From Leucobacter chromiisoli (GTDB lineage Bacteria > Actinomycetota > Actinomycetes > Actinomycetales > Microbacteriaceae): 64,000 nt of DNA. Positions 1 through 64,000 of the stretch are shown here, one piece after another. The notes below the pieces were generated by a model. The model searched no databases, had not been told where the DNA came from, and saw only the letters and a program-made list of their open reading frames with translations. Positions within the stretch are counted from its first letter, which is position 1. The number at the start of each line of letters is the position of its first letter. The stretch covers positions 124,001-188,000 of the forward strand of contig NZ_JAEHOH010000010.1 in assembly GCF_016522505.1 (NCBI RefSeq). Reading direction: 5' to 3'. A program made the translations under genes and the position numbers.

Positions 1-1263
1 GGGGGTGTCGACGAAGTCGTCGGCCATGCGCTCCATCCGCTCGGCACCCGCGGTCGCCCCGGTCAGGTGATCGGAGAGGTAGAGCCCGAGCAGATCCCGC
101 GAGATCCGCTCCGAGACGCCGCCCTCCGCGTCCATCCGGGCGCGCTCGCCGCCGCTGTCACCGCCGTCTCCGGCGTCCGCCCCGACGTCGACCGGTCCAT
201 CCGCGGCGGCGAGACGCGCGTCCTCGGCGTCGCGCGGCCGCAGGGGCAGCGAACCGGTGCCGCGCCCCTCGATCATGCCGCGCAGCAGATCCTCGAGCGC
301 CTGGGCCGCGGTGTACCGGGGCTCCCAGCCGAGTTCCGCCTTGGCCCTGGCGTTGTCCATCATGGGCACCGCGAGGGCCATGTCGATCCAACCCTCGTCC
401 GCCGCCACGAGCTTCGCCTTGTGCGCGCCGAACAGGAAGGCGCGGGTGAGCCGCGCGGGCAGCTCGATGAAGCGGCCGTGGTCGACGATGTCGGCGAGGT
501 CCTGGGGGCCGAGGATGTCGTCGGCGCAGATGTTGAACGCGCCGGGCGCCCGCTTCACCACGGCGGCTGCGTAGGCGCGCCCCGCATCCTCCGCGTGCAC
601 GGCCTGGACGCCGCGCAGCCCCTTCGGGAGGGGGAGCACCGGCGGCTTGACGGTGTCGAGCGCCTGCAGGGGCAGCCAACGGCCCAGGAAGTAGCGCTGG
701 ATCTCGTACGCCGCGTCGGCCTGGAAGATCAGCGCCGGGCGCAGGCGCGTGACGACGATGTCGGGGTGGGCGGCCTCGAACTCGTCGAGCACGCGCTCCT
801 GCGCCGCCTTGTCCACGCTGTAGTGGGAGGTGCGCACGCCGGTCGCGGGCCAGTTCTCGTCCCGCCGGTCCAGGCCTGAGGCGGGGGAGTAGGCGCCGAC
901 CGATGACGCGACCACGAGCTGCCGTACGCCGGCCGCCGCGGCCGCCCGGGCCACGCGGGCCGTGCCGTCCACGTTCACCCGGCGCAGCAGCTCACGGTTC
1001 GAGTTGGGCTGCACGAGCCAGGCGAGGTGGACCACCGCGTCGGCGCCAGCGAAGGCCTCGGTCAGGCTCCGCTCGGCCTCCTCCTCGGAACTCGCGGCGG
1101 CGATGTCGATCGCCGCCCACTCGCACCCCGAGTGCGGCGGCACCTCTGTGTCCGGCATCCTGCGGGCGATGCCGAGCACGGAGTCCACCTCCGGCGTCTC
1201 CTCGAGGGCCCGGAGCACCGCCGTGCCCGAGTTCCCGCTGGCTCCGACCACTGCTACGCGCAT
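1..1263 (-). CDS. NAD(P)-dependent epimerase/reductase (extended SDR), 3' end outside window
   Basis: At least 421 codons are open with no stop inside the window, so the C-terminus is missing. The protein starts MRVAVVGASGNSG, a Rossmann GxxGxxG loop at residues 7-13, and has a VVASSVGAYSP strand and an SxxYSxxK-type active site (SHYSVDK), as in extended SDR nucleotide-sugar epimerases and reductases. From about residue 330 the sequence turns Ala/Gly/Asp-rich, an unusual extension for the family. It is the last visible gene of a minus-strand operon, 46 nt after the SDR gene at 1310. Family assignment is secure; the substrate is unknown. Confidence 0.8.
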   Translation of the reverse strand, partial: MRVAVVGASGNSGTAVLRALEETPEVDSVLGIARRMPDTEVPPHSGCEWAAIDIAAASSEEEAERSLTEAFAGADAVVHLAWLVQPNSNRELLRRVNVDGTARVARAAAAAGVRQLVVASSVGAYSPASGLDRRDENWPATGVRTSHYSVDKAAQERVLDEFEAAHPDIVVTRLRPALIFQADAAYEIQRYFLGRWLPLQALDTVKPPVLPLPKGLRGVQAVHAEDAGRAYAAAVVKRAPGAFNICADDILGPQDLADIVDHGRFIELPARLTRAFLFGAHKAKLVAADEGWIDMALAVPMMDNARAKAELGWEPRYTAAQALEDLLRGMIEGRGTGSLPLRPRDAEDARLAAADGPVDVGADAGDGGDSGGERARMDAEGGVSERISRDLLGLYLSDHLTGATAGAERMERMADDFVDTP

Positions 1264-1309
1264 GAGAGACCTCCCTGGTGAGTGCGTTCGATCCGGATCA
1301 TCGCGAGGA

Positions 1310-2260
1310 TCACGGCGAGGGCGTTCCGCCGTTGACGTTGAGCGTCTCGCCGAGCACGTAGCTCGACTCCGGCGACGTGAGGAACACGTACGCCGGCGCC
1401 AGCTCCGTCGGCTGCCCGGCCCGGCCGAGCGGCGTGTCGTGGCCGAACTCCGGCAGAGCCTCCTTCGGCTGGCCGTCGGAGACCTGCAGCGGGGTCCAGA
1501 TGGGGCCCGGCGCGACCGCGTTCACGCGGATCCCCTTCGGGGCCAGCGCCTGCGCGAGGCCCTTGCTGAAGTTGTTGATCGCCGCCTTGGTCGACGCGTA
1601 GTCGAGCAGGTGCGTCGACGGCTGGTACGCCTGGATCGATGTCGTGTTGACGATCGTGGATCCGGGCGGCATGTGCTCGACGGCCGCCCGCGTGATGCGG
1701 TAGATCGCGTGGATGTTCGTGTCGAAGGTCGCGGTCCACTGCTCGTCGGGCAGGTCGGCGATGTCCTCCACGGCGATCTGCCGGCCGGCGTTGTTCACGA
1801 GGGCGTCGAGGCCTCCGAGCTCCTCGACCGCGCGCTCGACCAGCTGCTCGCAGAAGGCGCGGTCGGAGATGTCGCCCGGCAGCAGCACCGCCCGTCGCCC
1901 CGACTCCTCGATGACCCGCTTGATCTCCTGCGCGTCCTCCTCTTCGGCGGACAGATAGGAGAGGGCGACGTCGGCGCCCTCCCGCGCGAAGGCGATGGCG
2001 ACCGCCGCGCCGATGCCCGAGTCGGCGCCCGTGATGAGCGCCTTGCGCCCGGCGAGGCGGCCGGTGCCGCGATAGGAGTCCTGGCCGCGGTCGGTCTGCG
2101 GCACGAGCTCCTGGTCGAGGCCGGGCTCGGGCTGGTGCTGCTCGGGCGGGGAGATCCGGGGGAAGCGCGTCACGGGGTTCTGGAACGTCAGCTGATCCGT
2201 CTGCCCCTTCGTCGCGCCGCTCTCGTGCGCACCGGTTCGGTTCGTCGTGTTCTCGGTCAT
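1310..2260 (-). CDS. SDR family oxidoreductase, YghA/glucose-dehydrogenase-like
   Basis: A classical short-chain dehydrogenase of 316 aa. It has the cofactor loop TGADSGIG at residues 77-84, NNAG at 156-159, and the catalytic Tyr221/Lys225 in YASTK. The roughly 65-residue polar N-terminal extension before the Rossmann core and the C-terminal NVNGG match the YghA-type group of aldehyde/ketone reductases. ATG at 2260 is chosen because AAGGAGG lies 6 nt upstream; an in-frame GTG directly before it is possible but too close to the ribosome site. It sits in a run of minus-strand redox genes, 93 nt downstream of the ThDP enzyme. The role is probably detoxification of reactive carbonyls; no specific substrate can be read. 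Confidence 0.85.
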   Translation of the reverse strand: MTENTTNRTGAHESGATKGQTDQLTFQNPVTRFPRISPPEQHQPEPGLDQELVPQTDRGQDSYRGTGRLAGRKALITGADSGIGAAVAIAFAREGADVALSYLSAEEEDAQEIKRVIEESGRRAVLLPGDISDRAFCEQLVERAVEELGGLDALVNNAGRQIAVEDIADLPDEQWTATFDTNIHAIYRITRAAVEHMPPGSTIVNTTSIQAYQPSTHLLDYASTKAAINNFSKGLAQALAPKGIRVNAVAPGPIWTPLQVSDGQPKEALPEFGHDTPLGRAGQPTELAPAYVFLTSPESSYVLGETLNVNGGTPSP

Positions 2261-2353
2261 CACGTACCTCCTTCTGGTTTCGGCGTCGTCTGGCCTCGGG
2301 CGTCCTCATCACCCTGATTCACGGCGTACGCCCTGTCTACGGGGTTGCGCTCC

Positions 2354-4156
2354 TCACCCGTGCGCTTCCTCGATACGGACGTAGGCGTCGAGCAGTCCGA
2401 GCCCGCGGGCGCCCGCGGCTCCCTCCGCCCGCAGGCCCACCCGCATGGAGTCGAGCTGCTCGCGGCCGTGCGGGAAGGGCGGCAGCAGGGGCACGTCGGG
2501 GTCGGTGAGCGCCTCGACGATCACCGGCCGATCCGTGGCGAACGCCTCCTCCAGCGCCGCCGGCACGTCCTCGGAACGGGAGATCCGGATGCCGCGGAAG
2601 CCGAGGAGCTCGGCGTAACCGGCGAAGTCGAAGCGGGGCACCTCCTGCGAATCCTCGAAGCGCGGCTGCGCCTCCATCTCCCGCTGCTCCCAGCTCACCT
2701 CGGCGAGATCCCGGTTGTGGAGCACGAGCACGACGAAGCGCGGATCCCGCCACCGCCGCCAGCGCTCCGCGAGCGTGAGGAGCTCGGTGTTGCCGAGCAT
2801 CTGCATGGCGCCGTCGCCGGCGAGCACGGCGACCGGGCGGTCGGGTGCGTTCTCCTTGGCCGCGATGCCGAACGGGATCCCGCAGCCCATGCTCGCGAGG
2901 GTGCTCGAGAGGTGCGCCGGCACGGAGGTCGGCAGCCGCATCTGCCGCACGTAGTGGTAGACGGCGCTGCCTACGTCGATCGCCAGCTGCCAGTCGCCCG
3001 ACAGCTGCTCGCCGAATCGCCTGACGACGAGTTCGGGATTCAGCGGATCCGCCGGCACCTCCGAGCGCAGACGCGAGATCTCGTGCCAGTTGCGCACCTG
3101 GCGCTCCACCTCCGACCGCCAGGCCGTCTCCCCGCGCGGCTCCACGCGCTCGAGGAGGGCTTCGACGGTCGCCGCGCTGTCGCCCACGAGCCCGACCTCG
3201 ACGGGGTAGCGGCCCGCGATGACCGCGGGATCGACGTCGACCTGCACCGCCCGCGCCTGACCGGGCGGCGGGTAGAACTCCGTCCACGGATCGTTCGAGC
3301 CGAGGATCAGCAGCGTGTCGCACTCCTGCAGCAGGCGGGCCGAGGCCGTCGTGCCGAGGTGCCCCATCGTGCCGACCGACAGCGGGTGCGACTCGTCGAC
3401 GTAGGGCTTGCCGAGCAGGCTCGTGGCGATGCCGGCGCCCAACCGCTCTGCGAGCCGCACCACCTCCTCCTGCGCATGGGCGATCCCGCGGCCCGCGAGG
3501 ATCGCGATCCGCTCGCCGGCCTCGATGACCGAGACCGCGGCGTCAAGATCCTCGTCCCGGGGCAGCAGGCGGCCCGTGGTCCAGCGCGGCGCCGTGACGA
3601 CGACGCCGTGCGACTGGCCGAGCTCGGGCGTCGGCGCCTGCTGCACGTCGTGGGGCAGGATCACGACGGCGGGCTGGGCTCGGGTGAGCGCCGAGCGGAA
3701 GGCCCGATCCAGCACCATGGGCAGCTGCTCGGGCGACGACACCATCTGCACGAACGGCGAGGCGACGTCGTGGAAGAGGTGCTGCAGATCGATCTCCTGC
3801 TGGTAGTCGGAGCCGAGGACGCTCGTGTGCTGCTGACCCACCAGTGCGACGACCGGTGCGCTGTCGAGCTTCGCGTCGTAGAGGCCGCACAGCAGGTGCA
3901 CGGCGCCCGGTCCCTGCGTGGAGGTCACCACCCCCACCCCGCCCGTGTACTTGGCCTCGCCGACGGCCATGAAGGCCGCACCCTCCTCGTGCTTCGCCCG
4001 GATGAACTCCGGCGCCTCCGCACCCCGGCGGAGCGCTCCGAGCAGCGGGTTGTTGCCGTCGCCGGCGTAGCCGTAGATCCGCCGTACACCCCACTCCGCG
4101 AGTCGCTCGACGACGAGGTCGGCCACCTGGCCCCGCTGGTCCGCCGCGCCGCTCAT
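2354..4156 (-). CDS. thiamine diphosphate-requiring enzyme (pyruvate oxidase / acetolactate synthase-like)
   Basis: A 600-aa protein of the ThDP decarboxylase superfamily. The N-terminal Pyr domain carries the catalytic Glu in KHEEGAAFMA (about residue 57), a middle DHS-like FAD/NAD-fold domain follows, and the C-terminal PP domain has the GDGAMQM...N metal/diphosphate motif. Pyruvate dehydrogenase (quinone)-type and uncharacterised 2-oxoacid enzymes share this architecture. Its ATG overlaps the stop of the upstream alcohol dehydrogenase gene by four bases (ATGA), so the two are translationally coupled. It may supply or consume an aldehyde with that partner; this is inference. No membrane-binding tail of the PoxB type is obvious. 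Confidence 0.82.
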   Translation of the reverse strand: MSGAADQRGQVADLVVERLAEWGVRRIYGYAGDGNNPLLGALRRGAEAPEFIRAKHEEGAAFMAVGEAKYTGGVGVVTSTQGPGAVHLLCGLYDAKLDSAPVVALVGQQHTSVLGSDYQQEIDLQHLFHDVASPFVQMVSSPEQLPMVLDRAFRSALTRAQPAVVILPHDVQQAPTPELGQSHGVVVTAPRWTTGRLLPRDEDLDAAVSVIEAGERIAILAGRGIAHAQEEVVRLAERLGAGIATSLLGKPYVDESHPLSVGTMGHLGTTASARLLQECDTLLILGSNDPWTEFYPPPGQARAVQVDVDPAVIAGRYPVEVGLVGDSAATVEALLERVEPRGETAWRSEVERQVRNWHEISRLRSEVPADPLNPELVVRRFGEQLSGDWQLAIDVGSAVYHYVRQMRLPTSVPAHLSSTLASMGCGIPFGIAAKENAPDRPVAVLAGDGAMQMLGNTELLTLAERWRRWRDPRFVVLVLHNRDLAEVSWEQREMEAQPRFEDSQEVPRFDFAGYAELLGFRGIRISRSEDVPAALEEAFATDRPVIVEALTDPDVPLLPPFPHGREQLDSMRVGLRAEGAAGARGLGLLDAYVRIEEAHG

Positions 4157-5331
4157 GAGCGCGGGTCCAGGACGACCTTGATGCAGCCGTCGCTCTTCTG
4201 CTGGAACATCTCGTAGGCCTGCGGGGCCTCCGACAGCGGAAGGCGATGAGTGACGAGATCCTCGGTGCCGAGCGGATCCTCGGGATCCTCGACGAGGGGC
4301 AGGAGATCCTCGATCCAGGTCTTCACGTTGCACTGGCCCATGCGCAGCTGGATCTGCTTGTCGAACAGCGAGAGCATCGGCATCGGGCTGGCCTGCCCGC
4401 CGTAGACGCCGCTGAGCGACACGGTGCCGCCGCGGCGCACCAGATCGATCGAGGCGTGCAGCGCGGCCAGCCGGTCGACCCCGCTCGTCTCCATCAGCTT
4501 GCGCCCGACCGGGTCGGGGAGCAGCCCCACGGCCTGGTGGGCGACCTTGGCGACGGGGGAGCCGTGGGCCTCCATGCCGACCGCGTCGATCACCGCGTCG
4601 GGCCCGCGGCCCTGCGTGGCGTCGCGGATCTCGTCGTTGACGTCGTCGGTGAGGTCGAAGGTGCGCGCGCCGTAGCGCGCCGCCAGCTCCCGGCGCTCGG
4701 GGACGGGATCGATCGCGTACACCTCGGCGCCGAGGAAGGCGCCGATGCGCGCGGCGAACTGCCCGACGGGGCCGAGCCCGTAGACGGCGAGGGCGTCGCC
4801 GGGCCCCGCGTTCGCGTACTGCACGCCCTGCCAGGCCGTAGGGAGGATGTCGCTGAGGAAGAGATAGCGGTGGTCGGGGAGGTCGGTGCCGACCCTGATC
4901 GGGTTGAAGCTCGAGTAGGGCACGCGCAGGTACTCGGCCTGCCCGCCGGGAACCGAGCCGTAGAGCCGGGAGTAGCCGAACAGCGCGGCTCCGGATCCGT
5001 ACTCCCGCACCTGGGTCGTCTCGCACTGCGTGGTCAGCCCCCGACTGCACATCCAGCACGATCCGCACGAGATCGTGAAGGGCACGACGACGCGGTCGCC
5101 GACGGCGAGGCTCGACTCCGCCCCCACCTCCACGACCCGCCCCATCGGCTCGTGGCCGATGATGTCGCCGCGGTCCATGAACGGGGTGAGCACCTCGTAG
5201 AGGTGGAGGTCGGAGCCGCAGATGGCCGTCGAGGTCACCTCCACGATGACGTCGTCGGCCTCCTGCAGGATCGGGTCCGGCACCGTCTCGACGCTCACGT
5301 TCCGCTTGCCTTGCCAGGTGAGAGCTCGCAC
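4153..5331 (-). CDS. zinc-dependent alcohol dehydrogenase, glutathione-independent formaldehyde dehydrogenase-like
   Basis: A 392-aa medium-chain dehydrogenase. The GroES-like domain has the catalytic zinc ligands Cys38 (AICGSD) and His60-Glu61 (GHEPMG). Structural zinc cysteines 89, 92, 95 and 103 lie in CGSCWMCSRGLTTQC. A Rossmann domain with YGLGPVGQ follows. The insertion after the Rossmann fold (VDAVGMEAHGSP...) is typical of the FdhA-like subgroup that handles formaldehyde or related aldehydes without glutathione. The GTG start has GAAGGAGA 7 nt upstream. It is coupled to the ThDP gene by an ATGA overlap. Since a formaldehyde-forming or -fixing enzyme pair lies at 25699-26927, a formaldehyde role is possible but unproven. 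Confidence 0.85.
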   Translation of the reverse strand: MRALTWQGKRNVSVETVPDPILQEADDVIVEVTSTAICGSDLHLYEVLTPFMDRGDIIGHEPMGRVVEVGAESSLAVGDRVVVPFTISCGSCWMCSRGLTTQCETTQVREYGSGAALFGYSRLYGSVPGGQAEYLRVPYSSFNPIRVGTDLPDHRYLFLSDILPTAWQGVQYANAGPGDALAVYGLGPVGQFAARIGAFLGAEVYAIDPVPERRELAARYGARTFDLTDDVNDEIRDATQGRGPDAVIDAVGMEAHGSPVAKVAHQAVGLLPDPVGRKLMETSGVDRLAALHASIDLVRRGGTVSLSGVYGGQASPMPMLSLFDKQIQLRMGQCNVKTWIEDLLPLVEDPEDPLGTEDLVTHRLPLSEAPQAYEMFQQKSDGCIKVVLDPRS

Positions 5332-5389
5332 GATTCGTCTCCTTCGGTCGGGGCGGGTTGCTCCCCATCGTTCCGACCGCGGTGCGACG

Positions 5390-6985
5390 CTACAAGGGCC
5401 TGGACTCCCGGCCGATCGTGTCGTAAGGAGGGCGGGCCCCTCCCGCCTCGGCGAGCGCCACGATGCGGCGCGCCATGTCGGTGAAGACGACGCCGTGGAA
5501 GGGCAGCACGCACAGCCAGTAGAGACGCCCGCCGAGCCCCGAGGGGAAGAAGACCGCCCGCTGCGTGTAGCGCAGCTCCCCGTCGGCCTCCACGCAGCCC
5601 ATCTCGAGCCAGGCGCTTCCCGGCACCTTCATCTCGGCGCGCAGCCGCAGGAGCGCGCCGCGCTCGACCGCTTCCACGCGCCAGAAGTCGACGGCGTCCC
5701 CGACCGCGAGGCGGGCCCGGCTGCGCCTGCCGCGATTCGATCCCACGCCCCCGACGACCCGGTCCATCCAGCCGCGCACGAGCCACAGCAGCGACGGCGA
5801 GTACCAGCCGTTGGCGCCGCCGATGCTCTCGATCACTGACCAGAGGTCGTCGCGGGAGGCCGTGGTCGCCCGCGAACGGGCGTCCGTGAACACGGTGCGC
5901 CCGGCCCAGTCGGGGTCGCTCGGCAGCGGATCGCTGGGCGCCCCGGGCAGGCTCGCGTCGACCCAGCTCGTCTCGATCACGTCGGTCTCGACCCGGCCGA
6001 GCGCGAGCCGCACCGCCTGCCGGTACCCGGTGAGGCCGCCCTCGGGCGGAGGGATGACGTCGTCGACGTCGCGATCCTTCACCACGCACTCGTGCTGCAG
6101 CGACTCGACGAGGGGCTGCGCGAGCCGCCGGGGCACCGGCGTGACGAGGCCGACCCAGTACGACGCGAGCCGGGGCGTGAGCACGGGCAGCGCGGCGATG
6201 CGCCGCTGCGGAAGCCCCGCCTCGACGGCGTAGCCGTTCATCATCTGCCCGTAGCGCAGCACGTCGGGGCCGCCGATGTCCAAGGTGCGGCTGACGGACG
6301 GATCCGTCCTCGCCGCGGCCAGGAGATAGTGCAGCACGTCGCGGACGGCGATCGGCTGGATGAAGTTGCGCACCCAGCGGGGCGCGGGCATGTAGGGGAG
6401 CACCTCCGTGAGGTGCCGGATCATCTCGAACGAGGCCGAGCCGGATCCGATGACGACCCCGGCCTGCAGCACCAGCACCGGGACGCCGGAGTCGAGCAGG
6501 ATCCGTCCCACCTCGCGGCGCGAGGCGAGGTGGGGGGAGAGCTCGACGCCGTCGCCCTCGGGGGCGAGGCCGCTCAGGTAGACGATGCGCCCGACCCCGG
6601 CCGCTCTGGCCGCCGCCGCCACGCTCTGCGCGATCGCGCGGTCGGTCGAGGCGAAGCCCCGACCGGCCGACATCGAGTGCACGAGGAAGTACACGACGTC
6701 GACGTCGCGCATCGCTCCCGCGAGGGCCTCGCAGTCCGCGGCGTCGCCGGGGACGACCTCCGCCTCGTCGCGCCAGGGGAAGGCGCCCGTCCGCTCGGGG
6801 CTGCGCGACAGGGCGCGCACGGCGTAGCCGGCGCTCAGCAGCCGAGGCACGAGCCTGCCGCCCACGTACCCCGTGGCCCCCAGCACGAGGGCCCGAGGGG
6901 CGGTGCCGTCGGGCCGCGGCACCGCGCGGAGCCCGGGCTCCCGGCCGGTCGGCGAGCTCAGCTCCTCCGGCCGCTCAGAGGTCAA
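5390..6985 (-). CDS. NAD(P)H-binding SDR fused to a DUF2867 domain
   Basis: A 531-aa two-part protein. Residues about 30-330 form an atypical SDR with the cofactor loop GATGYVGGRL and the motif YFLVHSM. Residues about 350-530 match the DUF2867 (START-like) domain often fused to it, including a C-terminal Trp/Phe-rich segment (LYWLCVLPFHGVVF). The fusion is common in actinobacteria, its function uncharacterised. The most upstream start is TTG at 6985, inside the end of the preceding gene (11-nt overlap); a GTG about 20 codons later is an alternative. It probably binds or reduces a hydrophobic ligand such as a quinone or lipid; this is inference. Confidence 0.8.
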   Translation of the reverse strand: MTSERPEELSSPTGREPGLRAVPRPDGTAPRALVLGATGYVGGRLVPRLLSAGYAVRALSRSPERTGAFPWRDEAEVVPGDAADCEALAGAMRDVDVVYFLVHSMSAGRGFASTDRAIAQSVAAAARAAGVGRIVYLSGLAPEGDGVELSPHLASRREVGRILLDSGVPVLVLQAGVVIGSGSASFEMIRHLTEVLPYMPAPRWVRNFIQPIAVRDVLHYLLAAARTDPSVSRTLDIGGPDVLRYGQMMNGYAVEAGLPQRRIAALPVLTPRLASYWVGLVTPVPRRLAQPLVESLQHECVVKDRDVDDVIPPPEGGLTGYRQAVRLALGRVETDVIETSWVDASLPGAPSDPLPSDPDWAGRTVFTDARSRATTASRDDLWSVIESIGGANGWYSPSLLWLVRGWMDRVVGGVGSNRGRRSRARLAVGDAVDFWRVEAVERGALLRLRAEMKVPGSAWLEMGCVEADGELRYTQRAVFFPSGLGGRLYWLCVLPFHGVVFTDMARRIVALAEAGGARPPYDTIGRESRPL

Positions 6986-7460
6986 CGGTCCCCGAGACTC
7001 CCGGGCCCTCGGTGCCGCGGATCCGTGAGGCGGCGATCTTGAGCGCCGCCACGACGCCTCCGCCCGGCACGCCCCAGAACTGGGCCGACTCGCCCGTGAC
7101 CTTCAGCAGGCTGAGATTCGGGTCGTCCTTCCCGCCGTCGAAGTAGGAGTCCACCTGGCCGTCCCAGAGCTCCTCCACCTTGGCGCGATCCTCGACGAAC
7201 TCGGCGACGCCAGCGACCGACAGCCAGCTGCCGGTCTCGGCGAAGGCGAGGTTCACCTGCGGATTCGCGCGGATCGCGTCGGCCTGGTCGCCCTGGAGTC
7301 CGATGAAGAACCAGACCTCCCCGCGATCCGTCACCTCCTGCGGCGTCATCGGGTGCGAGACGATCTTGCCGTCCGGCGTCGCGGTCGACAGCATCACGAA
7401 GCGCTCGCCCCGCATGATGTCGACGACCTGATCCTGCGTGAGCTCCTCTGTTCCGGTCAT
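6975..7460 (-). CDS. pyridoxamine 5'-phosphate oxidase family (general stress protein 26-like) flavin protein
   Basis: A 161-aa split-barrel flavin-binding protein. MRGERFVMLSTATPDGKIVSHPMTP and the VWFFIGLQGDQADAI segment match the PPOX/general-stress 26 family, which binds FMN or F420 rather than making PLP. ATG at 7460 is chosen: GGGGAAG precedes it, and the homologous fold starts just after. A longer frame upstream adds unconserved residues. It is the promoter-proximal gene of the minus-strand run 1-7460, overlapping the SDR-DUF2867 gene by 11 nt. Likely a stress-associated flavin reductase. Confidence 0.85.
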   Translation of the reverse strand: MTGTEELTQDQVVDIMRGERFVMLSTATPDGKIVSHPMTPQEVTDRGEVWFFIGLQGDQADAIRANPQVNLAFAETGSWLSVAGVAEFVEDRAKVEELWDGQVDSYFDGGKDDPNLSLLKVTGESAQFWGVPGGGVVAALKIAASRIRGTEGPGVSGTVDL

Positions 7461-7570
7461 GATCTTCCCCGCTTTCCCCGTCGAATCGAACGTTCCGGCG
7501 ATGCTACCGGGGTATCCTCCCGTGCGCCCCACCGTTGCGGGTATCCGTCTCACGGGGTATATATCGGACG

Positions 7571-7864
7571 ATGACCTCGCCTGAACGCACCGAAGACGGC
7601 CGCTACATCGTGGTCGGCGGCCGACGCTGGCGCGCTTCCGACCCGCTGATCCCCGACGAGGTGGCCGCGGCCCTGCGCTCGGAGCTCGGCCGCGCGAGGT
7701 CGCGCATCCGCACGACGGAGAGCGACGAGGATCGGTGCGCCCTCCGCGACCGGGTGCAGCTGGCCAAGGAGGGGCTCGGCGAGCGCGGAACCCCGTGGTG
7801 GGAGATGAGCGCCGAGGATCGGCGGGAGCGGGCCGAGGATCGCCTTCGGCGCCTGCGGGGGTGA
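7571..7864 (+). CDS. small conserved actinobacterial protein (often annotated biopolymer transporter Tol)
   Basis: A 97-aa charged protein, starting with a YIVVGGRRWRASDPLIP core followed by an Arg/Glu-rich helix pair ending in LGERGTPWWEMSAEDRRERAEDRL. I recognise this as a widespread small actinobacterial family whose database label refers to Tol transport; nothing in the sequence (no membrane span, no signal) supports that role. ATG at 7571 has no clear ribosome site and may be leaderless. An in-frame TTG lies 36 nt upstream. It is divergent from the PPOX gene. Function unknown. Confidence 0.7.
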   Translation: MTSPERTEDGRYIVVGGRRWRASDPLIPDEVAAALRSELGRARSRIRTTESDEDRCALRDRVQLAKEGLGERGTPWWEMSAEDRRERAEDRLRRLRG

Positions 7865-8185
7865 GACGGGAACGCCGTCGCGGGCAGGGGAGGAGCCCCT
7901 GCCTCCACCTACGATCCCTCTGCCCGCTCTGCTCTCGAGAGGGTCGGCCGTGAAGGAGCCGTTTGCGCTTTCTCCTACGGGGAGGCTGGAAAGTTCTAGA
8001 AAACGGAATGATCGAGGGACTGCGGGGGCCGTCAGTATCTCTGTACGGTCTCCTGGCAGTCGCCGGGGCCGTGATCCGGGCCTCGACCTTACGACGTCGT
8101 AGAGCGCGAAAGGTTCGGAAGAACCGTGTCCAGCCTGTGTAGCGCGGCTGGCGAATCTTGATGACAAGGGAGTTGACAAGAACTT
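7865..8185 (+). other. 321-bp gap with three inverted repeats before the MFS gene
   Basis: No credible gene. TTCTAGAA lies at 7994-8001. Near the 3' end come three structures in a row: the 12-bp palindrome TACGACGTCGTA (8090-8101), the hairpin GGTTC-GGAA-GAACC (8112-8125) with a GNRA-type loop, and CCAGCC-N10-GGCTGG (8130-8151). They sit 35-96 nt before the start of the first gene of the CoA cluster and probably form its operator or a structured leader. Confidence 0.55.
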
Positions 8186-9553
8186 ATGAGCGACGTGCAG
8201 AGCGTGAGTTTGGAAACTGGCCGGCCGGAGAGGATCCGCTTCACCAAGGATCAGCGGTTCCAGGCGCTGAGGGCCTCCATATTCGGAAACCTGCTGGAGT
8301 GGTACGACTGGACCATCTACGCGGTGTTCACGCCGTATATCGCCGCACGCTACTTCGACGCCGCCGACCCGACCTCGGCCACGCTCTCCGCGCTGGCGGT
8401 ATTCGCCGTGGGCTTCCTGGCTCGCCCGCTGGGAGGTGTCATCTTCGGCAGGATGGGCGACAAACTGGGGCGCAAGATGGTGATGGTCATCACCATGATC
8501 CTGATGGCGATCGGAAGTCTGTTGATCGCCGTACTCCCGGGTTACGCCCAGATCGGCTGGTGGGCCTCCGTGCTGCTGGTGATCACGCGGCTCGTACAGG
8601 GGCTGGCGCACGGCGGTGAAACCGGTGTCGCTTATACGTACATCGCGGAGGCGGCACCGATCAAGAGCCGCGGTTTCTTCGTCAGCTGGATCTACGTCGC
8701 CGTCACTCTCGGCGTCATGGGTGCGACCGGCATGGGCGCCGTCCTCACCAGCGTCCTCGAGGAGCCTGCGATGAACAGCTGGGGATGGCGTGTTCCGTTC
8801 ATCGTCGGCGCACTGCTGGGCATCATCGCGATCTATATCCGGCGCTCGATCGACGAGAGCCCCGTCTACGAAGAGGAGAAGACCCAACCGGTGAAGGTCC
8901 CCACACCGCTCTCGCGTCGTGAGATCACGAAGATCGTCTTCCGCATCGTGCTGCTCTCGTGCAGCACCAATGTCGCGTATTACACCTGGTCCACCTTCGC
9001 GCCGAGCTACGCCATCGCACAGCACGGCATGGACAGTCAGGGCGCATACATCGCGAGCACCCTCGCCCAGGTCGTCGCGCTCGTCGCGCTTCCGCTGTTC
9101 GGCCTGCTCTCGGACAAGATCGGTCGCCGCCCGATAGTGATGATCGCCGGCGTCTCGATCATGGTGATGGCGTTCCCGCTCTCATGGATCCTGGGGACTG
9201 AGCCCTGGACGCTCTTCCTGATGCAGGGACTGGGCCTGCTCATCTGGGCCTCGGTCTCGAGCATCTATCCCACGTTGATGGCGGAACAGGTGCCGACTCG
9301 GGCACGTGCCACTGGTGTGGGGTTCGTCACCTCCTTGTCCGTCGCGATCTTCGGCGGAACCGCCCCGTACCTCAACACCTGGCTCGCCTCGATCGGCATG
9401 TCCTGGGTCTTCTCGGCGTACATCGTCGGCCTCGGCGCCCTGGCGCTCGTCGGCTGGTTGATCATGGACGAGACGGCGGGGGTCGATCTCGCGGAGATCG
9501 GCGAGGGCGCCCCCAGGAGGCGCATGGTTCAGAGTACGCCCATCGAGAACTGA
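8186..9553 (+). CDS. MFS transporter, metabolite:H+ symporter (MHS) type
   Basis: A 455-aa integral membrane protein with about 12 predicted spans. The N-terminal [20 protein letters not shown], the [18 protein letters not shown] loop and LSDKIGRRP after the central loop are hallmarks of the MHS subfamily (KgtP, ProP, ShiA-like) that import carboxylates or betaines with protons. It is the first gene of an operon encoding enoyl-CoA hydratase, iron alcohol dehydrogenase, a HIBYL-CoA hydrolase-like protein and an MDR reductase, so it probably imports the acid they degrade. The ribosome site (AGGGAG) is unusually far from the ATG. Confidence 0.88.
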
Positions 9554-9593
9554 CCCGCTCGGAATACGAACGACCCTCTGTAAGGAGAATGCG

Positions 9594-10400
9594 ATGTCTG
9601 AAAACACGAACGCCGTCCAGCTCGGGGACTACGACAACCTCGTCGTGGAGAAGCGGGGGGCGGTCGGCCTCATCACCCTCAATCGCCCCAAGGCGCTCAA
9701 TGCTCTCTCCGATGCGTTGACCGCCGAGATGACTGACGCGCTGGAGGAGTTCGAGAGCGATGAGGAGGTCGGCGCCGTGGTGATCACCGGCAACGAGAAG
9801 GCCTTCGCGGCCGGCGCCGATATCAAGGAGATGCAGCCGAAGTCGTTCTCCGACGTGTACCTCGCGGACTTCATCACGAGCACGTGGGAGGCTCCATCGA
9901 AGGGGCGCAAACCGGTGATCGCCGCGGTCGCAGGGTATGCGCTCGGAGGCGGAGCGGAGCTGGCGATGATGTGCGATTTCATCATCGCCGCCGACAGTGC
10001 GAAGTTCGGGCAGCCCGAGATCAGCATCGGTATTCTGCCCGGAGCGGGAGGTACCCAGAGACTGACCCGTTCGGTGGGCAAGTCGAAGGCGATGGAGATG
10101 GTGCTCACCGGCCGGATGATCGATGCTGAGGAAGCGGAGCGCATGGGCCTCGTCGCGCGGGTCGTACCGGCGTCCGACCTCCTGAATGAGGCGCTCCTCG
10201 CCGCGGAGAAGATCGCCGCGTTCTCGCGGCCGGCTGTGCTGATGGCGAAGGAGGCGGTGAACAGCGCATTCGAGACCCCGCTCGCCGACGGGCTTCGCTA
10301 CGAGCGCCGTCTCTTCCACGCCGCGTTCGCGACCGAGGGACAGAAAGAGGGCATGGCCGCCTTCCTCGAGAAGCGTCCGGCGAAGTACACGAACAGGTAG
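9594..10400 (+). CDS. enoyl-CoA hydratase
   Basis: A 268-aa crotonase with both catalytic glutamates: Glu122 in [11 protein letters not shown] and Glu142 in [20 protein letters not shown]. It also has the oxyanion-hole segment [10 protein letters not shown]. It should hydrate trans-2-enoyl-CoA to 3-hydroxyacyl-CoA in the cytoplasm. TAAGGAG lies 7 nt before the ATG. The gene follows the MHS carrier by 40 nt and precedes an iron alcohol dehydrogenase by 8 nt. The operon has no acyl-CoA dehydrogenase, suggesting the substrate already carries the double bond. Chain-length preference cannot be read. Confidence 0.93.
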
Positions 10401-10408
10401 GGCTGGAT

Positions 10409-11596
10409 ATGGCTGCACAGATCATGCTGCCCCGCACGATGCGAGTCGGCGGAGGCGCGATCGCAGAGGTCGGAGAACTCGTGAGAACGCTGGGTGCCCG
10501 GCGCCCCCTCGTCGTCACCGACGCGTTCATGGTGTCCACCGGCACGGCCGAGCTGGTGATGGGGCACCTCCGCGAGTCGGGGCTCGAACCGGCTGTGTTC
10601 TCGGAGACCGTTCCCGATCCCACGACGGCCTCGCTCGAGGCAGGAGTCGAGGCGGTCCGGTCGCACGACGCGGATGCGATCGTGGCCGTCGGCGGGGGCA
10701 GCCCGATTGACACGGGCAAGGCGCTGGCCATGCTCAGCGCCCAGGGCGGCGCGATGCGCGACTACAAGGCCCCACGGGTCAACTACGGTCCGGCACTGCC
10801 GGTGGTCGCCGTACCGACGACAGCGGGCAGCGGATCGGAGGCGACGCAGTTCTCCGTGATCACCGACAGTGAGACGAACGAGAAGATGCTGTGCGCGGGG
10901 CCGGGATTCCTGCCGGTCGCAGCGATCCTCGACTTCGAGCTGACGCTTTCGAAGCCCTCTCGCCTTACCGCCGACACCGCGGTGGATGCGATGTGCCACG
11001 CTATCGAGGCCTACGTGAGCCGTAAGGCAACGCCTTTCACCGATTCGATGGCGATGTCGGCACTCAGAGCGAGCAGCTCGTGCATTCGTGAGGTCTACGC
11101 CGACGGCGGCGACCGGGCCGGCAGAGAGGCCCTGATGCTGGCATCTCTACAGGCCGGGATAGCGTTCTCGAATGCGAGCGTTACGCTGATCCACGGCATG
11201 AGCCGTCCGATCGGCGGGAACTTCCGGATTGCGCACGGACTTTCCAACGCGATGCTGCTACCCGTTGTGACCGGCTTCTCCATCGGCGGAGCCGAGAGCA
11301 GATACGCTGACGTCGCTCGTGCGCTGGGGGCTGCGACGGCCGCCACCGACGACGCGGTCGCGGCCCGTGCGCTGGTGGAGTGGCTCAGACGCCTGTGCTC
11401 CGACCTCGAGGTGCCCTCGCCCGCGAGCTACGGCATCGAACGCGACGCCTGGGAAGAGCTGATCCCGACGATGGCGCGACAGGCGATCGACTCCGGGTCT
11501 CCTGCCAATAATCCGATCCTTCCCACCGCCGAAGAGATCGAGAGCCTGTATGTGCAGGCCTACGATCCTCAGGCATCGGACGGGACCCGCACATGA
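10409..11596 (+). CDS. iron-containing alcohol dehydrogenase
   Basis: A 395-aa group III dehydrogenase. The NAD(P) loop GGGSPIDTGKA is at residues 95-105. Metal-ligand segments are VDAMCHAIEAYVS, then IHGMSRPIGGNFRIAHGLSNAMLLP, the usual family signature. Members oxidise or reduce primary alcohols and hydroxy acids (1,3-propanediol, 4-hydroxybutyrate, 3-hydroxypropionate types). Lying between an enoyl-CoA hydratase and a HIBYL-CoA hydrolase-like gene (ATGA overlap with the latter), it may oxidise the released 3-hydroxy acid to a semialdehyde; that is inference. Confidence 0.92.
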   Translation: MAAQIMLPRTMRVGGGAIAEVGELVRTLGARRPLVVTDAFMVSTGTAELVMGHLRESGLEPAVFSETVPDPTTASLEAGVEAVRSHDADAIVAVGGGSPIDTGKALAMLSAQGGAMRDYKAPRVNYGPALPVVAVPTTAGSGSEATQFSVITDSETNEKMLCAGPGFLPVAAILDFELTLSKPSRLTADTAVDAMCHAIEAYVSRKATPFTDSMAMSALRASSSCIREVYADGGDRAGREALMLASLQAGIAFSNASVTLIHGMSRPIGGNFRIAHGLSNAMLLPVVTGFSIGGAESRYADVARALGAATAATDDAVAARALVEWLRRLCSDLEVPSPASYGIERDAWEELIPTMARQAIDSGSPANNPILPTAEEIESLYVQAYDPQASDGTRT

Positions 11597-12690
11597 GCGG
11601 AGAAGTGCTGACCTCGCTGGAAGGCGGCTTCGGACGCATCACACTGGATCGTCCCGTCGCCCTCAACGCGCTGACGGAGCCTATGATCCGGTCCATAGCA
11701 GCAGCGCTCGACGAGTGGGAAGGGCGGGTGCGGGGAGTGATGCTCGACAGCACCCATCCGAAAGCGTTCTGCGCCGGCGGCGACATCCGGGCGATCCGCT
11801 CGAACACCCTCGAGGGGGCGTTCGAGCGGAGCCGCAGCTTTTTCGCGAGCGAATATCGTCTGAATGAGCGGATCGCCACCTATCCGTCCCCGTTCCTCTC
11901 CCTCATCGACGGCGTGTGCATGGGCGGCGGAATGGGCCTCTCCATCCACGGGGGGATCCGCGTGGTCACCGAGAATTCGCTGATGGCGATGCCCGAGACC
12001 GCGATCGGCTTCTTCCCGGATGTCGGTGCGAGCTACTTCCTCTCGCGTCTGCCGGGAGCCCTGGGCGCGTACTGGGGATTGACGGGCGCCCGGATCTCTC
12101 CGGGTGACGCGATGCACGGCGGGCTCGGCACGCACTACGTCGCCGAGCTCGACGCCCAGGAGCTCTTCGACGCACTGGTGCATGGTGGCGAAGAGACGGT
12201 GGCCGAGGTGGTCGACCGTTTCACGCGGCCTGCTCCACCGAGCGAGGTCGCGCGGCACCGCGGGCGCATCGACGAGGTATTCAGCGCTCACTCCGTCGCC
12301 GAGCTGTTCGGTCGGCTCGAGGTCGACGGATCCGAATGGTCGGAGCAGGTGCGCGCAACCTTGAGATCGATGTCGCCGCAGAGCCTCGAGGTAACCCACG
12401 CCCTGCTCCGCTGGGCGAGAAAGGAGAGCCTGCAGTCATGCCTGCGCGCCGAGCTCGCCCTCGCGGGGCAGATAACGAGAACAGACGACTTCATCGAGGG
12501 CGTCCGAGCGATGCTGGTCGACAAGGACAAGAATCCTCAGTGGGGTCGGGCCCGCTTCCGGGGACTGGATCATGCGGGAAATGCGCTGTGGGAGCCCGGA
12601 GCGCTGGTCGACGAGCTTGTTTCGACACATGAGCGACGACCGTCCGAACCGAGGGTCCGCGGCTCGAAGAGCCGGATGAGAAGCGAATAG
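11593..12690 (+). CDS. 3-hydroxyisobutyryl-CoA hydrolase-like crotonase
   Basis: A 365-aa crotonase-fold protein whose central part closely follows HIBYL-CoA hydrolase: FCAGGDIRAI, GGGMGLSIHG and MAMPETAIGFFPDVGASYFL, with the catalytic-type Glu135 and Asp143, and the long C-terminal helical region of this subgroup. Known members cleave 3-hydroxyisobutyryl-CoA or 3-hydroxypropionyl-CoA to free acid and CoA. It is coupled to the upstream alcohol dehydrogenase by an ATGA overlap. The expected order is hydratase, then this hydrolase, then alcohol dehydrogenase. Short-chain enoyl-CoA isomerase activity is a less likely alternative. Confidence 0.85.
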   Translation: MSGEVLTSLEGGFGRITLDRPVALNALTEPMIRSIAAALDEWEGRVRGVMLDSTHPKAFCAGGDIRAIRSNTLEGAFERSRSFFASEYRLNERIATYPSPFLSLIDGVCMGGGMGLSIHGGIRVVTENSLMAMPETAIGFFPDVGASYFLSRLPGALGAYWGLTGARISPGDAMHGGLGTHYVAELDAQELFDALVHGGEETVAEVVDRFTRPAPPSEVARHRGRIDEVFSAHSVAELFGRLEVDGSEWSEQVRATLRSMSPQSLEVTHALLRWARKESLQSCLRAELALAGQITRTDDFIEGVRAMLVDKDKNPQWGRARFRGLDHAGNALWEPGALVDELVSTHERRPSEPRVRGSKSRMRSE

Positions 12691-12706
12691 AAGAAGGATC
12701 GGAAGA

Positions 12707-13672
12707 ATGCTTGCTGCATATGTTGCGTCGATGAATGACTCGAACCCGCTCGAAGGTCTGAGGGTCGGTGATCGGCCCGAGCCCGAGACACGCGAGGGGT
12801 GGGTGAAGGTGCGCGTGCGCGCGGCCTCCCTGAACCACCACGACCTCTGGTCGCTGCGTGGGGTGGGGCTGCGCCCGGAACAGTTGCCGATGATTCTCGG
12901 AGGCGACGCCTCCGGCGTCGACGAGGACGGCAACGAGGTGGTCGTGCACTCGGTGATCTCCACTGCCGAATGGGCCGGCGACGAGACGCTGGACCCGAAG
13001 CGCTCGCTTCTCTCTGAGGTCTACGACGGCACGCTCGCGGAGCAGGTGCTGGTGCCGCGTCGGAATCTCGTACCGAAGCCGGCTGCGATCTCATTCGAGG
13101 AGGCCGCCTGCCTTCCGACGGCATGGCTCACCGCCTATCGGATGCTGTTCATCAAAGCCGCCCTCGCGCCCGGTACGACCGTGCTCATCCAGGGCGGTGG
13201 GGGTGGCGTCTCATCCGCCGCCATCGTTCTGGCGAAGGCTGCGGGGCTCCGCGTCTGGGTGACGAGTCGCAGCGAGCAGAAACGCGCCTTCGCGAGATCT
13301 CTGGGTGCTGACGAGTCCTTCGAATCCGGGGCACGGCTGCCCGAGAGGGTCGACGCAGTGATCGACAACGTCGGGCAGGCCACCTGGTCGCACTCGCTGA
13401 AGTCTCTCAAACCGGGCGGCACCATCGTGACCTGCGGAGCTACGAGCGGCCAGAATCCGCCCTCGGAGCTGAACCGCGTGTTCTTTCTGCAGCTGAGGGT
13501 GCTGGGCTCGACGATGGGGACGCGAGAAGAGCTCTCGCAACTGCTCTCGTTGCTCGAGACGACGGGGATCCGCCCTCACATCGACTCGGTGAGGCCCCTG
13601 TCTCAGGCCCGAGAAGGGCTCGAGGTGCTGCAGTCGGAGAGCGTGCAGGGCAAGGTCGTACTGGTCCCCTGA
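12707..13672 (+). CDS. MDR-type zinc-binding-family dehydrogenase (enoyl reductase/quinone oxidoreductase-like)
   Basis: A 321-aa medium-chain reductase: GroES-like fold, NHHDLWSLRGVG, the MILGGDASGVD segment and the cofactor loop GGGGGVSSAA. Typical catalytic and structural zinc cysteines are absent, pointing to an NADPH-dependent, zinc-independent reductase such as quinone oxidoreductase or acryloyl-CoA reductase relatives. It follows the hydrolase gene by 16 nt with GAAGGA upstream. It is convergent with the PucR gene, only 9 nt apart, with no room for a terminator. In context it may reduce an enoyl-CoA intermediate. Confidence 0.82.
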   Translation: MLAAYVASMNDSNPLEGLRVGDRPEPETREGWVKVRVRAASLNHHDLWSLRGVGLRPEQLPMILGGDASGVDEDGNEVVVHSVISTAEWAGDETLDPKRSLLSEVYDGTLAEQVLVPRRNLVPKPAAISFEEAACLPTAWLTAYRMLFIKAALAPGTTVLIQGGGGGVSSAAIVLAKAAGLRVWVTSRSEQKRAFARSLGADESFESGARLPERVDAVIDNVGQATWSHSLKSLKPGGTIVTCGATSGQNPPSELNRVFFLQLRVLGSTMGTREELSQLLSLLETTGIRPHIDSVRPLSQAREGLEVLQSESVQGKVVLVP

Positions 13673-13681
13673 TCCCGCGCC

Positions 13682-14968
13682 TCACCCGTCGTGCAGGCGC
13701 AGGGCGAGCGTCAAGGTCAGGATCCCGGAGGAGGTCGCGGGATCCTGACCGGTCAACTCTCCGATTCTCTTGATGCGGTAAGCGACGGTATTCGGGCTGA
13801 CGGTGAGGCTCTTCGCAGTGCGCGAGAGGTTGAGGTCGTTCCGGATGTATGCCTGCAGAGTGCGGACGAGGCTCGAGGAGTGCTGCTTGTCGTAGTCGAG
13901 GAGCGGCCGGACGAACTCGTCCATCAGCTCTTCTCCGTAGTCGCTGTGCACGAGGATCCTGTCGAGCATCACCTCCGAGAACAGGGTCGCCCGGCCCTCC
14001 CGTTTCTGCGCCGCGGCGACGATGGCGGCCTCTTGGGCTTCGTGGAACGAGCGGGGGACGCCGTTGATGCCATCGTGCGGGCGCCCCATGCAGACACGCC
14101 AGGCGGGCCGGTGCTCGGCGATGGTACGGACCGCCTCGATGACGGCCTCGAGGCTGGAGTCTCTGCCGATGCGGGCCAGACAGATGACGTCGCTCTCGCG
14201 CACCCCGAGCAGGGTGTTGGAGAGCGGGGCGACGGTCTCGCGGATGGCCTGCAGCACGCGCAGCGACTCCGTGCGGATGCGTTCGGGAGCGATGCTGCTG
14301 AGGCGGACCAGCACCACGGCGATGCGCGAATCCTCGCTGAGATTCAAGCGGGCGATGTCGATTCTGGCTCTGTCCGAGAGCGACTTGCCGATCAGGAGGG
14401 ACTCGAGCACATCGCTGCGCAGCACGTCGCGGGCTCGGTAGGCTCCCGCCGCCTCCTCCAGGTACACCTGTGCGACGAGGACCGATATCCGATCGACGAA
14501 GTCGAGGATGTCGCTGACCAGGCCGAGTGCCGCGTCGCGCATCAGGGAGTCGTCGCCGGCCTCTCGCAGTACCGTCTGCCAGAGTTCGCGGCCCCAGATC
14601 CGATAGCTGTGGAGCAGGGAGGGGAGGCTGACCTCCTGATGGACGCGCCGCGCCGCGGAACGTCTGACGGCCTCGAGCTCCTGCTCGTAGGTCTCGCGGC
14701 GCAGGAGACTGTCCAAGAGCACCGTCACCGTCGTGATCGCGGCCTCTCTGACATCCTCCGAGAGCGTGTTCGCCCGAAGCTCGCCGTAGTCCACGATGTC
14801 GTGGCTGACGACGTGCACGATGTCGTCGGCGATCGCCTGCCGTTTCCGCAGCAGTTCATGGATGAGCCCCGTCCGGGCTGTCTCGAGGGGGGACCGTTCC
14901 CGGGGGTGCTCGGCGCGGGGGAGCGTCGGGGGCTCGGAACCGTTGAGACTGCGCTCCTGAATCCCCAT
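13682..14968 (-). CDS. PucR/CdaR-family transcriptional regulator
   Basis: A 428-aa regulator. The C-terminal helix-turn-helix (LQAYIRNDLNLSRTAKSLTVSPNTVAYRIKRIGELTG) is the PucR HTH_30 signature. The middle region (residues about 180-300) resembles the GGDEF-like sensory part of this family, and the N-terminal part is an RsbT/helical sensor-like region. It divides the CoA cluster: its target operons 8186-13672 and 15201-19419 flank it on the plus strand. It is divergent from the latter across a 232-bp gap containing two inverted repeats. Likely a ligand-responsive activator of the cluster. Confidence 0.88.
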   Translation of the reverse strand: MGIQERSLNGSEPPTLPRAEHPRERSPLETARTGLIHELLRKRQAIADDIVHVVSHDIVDYGELRANTLSEDVREAAITTVTVLLDSLLRRETYEQELEAVRRSAARRVHQEVSLPSLLHSYRIWGRELWQTVLREAGDDSLMRDAALGLVSDILDFVDRISVLVAQVYLEEAAGAYRARDVLRSDVLESLLIGKSLSDRARIDIARLNLSEDSRIAVVLVRLSSIAPERIRTESLRVLQAIRETVAPLSNTLLGVRESDVICLARIGRDSSLEAVIEAVRTIAEHRPAWRVCMGRPHDGINGVPRSFHEAQEAAIVAAAQKREGRATLFSEVMLDRILVHSDYGEELMDEFVRPLLDYDKQHSSSLVRTLQAYIRNDLNLSRTAKSLTVSPNTVAYRIKRIGELTGQDPATSSGILTLTLALRLHDG

Positions 14969-15200
14969 GTGGCTGCCCCCTCACGTCCGACTCCGACAAC
15001 GATTCTTGCACGGCATGTGCGGAAGCTGTTTGCGGATATTGCAAACAACCGCTCTTCTTCTTCTCGAAGTTTGTGTATTCGAGCACAAGAGGGAAGGGGC
15101 AGCATCGGATTCAGCGAGTATCGCGGCAGCTCTCCCGGGGCCACCCGTTCGATCGACTGTGCGAGACCCGCCCTTTCAAGGACGAGAGAACGAGGAGACG
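14969..15200. promoter_or_regulatory. divergent control region between PucR gene and crotonase operon
   Basis: 232 bp without a gene. Two inverted repeats are seen: TGTTTGC-N7-GCAAACA at 15027-15047 (perfect 7-bp arms) and CTCGAA-N9-TTCGAG at 15063-15083, the latter overlapped by TTGTG...CACAA. The local sequence is distinctly AT-richer than the genes. The position and symmetry suit operators for the adjacent PucR regulator. No confident -35/-10 pair was picked. Confidence 0.5.
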
Positions 15201-16064
15201 ATGTCTGAACGGACGAACCACCATGAGGGGCCTTCGATCGGCTGCCGCGATGAGGGGCCGGTGCGGGTGCTCACCATCTCGAACCCGGCCAAGCGCAATG
15301 CATTCAGCGGGTCAATGGCCCCCGATCTTCGAGACCGGCTGACCGAGGCGGATCGGGACCCCTCCGTACGGTGCATCGTAATCACCGGCGACGGCACGCA
15401 ATCCTTCTCTTCCGGGCACGATCTCGCAGAAGTGCTGGAGAATCCCGAGACGGCGGGGGATCCGGAGGCCAATGCGGCCTTTGTCCTCGCGCCGTCGCTG
15501 GGGACGCCCGTGGTGGGTGCGATCAATGGAAACGCCTACGCAGCCGGTTTCATCCTGGCGCTCAACTGCGACGTTCGCATCGCGGGTACGAACGCACGTT
15601 TCTGCGCGGTCGGCGCGAAGATCGGGCTCGTGCCGGTGGGGGGCCAGCTGAGCAGGCTGCTGCACCTCGTCGGATATCCCGTCGCGTTCAGGATGCTCGC
15701 GACCGGTTTGCCGGTCGATGCGGAGTACGCACTCGCCTGTCAGTTCGTCGACCAGATCTGCGATCCCGAGGAGACGGTCGACCGGGCCGTCGAACTGGCC
15801 ACGCGCATCAGCGAGGCATCGCCTTCGGTCGTGCGCGCAGTGAAGACGGGGCTGTCGGCGACCATCGCCCACGGAGCGGTCACGGGTCAGCGGATCGAGC
15901 CGTTGCTCGCAGCGGCCGTGCGGGAGCTTCCGGATGGCGGTGAGGGCGTCGCGTCGTTCCTCGAGAAGCGTCCGGCCGAATATCCCGATGCTCCCGCGCG
16001 GCTGCAGGCGCAACTCGATGCGGTAGTCGCCGGGACGATTGGGAAGAGCGAGGGGGATCGGTGA
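15201..16064 (+). CDS. crotonase-fold enoyl-CoA hydratase/isomerase homologue lacking both catalytic glutamates
   Basis: A 287-aa crotonase. The fold motifs are present (SFSSGHDLAEVL; AAGFILALNCDVRIAG; FCAVGAKIGLVPVGG; FLEKRPAEYPD), but the two glutamates of hydratases are replaced: Ile118 where AELAMMCD has Glu, and Gly138 where QPEISIG has Glu. It may therefore be an isomerase, hydrolase, lyase or decarboxylase-like member. ATG at 15201 follows GAGGAG; the frame is open further upstream but has no family similarity there. It overlaps the synthetase start by one base (TGATG), suggesting they act on the same CoA ester. Confidence 0.85.
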   Translation: MSERTNHHEGPSIGCRDEGPVRVLTISNPAKRNAFSGSMAPDLRDRLTEADRDPSVRCIVITGDGTQSFSSGHDLAEVLENPETAGDPEANAAFVLAPSLGTPVVGAINGNAYAAGFILALNCDVRIAGTNARFCAVGAKIGLVPVGGQLSRLLHLVGYPVAFRMLATGLPVDAEYALACQFVDQICDPEETVDRAVELATRISEASPSVVRAVKTGLSATIAHGAVTGQRIEPLLAAAVRELPDGGEGVASFLEKRPAEYPDAPARLQAQLDAVVAGTIGKSEGDR

Positions 16065-18175
16065 TGGCGCGGCTGAGGGAAGACATCGTGCGCGAGATGG
16101 TGCTCGCCTATGGAGGATCCGCGAACGTCGTGCGATTCTGTGAGGACGGGACCGAGGCGGAACGGATCGCCGCGGATCTCGGACGCGCTGTCGCGATCAA
16201 ACTCGTGGCCGACGACGTGATCCACAAGAGCAAGGCGGGGGGCGTGCTGCTCGGGATCGGGCCCGAGCACGTCCGGCAGCGGACCGACGAGATGCTCGCC
16301 AGGCACCGCGGGCTCGGGAGCGACGTGCGCGGCGTGACCGTCGAAGCGATGGTGGATCCCGGCGTCGAGGTGGTCATCGGCGGTCTGCACACGCCCGGGT
16401 TCGGACCCGTGGTGATGTTCGGGCACGGCGGTGTCGACATTGAGGAGCTCGAGGACGTGGCGTTCGCGATGGCGCCGCTCGGCGAGGCCGAGGCCGAGGG
16501 GCTGATCTCGCGGACCCGTGTAGGCCGTGCGCTGAAGAAGCGGTTGCCCGATCGCGTCCGCGATCTCGTGGACACCCTCCTCGCGATCGGAGGGGCGGAC
16601 GGCATGCTCGAGAACGAGAACGTGACGGAGGTCGACTTGAACCCCATCGTCGTGAGTGAGGGGAGGGTGGTGGCCGTAGACGCGCGAGCCATCGAGCGTT
16701 CGGGATGCGACGCTCCGTCCGAGGCGCCGGATCCCGACGACTGCTATCAGGGGCTGCGCCCCGCCATCTACCCGCGGTCGGTAGCGGTCGTCGGCGCGTC
16801 GGCGGACCGCTCCAAGATGGGGTACAGGGTGGTCAGCGGGCTCATCGAGATGGGCTTTCAAGGCCGGATCGTACCGGTCAGCCGATCGAGCGATCGGGTG
16901 TGCGGGCTGCAGGCGGTGGCTTCGATCTCGGAACTGCCGGAAGGCATCGAGAAGGCCGTGGTCGTGGTCCCTGCCGCCGGCGTACCGACAGCGCTCGACG
17001 AGCTGTCTCAGCAGGGCATCCGTGCTGCGCACGTCTACACCTCCGATATTCCGCCTTTGGATCCTGAGCTGCGCGAGCGGGGAATGCGAGTGCTCGGCCC
17101 CAACTGCATGGGGCACTACGCCCCGCGACTCGGGATCACGATGATCGCCCCTGAGTCGAGCAGCCGCACGGCCGGCCGCATAGCGGTCGTCTCCCAGTCG
17201 GGCACCTACGCCGGTGACGTAGTGCGCAGGGGATCCCAGCTCGGACTCGACTTCAGCTTCGTCTCCTCGGTGGGCAACTGCGACGACGTGTCTCCCGCCG
17301 AGCTGCTCGCGTTCTGCGAGGCCGACCCCGAGACGGAGGTGATCGCGTTCTACCTCGAGGGCGACGAGGGGGCGGAGGAGTTCTTCCGTCTCGCCGCCAC
17401 CACCCGCAAGCCGGTCGTGCTGCTCAAGGGAGGACGGACTGCGACCGGAGGGGCGGCGGCGGCTTCTCATACGGGGGCTCTCGCAGGCGACCCGCAGCTG
17501 CTCCTCGACATCGCCGAACAAGCGGGAGTGTTGCTGGTCGAGGATCTCGACCAGCTGCTCGACGTCCTGGCGATGCTGCAGTTCGCTCCCGGCATCCGCG
17601 GGGATGGGCTCGGCATCGTCGGCTCCGGCGGCGGTGTCGCCGTGGTTGGCGCCGACACCGCTGACGCTTGGGGCTTGGAGGTCCCGCGTCTCGGCGAGAG
17701 AGCGTCTGCCGCCCTCGCCCCCTTCGCGGCGCCGGGCGCCAGCCTCGCGAACCCGGTAGACATCCCGGTGTGGTCGATGTTCCGTGGAGACGAGTGCTGG
17801 ACGGGGGCTATGGTCGCCGGTGTCGCGCTCGACGATTCCATCGACGCGATCTGCGCGTTCATCGATGTTGGCACCGTCTTCGACATCGAGAGCGCAGAAT
17901 CCGGTGCTCGGCTGCTGAAGCGCCTCACCGAGGACATGGTTCGTGCCGAGACCCGCGGTACGCCACTGGCGCTGGTACTCCGAAGCGGGTTCGAAGAGCA
18001 CCAGGACCTCTTGGTGCGCGACCTGGCCCGAGTAGCGCGAGCAGCCGGTGTGGCGGTGTTCGACTCCGTCGACCGTGCGATAGCGGCGATCGGCGGCGCG
18101 AGGTTCCTGACTCTTGCGGGGAAGAAGTGGGCGACCGCCGGCCGGTCGTCCGCCGTTGCGAAGGAAGCAGCCTGA
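16064..18175 (+). CDS. NDP-forming acyl-CoA synthetase, ATP-grasp domain first
   Basis: A 703-aa acyl-CoA synthetase of the acetyl-CoA synthetase (ADP-forming) superfamily. Domain order: ATP-grasp (about 1-215; AIKLVADDVIHKSKAGGV and EVDLNPIVV), CoA-binding Rossmann domain (about 228-355; VAVVGASADRSKMG, LGPNCMG), then ligase-CoA domains with the phosphorylated His469 in SHTGALAGDP. ATG at 16064 is chosen, with AGGGGG 7 nt upstream; GTG one codon earlier is possible. It activates a carboxylic acid to its CoA ester using a nucleoside triphosphate. Context suggests the acid imported by the flanking MFS carriers. The domain order is the reverse of the synthetase at 51511. Confidence 0.9.
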   Translation: MARLREDIVREMVLAYGGSANVVRFCEDGTEAERIAADLGRAVAIKLVADDVIHKSKAGGVLLGIGPEHVRQRTDEMLARHRGLGSDVRGVTVEAMVDPGVEVVIGGLHTPGFGPVVMFGHGGVDIEELEDVAFAMAPLGEAEAEGLISRTRVGRALKKRLPDRVRDLVDTLLAIGGADGMLENENVTEVDLNPIVVSEGRVVAVDARAIERSGCDAPSEAPDPDDCYQGLRPAIYPRSVAVVGASADRSKMGYRVVSGLIEMGFQGRIVPVSRSSDRVCGLQAVASISELPEGIEKAVVVVPAAGVPTALDELSQQGIRAAHVYTSDIPPLDPELRERGMRVLGPNCMGHYAPRLGITMIAPESSSRTAGRIAVVSQSGTYAGDVVRRGSQLGLDFSFVSSVGNCDDVSPAELLAFCEADPETEVIAFYLEGDEGAEEFFRLAATTRKPVVLLKGGRTATGGAAAASHTGALAGDPQLLLDIAEQAGVLLVEDLDQLLDVLAMLQFAPGIRGDGLGIVGSGGGVAVVGADTADAWGLEVPRLGERASAALAPFAAPGASLANPVDIPVWSMFRGDECWTGAMVAGVALDDSIDAICAFIDVGTVFDIESAESGARLLKRLTEDMVRAETRGTPLALVLRSGFEEHQDLLVRDLARVARAAGVAVFDSVDRAIAAIGGARFLTLAGKKWATAGRSSAVAKEAA

Positions 18176-18183
18176 ACTCGGCC

Positions 18184-19419
18184 ATGGACCTCGAATCGAC
18201 AGCGGTGCGCCGGGTGCGACGGTCCCGCCCCGGGACAGCGGTGGGGATCGTCGCCCTCAGCACCCTGCTGACGATGAGCGTGTGGTTCTCGGCGACCTTC
18301 GTTCTTCCCTCGCTCAGTCTCGAGTGGAAGCTCAGCGAAGGTCAGACCTCTCTGCTCACTATCGCTGTGCAGGGCGGATTCGTCGTGGGCGCTCTGGGAA
18401 GCACCGCCAGCGGTCTCGCCGACGGCCTGTCGCCGCGCAAGCTCATGTGCTTCGGGGCGTTCGGCGCGGCTTTCTGCAACGCCGGTCTGCTGTGGTGCGA
18501 CGACCTCATGTGGGCGGTTCCGGCGAGGTTCGGCACCGGGATGTTCCTGGCGTTGGTCTACCCTCCGGCCCTGAAAGAGGTGTCGACCTGGTTCGTGCGA
18601 GGGCGCGGTAAGGCGCTCGGTCTCATGATCGGTGCGTTGACGCTCGGCTCCGCCCTGCCGCATCTCGTGGGCGCCGCCGGAGGACTCGACTGGCGCGTGG
18701 TAATCGCCGCCACGAGCCTCCTCGGAATCGCGGGAGGCCTCGTCGTGCTGCTGGTTCGCGGCCAGGGGCCGTATCCGTTCCCCCGGCGCCCGTTCAGCTT
18801 TGCGGCGGGCTTCCGCTCGATGCGCACGCGCGAGGTCGCGCTCGCCAACGTGGGGTATGTCGGGCACATGTGGGAGCTGTACGCGATGTGGGCGGGTGTG
18901 GGGGCGTTCATCCTCTCCCTTCCGGAGCTCTCTCGACCCTCGTCCGGGGTATTGGCGCCTATTCTGGCGTTCTTCTGCATCGGCGTCGGTGCGGTGGGGA
19001 GCTTCGTCGGAGGCGTGCTCAGCGATCGCTGGGGGCGTGCGAGGGCGGCGTTCATCAGCCTCGTGTGCTCCGGTGCCGCGGCGCTCGCTCTCGGTCTCAC
19101 CTACCAAGCCCTGCCATTCTGGGTGATTATCGCGCTGTGCGGCTTCTGGGGCTTCTGGGTGATCGCGGATTCCGCGCAGTTCTCCGCACTCGTCGCGGAG
19201 AACGCAGAACCCGAGTACGTCGGCGGTGCCCTGTCGCTGCAGCTCGCGCTCGGTTACACGACGACGGCACTGACGCTCTGGCTGGTGCCGCAGATCGTGG
19301 AACATGCCTCGTGGAACCTGGCGCTGTGCGTCCTGGCCATCGGGCCGGCTCTCGGCGCAGCAGCCATGTGGGCCGTCGACAAGCAGAGTGCCGCGAGAAT
19401 GGCGACGGCCGGGAGCTGA
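18184..19419 (+). CDS. MFS transporter
   Basis: A 411-aa major facilitator with about 12 hydrophobic segments. LADGLSPRKLMCFG follows helix 2 and SDRWGRARAAF lies in the second half, in the places of the MFS loop motifs. The VWFSATFVLPSL start resembles carriers of the oxalate/formate or NarK-like subgroup. It begins 8 nt after the acyl-CoA synthetase gene and ends the plus-strand run. The ribosome site is weak (GAAGGA about 15 nt upstream), consistent with translational coupling. Direction and substrate are unknown; a second route for the cluster acid or an exporter of an end product are both possible. Confidence 0.85.
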   Translation: MDLESTAVRRVRRSRPGTAVGIVALSTLLTMSVWFSATFVLPSLSLEWKLSEGQTSLLTIAVQGGFVVGALGSTASGLADGLSPRKLMCFGAFGAAFCNAGLLWCDDLMWAVPARFGTGMFLALVYPPALKEVSTWFVRGRGKALGLMIGALTLGSALPHLVGAAGGLDWRVVIAATSLLGIAGGLVVLLVRGQGPYPFPRRPFSFAAGFRSMRTREVALANVGYVGHMWELYAMWAGVGAFILSLPELSRPSSGVLAPILAFFCIGVGAVGSFVGGVLSDRWGRARAAFISLVCSGAAALALGLTYQALPFWVIIALCGFWGFWVIADSAQFSALVAENAEPEYVGGALSLQLALGYTTTALTLWLVPQIVEHASWNLALCVLAIGPALGAAAMWAVDKQSAARMATAGS

Positions 19420-19453
19420 GCGGCCAACGGAGAGCGTGGAGGATGCGCCGCGT

Positions 19454-20575
19454 CTACTCCTCCGGAGACCGTGGCGCCGGCGCCGCCCCCACACTGAAAG
19501 CTACGCGCTCCTGTACGACGCCGTTCACCTGGAGTGCGACGCCGTAGCTGCCCGGGTAGTAGCGCCGGGTCGTGAGCTCCCGGAACGCGTGCGAGGCCTC
19601 GACCACGGTGCTCTCGCCTGGAAGGAGCCTCCGCTGCGCGATCTTGAACACCTTCGAGCGCTCGCTGCCGCGGGCATCGGGGAAGAAGAGCAGGTAATCG
19701 ATCACGAGGTTCGCGGCTTCTCCCCCGGTGTTCTCGACCGTGGCCCGGAAGCGCACCGCATCTCCCGGTGCGACGGCGCCCGGCGTCACGGAGAGTGGGG
19801 ACACCGCAACCTGGGCCGGCGGGAAGCCGAGCAGCTCGAGCGCGCCCGTGTGCCCCCGCTTCACGAGCGTTCGCAAGGCGTGCCTGGAGGTGCGGGCGAG
19901 GTGCGTGCCACCGGTCGCCTGCCAGCCGGTCACCGTGTCGACCGCGAACGCGGCGTGGGCCCGGCTGTGGTCGTTCAGATGGTTCGCCACGGAGCGGCGC
20001 ACGGACTCCTCGAGGTCGTCGTAGAGCGTGTCGAGAATCCGCCGGGTCGGGGTCGGGTCTGCCACGAGCGCGGGGATCCGCTCGGCCCAGGGGAGCAGCG
20101 GTCGGCTGCCCTCGGATGCCAGCCTGCGCACGTGCCAGTCGTCGTGTCCGGTCCACTCCGCCATGTGGGCGAGCGCTCGCGGCAGGTCGTGGAGCAGCAT
20201 CGGCCGCACCGCGAACTCGGACGTCATGCGCGGCGTCAGCTCCCGGAGCGTCGTCATGCCCGCGTCGAAGCCCTCGGCGCTGTCGGCCTCGACCGAGCGC
20301 CACGCCACGGCGAGCCCGACCGGCCAGAGCATCCACCCCGCGAAAGCGGGATCGTCGCCCGCCCGCCGCACCGTCGTCAGCAGGCGGAGGCGATCGCCGT
20401 CGAGATCCGCGAGGATCGCGCGGGCGAGCGCCCGCGACCGCTCGCTGAGGGTCAGCGCGCCGAGCGACTCGGCCGCGCGCCTGGTGCCGTCGAGGCGCCC
20501 GCCGCCCGCAGCCTCCAGGGCGTCGACGAGCGCCTTCGCGGTCGCCGCTCCCAGCAGCTCGTCCGTCATTGACAT
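19454..20575 (-). CDS. DNA alkylation repair protein-like HEAT-repeat protein (AlkD family)
   Basis: A 373-aa helical-repeat protein. DLPRALAHMAEWTGHDDWHVRRLASEGSRPLLPW and LDTLYDDLEESVRRSVANHLND are the conserved AlkD-type HEAT repeats, which hold alkylated DNA without base flipping in characterised members. The C-terminal 110 residues (VSPLSVTPGAVAPGDAVRFRATVENTG...) form a beta-rich, CARDB-like domain usual in the longer branch of the family. ATG at 20575 has GGGAGGGGG 5-8 nt upstream; a second ATG two codons later is possible. It is convergent with the MFS gene, 34 nt away, and 28 nt downstream of the COG0523 gene. Confidence 0.8.
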   Translation of the reverse strand: MSMTDELLGAATAKALVDALEAAGGGRLDGTRRAAESLGALTLSERSRALARAILADLDGDRLRLLTTVRRAGDDPAFAGWMLWPVGLAVAWRSVEADSAEGFDAGMTTLRELTPRMTSEFAVRPMLLHDLPRALAHMAEWTGHDDWHVRRLASEGSRPLLPWAERIPALVADPTPTRRILDTLYDDLEESVRRSVANHLNDHSRAHAAFAVDTVTGWQATGGTHLARTSRHALRTLVKRGHTGALELLGFPPAQVAVSPLSVTPGAVAPGDAVRFRATVENTGGEAANLVIDYLLFFPDARGSERSKVFKIAQRRLLPGESTVVEASHAFRELTTRRYYPGSYGVALQVNGVVQERVAFSVGAAPAPRSPEE

Positions 20576-20603
20576 GGATGCCCCCTCCCTCGCCGCCCGC
20601 GTA

Positions 20604-21638
20604 TCACGCGCTGAGACGACGATACCTCTGGAGCCTGCGCAGCCCGGCCGCCGCCGCGCGGTCCGCCGGCGCGAGGGCCGCGGCGAGTCTCGCGCCGACC
20701 TCGGCCTCGTCCAGCTCGGGCCCGATCGCGACGAGGGCGTCCGCGCCGTCCGCGCTCCGGGGCGGGGCCGGTGCGACGTGGATCGACGCGCCGACGAGGT
20801 TGAACAGGTAGCGGCGTCCGCCCCGGGGCGTGCGGACCGCCACGCACCCCTTGAGCCGGTAGACGCCCCGCGGCGGATCCTCGAGGAGATCGAGGATCGC
20901 TCCGGCGTCGGCCGGCCCATCGGCGCGCGCCGTGACGGCCGACGCGTGCTCGTGCAGGGGAGCGTCGTGCCCGTGGCCGTCGTGCCCGGTCTCGAGGGAC
21001 CGCAGCAGCGCGGCGATGGGCAGCTGGTCGGGCGGATCCTCCGCCTCGGCGACGTCGAAGACGAGAGCGGGGTCGATCGCTCCTCGCTCGGTCGGAACCA
21101 CCGGTGCGACGGGGTTGCGCTCGCGGACGCGCGCGGTCAGCTCTGCGAGCCTCGTCTCCCGCTGCTCGGGCGGGAGGAGATCCATCTTGTTGGCGATCAC
21201 GAGGCTCGCCGCGGCGTAGCGCGCGGGAGGCAGCCCGCCGGTGTCGACGGTGCGGAAGTGCTCGACGGCGTCGATGACGTCGACGAGCCCGCCCGGGCGC
21301 GCGTGCTCCGCGCCGCTGGACCTGATGAGCCTCGCCAGTGCGAGGGGCTCGGCCGCGCCGCTCGCCTCGACGATCACGGCGTCCAGGCGCAGTCGCGGTT
21401 CGGTGAGTCGCGACAGCGCCTGATCGAGGCCGCCCGCCTCGGGCAGGCAGCAGATGCAGCCGCCGGCGATCGAGGCGGCCTCGTCGACCTGGCCGGTGAC
21501 CAGCCCGGCGTCGACGTTGATCGCCCCGAAGTCGTTGACGACCACGCCGACCCTTGCCCCGGGGCGTCGGAGGAGGTGGTTGAGCACCGTCGTCTTGCCC
21601 GCACCGAGGTGCCCGGTCAGGGCGATCACGGGGATCAT
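20604..21638 (-). CDS. COG0523/CobW-family GTPase (metal chaperone)
   Basis: A 344-aa P-loop GTPase: Walker A GHLGAGKTT (residues 9-17), the family CXCC motif as CICC at 61-64 and an NKMD-type GTP specificity motif (IANKMD). A His-rich stretch (GHDGHGHDAPLHEH) near residue 230 and a CobW C-terminal domain follow. COG0523 proteins deliver zinc, cobalt or iron to client enzymes. ATG at 21638 is set by GGGAGG 7 nt upstream. It overlaps the lacI-type gene by four bases (ATGA), an odd partnership; the client could be one of the metal-dependent enzymes nearby. Confidence 0.88.
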   Translation of the reverse strand: MIPVIALTGHLGAGKTTVLNHLLRRPGARVGVVVNDFGAINVDAGLVTGQVDEAASIAGGCICCLPEAGGLDQALSRLTEPRLRLDAVIVEASGAAEPLALARLIRSSGAEHARPGGLVDVIDAVEHFRTVDTGGLPPARYAAASLVIANKMDLLPPEQRETRLAELTARVRERNPVAPVVPTERGAIDPALVFDVAEAEDPPDQLPIAALLRSLETGHDGHGHDAPLHEHASAVTARADGPADAGAILDLLEDPPRGVYRLKGCVAVRTPRGGRRYLFNLVGASIHVAPAPPRSADGADALVAIGPELDEAEVGARLAAALAPADRAAAAGLRRLQRYRRLSA

Positions 21639-22669
21639 GGCGGTCCTCCCTCTCCCGTTCCGCGCGCCGGGCACCCGCAGGACTCCCGGTGGACGAACCG
21701 GGTCTTCGCCACCACGGTGTCGGGGGCGCGTCCGGGGGTCGAGACCTGGCGCAGCAGCAGACGCACGGCCGAGGATGCGAGCAGGTCCACATCCTGTTTC
21801 GCGACGGTCAGCCCGGGGCTCAGCAGGTCGGCGCCCTTGAAATCGTCGAAGCTCACCACGGCGATGTCGTGGGGGATCGACAGCCCTGCCTCCCGGATCG
21901 CCCGGAGCGCGCCGATCGCCATCTGATTGTTCGACACGATCAGCGCCTCGGCGCGGCGCGGCGACCCGAGGTGACGGCGCACCGCCGTCTGCGCGACGCG
22001 CTCGTCGGACTCGCCCTCGATGATCATCTCGGGGTCGTCCTCGATCCCGAGCGCCTCGACGGCGCGCCGATAGCCCGCGAGGCGGTCCAGCCCGCTCGCC
22101 GACTCGGTGGTTCCGTTGACGAACCCGATGCGGCGATGGCCGAGCAGCGCGAGGTGCTCGGCCAGGTCGTAGACGGAGCGCTCGCCGTCAGAGTACACCT
22201 GGTCGACGGGCAGATCCGAGGGCCGGTCGAGGAAGACGAGGGGGAAGCGCTGCTCGGAGAGACGCCGCAGCGCCTCGGTCAGCTCGGGGCTCCCCTCGAT
22301 GGGCACCGCGATGATCCCGGAGACCTGCCGGGCGCAGAGATCCTCGATGACGTCGAGTGCCCGGCCGGGATCGTCATTGGTGTTGGCGAGCACGAGGGAG
22401 AAGCCCGCCTGACGGAGTCGCTCCTCGAGCTGCCCGGCGAGCTCCCCGAAGTAGGGGTTGGTCACGATCGACATCGCCAGCCCGATGGTCGTCGTGGACG
22501 AGGTGGCGAGCGCCCGCGCGGTCAGGTTGTGGCGGTATCCGGTCTCTGCGATCGCCTGCATGACCAGCTCGACGGTCGCGGGGGCGACGCGACGCGTGCT
22601 GTTCAGCGCGTGCGACACGGTGGTCACGGAGACTCCGGCTCGTCGTGCGACGTCGGCCATGGTTACCAC
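21635..22669 (-). CDS. LacI-family transcriptional repressor
   Basis: A 344-aa LacI/GalR regulator. N-terminal HTH and hinge (MADVARRAGVSVTTVSHALNSTRRVAPATV) are followed by a periplasmic-binding-protein-like sensor domain (IGLAMSIVTNPYF, GIIAVPIEG, IAVVSFDDFKGADLLSPGLT). GTG at 22669 is preferred because AGGAGG lies 8 nt before it; ATG three codons later is possible. Divergent from the sugar ABC operon, it faces the perfect inverted repeat at 22755-22792, the probable operator for both. The effector is likely the imported sugar or polyol, or its phosphate. Confidence 0.92.
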   Translation of the reverse strand: MVTMADVARRAGVSVTTVSHALNSTRRVAPATVELVMQAIAETGYRHNLTARALATSSTTTIGLAMSIVTNPYFGELAGQLEERLRQAGFSLVLANTNDDPGRALDVIEDLCARQVSGIIAVPIEGSPELTEALRRLSEQRFPLVFLDRPSDLPVDQVYSDGERSVYDLAEHLALLGHRRIGFVNGTTESASGLDRLAGYRRAVEALGIEDDPEMIIEGESDERVAQTAVRRHLGSPRRAEALIVSNNQMAIGALRAIREAGLSIPHDIAVVSFDDFKGADLLSPGLTVAKQDVDLLASSAVRLLLRQVSTPGRAPDTVVAKTRFVHRESCGCPARGTGEGGPP

Positions 22670-22754
22670 GGCATTGACCTCCTGACGTCTCCCTCGGAGG
22701 AGGCAACGGCGCGACCCCCGAATCCTGCCGATGCATCGAGCATAGAGGATCTCT

Positions 22755-22792
22755 GCCAAGCGCTTGCGCAATTAGTTGCGCAAGCGCTTGGC
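22755..22792. promoter_or_regulatory. perfect 17-bp inverted repeat: shared LacI operator
   Basis: Arms GCCAAGCGCTTGCGCAA (22755-22771) and its exact complement (22776-22792) flank TTAG. Each arm contains the palindrome AAGCGCTT, the CG-centred core typical of LacI-family operators, so there are two operators in mirror orientation. The inner ends read TTGCGC outward in both directions and can serve as -35 elements for both divergent promoters. Binding would shut both off. Confidence 0.85.
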
Positions 22793-22804
22793 TTCCCGTA
22801 ACCT
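22776..22804 (+). promoter_or_regulatory. promoter of the sugar/polyol ABC operon
   Basis: TTGCGC (22776-22781), a 17-nt spacer and TAACCT (22799-22804). The -35 element and most of the spacer lie in the right operator arm, so LacI binding would block polymerase. The receptor gene starts 89 nt downstream. Confidence 0.55.
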
Positions 22805-22892
22805 CGCAGGCAGGCAGCGCGATGACCGCGCTGCGGACGCGGCAGGCCGCCCGCATCGAAGCGGTCGGATGAAGAGTACGAAGGAGTACGAG

Positions 22893-23879
22893 ATGGCCCG
22901 GGTACGCAGATGGATCGCGAGCGCCGCCGCGCTCGCAGCAGCGGCCGCGCTGGCGGGGTGCGGCGCATCGGAGGGGACGACGACGGGAGACGGCGAGACT
23001 CCGGAGGGCGTGACGATCGGCTTCGTGCCGGGGATCGCCTCCGACCCGTTCTTCGTCGCCATGCAGCAGGGCGCCGAGGAGCACGCGGAGGAGCTCGGCG
23101 TCGAGCTGATCTGGCAGGGTGCCCCGGACGAGTACTCGCCGCAGTCGCAGATCCCGTTCGTCGAGTCGATGATCACCCAGCAGGTCGACGGCCTGATCGT
23201 CGTACCAACCGACCCCGACGCCCTGCAGGCCAGCGTGGTGAGTGCCGTCGGCGCCGAGATCCCCGTCGCGACGGTCGACACGACGGTGACCGACCAGAGC
23301 GCGCTCGTCTCGCACATCACGGGCGACAACCTCGACGGCGGGCGCATGGCGGGGGAGACCCTCGCCGAGCAGATCGGCGGCGAGGGCAAGGTATTCCTCA
23401 TGTCGGGTTCCCCCACCGCCACCACCAACACGCTGCGCGAGCAGGGTTTCCGGGAGGCGCTCGAGGAGTACCCCGACATCGAGCTCGTCGGAGTCGAATA
23501 CGCCAACAGCCAGCCAGCCAACGCCACGTCAGCGGTGAGCACGATCCTGCTCGAGCACCCCGACCTCGCCGGTATTTTCGCCGTTGACGGCACCTCGGGC
23601 ACCGGAACCGTCGCCGCGCTGCGCAATGCCGGCGTCGTCGGCGAGATCGCCCTGATCGGCTACGACGCTTACGACAACCAGGTGGCCGACCTCGAGGCCG
23701 GCGTCTACACCGCCCTCGTCGTGCAGAAGCCGGGCGAGATGGCCGCGCTCGCGATCGACTCCATTCTCGCGGCGATCGACGGCGACACGTCGTCGGTCGA
23801 GCAGGAGGTCGTCATGGAGAACGTGGTGATGACGAAGGAGAACTTCGATGAGACCGGCCAGTACCAGTACCCGAACTGA
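22893..23879 (+). CDS. sugar ABC transporter substrate-binding lipoprotein (RbsB-like)
   Basis: A 328-aa extracytoplasmic receptor. The N-terminus has a basic start, a hydrophobic run and the lipobox LAGC (Cys about 22), so it should be lipid-anchored. The mature part is a type I periplasmic binding protein (VTIGFVPGIASDPFFVAMQQGAEE; GLIVVPTDPDALQ; HITGDNLDGGRMAGE; LIGYDAYDN), the class that binds pentoses, hexoses and polyols. ATG at 22893 is picked because AAGGAG lies 6 nt upstream. It is the first gene of the LacI-controlled operon. Exact ligand unknown; the downstream polyol dehydrogenase and kinase point to a sugar alcohol or ketose. Confidence 0.9.
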   Translation: MARVRRWIASAAALAAAAALAGCGASEGTTTGDGETPEGVTIGFVPGIASDPFFVAMQQGAEEHAEELGVELIWQGAPDEYSPQSQIPFVESMITQQVDGLIVVPTDPDALQASVVSAVGAEIPVATVDTTVTDQSALVSHITGDNLDGGRMAGETLAEQIGGEGKVFLMSGSPTATTNTLREQGFREALEEYPDIELVGVEYANSQPANATSAVSTILLEHPDLAGIFAVDGTSGTGTVAALRNAGVVGEIALIGYDAYDNQVADLEAGVYTALVVQKPGEMAALAIDSILAAIDGDTSSVEQEVVMENVVMTKENFDETGQYQYPN

Positions 23880-24942
23880 CGCGGGGGCGGGAACCGCGGT
23901 GCGAGGCCCCGGCGGTGCGATCGCCGGGGCCGGCGGATCCCCTGAGGGCGTCGGGCCGAGGTTGCGCCGGATCCTGCTCAGGCAGGACACGGCCCTGCTG
24001 CTCGTCCTGCTGATCATGGTCGCGTTCTTCACGGTCATGAACCCGCTCTTCCTGTCGCGACCGGCGTTCGCGACGATCCTGCAGGACTGGGCGCCCGTGA
24101 TGCTGCTCGCGATCGGGCAGACCTACGTGATCATGACGGCGGGCATCGATCTATCGGTCGGCTCCACGCTCGGGCTCTCGGGCGTCACGGGGGCGCTCGT
24201 CATCCGGGCCCTGACCGAGGGCGGCCAGCCCGCGGCGATCGCGATCGCGGTCGGTGTGGTCGCCGCGCTGCTGGTCGGCGCGGTGGTGGGGGTCGTCAAC
24301 GGCCTGCTCATCACGAGAGTCGGCCTCGCCCCCTTCATCGCAACGCTCGCGACGATGGGGGCGGGAGCCGGGATGACGCTGGTCGTCACCCGCGGCGTCC
24401 AGATCGCGGGCGGCCCGTCCGAGGTCATCGCCCTCGGCACGACGAAGTTCCTGGGGCTCGTCACAGTTCCGCTGATCGTGGTGTTCGTCGTGCTCGCGAT
24501 CGCGTGGGTCGTGATGGAGCAGACGCAGTTCGGCCGCTGGACGCAGGCGATCGGATCCAACGGCTTCGCCTCGCGGGGCGCGGGCATCAACGTGAACCGT
24601 CACCTGATGAAGGTGTACGTGCTCTCGGGCGTCACCGCGGCGCTCGGCGGGCTGTTCGTCTACTTCCGGCTGGGATCGGGATCGCCGACCTCGGGGCTCG
24701 GCTTCGAGCTGCAGGCCATCGCGGCCGTCGTGATCGGCGGCACGAGCCTGTTCGGCGGCAGCGGCCGCATGTCGGGAACGGTGCTGGGCGCCCTCATCAC
24801 AACCTCGGTGCTGTCGGGGCTGATCCTGATCGGCGTCGGCCCCTACTGGCAGCAGGTCGTCGTCGGCGTGCTGATCGCGGGTGCGGTCGGCGTGCAGCAG
24901 CTGAGTTCGGTCAGGCAGTCGAGAGGAGCGAGCCGTGGGTGA
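23848..24942 (+). CDS. sugar ABC transporter permease (RbsC-like)
   Basis: A 364-aa membrane protein of the RbsC/BPD_transp_2 family with roughly 8-10 spans. Conserved segments are YVIMTAGIDLSVGSTLGLSGV, GLLITRVGLAPFIATLATMG and AVVIGGTSLFGGSGRMSGTVLGA. The ATG at 23848 lies 32 nt inside the end of the receptor gene, with AAGGAG 8 nt upstream. An about 45-residue Gly/Pro-rich cytoplasmic extension precedes the first span. It overlaps the ATPase gene by 8 nt. As the only permease of the operon it presumably acts as a homodimer. Confidence 0.92.
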   Translation: MRPASTSTRTDAGAGTAVRGPGGAIAGAGGSPEGVGPRLRRILLRQDTALLLVLLIMVAFFTVMNPLFLSRPAFATILQDWAPVMLLAIGQTYVIMTAGIDLSVGSTLGLSGVTGALVIRALTEGGQPAAIAIAVGVVAALLVGAVVGVVNGLLITRVGLAPFIATLATMGAGAGMTLVVTRGVQIAGGPSEVIALGTTKFLGLVTVPLIVVFVVLAIAWVVMEQTQFGRWTQAIGSNGFASRGAGINVNRHLMKVYVLSGVTAALGGLFVYFRLGSGSPTSGLGFELQAIAAVVIGGTSLFGGSGRMSGTVLGALITTSVLSGLILIGVGPYWQQVVVGVLIAGAVGVQQLSSVRQSRGASRG

Positions 24943-25702
24943 ACGCACACCGGTATACGAGGCGAGGAACGTCTCCAAGTCGTACGGGAGCGTCGTCGCG
25001 CTCGAGAACGCCAGCCTGTCCCTCCACGCGGGCGAGGTCATCGGGCTCGTCGGCGACAACGGAGCCGGCAAATCGACGCTCGTCAAGATCCTCTCGGGAG
25101 CGCTCGCGCCCGACGACGGCACGATCCTGATGGACGGCAGCGAGCACTCCTGGAAGTCGCCGCGCGACGCCCTCGAGTCGGGCGTCGAGACCCTCTACCA
25201 GGACGCGGGGCTCTGCCCGGATCTCACCGTCAGCGGCAACGTGTTCCTGGGCCGGGAGATCCGGCGCCCCGGGGTCCTGGGCAAGCTCGGGTTCCTCGAC
25301 AAGCAGGCGATGGAGCGCGAGGCCGCCGCGTCGCTGGATCGCGCGGGGATCGGCTTCGCGGGGGTGCGCCGCACCGTCGACCAGTTCTCGGGCGGTCAGC
25401 GGCAGGCGGTGGCGATCGGCCGTGCGGTCGCGTGGGCGCGCAAGGTGGTCATCCTCGATGAGCCCACGAACCACCTCGGCGCCCGTCAAGCCGGAGAGGT
25501 GCTCAACGTCATGAGGCGGGCGAAGGAGCAGGGGCTCGGCGTGATCTTCATCTCGCACACCCTGCCGCACGTGCTCGAGGCCACCGACCGTGTGGTCGTG
25601 CTGCGGCTGGGGCGCGTGGTAGCCGACCGGCCCACCTCGAGCTTCACGCCCGACAGCCTGCTCAAAGTCATCACCGGTCTCGCCGAGGAGGCTCCGCTGT
25701 GA
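24935..25702 (+). CDS. sugar ABC transporter ATP-binding protein (single-domain)
   Basis: A 255-aa ATPase with Walker A GDNGAGKST, signature FSGGQRQ and Walker B KVVILDEPT, followed by ISHTLPHV in the H-loop region. It has one nucleotide-binding domain, unlike the usual tandem RbsA; such half-size forms (FrcA type) dimerise. GTG start with AGGAG 7 nt upstream. It overlaps the next gene by GTGA. It powers import through the adjacent RbsC-like permease. Confidence 0.92.
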   Translation: MGERTPVYEARNVSKSYGSVVALENASLSLHAGEVIGLVGDNGAGKSTLVKILSGALAPDDGTILMDGSEHSWKSPRDALESGVETLYQDAGLCPDLTVSGNVFLGREIRRPGVLGKLGFLDKQAMEREAAASLDRAGIGFAGVRRTVDQFSGGQRQAVAIGRAVAWARKVVILDEPTNHLGARQAGEVLNVMRRAKEQGLGVIFISHTLPHVLEATDRVVVLRLGRVVADRPTSSFTPDSLLKVITGLAEEAPL

Positions 25703-26415
25703 ACACACAACCGACGATCACCGATCCCTCTGTCGCGGCGTCGCGGCCGCAGCTGCAGCTCGCGATCGACGCGCCGGAGCACCTCGCACTGATCCCGCGC
25801 CTGCGCCGCTGGTTCGACATCATCGAGGTCGGCACGCCCGTGCTCAAGCGGTTCGGGCTCTCGGCGATCACCACCGCTCGCGAGCTGGGGCGCGGGATCC
25901 CGGTGCTGGCCGACACCAAGACGGTCGACGGCGGAGCGCTCGAGGCCGAGATGGTGGGCGCCTCGGGCGCGTCGATGATGACGGTGGTCGCCCACGCGGC
26001 CCCCGCCACCCGGCGCGTCACGCGCGAGGTGGCCGCCCGCTACGGCGTCACCGTCGTCTACGACACGATCCTCGACGGGGAGTTCCCCGCGGAGTCGCTG
26101 CGCGACGACCGCGACGGCGGCGGCCCGGACAGCGGTGGCCCGGGCGCGGGCGAGGAGATCTGGCTCGCACTGCACAACGCCTCCGACGCCCGCCTCGCGG
26201 GCCAGGGGGACGACGCCCACATCGAGCGCGTCGGCGCCAGGCGACGGGCGGGATTCCGCGTCTCGCTCGCCGGCGGTATCGGCCGCGACAACCTGTCGCG
26301 CGTACTCACCAACCCACCGGAGGTCATCGTGATCGGCTCGTCCGTGACCGGCGCCTCCCGACCCGAGGAGGAAGCGGAATGGATCGCGGCACAGATCGCC
26401 ACGGAGCGTGGCTGA
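25699..26415 (+). CDS. 3-hexulose-6-phosphate synthase-like protein (OMPDC/HUMPS family)
   Basis: A 238-aa TIM-barrel protein. LQLAIDAP (Asp24), IIEVGTP (Glu43) and ADTKTVDGG (Asp72, Lys74, Asp77) are the active-site strands of the orotidine phosphate decarboxylase suprafamily, and the exact wording matches hexulose-phosphate synthase rather than keto-gulonate-phosphate decarboxylase. It would join formaldehyde to ribulose 5-phosphate, or split arabino-3-hexulose 6-phosphate. A Gly/Asp-rich insertion at about residues 134-152 makes it longer than the usual 210 aa. GTG start in a GTGA overlap with the ATPase; 37-nt overlap with the isomerase gene. Confidence 0.82.
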   Translation: MNTQPTITDPSVAASRPQLQLAIDAPEHLALIPRLRRWFDIIEVGTPVLKRFGLSAITTARELGRGIPVLADTKTVDGGALEAEMVGASGASMMTVVAHAAPATRRVTREVAARYGVTVVYDTILDGEFPAESLRDDRDGGGPDSGGPGAGEEIWLALHNASDARLAGQGDDAHIERVGARRRAGFRVSLAGGIGRDNLSRVLTNPPEVIVIGSSVTGASRPEEEAEWIAAQIATERG

Positions 26416-26927
26416 CCACCACCGGGGAGCTCGCGGAAGTCGCGGAGCGGCTCGACGCCGACGCGTACGAGGCGTTCGCCTCGCGCTTCGACGGGCTGAG
26501 CGCCTCGTCGCGGGTGTTCTTCACCGGCCAGGGACGCTCCGGGCTCGCGGCCCGTATGGTCGCGATGCGGTTCATGCACATGGACCTGCCGTCGTCGTTC
26601 GTGGGGGAGGCCACGGCGCCCTCGATCGCGGCGGGCGACACGCTCGTCGTGATCTCCGGCTCGGGCAAGACGCCGGTGAGCGTGAACTTCGCCGAGGTCG
26701 CCCGCGGCGTCGGCGCGAGGGTGCTGCTCGTCACGCACCAGCAGGAGTCACCGCTGCAGGATCTCGCGGACGCGGCCATCGTGATCCCGGCGACGTCCGC
26801 GCAGTTCGGCGGCACGCTGTTCGAGGAGTCGGCGCTCGTGCTGCTCGACAGCATCGTGCTCGACCAGATGAACCGCAGGGGTACGCCGCACGAGTTGATG
26901 GCCGCGCGCCACACCAACTTCCTCTGA
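26379..26927 (+). CDS. 6-phospho-3-hexuloisomerase-like SIS-domain protein
   Basis: A 182-aa sugar isomerase (SIS) protein. FFTGQGRSGLAARMVAMRFMHM, the SFVGEATAPSIAAGD segment and VVISGSGKTPVSVN are the conserved 6-phospho-3-hexuloisomerase blocks. It interconverts arabino-3-hexulose 6-phosphate and fructose 6-phosphate. GAGGAGGAAG precedes the ATG, which lies inside the synthase gene (37-nt overlap), the usual synthase-isomerase pairing. Here the pair is embedded in a sugar/polyol uptake operon, so it may run towards pentose phosphate and formaldehyde, or fix formaldehyde made elsewhere. Confidence 0.87.
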   Translation: MDRGTDRHGAWLTTTGELAEVAERLDADAYEAFASRFDGLSASSRVFFTGQGRSGLAARMVAMRFMHMDLPSSFVGEATAPSIAAGDTLVVISGSGKTPVSVNFAEVARGVGARVLLVTHQQESPLQDLADAAIVIPATSAQFGGTLFEESALVLLDSIVLDQMNRRGTPHELMAARHTNFL

Positions 26928-26958
26928 CGGCCGGGACTGACGAGTGGAGGTCCACGTG

Positions 26959-27882
26959 ATGGAGCCCGCGGTCGGCATCGTCGGCGACGCCCTGATCGAC
27001 GTCGTCACCGACGCCAGGGGGGCCGTCGAGCATCCGGGGGGAGCGGGGCTGAACGTGGCAGTCGGCATCGCCAGGCTCGGGGGCCGCGCGATGCTGGCCG
27101 CGCCGTTCGCCGACGACGCGAGAGGCCGGGGGCTGAGACGGCTCCTCGGAACCGAGGGGGTCGAGGCGGTGCCGCTGCCGGGCGGGCGCGCGACCGGCGT
27201 CGCCGAGTCGTCGACCCGCGACGGAGAGCCGAGCTACTCGTTCTCGGACGAGATCCGGAACCGGCACTACACCTATCCGGAAGACGCCGAGCGGCGACTC
27301 GGCGAGTGCCGGGCCGTGGTGGTCACGTCGTTCCCAATGGGCGATCCGGAGGAGGTCGAGCGGCTGACGGCGCTGCTGTCGCGCATCGGGATCCCCGTCG
27401 CGGTCGACGCGAACGCCCGCGCGGCGCTGCTGCCGGATCGCGACGCGTACCGGAGGGGGTTCGAACGGCTCGCCGGCATGGCCGCGCTCGTGAAGGTCAG
27501 CACCGAGGATCTCGGGCTCCTCTACGGCGACGGGAACGATGCCCGGGGCCCCGGCGCCCACGCCCGCGGGCTCCTCTATCTCGGCGCTGCCGCCGTGGTC
27601 GAGACCGCCGGCGCGCGCGGCGCGACCGTGCACACGCCGGAGGGGCGCTCGAGCATCTCCCCGCCACCGCTTCCCGAGCCCGTCGTGAACTCGATGGGGG
27701 CGGGCGACGCACTGATGGCGCGGCTCGCCCTCGACCTCGGCTCCCCGCGGTGGCCGGGCAGCCTGGTCGGGTGGCCGGCCGTGCTGGGCGACGCCGTGGC
27801 GATCGCCTCCGAGACCTGCCGCATCGACGGCGCGCTGCTGCAGGCACCCGACTCTCGTGCGAGGAGCACCGCATGGAACTGA
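26959..27882 (+). CDS. PfkB-family carbohydrate kinase
   Basis: A 307-aa ribokinase-fold kinase. The N-terminal substrate region GGAGLNVAVGIARLGG and the C-terminal NSMGAGDALMARLALDLG, with the catalytic Asp in GAGD, are diagnostic. ATG at 26959 is chosen because GGAGG lies 8 nt upstream; GTG five codons earlier would sit on the ribosome site. It overlaps the polyol dehydrogenase gene by 10 nt. It should phosphorylate a ketose such as fructose after oxidation of the polyol, or the imported sugar. Specificity cannot be read. Confidence 0.88.
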   Translation: MEPAVGIVGDALIDVVTDARGAVEHPGGAGLNVAVGIARLGGRAMLAAPFADDARGRGLRRLLGTEGVEAVPLPGGRATGVAESSTRDGEPSYSFSDEIRNRHYTYPEDAERRLGECRAVVVTSFPMGDPEEVERLTALLSRIGIPVAVDANARAALLPDRDAYRRGFERLAGMAALVKVSTEDLGLLYGDGNDARGPGAHARGLLYLGAAAVVETAGARGATVHTPEGRSSISPPPLPEPVVNSMGAGDALMARLALDLGSPRWPGSLVGWPAVLGDAVAIASETCRIDGALLQAPDSRARSTAWN

Positions 27883-29357
27883 ACGACGGGTCGCTCGAGC
27901 GGCTACCCGAGCGGATCGCGCGCCCCCGCTACGACCGCGCGGGTCTCGCTCCGGGCATCGTGCACATCGGGGTCGGCAACTTCATGCGCGCGCACCACGC
28001 GCTCTACCTCGACGACCTCATGAACCGCGGCCTCGCGCTCGACTGGGCGATCAGCGGCATCGGGCTGATCTCGCCGAACGCCCCCGCGCGCACCGCCATG
28101 GGGCCGCAGGACTGCCTCTACACCCTCACCGAGAAGCATCCGGACGGCCGATGCGAGAGTCGGGTCGTGGGGTCGATCAGCGAGTACCATTACGCGCCGG
28201 ACGATCCCGAGCTCGCGATCTCCAGGATCGCCAGACCCGAGACCCGCATCGTCTCGCTGACCATCACCGAGGGCGGCTACGACGTCGACGACCGCACCGG
28301 GGAATTCCTCGGGCGCTCCGCGATCGTGCGCGCCGACCTCGAGGCGGAGCGCTGCACCCGCAGCGCCTTCGGACTGGTGCTCGAGGCCATGCGGATCCGC
28401 CGGGATCGCGGCGACGGCGGGCTCACGGTCATGTCGTGCGACAACATGCAGGGCAACGGGCGCGTCGCGCAGGCGGCGTTCCTCGGGTTCGCGCGCCGCA
28501 GGGATCCGGATCTGGCGGCCTGGATGGAGCGGAACCTCTCGTTCCCCAACTCGATGGTCGACCGGGTGGCCCCGCGCACCTCCGACGCCGACCGCGCGCA
28601 TCTGCTCGAGCGCTACGGGCTCGACGACCGGTGGCCGGTCACGGCCGAGCCGTTCCGCCAGTGGGTGCTCGAGGACGACTTCGCCGCGGGCCGACCGCCC
28701 TACGAGGAGGCCGGGGTCGAGATCGTGGACGACGTCGTGCCCTACGAGCTGATGAAGCTGCGGCTCGCGAACGGCACGCACCAGGCGCTCGCCTACTTCG
28801 GCAGGCTCCTCGGGCACACGTACGTGCACGAGGCGATCGTCGATCCCGACATCCGCCCCGTACTGCTGCGATACATCGACGAAGAGGCGATTCCGACGCT
28901 CGCCCCGATCCCCGGCCAGGATTTCCGGGCCTTCGGCCGCACGGTGCTCGAGCGGTTCGGCAATCCGCAGCTGCAGGACACCCTCGTGCGGATCTGCGAG
29001 GAGACCTCGGACCGGATCCCCAAGTTCCTGCTGCCGGTCGTCTTCGACCGGCTGGGCGCCGACGAGCGGGCCGACGTCTGCGCAGCGGTGGTCGCGAGCT
29101 GGGCCCGATACGCGGAGGGCGTCGGAGATGACGGCGAGCCGTTCGAAGTGCGGGATCCGCTGCGTGAGCAGCTGATGGAGCGGGCGGGCCGCCAGGGGGA
29201 GGAGCCGCTCGCATTCCTCGGCAACCGCGAGATCTTCGGCGATCTCGCGGATCGACCGGAGTTCGTCGGGCCCTACCTCCGGGCGCTGACCTCGCTCCGC
29301 GAGCGTGGGGCCAGGGAGACGCTCGGCGAGTTGAAGCGCCCGCCCTCGGGCGGGTGA
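27873..29357 (+). CDS. mannitol dehydrogenase family (long-chain polyol) protein
   Basis: A 494-aa long-chain polyol dehydrogenase. The N-terminal IVHIGVGNFMRAHHALYLDDL is the NAD-binding motif of the family; NSMVDRVAP lies in the middle. The catalytic Lys-Asn-His signature is MKLRLANGTHQALAYFG. Characterised relatives oxidise mannitol, arabitol, fructuronate or tagaturonate. GAGGAG lies 6 nt before the ATG, which overlaps the kinase gene. Proposed sequence with its neighbours: polyol to ketose, phosphorylation, isomerisation by the hexuloisomerase. It is the last gene of the LacI operon. Confidence 0.9.
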   Translation: MELNDGSLERLPERIARPRYDRAGLAPGIVHIGVGNFMRAHHALYLDDLMNRGLALDWAISGIGLISPNAPARTAMGPQDCLYTLTEKHPDGRCESRVVGSISEYHYAPDDPELAISRIARPETRIVSLTITEGGYDVDDRTGEFLGRSAIVRADLEAERCTRSAFGLVLEAMRIRRDRGDGGLTVMSCDNMQGNGRVAQAAFLGFARRRDPDLAAWMERNLSFPNSMVDRVAPRTSDADRAHLLERYGLDDRWPVTAEPFRQWVLEDDFAAGRPPYEEAGVEIVDDVVPYELMKLRLANGTHQALAYFGRLLGHTYVHEAIVDPDIRPVLLRYIDEEAIPTLAPIPGQDFRAFGRTVLERFGNPQLQDTLVRICEETSDRIPKFLLPVVFDRLGADERADVCAAVVASWARYAEGVGDDGEPFEVRDPLREQLMERAGRQGEEPLAFLGNREIFGDLADRPEFVGPYLRALTSLRERGARETLGELKRPPSGG

Positions 29358-29438
29358 GCCGGGAGGGAGCGGCACCTCGGACGGCCACGGGCATCGCACC
29401 CGCGCGCCCGACGCACCGGAGGTGAGAGGATCGAGGGC

Positions 29439-30896
29439 ATGGACGCTGAGCACGAGACCGCCGCCGAGACCGCACCCGTCGAACCGCCTGCCGCCGCTGT
29501 GGAGGCGGGGCTCCGAGCGGCGGTCGAATCGGGACTGCCGCGGGCGATCGCGGAGCTGGAGCGGCTGGTGCGCATCCCGTCCGTCTCGTGGCCGGCCTTC
29601 GACCCCGCCCGCGTCGCCGAGAGCGCCGAAGCCGTCGCCGAGCTGCTGCGCGACACCGGCGTCTTCGAGACCGTCGACATCCGGCGAGCGCCGGTCGAGG
29701 GCGGCTCGGAACCGGGGCAGCCCGCCGTGGTGGCGCGTCGGACCGCGCGGAACGGCAGGCCGACCGTGCTGCTCTACGCGCACCACGACGTGCAGCCTCC
29801 CGGCCGGGACGAGGCGTGGCAGACGCCGCCCTTCGAGCCGGTACGCCGCGAGAGCCCCGACGGCGAGCGGCTCTACGGGCGCGGAGCCGCCGACGACAAG
29901 GCCGGCGTCATGGTGCACGTGGGCGCCATCCGCGCGCTCGCCGCGACGCTCGAGGGGCTGGGCCCCGATCTCGACCTCGGCCTCGCGGTGTTCATCGAGG
30001 GCGAGGAGGAGTGGGCCTCCCGATCCTTCGGCAACTTCCTGCGCGAGAATCGCGAGCTCCTGGCGGCCGACGCGATCATCGTCGCCGACTCCGACAACTG
30101 GGACACCGAGACCCCGGCCATCACGGTCGCGCTCCGGGGCGCCGTCGCCTTCAACCTGCGCGTCGACACGCTCGATCGCGCCTCCCACTCGGGGATGTTC
30201 GGGGGTGCGGTGCCCGACGCGATGCTCGCCGCGGTCCGGCTGCTCGACACGCTCTGGGACGCCGACGGCGCCGTGGCGGTCGAGGGGCTCCGCTCGGCGG
30301 GCCTCGAGGTGCCGGCCTACGACGCGGATCGCCTGCGCTCCGAGACCGGGCTGCTCGACGGGGTGCAGCCGATCGGCCGCGGCGAGATCCTCTCCCGCCT
30401 CTGGTCGGAGCCGGCGATCACCGTCACCGGCATCGACGCCCCCGACGTCGCGAACGCCTCGAACACGCTCATCCCCGGAGTCAGGGTGCGCATCAGCGCG
30501 AGGATCGCACCGGGCCAGGACGCCGGCGAGGCCTACGAGGCGATCCGGGAGCACCTCGAGCGGAACGCCCCGTTCGGCGCCCGCCTCGACTTCGAGGACG
30601 TCGACGCCGGCCAGCCGTTCCTCATCGACACGGGCGGGTGGGCCGTCGAGGAGATGCGGGCGGCGATGCACGCCGGATGGGGCCGCGAGGCCGTCGACAC
30701 CGGTATCGGCGGATCGATCCCGTTCATCGCCGAGCTGGCCGAGGAGTTCCCCGACGCGCAGATCCTCGTGACGGGCGTCGAGGATCCCGACACCCGCGCG
30801 CACAGCCCCAACGAGTCGCTGCACCTGGGCGTCTTCGAGCGGGCGCTGCTCAGCGAGGCGATCTTCCTGGCGCGGCTCAACGGGCGCTCGGCGTAG
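29439..30896 (+). CDS. M20 family dipeptidase / metallopeptidase
   Basis: A 485-aa zinc peptidase of the M20 (CNDP-like) group. Metal and catalytic motifs: LLYAHHDVQP, YGRGAADDKAGV and the catalytic FIEGEEEW. The lid-domain His is in ASHSGMFGGAVPD, and TRAHSPNESL near the C-terminus supplies the last ligand. It hydrolyses dipeptides or N-acyl amino acids in the cytoplasm. It lies 81 nt after the polyol operon and is probably transcribed separately. The N-terminal 25 residues are Ala/Glu-rich and unconserved. Confidence 0.9.
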   Translation: MDAEHETAAETAPVEPPAAAVEAGLRAAVESGLPRAIAELERLVRIPSVSWPAFDPARVAESAEAVAELLRDTGVFETVDIRRAPVEGGSEPGQPAVVARRTARNGRPTVLLYAHHDVQPPGRDEAWQTPPFEPVRRESPDGERLYGRGAADDKAGVMVHVGAIRALAATLEGLGPDLDLGLAVFIEGEEEWASRSFGNFLRENRELLAADAIIVADSDNWDTETPAITVALRGAVAFNLRVDTLDRASHSGMFGGAVPDAMLAAVRLLDTLWDADGAVAVEGLRSAGLEVPAYDADRLRSETGLLDGVQPIGRGEILSRLWSEPAITVTGIDAPDVANASNTLIPGVRVRISARIAPGQDAGEAYEAIREHLERNAPFGARLDFEDVDAGQPFLIDTGGWAVEEMRAAMHAGWGREAVDTGIGGSIPFIAELAEEFPDAQILVTGVEDPDTRAHSPNESLHLGVFERALLSEAIFLARLNGRSA

Positions 30897-30910
30897 CGCA
30901 GCGGGCGTTT

Positions 30911-31003
30911 CGCGAGCGGATGGGGGATTCGCGAGTGGATGCCTGAATCGCGCACCGGGACCGTGTCTCGGCCATCCGCTCGAGAAAGAGCCATCCACTC
31001 GCG
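30911..31003. repeat. four-part repeat: two direct copies and their two inverted copies
   Basis: CGAGCGGATGG (30913-30923) and CGCGAGTGGATG (30930-30941) are near-identical direct copies. CCATCCGCTCG (30972-30982) and CATCCACTCGCG (30992-31003) are their exact complements, in the same order. A pairs with A' (11 bp) and B with B' (12 bp), in interleaved order. The repeats fill the gap between the peptidase gene and the DUF1801 gene. A dispersed repeat or a transcript-end structure is possible. Confidence 0.6.
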
Positions 31004-31023
31004 GCGTAGAGGATAATGAGCGC

Positions 31024-31449
31024 ATGGCCGAGCCGAAGACGAAACCCACCGATCAGAGCGTCCGCGCGTTCCTCGAGGCCGCGACCCCCGCCCGCCGCCG
31101 CGAGGACGGGCTCGCGCTCGCCGCCGTGTTCCACGAGGTCACGGGCGCCGATCCGGTCATGTGGGGCCCGTCGATCGTCGGCTACGGCAGCTACCGCTAC
31201 GTCTCCCCGGCGAATCCGCGCACCCGCGGCGACTGGCCGAAGGCCGGCTTCTCGCCGCGCAAGGCGCAGCTCTCGATCTACGGGCTGAAGGATCTGCCCG
31301 AGGGCGCCGCGCTGCTTCCGGATCTCGGCACGTACACCGAGGGCGCGGGCTGCGTCTACGTGAAGAAGCTCGACGACATCGACCTCGACGTGCTGCGCCG
31401 GCTCATCGCGATCGCGTGGTCGCGCGAGGACGATCCCGAGCCGGCCTGA
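31024..31449 (+). CDS. DUF1801 domain protein
   Basis: A 141-aa protein matching the DUF1801 (YdhG-like) family. The conserved parts are VFHEVTGADPVMWGPSIVGYGSYRY and WPKAGFSPRKAQLSIYGLKD, with a C-terminal helix. The fold is alpha/beta and related to YjbR/CyaY-like domains; no enzymatic role is established. It stands alone, 72 bp from the convergent xylulokinase gene, with the four-part repeat immediately upstream. Confidence 0.85.
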   Translation: MAEPKTKPTDQSVRAFLEAATPARRREDGLALAAVFHEVTGADPVMWGPSIVGYGSYRYVSPANPRTRGDWPKAGFSPRKAQLSIYGLKDLPEGAALLPDLGTYTEGAGCVYVKKLDDIDLDVLRRLIAIAWSREDDPEPA

Positions 31450-31521
31450 TCCCGCACCGGCCGCTCAGGCCCGGCGCCGACCCCGGCCATGTCGACTCGG
31501 GCCCGATCCGCCGCCCGCCGC

Positions 31522-32811
31522 TCAGGCCCCGAGCACCCGGGCCGCCTGGCGCGCGGCGCCGAGCGCGACGTACTCGCCGGGGGTCGGCACCTCCACGGGG
31601 AGGCCGAGGATCTCGGGTGCGATTCGACGCACCGCCTCCGACTGGGCTCCGCCGCCGATGAGCAGCGCGCGCTCGAGCGGGACGTTCAGGCCGCGCAGCG
31701 CCTCGACGCCCGCGCTGAGCCCGCTGAGCATGCCCTCGACCGCGGCGCGGGCGAGATTCTCCCGGGTGGTCGACGCGAGCGTCATGCCGCTGAGCGAGGC
31801 GGTCGCGTCGGGCAGGTTCGGGGTGCGCTCACCCTCGAAGTAGGGCAGCAGCGTCAGGCCCCCGGCCCCCGGCTCGGCCTGCAGGGCGAGGTCGCTGAGC
31901 TCGCCGTGGTCCACCCCGAGCAGGCGCGCGATCGCGTCGAGCACGCGTGCAGCGTTGAGCGTGACGACGATGGGCAGGAAGCCGCCGTCGGCGTCCGCGA
32001 AGCCCGCGACGGTGCCGCTCGGGTCGATGGTGCGCTCGGCGCTCACCGCGAAGACGGTGCCGCTCGTGCCGATCGAGACGACCACGTCGCCCGTGTGCGC
32101 CCCGACGCCGAGCGCGGCCCCGGCGTTGTCGCCCGCACCTGGGCCGACGCGACGCCCGCGCGCGTCGGCGACGCTCTCGAGAGGGCCGAGCACGCGGGGC
32201 AGCAGCGCGTCCCCGCCGAGCGCCGCGGACAGGATCTCGCGGTCGTAGTCGCCCGAGTCGGGGCTCCAGTAGCCGGTGCCGGACGCATCGGAGCGATCGG
32301 TGACGAGCTCGTCGAGCGCCGGGTTCTCGGGGCCGAAGCCGCGCAGCCGCCAGGTGAGCCAGTCGTGCGGAAGCGCCACCGCCGCGACGCGAGAGGCGTT
32401 CTCGGGCTCGTTGTCGCGCAGCCAGCGCAGCTTCGTCACCGTGAACGAGGCTACGGGCACGACGCCGGTGCGGCGCGCGAACTCCGCCGCGCCGAACTCC
32501 TCGATCAGATCGAGCGCCGAGCCGGCCGAGCGGGTGTCGTTCCACAGCAGCGCGTCCCGGATGACGCGCCCCTCGTCGTCGAGCGCGACCATGCCGTGCT
32601 GCTGGCCGCCGATCGCCCACGCCTCGACATCGTCGATGCCGCCCGCGTCGGCGATGGCGCTCTGCAGTGCGGTCCACCACGCTTCAGGATCGACCGAGCT
32701 GCCGTCGGGATGGGAGGCGCGCCCCGAGCGGACGATCTCGTCGCTCGCGGTGTCGACGATCACGACCTTGCACGACTGCGTCGACGAATCGATACCCATC
32801 ACCAGTGCCAC
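31522..32811 (-). CDS. xylB: xylulokinase
   Basis: A 429-aa FGGY kinase. The N-terminal phosphate motif [15 protein letters not shown], the segments [15 protein letters not shown] and [28 protein letters not shown] and [16 protein letters not shown] match xylulokinases. It is shorter than the usual 480-500 aa, mainly through compact loops. It phosphorylates D-xylulose to xylulose 5-phosphate, feeding the pentose phosphate pathway. GTG at 32811 has AAGGAG 5 nt upstream. It lies close to, but opposite in strand to, the polyol operon, whose dehydrogenase could supply xylulose if the substrate is arabitol. Confidence 0.88.
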
Positions 32812-32841
32812 GGCGTCTCCTTGTACACGTTGCTCGGGAAC

Positions 32842-32861
32842 CGTCCGCCGCGCGGCGGACG
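32842..32861. promoter_or_regulatory. 20-bp perfect palindrome upstream of xylB
   Basis: CGTCCGCCGCGCGGCGGACG is fully self-complementary, with no loop, and begins 31 bp before the xylB start codon on the minus strand. It sits between AT-richer promoter-like sequence (GAATAC/TACATT read on the minus strand) and the ribosome site. Operator or leader hairpin are both possible. Confidence 0.45.
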
Positions 32862-32926
32862 ACCGTATTCAGAATGTATCAGTCCCGGTGGACCCGGTTC
32901 CGACCCCGCGGTGCCCGGCGGAGACG

Positions 32927-32941
32927 CCCGGCCCCGCCGGG
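32927..32941 (-). terminator. possible terminator of the DsbA-like gene
   Basis: CCCGGC-CCC-GCCGGG lies directly after the stop codon of the minus-strand thioredoxin-fold gene. It is short and lacks a U-run, so the assignment is tentative. Confidence 0.3.
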
Positions 32942-32943
32942 GT

Positions 32944-34227
32944 TCAGGGCTGGAGCTCGGACTGCACCTGCAGCAGGTGCGCCTCCAGATCGCCGTCGCT
33001 CGCCTGGTCCCACGGCACACCGTTGACGACCACCGTCGGGGTGGAGCTGACGGGCCGGGGGCCGCCCTCCAGGCCCAGCATGCCCTCGCTCGTGGCGACC
33101 CTCGTGTTCTCGTCGAAGAAGTCGTCGAAGGGCACCTCACGCACGCAGCCCTCGAGCTCCTCGTCGACGATCGCTCCCGCGTCCTCGGCGACGTCGAGCA
33201 GCTCGTCGGCGGTCAGACCCTCCGTGCCCTCGGCGGGCTGCACGTCCGGGCTCAGCAGGAGGCCGTGCGCCGCGAAAGCGGTCTCCGGCTGCTGCTCGAC
33301 CAGGCACCCGAAGAGATTCGCGGCCCGCGTCGAGTACTCGCCGCCCATCGACATGCTGTCGAGGAAGTTCAGCGGGTAGACCTGCAGGGTGATGTCACCG
33401 GCGTCGACGAAGTCCTCGAGCATCGTGCCGTAGGTCTGTTCGAAGGATCCGCAGGCGGGGCACATGTAGTCCACGTACACCGTCACGTCGAGCGGCAGCG
33501 CATCGCGGTCGACGTCGGGCGCGACCCGATCCTCGAACTCGGCGAGCGCGGGGGTCGGCATCACCGTGAAGCCCTCCTCGAAGACGGCGCCGCCCGAGAG
33601 CATGTTCTCGGGGGCGTAGCCGAACCGGGAGTCGGAGTCCGGCGCCTCGAACGGATCCGGGCCCTCCGCGCTGCGGGACGCGGATTCGGCGGCGGAGAAC
33701 AGCGCCCCCATCGTCACGCCGAAGACGCTGAGCATGACGATCAGGACGATGGCCGTGAGCACCTGGACGCCCAGCATCACGTAGCCGATGATGGTGCCGG
33801 CGAGCGCGAAGCCCTGGCCTCGCGTGCCGTCGCGCTTCGTCTGCTTGAGCGCGATGTGGCCGCAGATGATACCGACGAGGCTGACGAAGAAGGAGCCGAT
33901 GAAGGCCACGAGCGCGAGCGGGTTCATCGGGGGCTCGAGCTGAGGCTGGCCCTGGTACGGGGAGTACGGGGGCTGCGGGCCGCCCGCCGGCGGGATCGGG
34001 GGATACCCACCCGCCGGAGGGGCTGATGGTGCCGGCGGGGCCGGCGGGGCTGCTGGTGCCGGAGGGGCTGCTGGTGCCGGCGGGGCCGGCGGGGCTGCAG
34101 GCGGAGCGGGGGGCTCCGGCGGCTGCGGCGGGGTCTGCGGGGCCGGAGGGCCCGAGGGGGTGCCGGGTTCCCGGCTCTGCGGCTCCCCGTCGTGCGCGGC
34201 GTCGCCGGGGTTCTGCTGGTCAGACAT
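32944..34227 (-). CDS. membrane-anchored DsbA-like thioredoxin-fold protein with Pro-rich N-terminus and DUF4190-like segment
   Basis: A 427-aa protein. Residues about 20-100 are a Pro/Ala-rich cytoplasmic tail. Two membrane segments follow (about 104-124 and 141-170) flanking KQTKRDGTRGQG, the layout of DUF4190 proteins. An extracytoplasmic DsbA/thioredoxin domain begins near 245, with the active site CPAC at 256-259 (VYVDYMCPACGSF) and a cis-Pro region SSTPTVVVNG. It probably forms or isomerises disulfides in exported proteins. ATG at 34227 has GGGAG 5 nt upstream. It is divergent from the GuaB1 gene. Confidence 0.83.
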   Translation of the reverse strand: MSDQQNPGDAAHDGEPQSREPGTPSGPPAPQTPPQPPEPPAPPAAPPAPPAPAAPPAPAAPPAPPAPSAPPAGGYPPIPPAGGPQPPYSPYQGQPQLEPPMNPLALVAFIGSFFVSLVGIICGHIALKQTKRDGTRGQGFALAGTIIGYVMLGVQVLTAIVLIVMLSVFGVTMGALFSAAESASRSAEGPDPFEAPDSDSRFGYAPENMLSGGAVFEEGFTVMPTPALAEFEDRVAPDVDRDALPLDVTVYVDYMCPACGSFEQTYGTMLEDFVDAGDITLQVYPLNFLDSMSMGGEYSTRAANLFGCLVEQQPETAFAAHGLLLSPDVQPAEGTEGLTADELLDVAEDAGAIVDEELEGCVREVPFDDFFDENTRVATSEGMLGLEGGPRPVSSTPTVVVNGVPWDQASDGDLEAHLLQVQSELQP

Positions 34228-34375
34228 CGTTCTCCCTCTGCTCCCTCTGCTCCGGTGGTCGCTCCGCACAGGACGCGCCCGCGCGTGCGCCTCCAGTCTG
34301 GCATCCTCGTGCGCGCGCCGGAACTCTGCGCCGTCGCGGAGGTGCGGATCCGGCTGCATGGCCTAGCGTGGAGGC

Positions 34376-35845
34376 ATGGAGTTCATCGGCGCACGCCCCG
34401 CGGTAGACCTGACCTATTCCGACGTGTTCCTGGTGCCCAGGCACTCGACGGTCGGCAGCCGCCTCGGCGTCGATCTGGCGCCGCACGACGGCACGCCCGC
34501 GACGCTCCCGCTCGTGGCCGCCAACATGAACTCGGTCACCGGCCCGCGTCTCGCCGCCGTGCTGGCCCGGCGCGGGGGTCTGGGCGTGCTGCCGCAGGAT
34601 CTGCCGCTGCCCGACCTCGAGGCCGCGATCCGCTGGGTGAAGGCTCAGCCCGTCGAGTGGGACACCCCGATCGTGCTGCCGCCCTCGGCGACCGCGGCCG
34701 ACGCGCTCCGCCTGGTGCCGGTCGCCGAGGGGCACGGCGTGGTCGTCGCCGACGACGCGGGTCTGCCGCTGCCGCTCTCCGCGGTGCACGGCGTCCTCGC
34801 CGCGACCCGGCTCTCCTCGGTGCCCGACGATGCGAGGCTCGGAGACCTCATCCACGGCGAGGCCCCGACGATCGACGCCGAGGGGCTTCGCACGCCGCGG
34901 CAGACCTTCGACGCGGTCGAGGCGGCCCTGACCCGGACCGGCGCGGAGACGGTCTGCGTCGTCGCCGACGGCGCCCTCGTGGGCACCCTCACCCGCCGCA
35001 GCGCGCTGCGCAGTTCGCTCTACCGCCCCGCGGTCGACCGCGACGGACGTCTCGCCGTGGTCGCGGCGGTCGGGATCAACGGCGACGTCGCGGGCAAGGC
35101 CAGGGCACTCGCCGCGGCGGGCGCCGACGCGCTCGTGGTCGACACCGCACACGGGCACCAGGAGGGCATGCTGCGCGCCCTCCGCGCGGTCACCGGGCTC
35201 GGGCTCGGCATCCCGATCGTCGCGGGCAACATCGTCACCGCCGACGGCGTGCACGACCTCGTGAACTCCGGAGCGAGCATCCTGAAGGTCGGCGTGGGTC
35301 CGGGCGCGATGTGCACGACCCGCATGATGACCGCCGTGGGACGGCCGCAGTTCTCCGCGGTCCTCGAGACCGCCCAGGCCGCGCGGGAGATCGGCGCCCA
35401 CGTCTGGGCCGACGGGGGAGTGCGGTATCCCCGCGATGTCGCGCTGGCGCTCGCGGCCGGCGCCTCGTCGGTGATGATCGGATCCTGGTTCGCGGGAACC
35501 GCGGAGTCGCCGGGCGAGCTGCTGAGCGACGGCTCGGGGCGGCAGTACAAGGAGTCGTGGGGCATGGCCTCGACGAAGGCGGTGCAGGCCCGATTCGGGG
35601 GCCTCGACGCGTACGAACGGGCCCGCAAAGAGCTGTTCGCGGAGGGGATCTCCTCCTCGAAGATCTACGTCGATCCGCTGCGTCCGGGAGTCGAGGACCT
35701 GCTCGACATGATCACCTCGGGAGTGCGCTCCTCCTTCACGTACGCGGGCGCGCCCACCCTCTCCGACTTCCACGTCCGCGCGCACGTGGGGCTGCAGTCG
35801 GCCGCGGGCTACGAGGAGGGCAAGGCGCTCCCGGTGAGCTGGTGA
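34376..35845 (+). CDS. guaB1: GuaB1 family IMP dehydrogenase-related protein (GMP reductase type)
   Basis: A 489-aa TIM-barrel protein with an embedded CBS pair (about residues 95-215). DLTYSDVFLVPRHSTVGSR, the LVAANMNSVTG segment, VVDTAHGHQEGM, the catalytic loop KVGVGPGAMCTTRMM with its Cys, and WADGGVRYPRDVALALAAGA identify the actinobacterial GuaB1 branch. Characterised GuaB1 proteins reduce GMP to IMP in purine salvage rather than acting as IMP dehydrogenase. GGAGG lies only one base before the ATG, so a leaderless mRNA is plausible. Confidence 0.9.
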   Translation: MEFIGARPAVDLTYSDVFLVPRHSTVGSRLGVDLAPHDGTPATLPLVAANMNSVTGPRLAAVLARRGGLGVLPQDLPLPDLEAAIRWVKAQPVEWDTPIVLPPSATAADALRLVPVAEGHGVVVADDAGLPLPLSAVHGVLAATRLSSVPDDARLGDLIHGEAPTIDAEGLRTPRQTFDAVEAALTRTGAETVCVVADGALVGTLTRRSALRSSLYRPAVDRDGRLAVVAAVGINGDVAGKARALAAAGADALVVDTAHGHQEGMLRALRAVTGLGLGIPIVAGNIVTADGVHDLVNSGASILKVGVGPGAMCTTRMMTAVGRPQFSAVLETAQAAREIGAHVWADGGVRYPRDVALALAAGASSVMIGSWFAGTAESPGELLSDGSGRQYKESWGMASTKAVQARFGGLDAYERARKELFAEGISSSKIYVDPLRPGVEDLLDMITSGVRSSFTYAGAPTLSDFHVRAHVGLQSAAGYEEGKALPVSW

Positions 35846-35975
35846 TCAGTGCCGCTGCCGCGCCGGCCCACCGAGCAGACCGAGGTCATTCCGGCCCTCG
35901 GTCGCCGGCCGCGCCGGGAAGGGTGAAAGAATGGAGGGGTTGGCTCGAACGCCCGACCCCGGAAGAGGAGCACAG

Positions 35976-37418
35976 GTGAAGTACATTTCGACGCGCGGCG
36001 GCATGGAGCCGGCCCCCTACAGCGCGGTCCTGCTGGAGGGCCTCGCCACCGACGGCGGCCTCGTGGTTCCCGAGACGGTGCCCGAGGTGGGGGCCGCGCA
36101 GATCGAGGCCTGGCGCGAGCTCGACTACGCGTCGCTCGCGACCGAGATCCTGAGCCTCTACGCCACCGACATCCCGCGCGAGGATCTCGAGCGCATGTGC
36201 CGCGCGGCCTACAGCCCCGAGAACTTCCTCGCCGAGGAGGTCGTGCCGCTGACGCCGATCGGCGAGGCGAACGGCGCTCCGCTGAGCGTGGTGGGCCTCT
36301 CCGAGGGGCCGACCCTCGCGTTCAAGGACATGGCGATGCAGTTCCTCGGGCAGGCGCTCGAGCACGTGCTCGCGAAGACCGACCGCACGCTGAACATCGT
36401 CGGTGCCACCTCGGGCGACACGGGCTCCGCGGCGGAGTACGCGCTTCGCGGCAAGGACGGCATCGCGGTGTTCATGCTCTCGCCGCAGGGCCGCATGAGC
36501 GCGTTCCAGCGGGCGCAGATGTACTCGCTCACCGATGAGAACATCCACAACATCGCGGTCGAGGGCGTCTTCGACGACTGCCAGAACCTCATGAAGGCGC
36601 TCTTCGAGGATCTCGAGTTCAAGCGGGCGAACCATCTCGGTGCGGTGAACTCCGTCAATCTCGGGCGTGTCAGCGCGCAGATCGTCTACTACTTCTGGGC
36701 GTGGCTGCGGGCCACCGATGCGCTGTCCGAGCAGGATCGCGCTACCGCGAAGGTCTCGTTCACCGTGCCCTCGGGCAACTTCGGCAACATCCTCTCGGGG
36801 CACTTCGCGAGGGCGATGGGCCTGCCGATCCACCGCCTCGTGCTCGCCACCAACGAGAACAACGTGCTCGACGAGTTCTTCCGCACGGGCGTGTACAAGC
36901 CCCGCGGCGCCGCCGAGACCTATGCGACCTCGAGCCCGTCGATGGACATCTCGAAGGCGTCGAACCTCGAGCGCTTCGTCTTCGACCTGCTCGGCCGCGA
37001 TCCCGAACGCCTGGCGGCGACGTGGGGCGAGCTCGCCGCCGAGGGGCAGATCGATCTCTCGGCCGAGCTGCCGCGCTTCGAGCGCGAGTTCGGCATCGTC
37101 AGCGGCACGAGCAGCCACGCCGACCGGGTCGCCACGATCCGCTCCGTGCACGAGACGAGCGGGGCGGTGATCGACCCGCACACCGCCGATGGCGTGAAGG
37201 CGGCTCGTGAGTACGCGGAGGCGGGGGTGCCCATGCTCGTGCTCGAGACGGCGAAGCCCGCGAAGTTCCCCGAGATCGTCGTGGAGGCGATCGGGGAGAC
37301 GGAGCCGCTGCCCGAGCATCTCGCCGAGCTGCTGGATCTGCCGCAGCGCGTGGTGGAGATGCCCGACGACGCGGCGGCGCTGCGGGAGTACGTCGCCGCC
37401 CGCGCGCTCAAGCCGTAG
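35976..37418 (+). CDS. thrC: threonine synthase
   Basis: A 480-aa PLP enzyme of the long, fold-type II threonine synthase class. The N-terminal MKYISTRGG, the PLP-lysine motif LAFKDMAMQFLGQ, the phosphate-binding NIVGATSGDTGSAAEYA and VPSGNFGNILSG are diagnostic. It converts O-phosphohomoserine to threonine and phosphate. GTG at 35976 is chosen: AGAGGAG lies 7 nt upstream, and the conserved protein begins exactly there. No other threonine genes are adjacent. Confidence 0.95.
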   Translation: MKYISTRGGMEPAPYSAVLLEGLATDGGLVVPETVPEVGAAQIEAWRELDYASLATEILSLYATDIPREDLERMCRAAYSPENFLAEEVVPLTPIGEANGAPLSVVGLSEGPTLAFKDMAMQFLGQALEHVLAKTDRTLNIVGATSGDTGSAAEYALRGKDGIAVFMLSPQGRMSAFQRAQMYSLTDENIHNIAVEGVFDDCQNLMKALFEDLEFKRANHLGAVNSVNLGRVSAQIVYYFWAWLRATDALSEQDRATAKVSFTVPSGNFGNILSGHFARAMGLPIHRLVLATNENNVLDEFFRTGVYKPRGAAETYATSSPSMDISKASNLERFVFDLLGRDPERLAATWGELAAEGQIDLSAELPRFEREFGIVSGTSSHADRVATIRSVHETSGAVIDPHTADGVKAAREYAEAGVPMLVLETAKPAKFPEIVVEAIGETEPLPEHLAELLDLPQRVVEMPDDAAALREYVAARALKP

Positions 37419-37528
37419 CTCCGGTCCCTGCGGACGGCGGGAACGCCCGAAATCGGACGACGCCCTCCGAAACCGCGTAGTCTAACGACGGTACGGCTGT
37501 GAACGAATCGGAGCTCGGGGAGGGCAGG

Positions 37529-38752
37529 ATGGTGTTCGGAAAGCGGTCGCGCACCCGCGACACGGCACGGGCAGGGGCGACGAGGACGGCCGAGGCCGCG
37601 CGCGGGGCGACGTCCCGCTTCATCGACGCCGCTGACGGCGCCGCTCCCGCCCCGGGGGTGCGGGGCGCCTGGGCCGAGGGCTTCGGCCTGCTCGCCACCC
37701 GCTCGCTGCAGATCATCATCGTGCTGATCCTGACGGCCGGGATCATCTGGGGCCTGCGCGCCCTGACCACGGTCGTGATCCCGATCCTGCTCGCCCTGAT
37801 CTTCGCGAGCACGTTCGCTCCCGTGATGGCCTGGCTGCGCAGGCGTCGGGTGCCCGACGCGCTCGCGACGGTCATCGTGCTGCTCGGCATCCTGCTCCTG
37901 CTGTCCGGGGTCGGCTGGCTCATCGTGTGGGCCGTGAGGGATCAGTGGGACGAGCTCTCCTCGCAGGCGCAGGACGGTTTCTTCCAGGTGGTCGACTGGG
38001 TGCAGACGCTGCCGTTCGCGCCCGACGCCGCCCAGATCGCCGAGTGGCAGGACCGGGCCGTCGAGTGGACCACCGAGTTCCTGACGAGCGCTCAGTTCGG
38101 CTCCGGAGCCCTCGCCGGGGTCGGGATCGTCGCGAACTTCGTCACCGGGCTCGTACTCATGATCGTGGTGCTGTTCTTCTTCCTCAAGGACGGGCCGAGG
38201 ATCTGGCACTTCCTCCTCCGCCCCTTCCGCGGCCACCACCTCGCCCGTGCCGAACGCGCCGGCAAGAAGACGGTCGAGACGCTCGGCTCGTACGTGCGCG
38301 GCACGGCGTCGGTCGCAGCGGTCGACGCCATCGGCATCGGCATCGGGCTCGCGATCCTGCAGGTGCCCCTCGCGCTGCCGCTCTCCGTGCTCGTGTTCAT
38401 GCTGTCCTTCATCCCCCTCGTGGGCGCGACCGTCGCCGGGATCCTCGCGGCCCTGGTCGCCCTCGTGACGCACGGCCTGTGGAGCGCGGTGATCGTGGTG
38501 GGCATCGTCGTCCTCGTGAACCAGCTCGAGGGGAACCTGCTGCAGCCCGTCCTCATGGGGCGCGCGCTGAAGCTGCACGCGCTCGTGATCCTGCTCTCCC
38601 TGACCATCGGCACCGTGCTCGCGGGCATTCTGGGAGCCGTGCTGGCCGTGCCGATCGCCGCGGTCGCCTGGGGCATCGTGAAGGTCTGGGACGGCCCCGA
38701 CACCGCGGCGAGGTGGGCGAGACCGCATCCGTGGGAGCTCGAGGAGGCGTAG
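37529..38752 (+). CDS. AI-2E family transporter (PerM/UPF0118 permease)
   Basis: A 407-aa polytopic membrane protein. Paired helices near residues 60-130, a large loop with amphipathic segments, and the C-terminal block MLSFIPLVGATVAGILAAL followed by NQLEGNLLQPVLMGRALKLHALVILLSL are the AI-2E/PerM family signature. Substrates differ between members (signals, ions). ATG at 37529 is preferred for its GGGAGGG site; GTG at 37499 close to a TAGTCT -10-like element could be a leaderless start. Basic N-terminal tail of about 45 residues. Confidence 0.85.
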   Translation: MVFGKRSRTRDTARAGATRTAEAARGATSRFIDAADGAAPAPGVRGAWAEGFGLLATRSLQIIIVLILTAGIIWGLRALTTVVIPILLALIFASTFAPVMAWLRRRRVPDALATVIVLLGILLLLSGVGWLIVWAVRDQWDELSSQAQDGFFQVVDWVQTLPFAPDAAQIAEWQDRAVEWTTEFLTSAQFGSGALAGVGIVANFVTGLVLMIVVLFFFLKDGPRIWHFLLRPFRGHHLARAERAGKKTVETLGSYVRGTASVAAVDAIGIGIGLAILQVPLALPLSVLVFMLSFIPLVGATVAGILAALVALVTHGLWSAVIVVGIVVLVNQLEGNLLQPVLMGRALKLHALVILLSLTIGTVLAGILGAVLAVPIAAVAWGIVKVWDGPDTAARWARPHPWELEEA

Positions 38753-38770
38753 GCCCTCCCGCCTCGCCCT

Positions 38771-38814
38771 TGCCGCGCTCCGGCGTCCGCCTTGCGGCGC
38801 TCCGGCGTCCGCCT
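38771..38814. repeat. 22-bp tandem direct repeat, two copies
   Basis: GCGCTCCGGCGTCCGCCT occurs at 38775-38792 and 38797-38814, each preceded by TTGC/TGCC, with a period of 22 bp. It lies between the AI-2E transporter gene and the small membrane protein gene. No function is evident. Confidence 0.6.
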
Positions 38815-38896
38815 CGGCGTCGCGGTGCCGTCGCGGCGACTCCGCCCCTCGACTAGGCTGGGCCCGCGGAACGACGGAACACCAGGGAGGTGCGCG

Positions 38897-39205
38897 ATGC
38901 GGACTCGGGTCTGGCTGATCGTGCAGTTCCTCGCATTCGGGCTCCTGATCGAACCGCTGCTCCCGACGGGTCCGGCGCAGTTCCTCCAGGTGCTCCTGTT
39001 CGCGCTGATCGGCGCGCTCGTGCTCGCGTCGGCGACCCCATTGCTCGTCAGGCTCCTCTCCCACCTGCTCGGGATCGCCCCCGGCGCTCCTCCACGGTTC
39101 GTGCGCGCGGCGCCGATCCCGCTCTTCCTCCGTCCCTGCGCCGCCGGCTCGCGCGGTACGGTGCGCGTTCGCGCCCCCTCCGCGTCCGCCCGGCCCCTCG
39201 GGTAG
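38897..39205 (+). CDS. small membrane protein, DUF6412-like
   Basis: A 102-aa protein with two hydrophobic segments (about 6-24 and 30-55: VWLIVQFLAFGLLIEPLL, then FLQVLLFALIGALVLASATPLLV) and an Arg/Pro/Ala-rich tail. GGAGG lies 7 nt before the ATG. Size and layout resemble actinobacterial DUF6412 proteins, but I am not certain of the match. No function known. It precedes an ABC pair by 117 nt. Confidence 0.55.
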   Translation: MRTRVWLIVQFLAFGLLIEPLLPTGPAQFLQVLLFALIGALVLASATPLLVRLLSHLLGIAPGAPPRFVRAAPIPLFLRPCAAGSRGTVRVRAPSASARPLG

Positions 39206-39322
39206 CGCGCACCGTCTCGTTCTCGCCGCGACGCACGGCGTCTTCGTCGATCTCGGTCTCCCTCGCGTGCCTCCCGCTCGGGCAGATGCGCCGATCGATC
39301 ACGTCGAACGAAAGAGACGACC

Positions 39323-40003
39323 ATGCCCACCGCACCAGACCCGACGCCGAACACGCGCCCTCCGATCCTCACCGCCAGCGATGCCGCCGTCACCGTCGAC
39401 GGAGCGGTGCTGCTGCCGGCGACCAGCGCGGAGGCCTCGCCCGGAGAGTGCCTCGCCGTGCTCGGCCCGAACGGAGCGGGCAAGACGACGCTGCTGCGCG
39501 TGCTGGCGGGGAGGCTCCGCCCGACCGCCGGAACCGTGAGGCTCCGGGGCGGGCCGCTCGACGAGCGCAGCGCCGCGACCCGCCGTGAGATCGCCGCGCT
39601 CATCGACCCTCCGGCGCTCTACCCCGATCTCACCGTGCGCGACCAGCTCGTCCTCATCGACGCGGCCTGGGCGGGCTCTCCCGACGGAGCAGAAAGCGGG
39701 ATCATGGCGGGGCTGGGCACGGCCGCCCTCGCACGCTTCGACCTCGAAGCCCTGGGCGACCGGTTCCCCCACGAGCTCTCGAGCGGGCAGCGGCAGCTGG
39801 TCTCCCTCGCCGTGACCTTCGCGAGGCCGATGAGCGCGCTCCTGCTCGATGAGCCCGAGCAGCGGCTCGATCCCGGGCGCCGGGGACTCGTGGCCGAGGC
39901 GATCGCGGAGGCACGGAGCCGCGGCGTTGCCGTCGTGTTCTCATCTCACGACGCGGGCCTCGTCGAGCGCCTCGCCGACCGCCGTCTCCGGGTCGGCGCA
40001 TGA
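39323..40003 (+). CDS. ABC transporter ATP-binding protein
   Basis: A 226-aa ATPase with Walker A GPNGAGKTT, a signature variant LSSGQRQ and Walker B SALLLDEPEQRLDPG. The H-loop is SSHDAGLVE. The compact size and CcmA-like sequence suit a two-component exporter. It overlaps the membrane protein gene by ATGA, so the two form one transporter. Substrate unknown. Confidence 0.87.
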   Translation: MPTAPDPTPNTRPPILTASDAAVTVDGAVLLPATSAEASPGECLAVLGPNGAGKTTLLRVLAGRLRPTAGTVRLRGGPLDERSAATRREIAALIDPPALYPDLTVRDQLVLIDAAWAGSPDGAESGIMAGLGTAALARFDLEALGDRFPHELSSGQRQLVSLAVTFARPMSALLLDEPEQRLDPGRRGLVAEAIAEARSRGVAVVFSSHDAGLVERLADRRLRVGA

Positions 40004-41754
40004 GCGCCCCGGAGAGGCGGGGCGCCCCGGGGAGGGGCGTTTCGGCCGGCCATGCGTCGGTCGGCCGCCTGCTGCGCGCGGGCCGGCCTGCGCGCGGGCT
40101 CGACATGCCGTATCGCGTCTACCTGGGCGCGATGCTCGCGCTCACCGCGATCGCACCTCTTCTGCGGGTCGGTGTCCTGCGGATCGCCGAGGCGATGCCC
40201 GTCCTCGAGGCCGTTCCCGTGCCGATCGTCGCGGCGATCCTGACCCTCGTCTCGGCGCTCGTCGTGCTCGCGGGGGCGCGGATCGGCCCGGCGCGAGCAG
40301 ATCTGCCGCGCATCGACCTGCTGCTCACGGCGCCGCTCTCGCGGCCGCGTCTGCTCGCGGGCTCGCTCGTGCGCGGCATCGCGCTCGGGGCGGCCGTCCC
40401 GGCGCTGGGCGCCGCCCTGGTGGGGGCGGCGCGGCTGCTGCGCGGCGAACTCGACCCGTGGCTCGGCGCCGCCCTCGTCCTGGGCGCCGTCGGTCTCGGG
40501 GTGCTGACGGCGGTCGGCGCGCTCGTCGGCCAGCTCGGGCGACGCGTGCGCGCCGCCTCCGCCGCTGCGCTCCTCGCGCTGACGGTCGTGCAGCTCGGGA
40601 TCGGCGTCGCCTCGCTCGCCGGTGCCGGAGGTGCTGCCGGTGCCGGGGGTGCTGCCGGTGTCGGGAGCGTGATCGCCTGCGGCCGGGCATCGGCGATGGA
40701 CCCCTGGTCCGGCTTCGCCGCGGTGCTGCTCTCGGCCGCTCTCGATCCGGAAGCCTGCCCGGGAGGCGATCCCGCGGCCGTGCTCTGGCCCGCGATGCCC
40801 GCGCTCGTCTGCGGCGGCCTCGCGGCGCTGAGCGCGCCGTGGCTGACAGGACGCCTGCGCTGGGAGACGCTGCGGGAGCAGGCCGCGCTGTGGAGCTCCG
40901 TCAGCGCGCTCGCGATCACCGGCGATTCGCGGGTCGCGGCGGCGCGGCTGGGGGCGCCGGTGCGCATCGGCAGGCGGTGGCGGTGGTCGCGGCGGTGGTC
41001 GCGTCGGCGGTCGGTGCGGAAGTCACGGGGCGGACTGTGGCGGGTCATCGCGGCCCGCGACCTGCTCGGCATCGCGCGAACGCCCGCCCGAACGCTCGCC
41101 GCAGCAGCGGCGCTGCTCGGCTCCGGACTCGGCGCGGGAGCACTGGCAGCCGGCCCCGGGCGCGCTGGTGGATTTCTCGCCGTCGATCCGCAGCTCGCAT
41201 GTCTGCTCGGCGCCGCCGCGGCGATGGCGTGCTGCTCGGCGATCGTGCCGCTGTGCCGCGGACTTCGCGTCGCCGCGGAGGGGGTGGGCAGCCCTCCGCT
41301 GCTGCCGCTGTCTCCCGGCGCGCTGCTGCTGCGCCATCTGCTGGTGCCCGGTGCGCTCGGCGCGGCGCTGCTGACGGGGGGAGCGGCGCTGGGGGTCTGG
41401 GCCTTCGGCATGGGGCATCAGCCCGGCGCCGCAGAGCTGCTCCGCCTCGGAGCGACCGTGCTCGCATTCCTGGGAGCCGCCCTGCTGCTGCGACTGCTGG
41501 CCGCGCTGAAGGGGCCGCTGCCGCAGCGGCTGCTCGCGCCCGTGCCGACTCCCATCGGGGATCTGGCGGGGGTGCACGTCTTCCTCTGGACGTTCGACGG
41601 CGCGATCCTCGCCGTCATCGTCGGCGGTGCGCTCGGCCTGCTGTGGCTGCACACGGCGGCGACGGCACCCCTCGCGGCGGTTGCCGGGTCGGCCCTGCTC
41701 GCGGCGGCCCTCGCGCTCTGGACGCGCTCGCGACTCGGCGCTTCGCGGGGGTAG
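40000..41754 (+). CDS. ABC transporter membrane subunit (large Ala/Leu-rich permease)
   Basis: A 584-aa, very hydrophobic Ala/Leu/Gly-rich protein with about 12-14 candidate spans. It starts inside the ATPase stop codon (ATGA). A Gly/Ala repeat near residue 210 is encoded by tandem GGTGCTGCCGGTGCCGGG copies (40619-40667). A Trp/Arg cluster (RRWRWSRRWSRRR) near residue 330 marks a cytoplasmic loop between halves. It may belong to the actinobacterial DUF6297 group; I am unsure. Probably the translocation pore for the adjacent ATPase. Confidence 0.75.
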   Translation: MSAPERRGAPGRGVSAGHASVGRLLRAGRPARGLDMPYRVYLGAMLALTAIAPLLRVGVLRIAEAMPVLEAVPVPIVAAILTLVSALVVLAGARIGPARADLPRIDLLLTAPLSRPRLLAGSLVRGIALGAAVPALGAALVGAARLLRGELDPWLGAALVLGAVGLGVLTAVGALVGQLGRRVRAASAAALLALTVVQLGIGVASLAGAGGAAGAGGAAGVGSVIACGRASAMDPWSGFAAVLLSAALDPEACPGGDPAAVLWPAMPALVCGGLAALSAPWLTGRLRWETLREQAALWSSVSALAITGDSRVAAARLGAPVRIGRRWRWSRRWSRRRSVRKSRGGLWRVIAARDLLGIARTPARTLAAAAALLGSGLGAGALAAGPGRAGGFLAVDPQLACLLGAAAAMACCSAIVPLCRGLRVAAEGVGSPPLLPLSPGALLLRHLLVPGALGAALLTGGAALGVWAFGMGHQPGAAELLRLGATVLAFLGAALLLRLLAALKGPLPQRLLAPVPTPIGDLAGVHVFLWTFDGAILAVIVGGALGLLWLHTAATAPLAAVAGSALLAAALALWTRSRLGASRG

Positions 41755-41760
41755 GCGGTG

Positions 41761-41805
41761 CGCTCGCCCGTCCTGCAGCGCTCAGCGCGGCAGAACGGGC
41801 GAGCG
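41761..41805 (+). terminator. long hairpin after the ABC operon
   Basis: CGCTCGCCCGT (41761-41771) and ACGGGCGAGCG (41795-41805) pair perfectly; after one mismatch CTGC/GCAG adds four more pairs. It begins 7 bp after the stop codon. There is no T-run, as is common for high-GC actinobacterial transcript ends. Confidence 0.5.
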
Positions 41806-41908
41806 GGCGGCGGCCTGGATGAGCGGGGTGAGCGCGTGGTGAGCAGGTCTCCGGGTGCGGGCAAAAACGGCGGAATCACTCGCGACGCGCCGTCGTGCAC
41901 GGTCCGAT

Positions 41909-41938
41909 TTGAAACGTCTCGAGAACCTATGCCACAAT
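41909..41938 (+). promoter_or_regulatory. probable promoter of tRNA-Glu
   Basis: TTGAAA (41909-41914), an 18-nt spacer and CACAAT (41933-41938). The local AT content is high compared with the surroundings, and the mature tRNA starts 49 nt downstream. The rest of 41806-41986 shows no gene. Confidence 0.5.
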
Positions 41939-41986
41939 ATATGAGTTGCCAGGGCAGCGGAGGAACCGCCGGCCCGGGTTGTACAC

Positions 41987-42062
41987 GGCCCCATCGTATA
42001 GCGGCCTAGTACGCCGCCCTCTCACGGCGGTAACGCGGGTTCGAATCCCGCTGGGGTCACCA
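41987..42062 (+). tRNA. tRNA-Glu (anticodon CTC)
   Basis: A full cloverleaf can be folded. The acceptor stem is GGCCCCA (41987-41993) with TGGGGTC (42052-42058), discriminator A, and an encoded CCA (42060-42062). The anticodon stem CCGCC/GGCGG encloses loop CTCTCAC with anticodon CTC at 42021-42023. The T-loop is TTCGAAT. It reads GAG codons. Confidence 0.97.
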
Positions 42063-42067
42063 ACAAG

Positions 42068-42093
42068 AAAACCCCCGCTCAGGCGGGGGTTTT
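42068..42093 (+). terminator. intrinsic terminator of tRNA-Glu
   Basis: AAAACCCCCGC (42068-42078) and GCGGGGGTTTT (42083-42093) pair over 11 bp with a TCAG loop and end in a T-run, 5 bp after the CCA end. It could also stop transcription arriving from the convergent D-lactate dehydrogenase gene. Confidence 0.92.
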
Positions 42094-42165
42094 CGCGTTC
42101 CTACCGTAGTTCGTGCGGCGCGAAACCCCACCGTTCACAGGGACGCGGCACTGATGAGCTGCATC

Positions 42166-43908
42166 TCACGCCTCAGCCTCATGTTCTCTGGGGGTCGACT
42201 CGCCCCAGTTCTTATGCGGCGAGGTGCCGCCGATCCCCGGGTTGAAGATGTTGCAGGGATCGAGTTGTGTGAAGTGAGCTTCCAGCGCCGACGGGAGCTG
42301 ATAGAGACGGCCGAAGTTGTGCTCTGCCGGGATGGCCGCGCCACGGGCTTCGAGTAGTGCCGTCATCCGTTTCTTGAGTTCCGTCGGATCGACTCCCTCC
42401 TTTGCGACATGGTCTTGATGGAGTACATGGCAGAAGAAGTGGCCGTAGTACGAACTCACAGCGAGCTGTTCGGCGATCTCAGGCGGGAGTGTCTCGAGCC
42501 AGTCTTCGTCGTCGCGCCTCAGCGCGACGTCGAAAGTGATCATGCCGGCGCTGTCCTTGCGATGCAGGTTGTAGTAGCGCGTCATCGCGCTGGCCGCTCC
42601 GAAGCGGTGGAGCATCGCGCTTGTGGCCTCGTCGTCGGTACAGACGAAGAAAGAACCGCTGCGCCCGGACTGTGCGAAGAAGGAGCTGAGGAATGCCTCG
42701 GTCTCCTGCTTCTGCGTGTCGCCGACGACCATGAGCAGATGGTGCTCGAAACGGTCGCGGTAGTCGCGCATGCGTTGCGGCAGATGTTCGGGCAGCAGAC
42801 CGAATGCTCGCTGCGCGATCGTGTCTGCGAAGGTCGGGCCGAAGAACGGCAGTTTTGCGAAGATACCGTTCGCCCAGCTCTTCACTGCGAACAGCCGCCC
42901 GACCTGCCGGCTGCCGGCGTACTTCAACCCGACGAAGGTGTCCTTGCCGTACTTCGCCGCGAGGTCGAATGCTGAACGCCCGAGGTACTCGCCCGAGATC
43001 GGCAGCTGGCTTTCCGATCGAAGGATATCTCGGCGCAGTTGTTCGAGCTCAGATGGGCGTTCCGTGCCGATGTAGAAGGTAGTGGTGTTCTTTTCTTTCG
43101 GGAAGGTGGGTGTGCGGACGGCGAACACGAAGATCTTGCCCGCACACCCCGAGGCCTCGAAGAGGAAACCAGGGTCGGCGTTGAAACGTGCCGGCGTGCC
43201 GACGATCCGGCGCACGTGATCGCTGTACGGAACGCGACTGCCCTCCTGCGGCGCGGCTGCGGCATCCACGGCGCCCCAGACGCCGCTCTGCAGGCTGTCG
43301 AGCACGTGCACAGGATCATCGCCGAGTTCGATGCCCAGGTGGTTGACCAGTTTGATCTTGCGATCGATGCCGACTTGGGCGTATATCGCATGTGCTGTGA
43401 AGGCGGGGCCCTTGCGTACCTGGCTCCCGCCGGAGTTGTTGGCGATACCGCCCACCACTGAAGCGCCGATCGAGGTGGATCCGATCACCGAATGGGGCTC
43501 TCGCCCGTGCGGGGCGAGGATCTCCTCGAGCTCATGAAGCGTGGAGCCGGCGAGACAGACGGCCTCACGGGCGTCGTTGATCAGGTAGATCTGGTTGATA
43601 CGCAGTGTCGAGATGATCACGATCTCCCGGTCGTAATCCTGGTCACCGGGACCCGATCCGCCGGTCAGCCCGGTGTTCGCCGCCTGCGGGATGACGATGA
43701 GATCGCGTTCGACGCACACCTGCAGAGCACGCCATATCTCGACGAGATTGCCCGGGCGGAGCACCGCGAGCACTCTCCCCGATCCGAATCGGTTGCCCTT
43801 GACGTACCGCTCGGTGGAGCGCCCAGTCGTGAGCACATTCGCTTTCCCCATGATGTCGACGAAAGCGCTCACCGCCGTCGCCGAGTCTTCAGGCCGCGTG
43901 CGTCTCAT
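42166..43908 (-). CDS. dld: quinone-dependent D-lactate dehydrogenase
   Basis: A 580-aa FAD protein of the Dld family. The FAD-binding part has PQAANTGLTGGSGPGDQDYDRE and SVIGSTSIGASVVGGIANNSGG. The substrate/cap domain matches the Dld C-terminal module (FEHHLLMVVGDTQ, MTRYYNLHRKDSAGMITFDVALRRDDEDWLE, YYGHFFCHVLHQDHV), and the length agrees with the E. coli enzyme. It oxidises D-lactate to pyruvate at the inner face of the membrane, passing electrons to quinone. It starts 222 nt downstream of the aconitase-X genes on the same strand. It reads as somewhat less GC-rich than its neighbours. Confidence 0.93.
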   Translation of the reverse strand: MRRTRPEDSATAVSAFVDIMGKANVLTTGRSTERYVKGNRFGSGRVLAVLRPGNLVEIWRALQVCVERDLIVIPQAANTGLTGGSGPGDQDYDREIVIISTLRINQIYLINDAREAVCLAGSTLHELEEILAPHGREPHSVIGSTSIGASVVGGIANNSGGSQVRKGPAFTAHAIYAQVGIDRKIKLVNHLGIELGDDPVHVLDSLQSGVWGAVDAAAAPQEGSRVPYSDHVRRIVGTPARFNADPGFLFEASGCAGKIFVFAVRTPTFPKEKNTTTFYIGTERPSELEQLRRDILRSESQLPISGEYLGRSAFDLAAKYGKDTFVGLKYAGSRQVGRLFAVKSWANGIFAKLPFFGPTFADTIAQRAFGLLPEHLPQRMRDYRDRFEHHLLMVVGDTQKQETEAFLSSFFAQSGRSGSFFVCTDDEATSAMLHRFGAASAMTRYYNLHRKDSAGMITFDVALRRDDEDWLETLPPEIAEQLAVSSYYGHFFCHVLHQDHVAKEGVDPTELKKRMTALLEARGAAIPAEHNFGRLYQLPSALEAHFTQLDPCNIFNPGIGGTSPHKNWGESTPREHEAEA

Positions 43909-44130
43909 CGTTCTCGCCGCCGTCCGATCGTCTTGCAGAGGGGCGTTGCGGTGGAGTGAAAATGGAAGCCAGACTCCTGGTCCGGTGAGAGCGGCTCATG
44001 GGGTCGACGACTGGATGTTCCATCCCGGCCTCGGAGCGGGTGCTGCCCACCTGCACGGGCACTGGCCGGCCGAAGGTCGGAGGGGCCGCCCGATGCCGGA
44101 GAGTCCGCGGACTTGACAACCATAACCTGC
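43909..44130 (-). promoter_or_regulatory. dld upstream region with a 12-bp palindrome
   Basis: 222 bp without a convincing gene. AGTCCGCGGACT (44102-44113) is a perfect palindrome just after the stop of the aconitase-X small-subunit gene. It may act as an operator for dld or as part of a transcript end. No clear -35/-10 pair could be assigned. Confidence 0.4.
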
Positions 44131-44559
44131 TCAACTCCGAAGTCGTTCGATGATGCGGAGCGTGCGTTGTTCCGGATCGAGCTCGATCAGGTCGCCCGTC
44201 CGCACCGTCTCGAGCAGCTCGACATCGAAGCCCGCGGCGATGGGGATGCCCGCGGTCACTGCGCCCTGGACCATGACGGGATTGGTGTCGCCCAGGATCA
44301 GGCCGGCGAAGCCGATTCCTCGCTTCGCCATGGCCATGAGCGCCCACCCGCCCGCGACGCCGCCCTGCACGCCCGGCGCGATGAACAAGCGATCGGTGAT
44401 GGAGGAGCCCCGCAGCGGATGATCGATGCGGCTGACGACGCCGTTCACCCGGTCGAGGTCGTAGCGGGCGCTGAACGGAACCGTGCTGACGAGGGCGCGG
44501 GCCCGCACGGTGGGACCGATCGCGCGAGCGAGGGAGAACCGGGTTGCAGTGGATTCCAT
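44131..44559 (-). CDS. aconitase X small subunit (swivel domain, DUF126)
   Basis: A 142-aa beta-barrel swivel-domain protein: VVSRIDHPLRGSSITDRLFIAPGVQGGVAGGWALMAM and LILGDTNPVMVQGAVTAGIPI match DUF126. With the large subunit it forms a two-chain aconitase-X hydro-lyase; known members dehydrate cis-3-hydroxyproline or mevalonate 5-phosphate. The usual Arg-Gly-Ser active-site turn is replaced by Gln65-Gly66-Gly67, and the preceding aromatic-Gly-Gly segment is missing, so it belongs to a divergent branch. It begins 3 bp after the large-subunit stop codon. Confidence 0.87.
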   Translation of the reverse strand: MESTATRFSLARAIGPTVRARALVSTVPFSARYDLDRVNGVVSRIDHPLRGSSITDRLFIAPGVQGGVAGGWALMAMAKRGIGFAGLILGDTNPVMVQGAVTAGIPIAAGFDVELLETVRTGDLIELDPEQRTLRIIERLRS

Positions 44560-44562
44560 TTC

Positions 44563-45786
44563 TCAGATCTCCTCGGTCGAGATGACGATGCAGTCCTCGG
44601 TCGTGCGGATCGAGGGTTGGTAGCCGTGGGCGCGGACGATGTTCGCCAGCTTCGCGGAGTTCGTGGTGAGCGTCGACCAGCCGAACTCCTCGCGCTGACT
44701 GGCGGGATCCATGAGATACCAGCAGGTGTCGTGGATGATCTTCACCCCCGCTGCGCGGAGCCGCTCGGCGTATCCGAGCCGCTCCGCCTCCTCTCCGACC
44801 ATCCGGTTCGTCGTCAGGATCATCGTCGTGCCGTCTGCGACCCGGCGTCCGAGCATCAGCTGATCGATGCGGGCCACCTCGAACAGCGATAGCTGCGGCG
44901 CGGTGAAGACCGTGACGCTGGGGGCCTCGCCCGCACCGGGCTCGAGGAAGGCGTCGAGCTCGGCCGCGGAGAGGGACGAAGCGGCCAGAAGTGGATTGCC
45001 ACGGGTCGCCTCCTCGAGCGTCGGCGCCTCCGGCGTCACGCCGACCACGTGGAACATCGCCATCGAGCCGTAGCTCGCGATGGCGGCGGCGAGATGCTTG
45101 AGGTCGTCGGTGTCGGGAGCGCTGCCGGCGGGCACCCGGATGGCGGCCACGTTGTCGTAGCCGCGGTACCGCTGGCCGACGAGAGCCCCCACGGCCCCCC
45201 AGTGCGCGGGATCGGTGAGCTCGGCGTCGACCTCGACCAGGTAGCGCGCGGCCCGGTTCTCGTCGAGGTGGAAGCCGTAGGCCGGCGTGCGGCCGGTGAT
45301 CCCTGCGAGGAGGGAGGCGCTGCCGGCCTCGTAGTTGGTGCGGGCGCCGAGCACCGCGTTCGCATAGGCGACGGTGCCCGTGTCGCCCCAGGCGACGTGC
45401 TCGCCTCGCTGGGGCTGGTAGACGGTCTGGTAGCCGATGCAGGTGTTGACCGCCATCGCCCCGAGAGAGGCGAGGAGCTTGCGCACGAGCAGCTCCTCCT
45501 CTGCGAGGTGGGTGGACTGCGCGAGCTCGTCCATCGACTCGAGGTCGACGCAGATGGCGTTGCGGGTGGTCGGGATGCGGCACCGCCCCCGCCCCTCGAC
45601 GAGTTCCTCGAGGTACTCCCTCCCCGCTGTTCCGAAGACCTCCGGGTCCCCCGTGAAGTGGGCGTTGGATATCTCCACGAAGCCCCGTGCGCCGAAGAAC
45701 TCCCCGACGAGCATCTGCTCGCGAAGCGCCGCCGCGACTGCACCGCCGGAGTCGAGCATGTGCTGCTCTTCAGGTGTGAGGATCAT
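44563..45786 (-). CDS. aconitase X catalytic (large) subunit, DUF521
   Basis: A 407-aa protein with the aconitase-X layout: MILTPEEQHMLDSGG at the start, AVNTCIGYQ (Cys116), HDTCWYL (Cys355), TTNSAKLANIVRAHG and TTEDCI (Cys399). The three cysteines are placed as expected for iron-sulfur cluster ligands. It should dehydrate a hydroxy acid, producing an enoic acid, enamine or keto tautomer. ATG at 45786 has AAAGGAG 7 nt upstream. It is divergent from the ABC/carboxylase operon, suggesting co-regulation and a shared pathway. Substrate unknown. Confidence 0.9.
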   Translation of the reverse strand: MILTPEEQHMLDSGGAVAAALREQMLVGEFFGARGFVEISNAHFTGDPEVFGTAGREYLEELVEGRGRCRIPTTRNAICVDLESMDELAQSTHLAEEELLVRKLLASLGAMAVNTCIGYQTVYQPQRGEHVAWGDTGTVAYANAVLGARTNYEAGSASLLAGITGRTPAYGFHLDENRAARYLVEVDAELTDPAHWGAVGALVGQRYRGYDNVAAIRVPAGSAPDTDDLKHLAAAIASYGSMAMFHVVGVTPEAPTLEEATRGNPLLAASSLSAAELDAFLEPGAGEAPSVTVFTAPQLSLFEVARIDQLMLGRRVADGTTMILTTNRMVGEEAERLGYAERLRAAGVKIIHDTCWYLMDPASQREEFGWSTLTTNSAKLANIVRAHGYQPSIRTTEDCIVISTEEI

Positions 45787-46022
45787 GGGTGATCTCCTTT
45801 GGAGACGATTAGATACGTTACATATAGACTTATAGCTGAGATCGGAAAGCACGGCAAGTGGATGTTCTGCTCTATAACGCCCGGATCATGCTGAACTGTA
45901 AGAAAAAAAGGATTGTGGATTCCGATGCTCTCCGCTAATCTCGTCCAAGAGATGTTGAATAACGTTTGTCATTGAACACAGGAACTAGTCGGATTCGACT
46001 CGCTACATTCAAAGGAGAAGCG
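45787..46022. promoter_or_regulatory. AT-rich divergent control region between aconitase X and the ABC/carboxylase operon
   Basis: 236 bp, markedly AT-richer than both flanks, with an A-run at 45901-45909. ATCTC-N6-GAGAT (45938-45953) is an inverted repeat of operator size. A strong leftward promoter is visible (separate entry); the rightward one could not be fixed. AAAGGAG at 46011-46017 is the ribosome site of the ATPase gene. Confidence 0.6.
45829..45857 (-). promoter_or_regulatory. promoter of the aconitase X genes
   Basis: Read on the minus strand: TTGCCG (45857-45852), a 17-nt spacer and TATAAG (45834-45829). This is a near-consensus vegetative promoter; the start codon is 42 nt beyond the -10. 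Confidence 0.65.
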
Positions 46023-46835
46023 ATGCGAGACAGCGCGGTGCAGGTGCCGAAGATCGAGTTCATCGGTGTCGAGAGGGTCTTCGACCCGCCGACGAAGTCC
46101 GCATCGACGGTGACCGCTGTCTCGGGCCTCGACCTCGCGGTCGGGAAGTCCGAGATCGTCTCGATCGTCGGCCCGACGGGATGTGGCAAGTCGACTGCGA
46201 TGAACCTCGTCGCCGGTTTCGACGAGCACACCGACGGCCGGCTGCTGCTCGGCGGGCAGACCATCCACGGTCCCGGTCCCGACCGCTCGGTCGTGTTCCA
46301 GCACGCGGCCCTCTTCCCCTGGATGAACGTGCTCGAGAACGTCGTGTTCGGGGTCAAGACTCGCGGCATGCCGAAGGACGATTACCTCGAGAAGGCGGCG
46401 ACCCTGCTGAAGGCGGTCGGCCTGACCGGCTTCGAGAAGCACTACCCCTACCAGCTCTCGGGCGGCATGCAGCAGCGCGTGCAGATCGCGCGCGCCCTCA
46501 TCTCGAGCCCAGAGGTGCTCCTCATGGACGAGCCCTTCGGCGCGCTCGACTACCAGACGCGCATCCTCATGCAGCACCTGCTGCTCGAGCTCTGGGAGGA
46601 GTTCGAGCCCACGATCCTGTTCATCACGCACGACATCGGCGAGGCGATCTACATCTCCGACCGGGTTATCGTGATGACCGCCCGCCCGGGCCGCGTCAAG
46701 CTCGACGTGACCGTGAGCGAGCCCAAGCCCCGATCACTCGACTTCCTCACCTCGTCCACGTTCACCGAACTCGAGCACCAGATCCTTGAGTCGGTCCAGG
46801 AAGAGATCACCGCCGCGCGCGCAGCCGCGGCCTAG
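46023..46835 (+). CDS. NitT/TauT-type ABC transporter ATP-binding protein
   Basis: A 270-aa ATPase: Walker [25 protein letters not shown], signature LSGGMQQR, Walker [14 protein letters not shown]-loop ITHDIGEA. This is the SsuB/TauB/NrtD pattern of importers for small anions and heterocycles. ATG at 46023 is set by AAAGGAG 6 nt upstream. First gene of a 13-kb operon running to 59033. It pairs with the permease at 49128 and the receptor lipoproteins at 46869, 47968 and probably 57948. Confidence 0.93.
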
Positions 46836-46868
46836 TAATGCACACAGTGAAAGCAAGGAGAAGCGTTC

Positions 46869-47933
46869 ATGTCGAAGAAGACACGGATCATCGGTGCACT
46901 CGCCGCAGTCGGTCTCGCCTTGGGCGTGAGCGCATGCAGCGGGGGCGCCTCCGCCGGGGGCGATTCGGGCGGCAGCGGCTCGACGGACGCCCCGATCAAG
47001 TTCGAGTGGGGCATGGCGACCGGGTCGTATCTGGCCACGTACATCGCGCTCGACAAGGGCTACTTCGCCGACGAGGGCCTCGACCCCAACATCCAGGTGT
47101 TCCAGTCGGGCGCCCCGATGCTCGCCGCCTTCGAGAGCGACAGTCTCGACGTGGGCACCGTCGGCCTCGCCACCGTCTTCGCGCTCGGCAAGGACATCGA
47201 CATCCGGTACTTCGGCCTCGAGGGCGACGCCTCCGCGGCCTCCGGTCTCGTCGCGCGCGAGGGCAGCTCGATCCAGAGCCTCGAAGATCTCGCGAACGGC
47301 AGCCCCGTCGGCGTGCCGACCGGTACCTGCGCGATGGTCTCGGCGTATTACGCCGCAGAATCGATCGGAGCGGAGTTCAACGATATGAACGTGGTCGACG
47401 TCGTGCCGAACCTCTACGCCAACTCCTTCGAGAGCAACTCGATCGAAGCCGGCTTCTCATGGTCGCCGTTCATCGTCGATCTCGAGGACGCGGGCAGCGA
47501 GATCATCGGCTGGGACGCCGAGTGGGTCCCCGGAGGTGGCAGCTGCCCCGAGACTCAGTTCGGGCGGGGCGATTTCCTCGACGAGCACCCGGAGGTGCCG
47601 GAGAAGATGCTGCGGGCGCTCGATCGCGCCTGGGCCGACATCCGAGCAGACCGGAGCATCGCCGTCGATGCGCTCGTGGAGCGCCTGAGCGTCTCCCGGG
47701 AGACCGCGGTCGACGTCGTGGACCGCTACGTCGATGCGCAGCCCGAGCTCGCCGACCTGCTCGACCCTTCCAACCGCTTCGCCTTCGTCGGCGACGAGGG
47801 TCTGGTGGCCCAGCTGGAGGTCGCGTCCGACGCCTTTGCGGCTCTTGACGTGATCGAGGCCCCGATTCCCCTCGAACGGCTCCAGTCCGCCGTCGACTCG
47901 AGCGCGATCGAAGCGGTGGTCAACGGCGAGTAA
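46869..47933 (+). CDS. ABC substrate-binding lipoprotein 1 (NMT1/SsuA-like)
   Basis: A 354-aa receptor with a signal peptide and lipobox VSAC (Cys23), a Gly/Ser linker and a type II binding fold (FEWGMATGSYLATYIALDKGYFADEGLDPNIQVFQSGAP; LDVGTVGLATVFALG; GFSWSPFIVDL). A conserved Cys in SCPETQFGR recurs in its paralogue. It should capture the substrate outside the cell for the NitT/TauT-type importer. AAGGAG lies 9 nt upstream. It is followed after 34 nt by a close paralogue, a tandem duplication. Confidence 0.92.
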   Translation: MSKKTRIIGALAAVGLALGVSACSGGASAGGDSGGSGSTDAPIKFEWGMATGSYLATYIALDKGYFADEGLDPNIQVFQSGAPMLAAFESDSLDVGTVGLATVFALGKDIDIRYFGLEGDASAASGLVAREGSSIQSLEDLANGSPVGVPTGTCAMVSAYYAAESIGAEFNDMNVVDVVPNLYANSFESNSIEAGFSWSPFIVDLEDAGSEIIGWDAEWVPGGGSCPETQFGRGDFLDEHPEVPEKMLRALDRAWADIRADRSIAVDALVERLSVSRETAVDVVDRYVDAQPELADLLDPSNRFAFVGDEGLVAQLEVASDAFAALDVIEAPIPLERLQSAVDSSAIEAVVNGE

Positions 47934-47967
47934 CCCGGTCCCAGCAAGACGATAGTGAAGGAGAATG

Positions 47968-49050
47968 ATGTTCACATCGAAAGCCGTGCGCGTGATCGGT
48001 GCCGTCGCCATCGCCGGGCTCACCCTCAGCGGGATCAGCGCCTGCTCCTCCGGCGGCACCGGTGCCGAGAGCGGATCCGACGGCGAAGGATCGGGTGCGG
48101 AGACCCCGATCGAGTTCGAGTGGGGCGTGCCGACCTCGGCCTACGTCGCCCTGTACGTGGCGGAGGACCAGGGGTACTTCGAAGACGAGGGCCTGGCTCC
48201 GAACTTCCAGACCTTCCAATCGGGCGCCCCACTCCTCGCAGGCCTGCAGAGCGACAGCCTCGACATCGCGACGAGCGGCCTGGCCTCGGTGTTCGCACTG
48301 GGGCAGGGCATCGACATCCGGATCTTCGGCTTCGAGGGGGGCACGGACATCACGGAGGGGCTCGTCGCCCGCGCGGGCGGGTCGATCCAGTCGATCGATG
48401 ACCTGGCGAACGGCGCGCCGGTGGGTGTCGCTACCGGGACCTGCGCGCAGATATCTGCTCTGTTCGCGGCGAAGAAGGCCGGCCTCGAGTATTCCGACAT
48501 CAATGTGGTCGACCTCGCGCCGAACCTGTTCGCCAACTCGTTCGAGAGCGGGTCGGTCGATGCGGGCTTCTCGTGGTCGCCGTACATCCTCGACCTGCAG
48601 CGCGACAGCGGCGCGACGATCATCGGGTGGGACACGGACTGGGTGCCCGGCGGCGCGAGCTGCCCGCAGACCCACTACGGCCGCAGCGAGTTCCTCGACG
48701 AGCACCCGGATGCGGCGGTGAAGATCGTGCGCGCTCTTGAGCGGGCCTGGGCTGATCTTCGCGAGGATCCCCAGATCGGCGTCACCGCGCTGCTCGACCG
48801 TATGGGTGGCTCGGAGGAGACCGCCCTCGAGGTCGTCGAGCGCACGATCGAATCGCAGCCCACGCTCGAGGATCTCGCCACCGCGGGCAGTGCGCACAGC
48901 TTCGTCGGAACGGAGGGGATCGTCCGCCAATTCGACCAGGCGGCGGACGCCTTCGTAGACCTCGGCGTGATCGCGGAGCCGCTCTCAGCGGAGACCCTCA
49001 AGAACGCCGTCGACCCGACTGCTCTCGAAGCGGTCTTCGCGGGCGAATAG
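47968..49050 (+). CDS. ABC substrate-binding lipoprotein 2 (paralogue of 1)
   Basis: A 360-aa lipoprotein with lipobox ISAC. It is collinear with the preceding receptor and shares its blocks: FEWGVPTSAYVALYVAEDQGYFEDEGL, TFQSGAPLLAG, SDSLDIATSGLASVFALG, DAGFSWSPYILDL and SCPQTHYGR. The second of two adjacent ATGs is chosen, since AAGGAG is only one base from the first. Differences at the binding-cleft positions may broaden ligand range. 77 nt separate it from the permease gene. Confidence 0.92.
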   Translation: MFTSKAVRVIGAVAIAGLTLSGISACSSGGTGAESGSDGEGSGAETPIEFEWGVPTSAYVALYVAEDQGYFEDEGLAPNFQTFQSGAPLLAGLQSDSLDIATSGLASVFALGQGIDIRIFGFEGGTDITEGLVARAGGSIQSIDDLANGAPVGVATGTCAQISALFAAKKAGLEYSDINVVDLAPNLFANSFESGSVDAGFSWSPYILDLQRDSGATIIGWDTDWVPGGASCPQTHYGRSEFLDEHPDAAVKIVRALERAWADLREDPQIGVTALLDRMGGSEETALEVVERTIESQPTLEDLATAGSAHSFVGTEGIVRQFDQAADAFVDLGVIAEPLSAETLKNAVDPTALEAVFAGE

Positions 49051-49127
49051 ACAGCACTGAGATCAGCCGGCGGCGGGCACCGCAGACCCGCCCATCGTCG
49101 CCGGCAATCGAACGGAGAAGACGAACC

Positions 49128-49958
49128 ATGGCAATAACAGCCCCCATCCGCACCCGCCCCAGGGCGTCGTCGGGCGGACAGAAGAAGCGCAGATCGAGGC
49201 GCCTGCTCCCGATCTCGATCGGCACCATCGTGGTGATCCTGGTGGTCTGGTTCGCAGTGACCAATACCGGGTTGGTCGGGCCGAAGTACCTGCCGAAGCC
49301 GCAGGAGCTCGTCGCGCAGTTCGGCGTGCTGCTCTCAGACGGCTACCAGGGCAAGTCGCTCTGGGAGCACATCGGCGCGAGTCTCGGCCGCACGCTCTCG
49401 GGCTTCGTCATCGGCTCGTTCATCGGGATCATCGTCGGCCTGGCCGCCGGCTCCAGCGCGGTGGTCTCGGCGGCCATCTCGCCGATCATGGCGTTCCTCC
49501 GGCCGATCCCTCCCATCGCCTTCATCCCGATGGTCGTGCTCTACTTCGGCCTGGGCGAGACGGGCAAGGTCGTGCTCATCGCGCTCACCTCGTTCAACTA
49601 CGCGGTGGTCAACGCCCAGGCCGGCGCTGCGGGGGTACCGGTCGCCTATCGCCGTGCCGCCGCTACCCTCGGCATCCCGAAGCGGGTCGAGTTCTTCAGG
49701 GTGATCCTGCCGGCGGCCCTGCCGAACATCTTCGCCGGCCTGAAGGTCGCCCTCGCGCTCTCGTGGGCGGTCGTGGTGGCCGCCGAGCTCGTGGGTGCGC
49801 AGGTCGGTCTCGGCTACATGATCAACCAGGCGGCGCTGCTCTTCCAGATCCCGATCGTCTTCATCGGCATCATCCTCATCGGTGTCATCGGGCTCGGGCT
49901 GAACCTGTTGATCAACTTCATCGAGAGCCGGCTCATCCACTGGCGGGGGCGCGGCTGA
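49128..49958 (+). CDS. NitT/TauT-type ABC transporter permease
   Basis: A 276-aa inner membrane protein of the SsuC/TauC class with about six spans. The cytoplasmic EAA-like loop is AYRRAAATLGIPKRVEFFRVILPAALPNIFAGLKVALALSW. ISPIMAFLRPIPPIAFIPMVVLYFGLGETGK is the other family block. The basic N-terminus (about 30 residues) is cytoplasmic. It overlaps the DUF35 gene by one base (TGATG), coupling transport to metabolism. Confidence 0.93.
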   Translation: MAITAPIRTRPRASSGGQKKRRSRRLLPISIGTIVVILVVWFAVTNTGLVGPKYLPKPQELVAQFGVLLSDGYQGKSLWEHIGASLGRTLSGFVIGSFIGIIVGLAAGSSAVVSAAISPIMAFLRPIPPIAFIPMVVLYFGLGETGKVVLIALTSFNYAVVNAQAGAAGVPVAYRRAAATLGIPKRVEFFRVILPAALPNIFAGLKVALALSWAVVVAAELVGAQVGLGYMINQAALLFQIPIVFIGIILIGVIGLGLNLLINFIESRLIHWRGRG

Positions 49959-50341
49959 TGCACAACGTCACCCAGCAGGTGCGCGAGTACTTCGCCCTCA
50001 TCTCCGACGGCACCCCATCGGTGCCGCGGTGCGAGGAGTGCGGCGTGCGCTTCCTGCCGCCGCGGGCCCTCTGCCCGGCCTGCGGGGCCGAACGGCTCGG
50101 CTGGCACGACGCGACGGGAGCGACCGGCACGATCTACAGTCTCACCCGCATGCCGAACGGCAGGACGGTGGCCCTCGCCGAGCTCGAGTGCGTCGACGGG
50201 GGCGGCCGGCTCTTCGCGGAGGTGGTCGGGTCCGACGCCGCGGAGGCGCGGATCGGCGACGCCGTGGTGCTCGACGTCGCCGAGGCGGAGACCGAGTTGG
50301 GAAGCCGCGTGCCGGTGCTGCGAAGAGGAGGATCGCGATGA
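49958..50341 (+). CDS. DUF35 zinc-ribbon/OB-fold protein
   Basis: A 127-aa protein. Residues 24-42 form a rubredoxin-like zinc ribbon (CEEC at 25-28, CPAC at 39-42), and the rest is a short OB fold (GTIYSLTRMPNGRTVALAELE; RIGDAVVLDVAEAE). DUF35 proteins partner with thiolase-like proteins, either as acyl-CoA channelling subunits of acetoacetyl-CoA thiolase/HMG-CoA synthase in archaea or as obligate subunits of steroid side-chain aldolases. Its ATGA overlap with the thiolase-like gene shows the same pairing here. Confidence 0.92.
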   Translation: MHNVTQQVREYFALISDGTPSVPRCEECGVRFLPPRALCPACGAERLGWHDATGATGTIYSLTRMPNGRTVALAELECVDGGGRLFAEVVGSDAAEARIGDAVVLDVAEAETELGSRVPVLRRGGSR

Positions 50342-51477
50342 CCGATATCGTGCTCGCGGGGTACGGCCTGGCCGAGACCCGGGCGCCCCATCACCGCGAC
50401 CCCCTCGACATCATGGCGGAGGCTGCGATCCTCGCGATGCGCGACGCGGGAGTCGCCGCCCGAGAGGTCGACGGAGTGTTCACCGCGACGGCTCAGGCCT
50501 CGCTGCCGTCGCTCGCGCTCGCCGAGCACCTGGGCATCACGCCCCGGTATCTCGACTCGACGGCGCACGGCGGATCCTCCAACCTCTCGCACATCGCCCA
50601 CGCGGCGGCGGCGATCCGGTCCGGGGCCATCGACGTCGCGCTGGTCGTCTACGGGAGCACCCAGCGGACCGCGCTCAAGGACACGGGCACGCGGCCCGCG
50701 GTCGCGCACGTGCCGCCCTTCGAGGCCGGCGCCGGCGCCCTGTTCCCGATCGCCTCGTACGCGCTCATGGCGGCGCGGCACATGCACGAGTACGGCACCA
50801 CGCGGGAGCAGCTCAGCTCGGTCGCGGTGGCCGCGCGCGAGTGGGCCGCGCTCAACCCGGCCGCCCAGCTGCGCGACCGCATCACCGTGGACGACGTGGT
50901 CGCCTCGGCGCTCATCTCGACGCCCTTCCACAAGCTGGACTGCTGCCTGATCACCGACGGCGGCGGCGCGATCGTCGTGATGTCGGCTGAGCGCGCGGCC
51001 GCCCGCGGCCTGCGAGGGGTGAGGGTCCGAGGTCTCGCCGAAGCCTCGGAGCACCTGACCGTCAGCGCGATGCCCGACCTCGTCAGCTGCGGCGCGGTGC
51101 TCTCCGGTCGCGCGGCGTTCGAGCAGGCGGGCATCGGGCCCGAAGACATCGACGTCGTCCAGATCTACGACGCGTTCAGCATCAACCCCCTCATGATCCT
51201 CGAGGATCTCGGCTTCTGCGCCAAGGGCGAGGGCGGCCCGTTCATCGAGGCGGGTCACACGCGACCCGGAGGCAAGCTGCCCCTGAACACCTCCGGCGGC
51301 GGACTCGCCTTCACCCATCCCGGCATGTTCGGCATCTACACCGTCATCGAGGCCATGACGCAACTGCGCGGCGAGGCGGGCGACCGGCAGGTCTCGGCCC
51401 GGACCGCAGTCGCGCACGGCATCGGCGGAACGATGTCCACGCACGCCACCCTCGTGCTCGAAGCCCCCGCGGGCTAG
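50338..51477 (+). CDS. thiolase-like protein (SCP-x/Ltp2 type), probable aldolase subunit
   Basis: A 379-aa thiolase-fold protein. The C-terminal GGxxAxxHPG motif is present (SGGGLAFTHPGMFG), as is AHGIGGTMSTHATLVL. The nucleophilic Cys of true thiolases is absent: the segment reads STAHGGSS (about 74-81), and the second Cys position is also not Cys. Together with the fused-neighbour DUF35 protein this resembles Ltp2-type retro-aldolases, which release an aldehyde or ketone from a 3-hydroxyacyl-CoA. GAGGAGG precedes the ATG. The carboligase/lyase role is inference. Confidence 0.85.
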   Translation: MTDIVLAGYGLAETRAPHHRDPLDIMAEAAILAMRDAGVAAREVDGVFTATAQASLPSLALAEHLGITPRYLDSTAHGGSSNLSHIAHAAAAIRSGAIDVALVVYGSTQRTALKDTGTRPAVAHVPPFEAGAGALFPIASYALMAARHMHEYGTTREQLSSVAVAAREWAALNPAAQLRDRITVDDVVASALISTPFHKLDCCLITDGGGAIVVMSAERAAARGLRGVRVRGLAEASEHLTVSAMPDLVSCGAVLSGRAAFEQAGIGPEDIDVVQIYDAFSINPLMILEDLGFCAKGEGGPFIEAGHTRPGGKLPLNTSGGGLAFTHPGMFGIYTVIEAMTQLRGEAGDRQVSARTAVAHGIGGTMSTHATLVLEAPAG

Positions 51478-51510
51478 AGCGTTCACCAGACACAAGGAGT
51501 CACCAGACAG

Positions 51511-53571
51511 ATGGAACAGCTCTTCAACCCCCGGAGCATCGCGGTCGTCGGCGCCTCGGCGAATCCGGCCGCCATCGGCGGGAAACCCATCTCGCAGCTC
51601 GTGAGCCACGGCTACGCCGGCGATATCTACCCCGTGAACCCCAACCGCGACGAGGTGCAGGGGCTGCGGTGCTATCCGTCAATCGATGAGGCGCCGGACG
51701 GCATCGACCTCGCGATCATCGCGGTGCCCGCCGCGGTCGTGCCCGGGGTGGTCGAGGCCTGCGGCCGCAGGGGGATCCCCTACGCGCTCGTGCTGAGCTC
51801 GGGCTTCGCCGACGCGGGCGGCGACGGAGTGCGGTTCCAGGAAGAACTGCGGCAGACCGCGGTCGCCTCGGGGGTGCGCGTGGTCGGCCCCAACTGCGTG
51901 GGCTTCATCAGCGCGGCCAACCGGGTGTACGCCGGCTTCGGGGCCTTCTTCGACTACGACTTCCAACCCGGCCCCGTCGGGTTCGTCACGCAGTCCGGCG
52001 GCGTGGGGGGATCCCTGCTCACCGTCGCCGATGAACAGGGCGTGCAGTTCGCCCACTTCGTGCACACCGGCAACGCCATGGACGTCGACATCGAGACCGT
52101 GCTCGACGCCTGGGTCGACGACCCAGCGGTGCGGGTGCTGGTGACCTACATCGAGGGCCTCGGGGACTCGGGCGAGTTCCCCCGCGTCGCGGGCCGCGCG
52201 CTCGAGGCGGGCAAGCCCCTCGTCGTGTGGAAGGCCGGCCAGTCGAGCGCGAGCGCCAGCGCGGTCGTCTCGCACACCGGGCGCATGGCGGGCGACATGG
52301 AGCGCTACCGCGCCGTGTTCGAGCGCTACGGGATCATCGAGGTCGACGACTCGGCCGACATGATCGACGTGCTCAAGATGGCGCAGAGCTCGCGGCGCCC
52401 GGCCGGTGGCCGCGTCGGTGTCATCTCGGTCTCGGGCGGCGCGGGCGTGGTCGCGGCCGACACCCTCGAGCGCATGGAGACGCTCGAGCTCGCCGAGTTC
52501 CCGGCAGCCGCGGTCGAACGGATCGCGGCCGAGCTGCCCGGCTTCGCGACCTCGGTCAATCCGGTCGACGTCACGGCGCAGATCTTCAACGACCCCGAGC
52601 TCTTCGAACGGGTCGTGGGCGTGCTCGCCGAGCACGAGGCGGTCGATCAGATTCTCGCCTGCGTCGCGTCGGTGCACAGCGCGGTCGGAGAGCGGGTGGC
52701 CCGGGCCATCGTCGACGCCGCCACCAGGCTCTCGGTGCCCATCGTCGTCTCCTGGTCGGCGCGCGACGAGCTCAACGGCGCGGCCTTCGAGCTGCTCGCC
52801 GAGGCCGGCATCCCCGTGTTCAAGAGCCCCGAGCGCGCGCTGAAGGCGATGGATCGCTACACCCGCTTCGCCGGCGCGGCGGTTGCCGGGGCCGCCGCGC
52901 CGCAGCCCGCGGCCGAGCGGGGCCGCGACTGGGCGCGCACGGTCGAGTTCGACGTGCTCGAGGAGCTGCGCTCGCGCGGCGTGGCCGTGCCCGAGCAGCG
53001 CCTCGTGCAGAACGCCGACGAGGCCGCCCGGGCGGCCGAGGAGATCGGGTTCCCCGTGGTGGTGAAGCTGCAGTCGCCCGACGTGCCGCACAAGGCGGCG
53101 GTCGACGCCATCCGACTCGGCGTGCAGAGCACTCGTGCGGTGCGCGAGGCGGCCGATCACCTGGCGGCGCTCGCGACCGGGAGGCCCGAGGACGAGATGC
53201 GCGGCATGCTCGTGCAGGGCATGGCCGAGCGGGGCACCGAGCTCATCATCGGTTACCTGAGGGATCGCTCGCTCGGCGGCTTCCTGCTGCTCGGCCGCGG
53301 CGGCTCCGGCGTCGAGGAGATGGGCGACCGGGTGCTCGTGCCCACCCCGATCTCGAAAGAGGAGGTGCTCGAGGCGCTCGGCAGGCTCGCCGTGGTGAGC
53401 GAGGCTCGGCTCGGCGAGACCGCTCTCGGCGCCGTGGCCGACATCGCCGGGGTGCTGCAGAGCATCGCCGCGGAGGCGAGCGCAGACCTCGAGGAGATCG
53501 AGGTGAACCCGGTCATCGTCAGGGGCGACACGGTCACGGCCGTCGACGCGCTCGCCATTCAGCAGGGCTGA
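51511..53571 (+). CDS. NDP-forming acyl-CoA synthetase, CoA-binding domain first
   Basis: A 686-aa acyl-CoA synthetase. Order: CoA-binding Rossmann domain (residues 1-135; IAVVGASANPAAIGGKP, VVGPNCVGF), ligase-CoA domains with the phosphohistidine His255 in SHTGRMAGD, then C-terminal ATP-grasp (about 470-686; FPVVVKLQSPDVPHKAAVDAI, EIEVNPVIV). It makes a CoA thioester from a free acid. It lies 33 nt after the thiolase-like gene and 52 nt before the biotin carrier gene, so its product is probably a substrate for one of them. The order is opposite to the paralogue at 16064. Confidence 0.92.
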   Translation: MEQLFNPRSIAVVGASANPAAIGGKPISQLVSHGYAGDIYPVNPNRDEVQGLRCYPSIDEAPDGIDLAIIAVPAAVVPGVVEACGRRGIPYALVLSSGFADAGGDGVRFQEELRQTAVASGVRVVGPNCVGFISAANRVYAGFGAFFDYDFQPGPVGFVTQSGGVGGSLLTVADEQGVQFAHFVHTGNAMDVDIETVLDAWVDDPAVRVLVTYIEGLGDSGEFPRVAGRALEAGKPLVVWKAGQSSASASAVVSHTGRMAGDMERYRAVFERYGIIEVDDSADMIDVLKMAQSSRRPAGGRVGVISVSGGAGVVAADTLERMETLELAEFPAAAVERIAAELPGFATSVNPVDVTAQIFNDPELFERVVGVLAEHEAVDQILACVASVHSAVGERVARAIVDAATRLSVPIVVSWSARDELNGAAFELLAEAGIPVFKSPERALKAMDRYTRFAGAAVAGAAAPQPAAERGRDWARTVEFDVLEELRSRGVAVPEQRLVQNADEAARAAEEIGFPVVVKLQSPDVPHKAAVDAIRLGVQSTRAVREAADHLAALATGRPEDEMRGMLVQGMAERGTELIIGYLRDRSLGGFLLLGRGGSGVEEMGDRVLVPTPISKEEVLEALGRLAVVSEARLGETALGAVADIAGVLQSIAAEASADLEEIEVNPVIVRGDTVTAVDALAIQQG

Positions 53572-53623
53572 TCGCCGCATCCGGCATCACGCAACGGGAA
53601 CAACAGAGAAGGTAAGGAACATC

Positions 53624-54178
53624 ATGGAGAAGCAGGTGCTGTCTTTCCAGGAGCTGGATAACATCCTGAGGCTGCTCGACGCCTCGCCGCGCTCGGGGAC
53701 CTTCGAGATACGGGTGGGAGATCTCAAGCTCAAGGTCGCCAAGGGCGACGAGAATGCGGCGGCCGCGGTCCCAGCTCCCGCCGCTGCCGCCCCGGCGGCC
53801 CCGGTCGCGGCGCCGGCGCCGGCGACCGATCCTGCTCCCACCGCCGCGCCTGCCGCCCGGGAGCCCGAGCCCGCCCCTGAGCCCGCTGCCGCGCCGGCTG
53901 CTGCGGCGCCCGCCATCGAGAGCGGCCACACCGTCCGCTCGCCCATGACGGGCGTGTTCTACCGGCAGCCCTCGCCCGACGCCCCGCCCTTCGCCGCCGA
54001 GGGGCAGCGGGTGGAGGCGGGCGATGACCTCGCCATCATCGAGGTGATGAAGCTGATGAACCGCCTCTCGTCGCCCGTCAGCGGCACGGTCAGGCAGGTG
54101 TGCGCCGAGAACGAGCAGCTGGTCGAGAACGGCGCGCCGCTGTTCGTCATCGAGCCCGACGAAGCGGGTGACCAGTGA
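53624..54178 (+). CDS. biotin carboxyl carrier protein (AccB-like)
   Basis: A 184-aa biotin carrier. An N-terminal AccB-like helical motif (LSFQELDNILRLLDASPRSGTFEIR) is followed by an about 55-residue Ala/Pro-rich flexible linker, then a biotinyl domain (SPMTGVFYRQPSPDAPPF; IIEVMKLMN with biotinylated Lys143). It shuttles carboxybiotin between the carboxylase and the carboxyltransferase encoded next. GTGA overlap with the biotin carboxylase gene. EVMKLMN, like acetyl-CoA carboxylase carriers, replaces the AMKM of pyruvate carboxylase. Confidence 0.94.
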   Translation: MEKQVLSFQELDNILRLLDASPRSGTFEIRVGDLKLKVAKGDENAAAAVPAPAAAAPAAPVAAPAPATDPAPTAAPAAREPEPAPEPAAAPAAAAPAIESGHTVRSPMTGVFYRQPSPDAPPFAAEGQRVEAGDDLAIIEVMKLMNRLSSPVSGTVRQVCAENEQLVENGAPLFVIEPDEAGDQ

Positions 54179-55578
54179 TCTCGCGAGTGCTGGTGGCGAA
54201 CCGCGGCGAGATCGCGGTCCGCATCCTCCGAGCCTGCCAGGAGCTCGGGCTCGAGACGGTCGCGGTGTACTCCGAGGCCGACGCGGACGCCCGGCACGTC
54301 GCGATGGCGGATCGTGCGGTGCGCATCGGGGGCCCGCGACCGGGCGAGAGCTACCTCCGCGCCGAGACCCTCGTGCAGGTAGCGCTCGCGGTGGGAGCCG
54401 ACGCCATCCATCCCGGCTACGGCTTCCTTGCGGAGAGCGCGCACCTCGCCCGGCTCTGCGCCGACAGCGGAGTCACCTTCGTCGGCCCCTCCGCCGAGAT
54501 CATCGACCGGCTCGGCGACAAGGTGAACGCTCGCCGCATCGCGGTCGAGGCCGGGGTTCCCGTGGTCGAGGGCACGGGAGACCGCGCGGCATCGGTCGAG
54601 GATCTGCTGGAGCTCGGCGAGCGGCAGGGGTATCCGATCCTCGTCAAGGCCGCAGCGGGCGGAGGCGGTCGCGGCATGCGCATCATCCGGGACGCGGACG
54701 AGGTGCGGGGCAACCTCGAGGATGCCCAGCGCGAGGCACTCGCCGCCTTCGGCTCCGACGTCATCTTCGGCGAGTGCTACCTCGAGCGCATCCGGCACAT
54801 CGAGGTGCAGGTCGTCGGCGACCACGGCGGCGACGTCGTCCACGTCGGGACGCGCGACTGCAGCGTGCAGCGCAGATACCAGAAGATCGTCGAGGAGGGC
54901 CCGGCGACGGCCATCAGCCCGGAGCTGAGGGCGCGCATCGAGGAGGACGCGGTGCGCCTCGTCGGGTCGATCGGCTACGTCGGCGCGGGCACCGTGGAGT
55001 TCGTCGTCGACCTGAACCGCGGCACCCACCACTTCATCGAGATGAACACGCGCATCCAGGTCGAGCACCCGGTCAGCGAGATGGTCTCGGACATCGACCT
55101 CGTGCGCGAGCAACTGTGGGTCGCCGACCCGGAGCACCGTCTGAGCTTCGCGCAGAGCGACGTGCTGCTGCGCGGCGTGGCGATCGAGCTCCGCATCAAC
55201 GCCGAGGACGCGCGCAACGGCATGATGCCGTCGCCGGGCAGGATCACCGGCCTGCAGCTTCCTGGCGGCCCGGGCGTGCGCGTCGACACGCACTGCACGG
55301 TGGGGGCGATGATCTCGCCCTACTACGACTCCATGATCGCGAAGATCATCGTGCACGACCGCGACCGGGACGCCGCGCGCCGGCGCGCGATCCGCGCCCT
55401 CTCCGAGACTCACATCGACGGAGTGACCACCAACATCCCGTTCCTGCTCGGCGTGCTCGAGCATGCGAACTACGAAGCGAACCTCTTCCACACCAAGTGG
55501 CTGGAGGAGCAGATGCCCTCGATCCTGCAGGTTCTGGAGTCGGCGACTCCGCAGGGCGAGGCGAGAGGAGACCTGTGA
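54175..55578 (+). CDS. biotin carboxylase subunit
   Basis: A 467-aa ATP-grasp biotin carboxylase. VLVANRGEIAVRILRACQELG at the start, the glycine-rich KAAAGGGGRGMR, HIEVQVVGD, RDCSVQRRYQKIVEEGPA, and EMNTRIQVEHPVSEMV with the catalytic Arg and Glu are all present, followed by the C-terminal GMMPSPGRIT and DSMIAKIIVH. It carboxylates the biotin of the preceding carrier with ATP and bicarbonate. GTG start; one-base overlap with the carboxyltransferase gene. Confidence 0.95.
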   Translation: MISRVLVANRGEIAVRILRACQELGLETVAVYSEADADARHVAMADRAVRIGGPRPGESYLRAETLVQVALAVGADAIHPGYGFLAESAHLARLCADSGVTFVGPSAEIIDRLGDKVNARRIAVEAGVPVVEGTGDRAASVEDLLELGERQGYPILVKAAAGGGGRGMRIIRDADEVRGNLEDAQREALAAFGSDVIFGECYLERIRHIEVQVVGDHGGDVVHVGTRDCSVQRRYQKIVEEGPATAISPELRARIEEDAVRLVGSIGYVGAGTVEFVVDLNRGTHHFIEMNTRIQVEHPVSEMVSDIDLVREQLWVADPEHRLSFAQSDVLLRGVAIELRINAEDARNGMMPSPGRITGLQLPGGPGVRVDTHCTVGAMISPYYDSMIAKIIVHDRDRDAARRRAIRALSETHIDGVTTNIPFLLGVLEHANYEANLFHTKWLEEQMPSILQVLESATPQGEARGDL

Positions 55579-57050
55579 TGTCGCGCAAGATCAAGCTCGA
55601 AGACATCTCCATCCGCGACGGGGCGCAGTGCCTCTGGGCGACCCGGCTCGCCACTGATGAGATCGTCCCGATCGCCGAGACCATGGGCCGCGCGGGCTTC
55701 GACATCATCGACGTCACCGGGGGCGCCGCGATCGATACGAGCATCATCTACCTGAGGGAGAACCCGTTCGACCGCATCCGGATCCTGCGCGAGCTGATGC
55801 CGGACTCGCGGCTGAACTTCAACACCCGGGGTCAGAGCGTCTTCCGGTGGACGCAGTACCCCGACGACGTCGCAGAGCTCGCCTTGCGGGTGTTCGGCAA
55901 GGCGGGCATCGATTCGGTGATGCTCTTCGACCCGCTCAACGACATGCGCAACCTCGAGTTCTCCTGCCGAGCGGCGAAGAACCTGGGCATGTACACGATC
56001 GGCTCGGTCACCTACACGATCAGCCCGTACCACACCGACGAGCACTTCGTGGAGAAGGCGAAGGAGCTCGTTGCGATGGGCGTCGACGCGGTCTCGCTGA
56101 AGGACCCCTCCGGGCTGCTCGTGCCCGAGCGCGCGCAGTCGCTCATCAGGAAGTTCCGCGAGGTGCTGAACGGGCAGGCGCTGCAGCTGCACTGTCACAC
56201 CTCGACCGGCACCGGGCCCGATGTGCACCGTGCCGCGATGGATCTCGGTGATCTGACCCCGGATGTCTTCCACGGGGCTGTGCCGCCGTTCGCCTGGGGC
56301 ACCTCCCACCCCTCCCACGAGTTCCTCATCGACAACCTCGAGGAGCGGGGCTTCACCGTCGACATCGATCGCGAGGCGGTGCGGGAGATGGAGGCCTACT
56401 TCACCGGCCTCGCCCGTCGCCGCGGAATGCCGACGAGCCACGAGGTGCCCGACGACCCGGCGATGCTGGTGCACCAGGTGCCCGGCGGGATGCTCGCCAA
56501 CCTGCAGCGGCAGCTGACCGAGCAGGGGATGGCGGATCGGCTCCCCGAGGTGCTCGACGAGGTGAGCCGCGTCCGCCTCGACCTCGGCTACCCGCTGCTC
56601 GTCAGCCCGATGGCGCAGTACGTCGGCATCCAGGCCGTGCTCAACGTGGTGACCGGCGACCGCTATGCGATGGTGCCCGACGAGGTGCGCAGCTACCTGC
56701 TCGGCTACTACGGCGCGACGCCCGGGCCGGTCGATCCCGACGTGCTCGACCGGGTCATCGGCGATGCCGAGCCCATCACCCGGCGACCGGGCGAGGTGCT
56801 CGAGCCGATGGTCGAGCGCTTCGCGGCCGAGAACGGGCCGTTCGAGAGTGACGAGGCGCTCGCGCTCGCCATCTTCTATTCGAAGACCGACCTCGAGAAG
56901 TGGAACTGCAAGGACTGGGACGGGTACCGCGCGACGCCCAGGAACGCGCTCGGCGTGCTGCTCGACACGGTCGCCCGCGATCCGCGCATCCGATCCTTCC
57001 GCTTCGAGCGGCCCGGCGCGCGCACGGTCGTCAGCTTCAACGAGAACTAA
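55578..57050 (+). CDS. carboxyltransferase subunit of pyruvate/oxaloacetate (transcarboxylase 5S) type
   Basis: A 490-aa TIM-barrel carboxyltransferase. Metal and active-site residues are present: Asp14 and Gln17 in RDGAQ (family RDGHQ/RDAHQ), Arg84 in NTRGQS, FDPLNDMRNL, Lys175 in SLKDPSG, His205/His207 in LHCHTSTG and Thr242 in GTSHP. The segment before the Thr (GAVPPFAWGT) differs from the SSMS seen in oxaloacetate decarboxylase and pyruvate carboxylase, implying another substrate. No OadB-type membrane subunit is nearby, so a sodium pump is unlikely. It probably carboxylates, or transfers carboxyl to, a 2-oxo acid-like molecule. Confidence 0.9.
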   Translation: MSRKIKLEDISIRDGAQCLWATRLATDEIVPIAETMGRAGFDIIDVTGGAAIDTSIIYLRENPFDRIRILRELMPDSRLNFNTRGQSVFRWTQYPDDVAELALRVFGKAGIDSVMLFDPLNDMRNLEFSCRAAKNLGMYTIGSVTYTISPYHTDEHFVEKAKELVAMGVDAVSLKDPSGLLVPERAQSLIRKFREVLNGQALQLHCHTSTGTGPDVHRAAMDLGDLTPDVFHGAVPPFAWGTSHPSHEFLIDNLEERGFTVDIDREAVREMEAYFTGLARRRGMPTSHEVPDDPAMLVHQVPGGMLANLQRQLTEQGMADRLPEVLDEVSRVRLDLGYPLLVSPMAQYVGIQAVLNVVTGDRYAMVPDEVRSYLLGYYGATPGPVDPDVLDRVIGDAEPITRRPGEVLEPMVERFAAENGPFESDEALALAIFYSKTDLEKWNCKDWDGYRATPRNALGVLLDTVARDPRIRSFRFERPGARTVVSFNEN

Positions 57051-57060
57051 GGAGAGACAG

Positions 57061-57888
57061 ATGAACAGCAGCAGCACCCCGAGGATGCCGGTCGATTACG
57101 AGGCGGCCGGCGCGCTCGCCGGGCTCTTCCGCCTCGACGGCCGCAAGGTCGTGGTGCTCGGCGCCGCCGGCGGCATCGGGCAGACCGTCGCCGTGGGCCT
57201 CGCCGCCTTCGGCGCGCACATCGTCGCCGTCGACCGCTCGGACGAGCTCGCGGAGTCGGCCGCCGAAGCGATCGGCGCCGCCGGCGGCAGCGTCGAGGCG
57301 CAGGCGTGCGACATGATGGACTCGTCGTCGATCGCGGCGCTCGTCGAGGCGCACTCCGACGCCGAGTCGGTCGTCATCATGCCCGCCGCGCTTGTGCGCA
57401 AGCGGCTCATCGACCAGACCGAGGAGGAGATCGACTTCCAGCTCGCCCTCAACATCAAGTACACCCTGCTGATCGCCCGGGGCTTCGCCGCGAAGATGGC
57501 GGAGCGCGGTCACGGCAGCATCGTCGCCATGTCGTCGGTGCGCGCGCAGGTGGTCGAGACGCACTCGGGCATGTACTCCGCCTCGAAGGCCGCGCTGATC
57601 CTCATGATGAAGTCGCTCGCGCTCGAGTTCGGCGCCGAGGGCGTGCGCTTCAACACCATCGCCCCGTCTCCCGTCGCGACGCCGCTCACGGCCGACGTCC
57701 GCGCGAAGCAGGAGTGGGTCGACCAGGTCTCCGAGCGCTCGCTGCTGAAGCGCTGGGCTCAGCCGGCCGATTTCGTCGGCCCGGTGGTGTTCCTGGTGTC
57801 GGACGCCTCGGCGTTCATCACCGGCGCGGACATCGTCGTCGACGGGGGATGGACCTCGACGGACGGGATGGCCCGGGCCGAATCGTAG
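57061..57888 (+). CDS. SDR family oxidoreductase
   Basis: A 275-aa classical SDR: cofactor loop GAAGGIG (residues 34-40), Ser158/159, Tyr172 and Lys176 in YSASK, and a C-terminal DIVVDGGWTSTDG. The usual NNAG is replaced by MPAA (107-110), a divergence seen in some members. An Asp at the end of the second strand (AVDRS) suggests NAD preference. GGAGAG lies just before the ATG. Ten nt after the carboxyltransferase gene, it likely oxidises or reduces a keto/hydroxy intermediate of this pathway. Confidence 0.9.
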   Translation: MNSSSTPRMPVDYEAAGALAGLFRLDGRKVVVLGAAGGIGQTVAVGLAAFGAHIVAVDRSDELAESAAEAIGAAGGSVEAQACDMMDSSSIAALVEAHSDAESVVIMPAALVRKRLIDQTEEEIDFQLALNIKYTLLIARGFAAKMAERGHGSIVAMSSVRAQVVETHSGMYSASKAALILMMKSLALEFGAEGVRFNTIAPSPVATPLTADVRAKQEWVDQVSERSLLKRWAQPADFVGPVVFLVSDASAFITGADIVVDGGWTSTDGMARAES

Positions 57889-57947
57889 GAAGGCCCCGAT
57901 CCCGGGGTGACAGGCACATCGATCACCATCAACGAGGAGGCATGCAC

Positions 57948-59033
57948 ATGCATGGATCGAGAAGAGCAAGGATCGCCGCGGGCCTGGGCGCCGTCGTCCT
58001 GGGCGCCGCCGGGCTGATGGCCTGCTCGTCGTCCCCGGACACCGCGGACGGCGGTGGCGCCGACGGCGCCGAGGAGCTGATCACGATTCGGATCGGGCTC
58101 CCGGTCTCGAACTACTGGCCCGGCTACCTGGCGCGCGACGAGGGACTGTTCGAGGCGGCGGGCCTGAAAGCCGAGTACATCAGCTTCACGAGCGGAGCGC
58201 CGCTGATCGCGGCGCTCGACAGCGGCAGCATCGATGCCGTGTACACCGGCCTCGCGACGCTCTTCGCGGTGAACCAGGGCGTCGAGCTCGAGTACGTGCT
58301 GACGCCCCTGGACTCCTCGAGCCAGGAGGGGCTCGTGGTGCCGGAGGGCAGCCCGATCACCTCCTACGAGGATCTGCGGCCGGGCATGGTGGTCGGCGCG
58401 CCGACCGCCACCTGCGGCCACATCTCGGCTGTGAGCGCCATCGACGCCGCCGGCCTCACCACCGATGAGGTCGTGATCTCGAACCTCGATCCGACCGTCA
58501 TGAGCGGAGCGCTGACGAACAACGAGGTCGACGGGGTCTTCATCTGGGGGCCCTGGAACCTCGCGCTCGAGACCGAGGGCAACAAGATCGTGAACTTCGA
58601 CCCCGACTACCAGGAGGGGGTCGGGCTCTGCCCGACGAACATCGCGATCCGCCCGGCCTTCGAGAAGGAGCACCCCGGCGCGGCCTGCCGCATGATCGAC
58701 GGCCACGCCCGGGCGATCGAGATGGGTCTCACCGACCGAGAGGCCGCGGCGCGCACATTGGAGACCGAATTGGGTATCTCGCCCGAGGTCGCTCTCAAGA
58801 CGGTGGACACGCTGCGCATCCCGAGCATCGAGGAGCAGGCTGAGGAGGATTCGCCGTTCTCCATCGTGGACCCGGACGGCGGGCTCGCGGCGCAGCTCTC
58901 CGATGCGAGCGAGGTCCTCGAGACCACGGGCGTGTTCGAGCAGTCGCTCTCGAACAGCGACGTGTTCTCGATGATCAACTCCGCGCCTCTGCACGACTAC
59001 CTCGACGACGGCACCTGCAACCTGTCGAGCTGA
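57948..59033 (+). CDS. ABC substrate-binding lipoprotein 3 (NMT1/SsuA-like)
   Basis: A 361-aa receptor with a signal peptide and lipobox LMAC. The fold is that of receptors 1 and 2 but more distant: LPVSNYWPGYLARDEGLFEAAGL, FTSGAPLIAALDSGSIDAVYTGLATLFAVN, GVFIWGPWNLAL, and GLCPTNIA carrying the same conserved Cys. The second ATG (57948) is chosen, 7 nt after GAGGAGG. Last gene of the operon, 59 nt after the SDR gene and 4 nt before a long hairpin. A third receptor for one permease/ATPase pair is unusual. Confidence 0.9.
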   Translation: MHGSRRARIAAGLGAVVLGAAGLMACSSSPDTADGGGADGAEELITIRIGLPVSNYWPGYLARDEGLFEAAGLKAEYISFTSGAPLIAALDSGSIDAVYTGLATLFAVNQGVELEYVLTPLDSSSQEGLVVPEGSPITSYEDLRPGMVVGAPTATCGHISAVSAIDAAGLTTDEVVISNLDPTVMSGALTNNEVDGVFIWGPWNLALETEGNKIVNFDPDYQEGVGLCPTNIAIRPAFEKEHPGAACRMIDGHARAIEMGLTDREAAARTLETELGISPEVALKTVDTLRIPSIEEQAEEDSPFSIVDPDGGLAAQLSDASEVLETTGVFEQSLSNSDVFSMINSAPLHDYLDDGTCNLSS

Positions 59034-59037
59034 GGAT

Positions 59038-59075
59038 CGCCGGGACGACCGCCTCCCCGAGCGGTCGTCCCGGCG
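59038..59075 (+). terminator. hairpin terminator of the ABC/carboxylase operon
   Basis: CGCCGGGACGACCGC (59038-59052) and its exact complement (59061-59075) form a 15-bp stem with an 8-nt loop, directly after the stop codon of receptor 3. There is no T-run. Confidence 0.75.
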
Positions 59076-59101
59076 GGAGAACGGGTTCGGGGGCCGAGAA
59101 A

Positions 59102-59117
59102 CCATTGGGTACAATGG
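59102..59117 (+). promoter_or_regulatory. palindromic GntR site overlapping a -10 element
   Basis: CCATTG-GGTA-CAATGG is an inverted repeat 52 bp before the GntR gene start, and the TACAAT within it (59110-59115) is a good -10 element. The same GGGTACAAT word occurs at 60033-60041, before the EthD-CHR operon, supporting a shared operator. Confidence 0.5.
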
Positions 59118-59168
59118 CCTCACTCGGGTGGGCAGACAGCTGAGTCGTATTCGGAGAGGGAGTGCCGC

Positions 59169-59963
59169 GTGGCCAGTGACCGCAACGGGGGGCTTGCCGA
59201 GATCGAGCGCGACAGCCACGAGGCCGTCTACATGCAGCTCGCGCGTCACCTGATCTCCGAGGCGGAGCAGGCGAGCCCCGGCGATCGGTTCCCCACCGAG
59301 GAGGAGCTGATCGAGGCGTACGGCCTCAGCCGCACCACGGTGCGGCGGGCCGTGCAGCTGGTAGTGGATCAGGGGCTCCTCATCCGCAGGCAGGGCAAGG
59401 GCACCTTCGTCACGGGCTCGCGCCCGATCCAGTCCGCGACCAAGCTCGTCCCCTTCGTCGAGTCGTTCACGGTCGCGGGCATCCGGCCCACCGTGCGGTT
59501 GCGCGAGTTCACCTGGATCCACGACTTGGAGGCGGTGCCCGCCGCGATCCGCGACAAGAGCACCAGCTTCCTCCTCGTGCGACGGATCTACGAGTCGGAG
59601 GGCACGCCGCTCGCCGTCGCAGAGATCTACATGCCGCGCGAGATCGGCGCGGGCGTGACACTGGCGGAGATCGAGCAGCACCCGGTCTACCAGGTGCTGC
59701 AGGAGAGCCTCGGCCAGGAGCTGCGAGAGGCTCAGCTGAGGGTGACGATGCAGGAGCCGCCGGAGCACATCGCCACGATGCTCGGCGCCGAGGATCTGCT
59801 CTACGTGCCGCGGCTCGAGCGGTTCACCGAGGGGGCCCGCGGCGATTTCCTCGAGTACACGGTCACCTACATCCACCCCGACGCCTTCGAGCTCACGGCG
59901 GACGTGGCGGCCGAGCTGCCGCCCGAGATCTCGTACACGTTCGACACCGGCGGCGTGCAGTAG
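59169..59963 (+). CDS. GntR-family regulator with UTRA sensor domain
   Basis: A 264-aa HutC-subfamily regulator. The winged HTH spans about residues 16-80 (AVYMQLARHLISEAEQASPGDRFPTEEELIEAYGLSRTTVRRAVQLVVDQGLLIRRQGKGTFV), and a UTRA ligand domain follows (ATKLVPFVESFTVAG; FLLVRRIYESEGTPLAVAEIYMP). GTG at 59169 has GGGAG 8 nt upstream. It sits between the carboxylase operon and the EthD-CHR-TauE operon. Probably a repressor released by the pathway acid or an intermediate. Confidence 0.92.
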   Translation: MASDRNGGLAEIERDSHEAVYMQLARHLISEAEQASPGDRFPTEEELIEAYGLSRTTVRRAVQLVVDQGLLIRRQGKGTFVTGSRPIQSATKLVPFVESFTVAGIRPTVRLREFTWIHDLEAVPAAIRDKSTSFLLVRRIYESEGTPLAVAEIYMPREIGAGVTLAEIEQHPVYQVLQESLGQELREAQLRVTMQEPPEHIATMLGAEDLLYVPRLERFTEGARGDFLEYTVTYIHPDAFELTADVAAELPPEISYTFDTGGVQ

Positions 59964-60032
59964 CGCGTCTCGCCACCTCGATCCACTGCGCCCTCGGGTG
60001 CACAATTCGTGCTTTATTATTCACATTTTCAT

Positions 60033-60044
60033 GGGTACAATTGG
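60033..60044 (+). promoter_or_regulatory. probable GntR site / -10 region of the EthD-CHR-TauE operon
   Basis: GGGTACAATTGG repeats the core seen before the GntR gene. TACAAT (60036-60041) with TTTATT (60013-60018) 17 nt upstream can be read as a promoter. The 179-bp gap 59964-60142 is AT-rich here and contains no gene. Confidence 0.45.
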
Positions 60045-60142
60045 ATATGAATGTTAGGTACGATTCAGATACATTCAGGAGTGCCCGGATGCGAAGCGGT
60101 CGAAGCGCTCGGCGCCGGGCGCATGAGCACTAGGAGTCGACG

Positions 60143-60469
60143 ATGACCGTGAAGATAGCAATCATCCTGTTCCGCAACGACCGATCGCTCGAAGAGCAGC
60201 ATCGGTGGTGGCTCGAGGATCATGCGCCGATGGCCAAGCGCATGCCCGGGCTGCTCGGCTACACCATCAACCTCGCCGACACCGACGAGAGCGGCGGCGA
60301 TCCGGCGATCGCAGGCACGGACTATCTCGAGTTCGCCGACATGGAAGCGGCGATGACGGCCTACAATTCCCCGGAGTGGCAGGCCGCGCGCGAGCACACC
60401 GCCGCGAGTGGAGCGAAGACGATCCGCTCCTGGGTGAAGGAAACCCTGCAGATCCCGCTCGTGCAGTGA
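60143..60469 (+). CDS. EthD family protein
   Basis: A 108-aa dimeric alpha/beta-barrel protein: VKIAIILFRNDRSLEEQHRWWLEDHAPMAKRMPGLLGYTIN is the EthD pattern, ending in a short basic tail. EthD proteins accompany catabolic pathways; some act as lactone isomerases or decyclases, most are uncharacterised. AGGAG lies 7 nt before the ATG. It overlaps the CHR transporter gene (GTGA). Confidence 0.85.
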   Translation: MTVKIAIILFRNDRSLEEQHRWWLEDHAPMAKRMPGLLGYTINLADTDESGGDPAIAGTDYLEFADMEAAMTAYNSPEWQAAREHTAASGAKTIRSWVKETLQIPLVQ

Positions 60470-61818
60470 AGCGGGAGGGCGCCGCGCAACCCGGCTCGAC
60501 GAGTCGATCCCGGTTCGCGCTATCCATGCTCAAGATCGGCGCCATCGGCTTCGGGGGCGGCAGCGCCCTCATACCGGTGATGGAGCGGGAGCTGGTCGGC
60601 GGGCGGATGCTGAACGAGCCCGAGTTCACCCAGGACACGGTCATCGCGAACATCACGCCAGGGGCGCTCCCGGTCAAGCTGGCCGGACTCGCCGGGGTGC
60701 GCCTGCACGGCGGAGCGTCGGCGGTGGCGGGAGCGCTCTGCGTCGCTCTGCCGGGGGCAGTCGGCACGGTGGCCCTGCTCGCGCTCTCCAGGCTCCTCGG
60801 GCCGGGCGTGGTCGAGGTGTTCGAGTACTCCTCCGTCGGCATCACTGCCTTCATCGTGTACCTGCTGCTGCACTACATCTTGAAGGTGCTCGCCCCCTCC
60901 GGTCGCCTCCGCCCCGTGCCGCTGGCGATCGCTCTCGCCGCATTCGCGCTCACGGGGCTCAACGAGACGCTGCGCTTCGCAGGCGATCTGCTCGGGGCGA
61001 CCGTCGACCCGGGCCTGCCCGCCCTCTCGGTCGTCCAGGTCGTCATCGTCGCGCTCGCGCTCATCACCGGTCTCACCCTCTGGCAGCGGATCCGGAGCAG
61101 GCGCCGCCGGGTGCCGCCCCCTCCTGGCGAGACCGGCGGCGGATCGGGCATCGGGAGGCGGGCGCTGATCGCGATCGCGGCCTTCACCGCGCTCTTCCTC
61201 TTGGGCGCCGCGCTCGCGCTCCTGGTGCCGCCGGTCCGCCAGTCGCTCGGCTTCATGCTCTCGGTGGCCGCCTCGACGGGGACCTCCTTCGGCGGGGGCG
61301 AGGCTTACGTCGCCGTGGCCGACGGCTTCTTCGTGGCCACCGGCGCCGTCGACTCGACGCAGTTCTACGGGCAGGTGGTGCCCATCGCCAACGCGCTGCC
61401 GGGCCCGATCCTCGTGAAGATCGCCGCCGGAGTGGCGTACCTGGCAGGCGGGCCCCTCGGCCTCGTGATGGCGACTGCCGCGCTGCTCATCACCGTGGGC
61501 GTGTGCGGGGCCGCGGCCTCTGGCGTGCTCGCGGGCTACGGGAGCCTCGGGCACTCGCGTCTCGTGCGGAACATCGCCCTCTACATCCTCCCGGTGATCT
61601 GTGGCCTGCTCATGACGACCGCTCTCTCGATGCTCCGGGTGAGCGCCCAGATCGCGGGGGAGGCGGGCGCGATGCCCGTAGCGACGCTGGCGGCGAGCCT
61701 CGTCCTCGTGGTGGTCGCCTACCTGGCCCATCGCTTCTCCCGAGTGCCCGACGTCGTGGTGATCCTCGTGTTCGGCGTCGTCACCTTCGCCGCGTTGAAG
61801 GCGATCTCGGGGCTCTGA
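60466..61818 (+). CDS. CHR (chromate transporter) family protein, two-domain form
   Basis: A 450-aa membrane protein with two homologous CHR halves. Half 1 has IGFGGGSALIPVMERELVGG and TQDTVIANITPGALPVKLAGL; half 2 has TSFGGGEAYVAVADGFFV and DSTQFYGQVVPIANALPGPILVKIAAG, separated by a basic loop (RSRRRRVPPPP). CHR proteins exchange oxyanions; many in catabolic clusters do not concern chromate. GTG start within a GTGA overlap. With EthD and TauE/SafE neighbours, transport of the pathway acid or a released anion is more likely than metal resistance. Confidence 0.88.
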   Translation: MKREGAAQPGSTSRSRFALSMLKIGAIGFGGGSALIPVMERELVGGRMLNEPEFTQDTVIANITPGALPVKLAGLAGVRLHGGASAVAGALCVALPGAVGTVALLALSRLLGPGVVEVFEYSSVGITAFIVYLLLHYILKVLAPSGRLRPVPLAIALAAFALTGLNETLRFAGDLLGATVDPGLPALSVVQVVIVALALITGLTLWQRIRSRRRRVPPPPGETGGGSGIGRRALIAIAAFTALFLLGAALALLVPPVRQSLGFMLSVAASTGTSFGGGEAYVAVADGFFVATGAVDSTQFYGQVVPIANALPGPILVKIAAGVAYLAGGPLGLVMATAALLITVGVCGAAASGVLAGYGSLGHSRLVRNIALYILPVICGLLMTTALSMLRVSAQIAGEAGAMPVATLAASLVLVVVAYLAHRFSRVPDVVVILVFGVVTFAALKAISGL

Positions 61819-62540
61819 TGCTGCTCGTCGTCGCATGCATCGTGATGGTCGTCGCCGGGGTCGTCCAGCGCTTGACCGGGCTGGGGTTCGCGCTGGTGGC
61901 GACGCCCCTGATGGTGCTGCTGTACGGACCGGTCGACGGCGTGCTGGTCGTCGTCGTCGCCGGGGCGGTGGCCGCGATCGTGATGCTGGCGACCATGCTG
62001 GGGGAGGTCGACTGGCGGCGCAGCCTCCTGCTCGCGACCGCGGGGGTGGCGGCCTCGCCGCTGGCGGCCTGGGTCGTCCACGTCTCGCCCCCGCAGGCAC
62101 TGCTGCTCATCGTGGGGTCGGCGGGGCTCCTCTCGCTGCTGGGCGGGCGGCTGGTGAGCGTCGCGCGCATGCTCACGGGCACACGCGGGGCGCTGTTCGC
62201 CGGGTCGGCGAGCGGATTCCTGCACGTCGCCAGCGGACTCTCGGGCCCTCCGCTCGTGGCATACGGGCTCAACGACAGATGGGATCAGCGCAGCTTCGCC
62301 GCCTCGTTGCAGGTCGTCTTCCTGGTCTACCACCTGATCACCGTCGCCTGGCGGGGGTTGCCGCGAATAGAGGCGGAGGAGCTCGGCTGGCTGATCGGCC
62401 TCTCGATCCTCGGCACGCTGCTTGGGGTGCTCCTCGCGAGAATCGTGCCGTCGAGATGGTCCAGGCTCGGGATGCTCGGCATCGCCTGGGCCGGAACGAT
62501 CGCGGTGCTCGTGCGCGGAGCGCTGGCGTTCCTCGAGTGA
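61818..62540 (+). CDS. TauE/SafE family (sulfite exporter-like) permease
   Basis: A 240-aa membrane protein with about eight hydrophobic segments. VVQRLTGLGFALVATPLMVLLYGP, GSASGFLHVASGLSGPPLVAYGL and WLIGLSILGTLLGVLLARIV match TauE/SafE carriers of sulfite, sulfoacetate and other organic anions. It overlaps the CHR gene by one base (TGATG). Substrate unknown; a released sulfite would fit a sulfonate, but no desulfonating enzyme is seen in the window. Confidence 0.87.
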   Translation: MLLVVACIVMVVAGVVQRLTGLGFALVATPLMVLLYGPVDGVLVVVVAGAVAAIVMLATMLGEVDWRRSLLLATAGVAASPLAAWVVHVSPPQALLLIVGSAGLLSLLGGRLVSVARMLTGTRGALFAGSASGFLHVASGLSGPPLVAYGLNDRWDQRSFAASLQVVFLVYHLITVAWRGLPRIEAEELGWLIGLSILGTLLGVLLARIVPSRWSRLGMLGIAWAGTIAVLVRGALAFLE

Positions 62541-62586
62541 GTGCGACACGTCAGGTACAGAGCGCCCCGGCTTCAACTCGGCGCAG

Positions 62587-62603
62587 GCGGAATCTAGATC
62601 CGC
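62587..62603. repeat. short near-palindrome
   Basis: GCGG-A-ATCTAGAT-CCGC: a symmetrical 16-bp element with one extra A, just before the larger hairpin at 62611. The remaining parts of 62541-62738 hold no gene. Confidence 0.4.
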
Positions 62604-62610
62604 GAACCCT

Positions 62611-62672
62611 GTCGAGAGGCGAATTCTCACTGCAATCCGCTCCACCTGCAGTGAAAACCCGCCTCTCGCGAC
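62611..62672. repeat. long imperfect inverted repeat
   Basis: Arm 62611-62634 (starting GTCGAGAGGCG, ending TCACTGCA) and arm 62647-62672 (starting TGCAGTGA, ending GCCTCTCGCGAC) pair over roughly 20 of 24-26 positions, with a 12-nt loop. It lies between the convergent TauE/SafE and YqhA genes. It could be a bidirectional terminator or a palindromic dispersed repeat. Confidence 0.6.
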
Positions 62673-62738
62673 GATCTTTCCTGCTCGGTGCAGCGTACCG
62701 AGCCTGATCGGAAACGGGAAGCCCGAGCTGCAGTCGCG

Positions 62739-63515
62739 CTAGCGGGACTGCTCGGCGGCGACCACCTCGGCGCCCTCGGGGAGCGCGGTGCCCGCCGGGA
62801 GGCGGACGGTGACGTAGGAGTCGGGTGCCGGCGCGGCGGTGGCGCCACCCGACTCCGCCCCGGTGACGAGGTCGGGAAGCGACGGCACCGGCGTCTCGCG
62901 TGTTCCCCGGACGGCGGGGTGGTGCTGGCTCATGCGGTCGACCCAGGCGAGCGCGAGGGCGGAGACGATGAAGGCGAGGTGGATCCCGACCTCCCACATC
63001 ACGCCCTCCGACGAGTAGATGATCGTGCCGTTGGCGCCGTAGACGTAGCCGCCCTCCATGCGCCCGACCTCGATGAACGTCTTCAGCAGGTGGATCGAGG
63101 AGATGGAGATGATCGAGATCGCCAGCTTCACCTTGAGCAGGTTCGCGTTGACGTGGGAGAGCCAGTCGGGTTCGTCGTGGTGCCCCTCGACCCGGATCTT
63201 CGACACGAAGGTCTCGTAGCCGCCGATGATCACCATGATCAGCAGGTTGGCGATCATCACGATGTCGATGAGCGCGAGCACGCTCAGCATCACGTCGGTC
63301 TCCTTGATGTGCCCCGTGGAGACCACGTTCTCGACGAGGTGCCACAGCTCGACGAAGAACAGCACCACGTACACGGCCTGCGCGATGATGAGGCCCAGGT
63401 AGAGCGGCGCCTGCAGCCAGCGGCTCGCGAAGATGAATGCGGCCATGGTGCGCGAGGCGGGGCCGGGGCCCTGTCCGGAGCGGCGGTGGGGTGAAGCGGC
63501 GGACGTCTGATTCAA
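62739..63515 (-). CDS. YqhA/UPF0114 (TIGR00645) family membrane protein
   Basis: A 258-aa protein with about four spans: WLQAPLYLGLIIAQAVYVVLFFVELWH, DVMLSVLALIDIVMIANLLIMVIIGGYETFVSKI, LKVKLAISIISISSIHLLKTFIE and VGIHLAFIVSALALAWVDRM are the UPF0114 blocks. The C-terminal 60 residues are an Ala/Pro-rich cytoplasmic tail. The start is TTG at 63515, supported by AGGAG 7 nt upstream; Met24 is an alternative. TAACAT on the minus strand near 63555 could be its -10. Function uncharacterised. Confidence 0.85.
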   Translation of the reverse strand: MNQTSAASPHRRSGQGPGPASRTMAAFIFASRWLQAPLYLGLIIAQAVYVVLFFVELWHLVENVVSTGHIKETDVMLSVLALIDIVMIANLLIMVIIGGYETFVSKIRVEGHHDEPDWLSHVNANLLKVKLAISIISISSIHLLKTFIEVGRMEGGYVYGANGTIIYSSEGVMWEVGIHLAFIVSALALAWVDRMSQHHPAVRGTRETPVPSLPDLVTGAESGGATAAPAPDSYVTVRLPAGTALPEGAEVVAAEQSR

Positions 63516-63644
63516 CGAAGGGCTCCTCGATGGGTCGGAAAACGTTCTTCATGTTAGTGGTGCCGTCTGCGTCGGGGCCGCGATGCCGCGTCGACCCTGG
63601 CGGGATGCCGAAGAAACGGGGAAGATCGAGTATGCTTACCCGAG

Positions 63645-63753
63645 CGAAGGGGAGTATTCCGTTCCCGCCCGCATCGTCAATACGCCTGGCTCCGTGGCCC
63701 GGCCGGTGCAGGCGCGGCCCGCGGCGAAGCGCCGGGTCGGGAAGAGACCTTCG
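63645..63753 (+). ncRNA. yybP-ykoY (manganese) riboswitch
   Basis: P1 pairs CGAAGG (63645-63650) with CCTTCG (63748-63753). Conserved words follow in order: GGGGAGTA, CGTCAATACG and GGGAAGAGACC just before the 3' P1 strand, as in the yybP-ykoY class that senses Mn2+. A TATGCT -10-like element at 63631-63636 would start the RNA close to P1. It lies 42 nt before a terC-type gene, a classical target of this riboswitch. Confidence 0.85.
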
Positions 63754-63795
63754 GTCGTTCGCATATCCACTGCGCCATACCGAAGGGACACCTGA

Positions 63796-64000
63796 GTGAA
63801 CGCTGTTCTGCCGCTCTGGTTCGAAATCGGATCCATGATCGTTCTGGTCGGGATCCTGCTCGTCGATCTGCTGCTCATCATCAAGCGCCCGCACGTGCCG
63901 TCGATGCGGGAGGCGAGCCTGTGGGTGGGCTTCTACGTGCTGCTCGCGCTGATCTTCGCGGGCTGCATGTTCTTGCTGGGGGACGCGCAGCACGGCAGCG
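63796..64000 (+). CDS. TerC family membrane protein (5' part only)
   Basis: The first 68 codons: LWFEIGSMIVLVGILLVDLLLIIKRPHVPSMREASLWVGFYVLLALIFAGCMF, the start of TerC/Alx-type manganese exporters with the first two membrane segments and the conserved Asp in the first. GTG start at 63796. The gene runs off the window. Placement behind the yybP-ykoY riboswitch suggests induction by manganese. Confidence 0.87.
   Translation, partial: MNAVLPLWFEIGSMIVLVGILLVDLLLIIKRPHVPSMREASLWVGFYVLLALIFAGCMFLLGDAQHGS

What the first reader, a model, noticed from the sequence alone, without database searches (positions are those of the whole stretch)
44131..59033. Candidate undescribed organic-acid pathway: aconitase X, DUF35/thiolase-like pair, acyl-CoA synthetase and biotin carboxylase with a dedicated importer
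Twelve genes, two leftward and ten rightward from one AT-rich divergent region, combine an aconitase-X hydro-lyase, a NitT/TauT-type importer with three receptors, a CoA ligase, a three-gene biotin-dependent carboxylase, a thiolase-fold lyase pair and an SDR. Each family is known, but I know of no pathway using this set. A logical reading is import, dehydration, CoA activation, carboxylation, retro-aldol cleavage and reduction; order and substrate are inferred.
Basis: partly seen in the sequence, partly recalled or inferred. Interest (0 to 1): 0.85.

Follow-up and report, generated by a model that had tools for sequence, protein, structure and literature searches.

The report
Unassigned conserved organic-acid breakdown operon
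A block of about sixteen neighbouring genes, found together in an unnamed bacterium, in Arthrobacter and in an unrelated proteobacterium, looks like a complete but undescribed pathway that imports a small organic acid, adds CO2 to an intermediate, and then splits it into usable pieces; what the acid is remains unknown.

Summary
The gene set is real and is one conserved unit. The stretch holds 14 genes (2 leftward, 12 rightward), not 12. Two further members lie just outside it: a GntR/UTRA regulator (59169-59963) and an EthD-family protein (60143-60469). Thirteen gene families plus at least one receptor lie together in 5 of 5 genomes examined: the window's, three Arthrobacter and the gammaproteobacterium Aquisalimonas lutea. 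The motif AGATACRTT occurs twice in 64 kb, at the divergent promoter and before ethD (0.02 expected; pattern chosen after looking). The "thiolase" lacks the nucleophilic Cys and keeps the retro-aldolase Tyr (YDAF). The aconitase X has neither characterised active site; its general-base Ser is Gly. Preferred model: a functional analogue of the two-step reductive-TCA arc (carboxylate, reduce, aconitase-type step, ADP-forming CoA activation, retro-aldol). Order and substrate are inferred. A paper search for the combination listed two papers, neither holding the words aconitase X. Another pyruvate-carboxylase-type protein lies elsewhere in the genome, so this one is probably not the housekeeping enzyme.

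The parts
44131..44559 (-). acnX small (swivel) subunit, DUF126
   Evidence: PF01989 64 bits; general-base Ser replaced by Gly, motif PGVQGGVA in 5 of 5 loci
44563..45786 (-). acnX large (catalytic) subunit, DUF521
   Evidence: PF04412 347 bits; two of three Fe-S Cys kept, Asp-Thr-Gly in place of Glu-Ser-Ser
45787..46022 (.). divergent promoter region with AGATACGTT at 45811-45819
   Evidence: same motif in the divergent promoters of three Arthrobacter loci
46023..46835 (+). ABC importer ATPase, NitT/TauT type
   Evidence: PF00005; best NCBIfam matches SaoA, taurine, nitrate, all below cut-off
46869..47933 (+). receptor SBP1 (NMT1)
   Evidence: PF09084; nearest solved relatives TauA and SsuA, weak
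47965..49050 (+). receptor SBP2 (NMT1)
   Evidence: PF09084
49128..49958 (+). ABC importer permease
   Evidence: PF00528
49958..50341 (+). DUF35 / OB-fold zinc-ribbon partner
   Evidence: On the longer ORF: PF12172 27.5 bits (cut-off 23.2), PF01796 21.0 (below its 27.1); start
50338..51477 (+). thiolase-fold retro-aldolase-like protein (PRK06158 family), YDAF motif, no nucleophilic Cys
   Evidence: PF22691; NF004811 467 bits against cut-off 421; 4u4e, 6ok1 Ltp2; alignments
51511..53571 (+). ADP-forming acyl-CoA synthetase (single chain)
   Evidence: PF13607, PF13549, PF13380; nearest solved 3-hydroxypropionate- and 4-hydroxybutyrate-CoA ligases
53624..54178 (+). biotin carboxyl carrier protein
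   Evidence: PF00364
54175..55578 (+). biotin carboxylase
   Evidence: PF02786, PF00289, PF02785
55575..57050 (+). carboxyltransferase, PycB/OadA type
   Evidence: PF02436, PF00682; 5ks8 PycB; pocket motif NFN[ST]RGQS
57061..57888 (+). short-chain dehydrogenase/reductase
   Evidence: PF13561
57942..59033 (+). receptor SBP3 (NMT1), diverged paralogue; present in 3 of 5 loci
   Evidence: PF09084
59169..59963 (+). GntR/UTRA regulator, conserved partner
   Evidence: PF07702, PF00392; in 5 of 5 loci
60067..60075 (+). second AGATACRTT site, upstream of ethD
60143..60469 (+).
   Evidence: PF07110 30.6 bits against 22; 70-77% identity in the other four loci; fold nearest EthD 2ftr and 4-methylmuconolactone methylisomerase
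60487..61818 (+). chromate-family (CHR) transporter, 17 nt after ethD; accessory, no match in the stretches of the other four loci; start codon not determined
   Evidence: PF02417

Best explanation
One catabolic module, probably GntR/UTRA-controlled, for a small anionic organic acid taken up by an ABC importer of the NitT/TauT type. Most likely order, inferred. (1) A free 2-oxo acid, either the imported acid or formed from it, is carboxylated at C3 by BC/BCCP/CT. (2) The SDR reduces the resulting oxaloacetate-like acid to a malate- or isocitrate-like hydroxy acid. (3) AcnX moves the hydroxyl as aconitase does, or dehydrates/hydrates it, on the free acid. (4) The ADP-forming synthetase makes the CoA thioester. 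(5) The DUF35/thiolase-fold aldolase cleaves the beta-hydroxyacyl-CoA to an acyl-CoA (acetyl-CoA if step 3 isomerises) plus a shorter 2-oxo acid. This works like the two-step reductive-TCA arc, built from an SDR, AcnX and DUF35/aldolase in place of the canonical enzymes. The EthD protein may isomerise a lactone or enol intermediate. Shown: gene content, co-conservation, a shared motif, active-site residues, a second PYC_OADA protein elsewhere in the genome. Inferred: reaction order, substrate, cluster type in AcnX, the regulator's site, the role of EthD.
For: Thirteen families plus at least one receptor co-located in 5 of 5 genomes, with pairwise identities co-varying with CT (r 0.78-0.97 for the 12 families compared). 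AGATACRTT twice in 64 kb, both in the module's promoters, 0.02 expected (post hoc). CT of PYC_OADA type; the metal and 2-oxo-acid residues Asp, Gln, Arg, Lys and second His are in 120 of 120 listed sequences (the window's own among them), the first His in 119. A separate PYC_OADA protein, in a 1150-aa open frame as a full-length pyruvate carboxylase would be, lies elsewhere in the genome, so the operon CT is probably dedicated. The aldolase lacks the Cys and keeps the Tyr of the Ltp2/Sal YDxF motif. Five homologues of 48-53% identity, from 5 of the 20 plasmid rows listed (133 records), also lack the Cys, keep YDAF, and lie beside MaoC or enoyl-CoA hydratase genes; the thiolase of a Hpe-like carboxylase cluster has the Cys and His for the Tyr. 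This operon has no such hydratase, so AcnX, or CT plus SDR, must supply the beta-hydroxyl. A citryl-CoA lyase gene sits near a related CT (38%) in Sulfitobacter dubius. The rTCA arc uses the same enzyme logic.
Against: No substrate or activity is known. The AcnX lacks the general-base Ser and has Asp for the catalytic Glu, so an aconitase-like or dehydratase step is not assured. AcnX sits behind its own promoter. A 49% AcnX in another actinomycete has no carboxylase beside it. Related CTs act on aryl ketones. No result fixes the direction of the SDR or of the aldolase.
Confidence: 0.38

Rival explanations
1. AcnX acts first. The imported acid is a 2,3-dihydroxy or 2-amino-3-hydroxy acid; AcnX dehydrates it to a 2-oxo acid (as cis-3-hydroxyproline goes to pyrroline-2-carboxylate). 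That is carboxylated, reduced, CoA-activated and cleaved to an acyl-CoA plus glyoxylate.
For: Characterised AcnX enzymes dehydrate beta-hydroxy acids. acnX is divergent from the rest. A relative of 38% identity stands near glycolate oxidase and malate synthase G genes (glyoxylate users) in Pseudorhizobium NT-26. No leftover enzymes.
Against: Those glyoxylate genes were not seen in this module. The base Ser is absent.
Confidence: 0.22
2. Ketone route. CoA ligase plus aldolase first split an imported beta-hydroxy acid (hydrated from an enoic acid by AcnX) into acetyl-CoA and a ketone; the carboxylase then carboxylates the ketone to a beta-keto acid, which the SDR reduces.
For: HpeCBA, a three-subunit carboxylase, carboxylates phosphorylated aryl methyl ketones, and its homologue XccBCA serves in 4-hydroxyacetophenone breakdown. 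A CT-DUF35-thiolase cluster of that kind exists in Rhodococcus pyridinivorans. Aldolase relatives sit with hydratases.
Against: Our CT keeps the pocket Arg (120 of 120 listed); three Acv-type relatives lose it, though the Hpe-like one keeps it. No kinase/phosphatase as in Hpe. After carboxylation the keto acid would need a second CoA activation and a thiolase, which is absent.
Confidence: 0.18
3. One reading: import, AcnX dehydration, CoA activation, carboxylation of the acyl-CoA, retro-aldol, reduction.
For: All enzymes present.
Against: The CT is PYC_OADA/HMGL type, not a Carboxyl_trans acyl-CoA carboxylase. It is like the 5S transcarboxylase subunit too, which works on oxaloacetate/pyruvate (general knowledge).
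Confidence: 0.06
4. Substrate is an organosulfonate, with AcnX or a later step releasing sulfite.
For: Receptors closest to TauA and SsuA among solved structures. TauE/SafE in HY1533, SulP in Aquisalimonas, CHR in the window next to the module.
Against: The three transporters differ, and none turned up among the ORFs scanned beside the MYb229 and 35W modules. Sulfoacetaldehyde acetyltransferase is over the family cut-off in 0 of 5 carrier genomes; other desulfonating enzymes were not searched. NMT1 receptors also bind non-sulfonates (general knowledge).
Confidence: 0.08
5. Two unrelated functions side by side: an anaplerotic pyruvate carboxylase and an acyl-CoA pathway, with AcnX a bystander.
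For: CT still looks able to bind pyruvate.
Against: A separate PYC_OADA protein in a 1150-aa frame exists. Joint conservation across a phylum boundary, 4-nt overlaps and a shared motif.
Confidence: 0.05

Closest known systems
Two-step reductive TCA arc of Aquificaceae (2-oxoglutarate carboxylase, oxalosuccinate reductase, aconitase, citryl-CoA synthetase, citryl-CoA lyase; passages of PMC5441870; aconitase as the linking step is general knowledge)
   Same: One candidate enzyme for each function: PYC-family carboxylase, reductase, aconitase-superfamily protein, SCS-family CoA synthetase, CoA-ester C-C lyase
   Different: Reductase is an SDR, aconitase is AcnX, lyase is DUF35/thiolase-fold; has a dedicated importer, regulator and EthD; occurs in bacteria that can be expected to have an oxidative TCA cycle (not checked here)
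Hpe / Xcc aryl-ketone carboxylation pathways (passages of PMC9618137)
   Same: Three-gene BCCP/BC/CT carboxylase with a CoA synthetase; a Hpe-like cluster adds DUF35/thiolase
   Different: No kinase or phosphatase here; that cluster's thiolase keeps Cys, ours does not; AcnX, SDR and NMT1 importer only here; three Acv-type CTs lose the pocket Arg
Ltp2/Sal steroid side-chain aldolases with DUF35 partner (passages of PMC12329534)
   Same: DUF35 plus thiolase fold, no nucleophilic Cys, catalytic Tyr of YDxF
   Different: Third residue is Ala (YDAF), not His or Cys; small-acid context; no MaoC hydratase
[quoted passage not shown]
   Same: AcnX fold family, split subunits, two Cys and the active-site Lys
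   Different: Base Ser is Gly, Glu-Ser-Ser is Asp-Thr-Gly, third Fe-S Cys absent; pathway context unlike both

Membership tests
AcnX (aconitase X) | PF04412 large subunit and PF01989 swivel subunit over curated cut-offs | tested here: met
   346.8 against 31.5 and 64.1 against 27 bits
[quoted passage not shown] base Ser; Glu and Ser landmarks | tested here: not met
   210.6 and 24.7 bits for the two subunits (the model is for the fused form, so split subunits could fall short for that reason too); Ser to Gly; Asp-Thr-Gly
Mevalonate-5-phosphate dehydratase (AcnX type IIb) | Three Cys ligands Cys110, Cys283, Cys342 and base Ser62 of the small subunit | tested here: not met
   Cys283 position is Ala or Gly in 120 of 120 listed homologues; Ser to Gly
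Pyruvate carboxylase / OadA carboxyltransferase superfamily | PYC_OADA and HMGL domains with metal Asp, Lys, His, His and substrate Gln, Arg (roles from general knowledge) | tested here: met
Housekeeping pyruvate carboxylase | Sole PYC of the genome, pyruvate-type pocket | tested here: not met
   A second PYC_OADA protein in a 1150-aa frame elsewhere; pocket strand NFN[ST]RGQS instead of QMLLRGQN
Acetyl-CoA / propionyl-CoA-type carboxylase | Carboxyl_trans (PF01039) carboxyltransferase | tested here: not met
   CT matches PF02436 and PF00682 only at E <= 0.001
Canonical thiolase | Nucleophilic Cys | tested here: not met
   HGG[AS]SNLSH at that position in 5 of 5; control thiolase of L048 has Cys
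Ltp2/Sal-type aldolase | DUF35 partner, Tyr of YDxF, no nucleophilic Cys | tested here: met
Ltp2/Sal-type aldolase | Second catalytic residue: Tyr344 (Ltp2) or Cys304 in YDCY (Sal) | tested here: not met
   Third motif residue is Ala; the aligned C-terminal stretch reads GGGLAFTHPGM without a clear Tyr match
Ltp2/Sal-type aldolase | Retro-aldol activity on a beta-hydroxyacyl-CoA | not testable with these tools
   needs assay
Hpe/Acv ketone pathway | PEP-synthase-like kinase and phosphatase beside the carboxylase | tested here: not met
   none in the window's module; such genes are annotated in L048 and L053
Two-step rTCA arc | Five functional steps encoded together | tested here: inconclusive
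   all five functions have a candidate; enzyme families differ in three of five; substrates unknown
NitT/TauT importer | ABC ATPase, permease, NMT1/SsuA-type receptors | tested here: met

The most novel reading that the evidence does not exclude
A horizontally spread carboxylative catabolic pathway in heterotrophs: a 2-oxo acid that normal dehydrogenases cannot handle is shortened by adding CO2, reducing, shifting the hydroxyl with a new class of aconitase X (no base Ser, incomplete Fe-S ligands), activating with CoA and splitting with a thiolase-fold aldolase. In effect this is alpha-keto-acid chain elongation, or the rTCA arc, run as a degradation route from one operon. It would give the first function to a group of AcnX with perhaps 2000 predicted members (2268 at E <= 1e-80; residues checked in the best 120).
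Probability: 0.25. Interest if true: 0.8.

Novelty: new variant of a known kind. Interest (0 to 1): 0.56.

Why it matters
It puts an AcnX group without known function (2268 predicted proteins at E <= 1e-80 among the 8000 scored; residues checked in the best 120) into a fixed enzyme context with an importer and a regulator, so its substrate can be sought by receptor binding and by knock-outs in Arthrobacter strains. If the inferred order holds, it is a carboxylation-dependent way of degrading 2-oxo acids, parallel to a carbon-fixation arc but used for catabolism.

Tried and rejected
Sulfonate route: suggested by TauA/SsuA-like receptors and by TauE, SulP and CHR transporters; Xsc is over cut-off in 0 of 5 carrier genomes, the transporters are inconsistent, so kept only as a weak rival. 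Housekeeping pyruvate carboxylase: rejected, a second PYC_OADA protein exists. Neighbourhood of the next CT group (P0025-P0059, 47-56%; Variovorax and Rubrivivax among the names): not reached. 398 Pseudomonadota gave, besides the known Aquisalimonas, nothing above 44%; 40 handles nothing above 40%; 399 genomes of one order nothing above 46% (queried with P0037); at most 3 candidates per genome were scored. The beta-proteobacterial centre for one search was picked with a 23S probe sequence (BET42a) recalled from memory. EthD and CoA-ligase searches of plasmids found nothing. A 49% AcnX in an unnamed actinomycete lies with ABC permeases, aldehyde dehydrogenase and a 3-hydroxyisobutyrate-type dehydrogenase, no carboxylase; it was alone among 22 genomes of its family. 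Flavin 2-hydroxyacid dehydrogenases beside acnX were seen in 2 of 5 loci and not counted as core. Literature: the listings showed no description of this gene set by title or start of abstract; I did not open those papers except PMC8184944 and PMC5441870; most subscription papers are not held. In one search two of ten proteins (DUF35, SDR) were given in a wrong frame, so their empty results mean nothing; Pfam searches used the right frames.

Contig-length matching used rows copied by hand: 68 of 120 listed CT rows, 61 of 91 EthD rows, 49 of 120 listed AcnX rows (the CT and AcnX lists are themselves the best 120 of 351 and of 2268). Equal lengths suggest, but do not prove, the same contig; short lengths could coincide. 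The AcnX list lacks the known Aquisalimonas contig, so absence from it is weak evidence.

Full report
What is there. Between 44131 and 59033 the window holds fourteen genes: two leftward (AcnX small 44131-44559, AcnX large 44563-45786) and twelve rightward (ABC ATPase, SBP1, SBP2, permease, DUF35, thiolase-fold protein, ADP-forming acyl-CoA synthetase, BCCP, BC, CT, SDR, SBP3). Gaps in the rightward run are 10-77 nt, with one 1-nt and three 4-nt overlaps, as in a single transcript. A hairpin without a T run lies after SBP3 (sequence). Two further genes belong: a GntR/UTRA regulator (59169-59963) and a 108-residue EthD-family protein (60143-60469).

Conservation. One scan of genome contigs with the CT found four relatives at 66-73% identity: Arthrobacter sp. 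MYb229, 35W and HY1533 and the gammaproteobacterium Aquisalimonas lutea (the scan uses exact short patterns, so recall is limited). With the window this makes five genomes. In all five, AcnX large and small, ATPase, permease, DUF35, thiolase-fold protein, CoA synthetase, BCCP, BC, CT, SDR, GntR, EthD and at least one receptor lie together. Order varies. In HY1533 the enzyme operon is divergent from acnX and the importer has moved beyond the SDR; in Aquisalimonas two receptors and the SDR stand first. Rearrangement with retention argues for function rather than common descent alone. Pairwise identities of each component track those of CT (r 0.78-0.97 over ten pairs, 12 families compared; the close pair 35W/HY1533 contributes to this). 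The module is rare: the own genome only among 150 genomes of the family at E <= 1e-100, with no match in the two same-genus genomes listed, and the own genome only above 41% identity among 246 of the class. In Aquisalimonas transposase and group II intron genes lie to its right. Horizontal spread is the simplest reading.

A shared site. The divergent promoters share AGATACRTT-like elements. In the window AGATACRTT occurs twice on both strands of 64 kb, at 45811 in the divergent promoter and at 60067 upstream of ethD; 0.02 are expected from shuffles. It is also in the divergent promoters of the three Arthrobacter loci; among the 83 loci then held it also occurs elsewhere in L020, L038 and L050. 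Aquisalimonas lacks it and has AGGTATG repeats instead. The pattern was chosen after seeing these regions, the window's among them, so the expectation is optimistic. A GntR operator is the obvious candidate, untested.

The EthD protein. It is 70-77% identical between the window and the other four loci, about as well conserved as CT. Among hand-copied rows, 17 contig lengths are shared between the CT and EthD hit lists, 7 of them with CTs of 52-56% identity, and 6 between CT and AcnX, all in the closest CT group (68 of 120, 61 of 91 and 49 of 120 listed rows compared). EthD may therefore follow this carboxylase more widely than AcnX does; but the AcnX list lacks even the known Aquisalimonas contig, so this is weak. 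The AlphaFold model (mean pLDDT 85.6, five sequences) matches the EthD structure 2ftr (E 9e-9) and then 4-methylmuconolactone methylisomerase (3hds, E 1e-6); no PDB sequence matched it at E <= 0.01. An isomerase role on a lactone or enol is possible, unproven.

Carboxylase. The CT is PYC_OADA/HMGL type, closest in the PDB to the beta subunit of a two-subunit pyruvate carboxylase (5ks8), then to oxaloacetate decarboxylase alpha and transcarboxylase 5S. In an alignment of the 120 listed sequences, the window's own among them, the RDxxQ Arg, Asp and Gln, the pocket Arg, Lys and second His are 120 of 120 and the first His 119 of 120; their roles are from general knowledge of pyruvate carboxylase. 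The pocket strand reads NFN[ST]RGQS in the 24 closest (one Cys at the [ST] site) and mostly in the next 35 (P0025-P0059), but nearly always has V and M at the F and second N in the 61 more distant ones; the residue aligned with the Thr of GTSHP is mostly Thr, Asn or Ile, then Tyr, Trp or Phe, then Ala. This points to a substrate other than plain pyruvate, and another PYC_OADA protein in a 1150-aa frame exists elsewhere in the genome. A related three-gene carboxylase acts on phosphorylated aryl ketones (PMC9618137, abstract and passages), so a ketone is not excluded; three Acv-type relatives lose the pocket Arg, the Hpe-like one keeps it.

Thiolase-fold protein. It belongs with PRK06158 (467 bits, cut-off 421), nearest PDB 4u4e, then 9myr and Ltp2 6ok1. 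The nucleophilic Cys position is Gly/Ser or Ala in 5 of 5; the motif is YDAF. In TcLtp2 and CtSal the Tyr of YDHF/YDCY is the catalytic base, and CtSal, with Gly at the Cys position, cannot thiolyse (PMC12329534, passages). Their second catalytic residue (Tyr344 or Cys304) is not matched here, so the proton donor is open. I viewed five plasmid loci out of 20 rows listed (133 records) with homologues of 48-53% identity: all five lack the Cys, keep YDAF and have a MaoC or enoyl-CoA hydratase gene within about 3 kb, as expected for hydratase-aldolase pairs. The thiolase of a Hpe-like carboxylase cluster (33% identity) has the Cys and HDAF, a useful control. This operon has no such hydratase, so the beta-hydroxyl must come from AcnX or from carboxylase plus SDR.

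AcnX. Both Pfam models are met, but the defining residues of both characterised activities are not. The base Ser (Ser70 in AtAcnX, Ser62 in TkAcnX; PMC8184944) is Gly in a profile alignment to 7cnr_B and 2hi6 and in all seven small subunits aligned. The large subunit has Asp-Thr-Gly for Glu-Ser-Ser, two Cys and the Lys in 120 of 120 listed homologues, and Ala or Gly at the third Cys. Watanabe and colleagues note that type IIa has only two Cys and that subclasses IIc-IIf have no landmark residues and no function; this may be one of the latter, but I could not match the names. More distant plasmid members (38-43% identity, AKGG at the Ser site in the four loci whose small subunits were printed) stand with organic-acid transporters, flavin 2-hydroxyacid oxidoreductases, glycolate oxidase, malate synthase G and aldehyde dehydrogenases in the three annotated loci.

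How it most likely works. Every enzyme has a place if a free 2-oxo acid is carboxylated, reduced by the SDR, shifted by AcnX, activated by the ADP-forming synthetase and cleaved by the aldolase, giving an acyl-CoA and a shorter 2-oxo acid. [quoted passage not shown] A related CT (38%) in Sulfitobacter dubius lies near a gene annotated citryl-CoA lyase, a TRAP importer and a GntR. Gene content, co-conservation and residues are shown; order, direction and substrate are inferred. The main alternatives, AcnX first and ketone carboxylation, remain open.

Verdict. A real, conserved, apparently undescribed catabolic module built from known families; the search aimed at AcnX, carboxylase, thiolase and DUF35 together listed two papers, neither with the words aconitase X (listing only).

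Noticed in passing
window 42166-43908 (-): Quinone-dependent D-lactate dehydrogenase (PRK11183, 783 bits) directly downstream of acnX on the same strand; HY1533 has a GlcD/YdiJ-like 2-hydroxyacid dehydrogenase near the same place; none was seen among the ORFs scanned in the other three.
   Followed up: partly
window 60487-61818 (+), L021:12339-13229, L022:11860-13713: Three different anion transporters attached to the module: CHR in the window, TauE/SafE in HY1533, SulP in Aquisalimonas.
   Followed up: partly
L021:1753-2451 (-): BioY biotin transporter next to acnX in HY1533, fitting a biotin-dependent pathway.
   Followed up: no
L039 (Pseudorhizobium banfieldiae NT26_p1): Two AcnX gene pairs with the same small-subunit accession lie either side of acs, glycolate oxidase genes and malate synthase G on a plasmid typed conjugative: a separate AcnX context worth study.
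   Followed up: no
   Followed up: partly
L048 (Rhodococcus pyridinivorans pA): Hpe-like cluster in which the carboxylase is followed by DUF35 and a true thiolase with Cys; the published Hpe cluster, in the passages read, lists neither.
   Followed up: no
L051 (Sulfitobacter dubius plasmid c): Related CT with BC, two biotin/lipoyl proteins, citryl-CoA lyase, TRAP importer and GntR.
   Followed up: no
L022:15027-20940: IS1595-type transposase, group II intron reverse transcriptase and another transposase-like gene right of the Aquisalimonas module, a hint at mobility.
   Followed up: no
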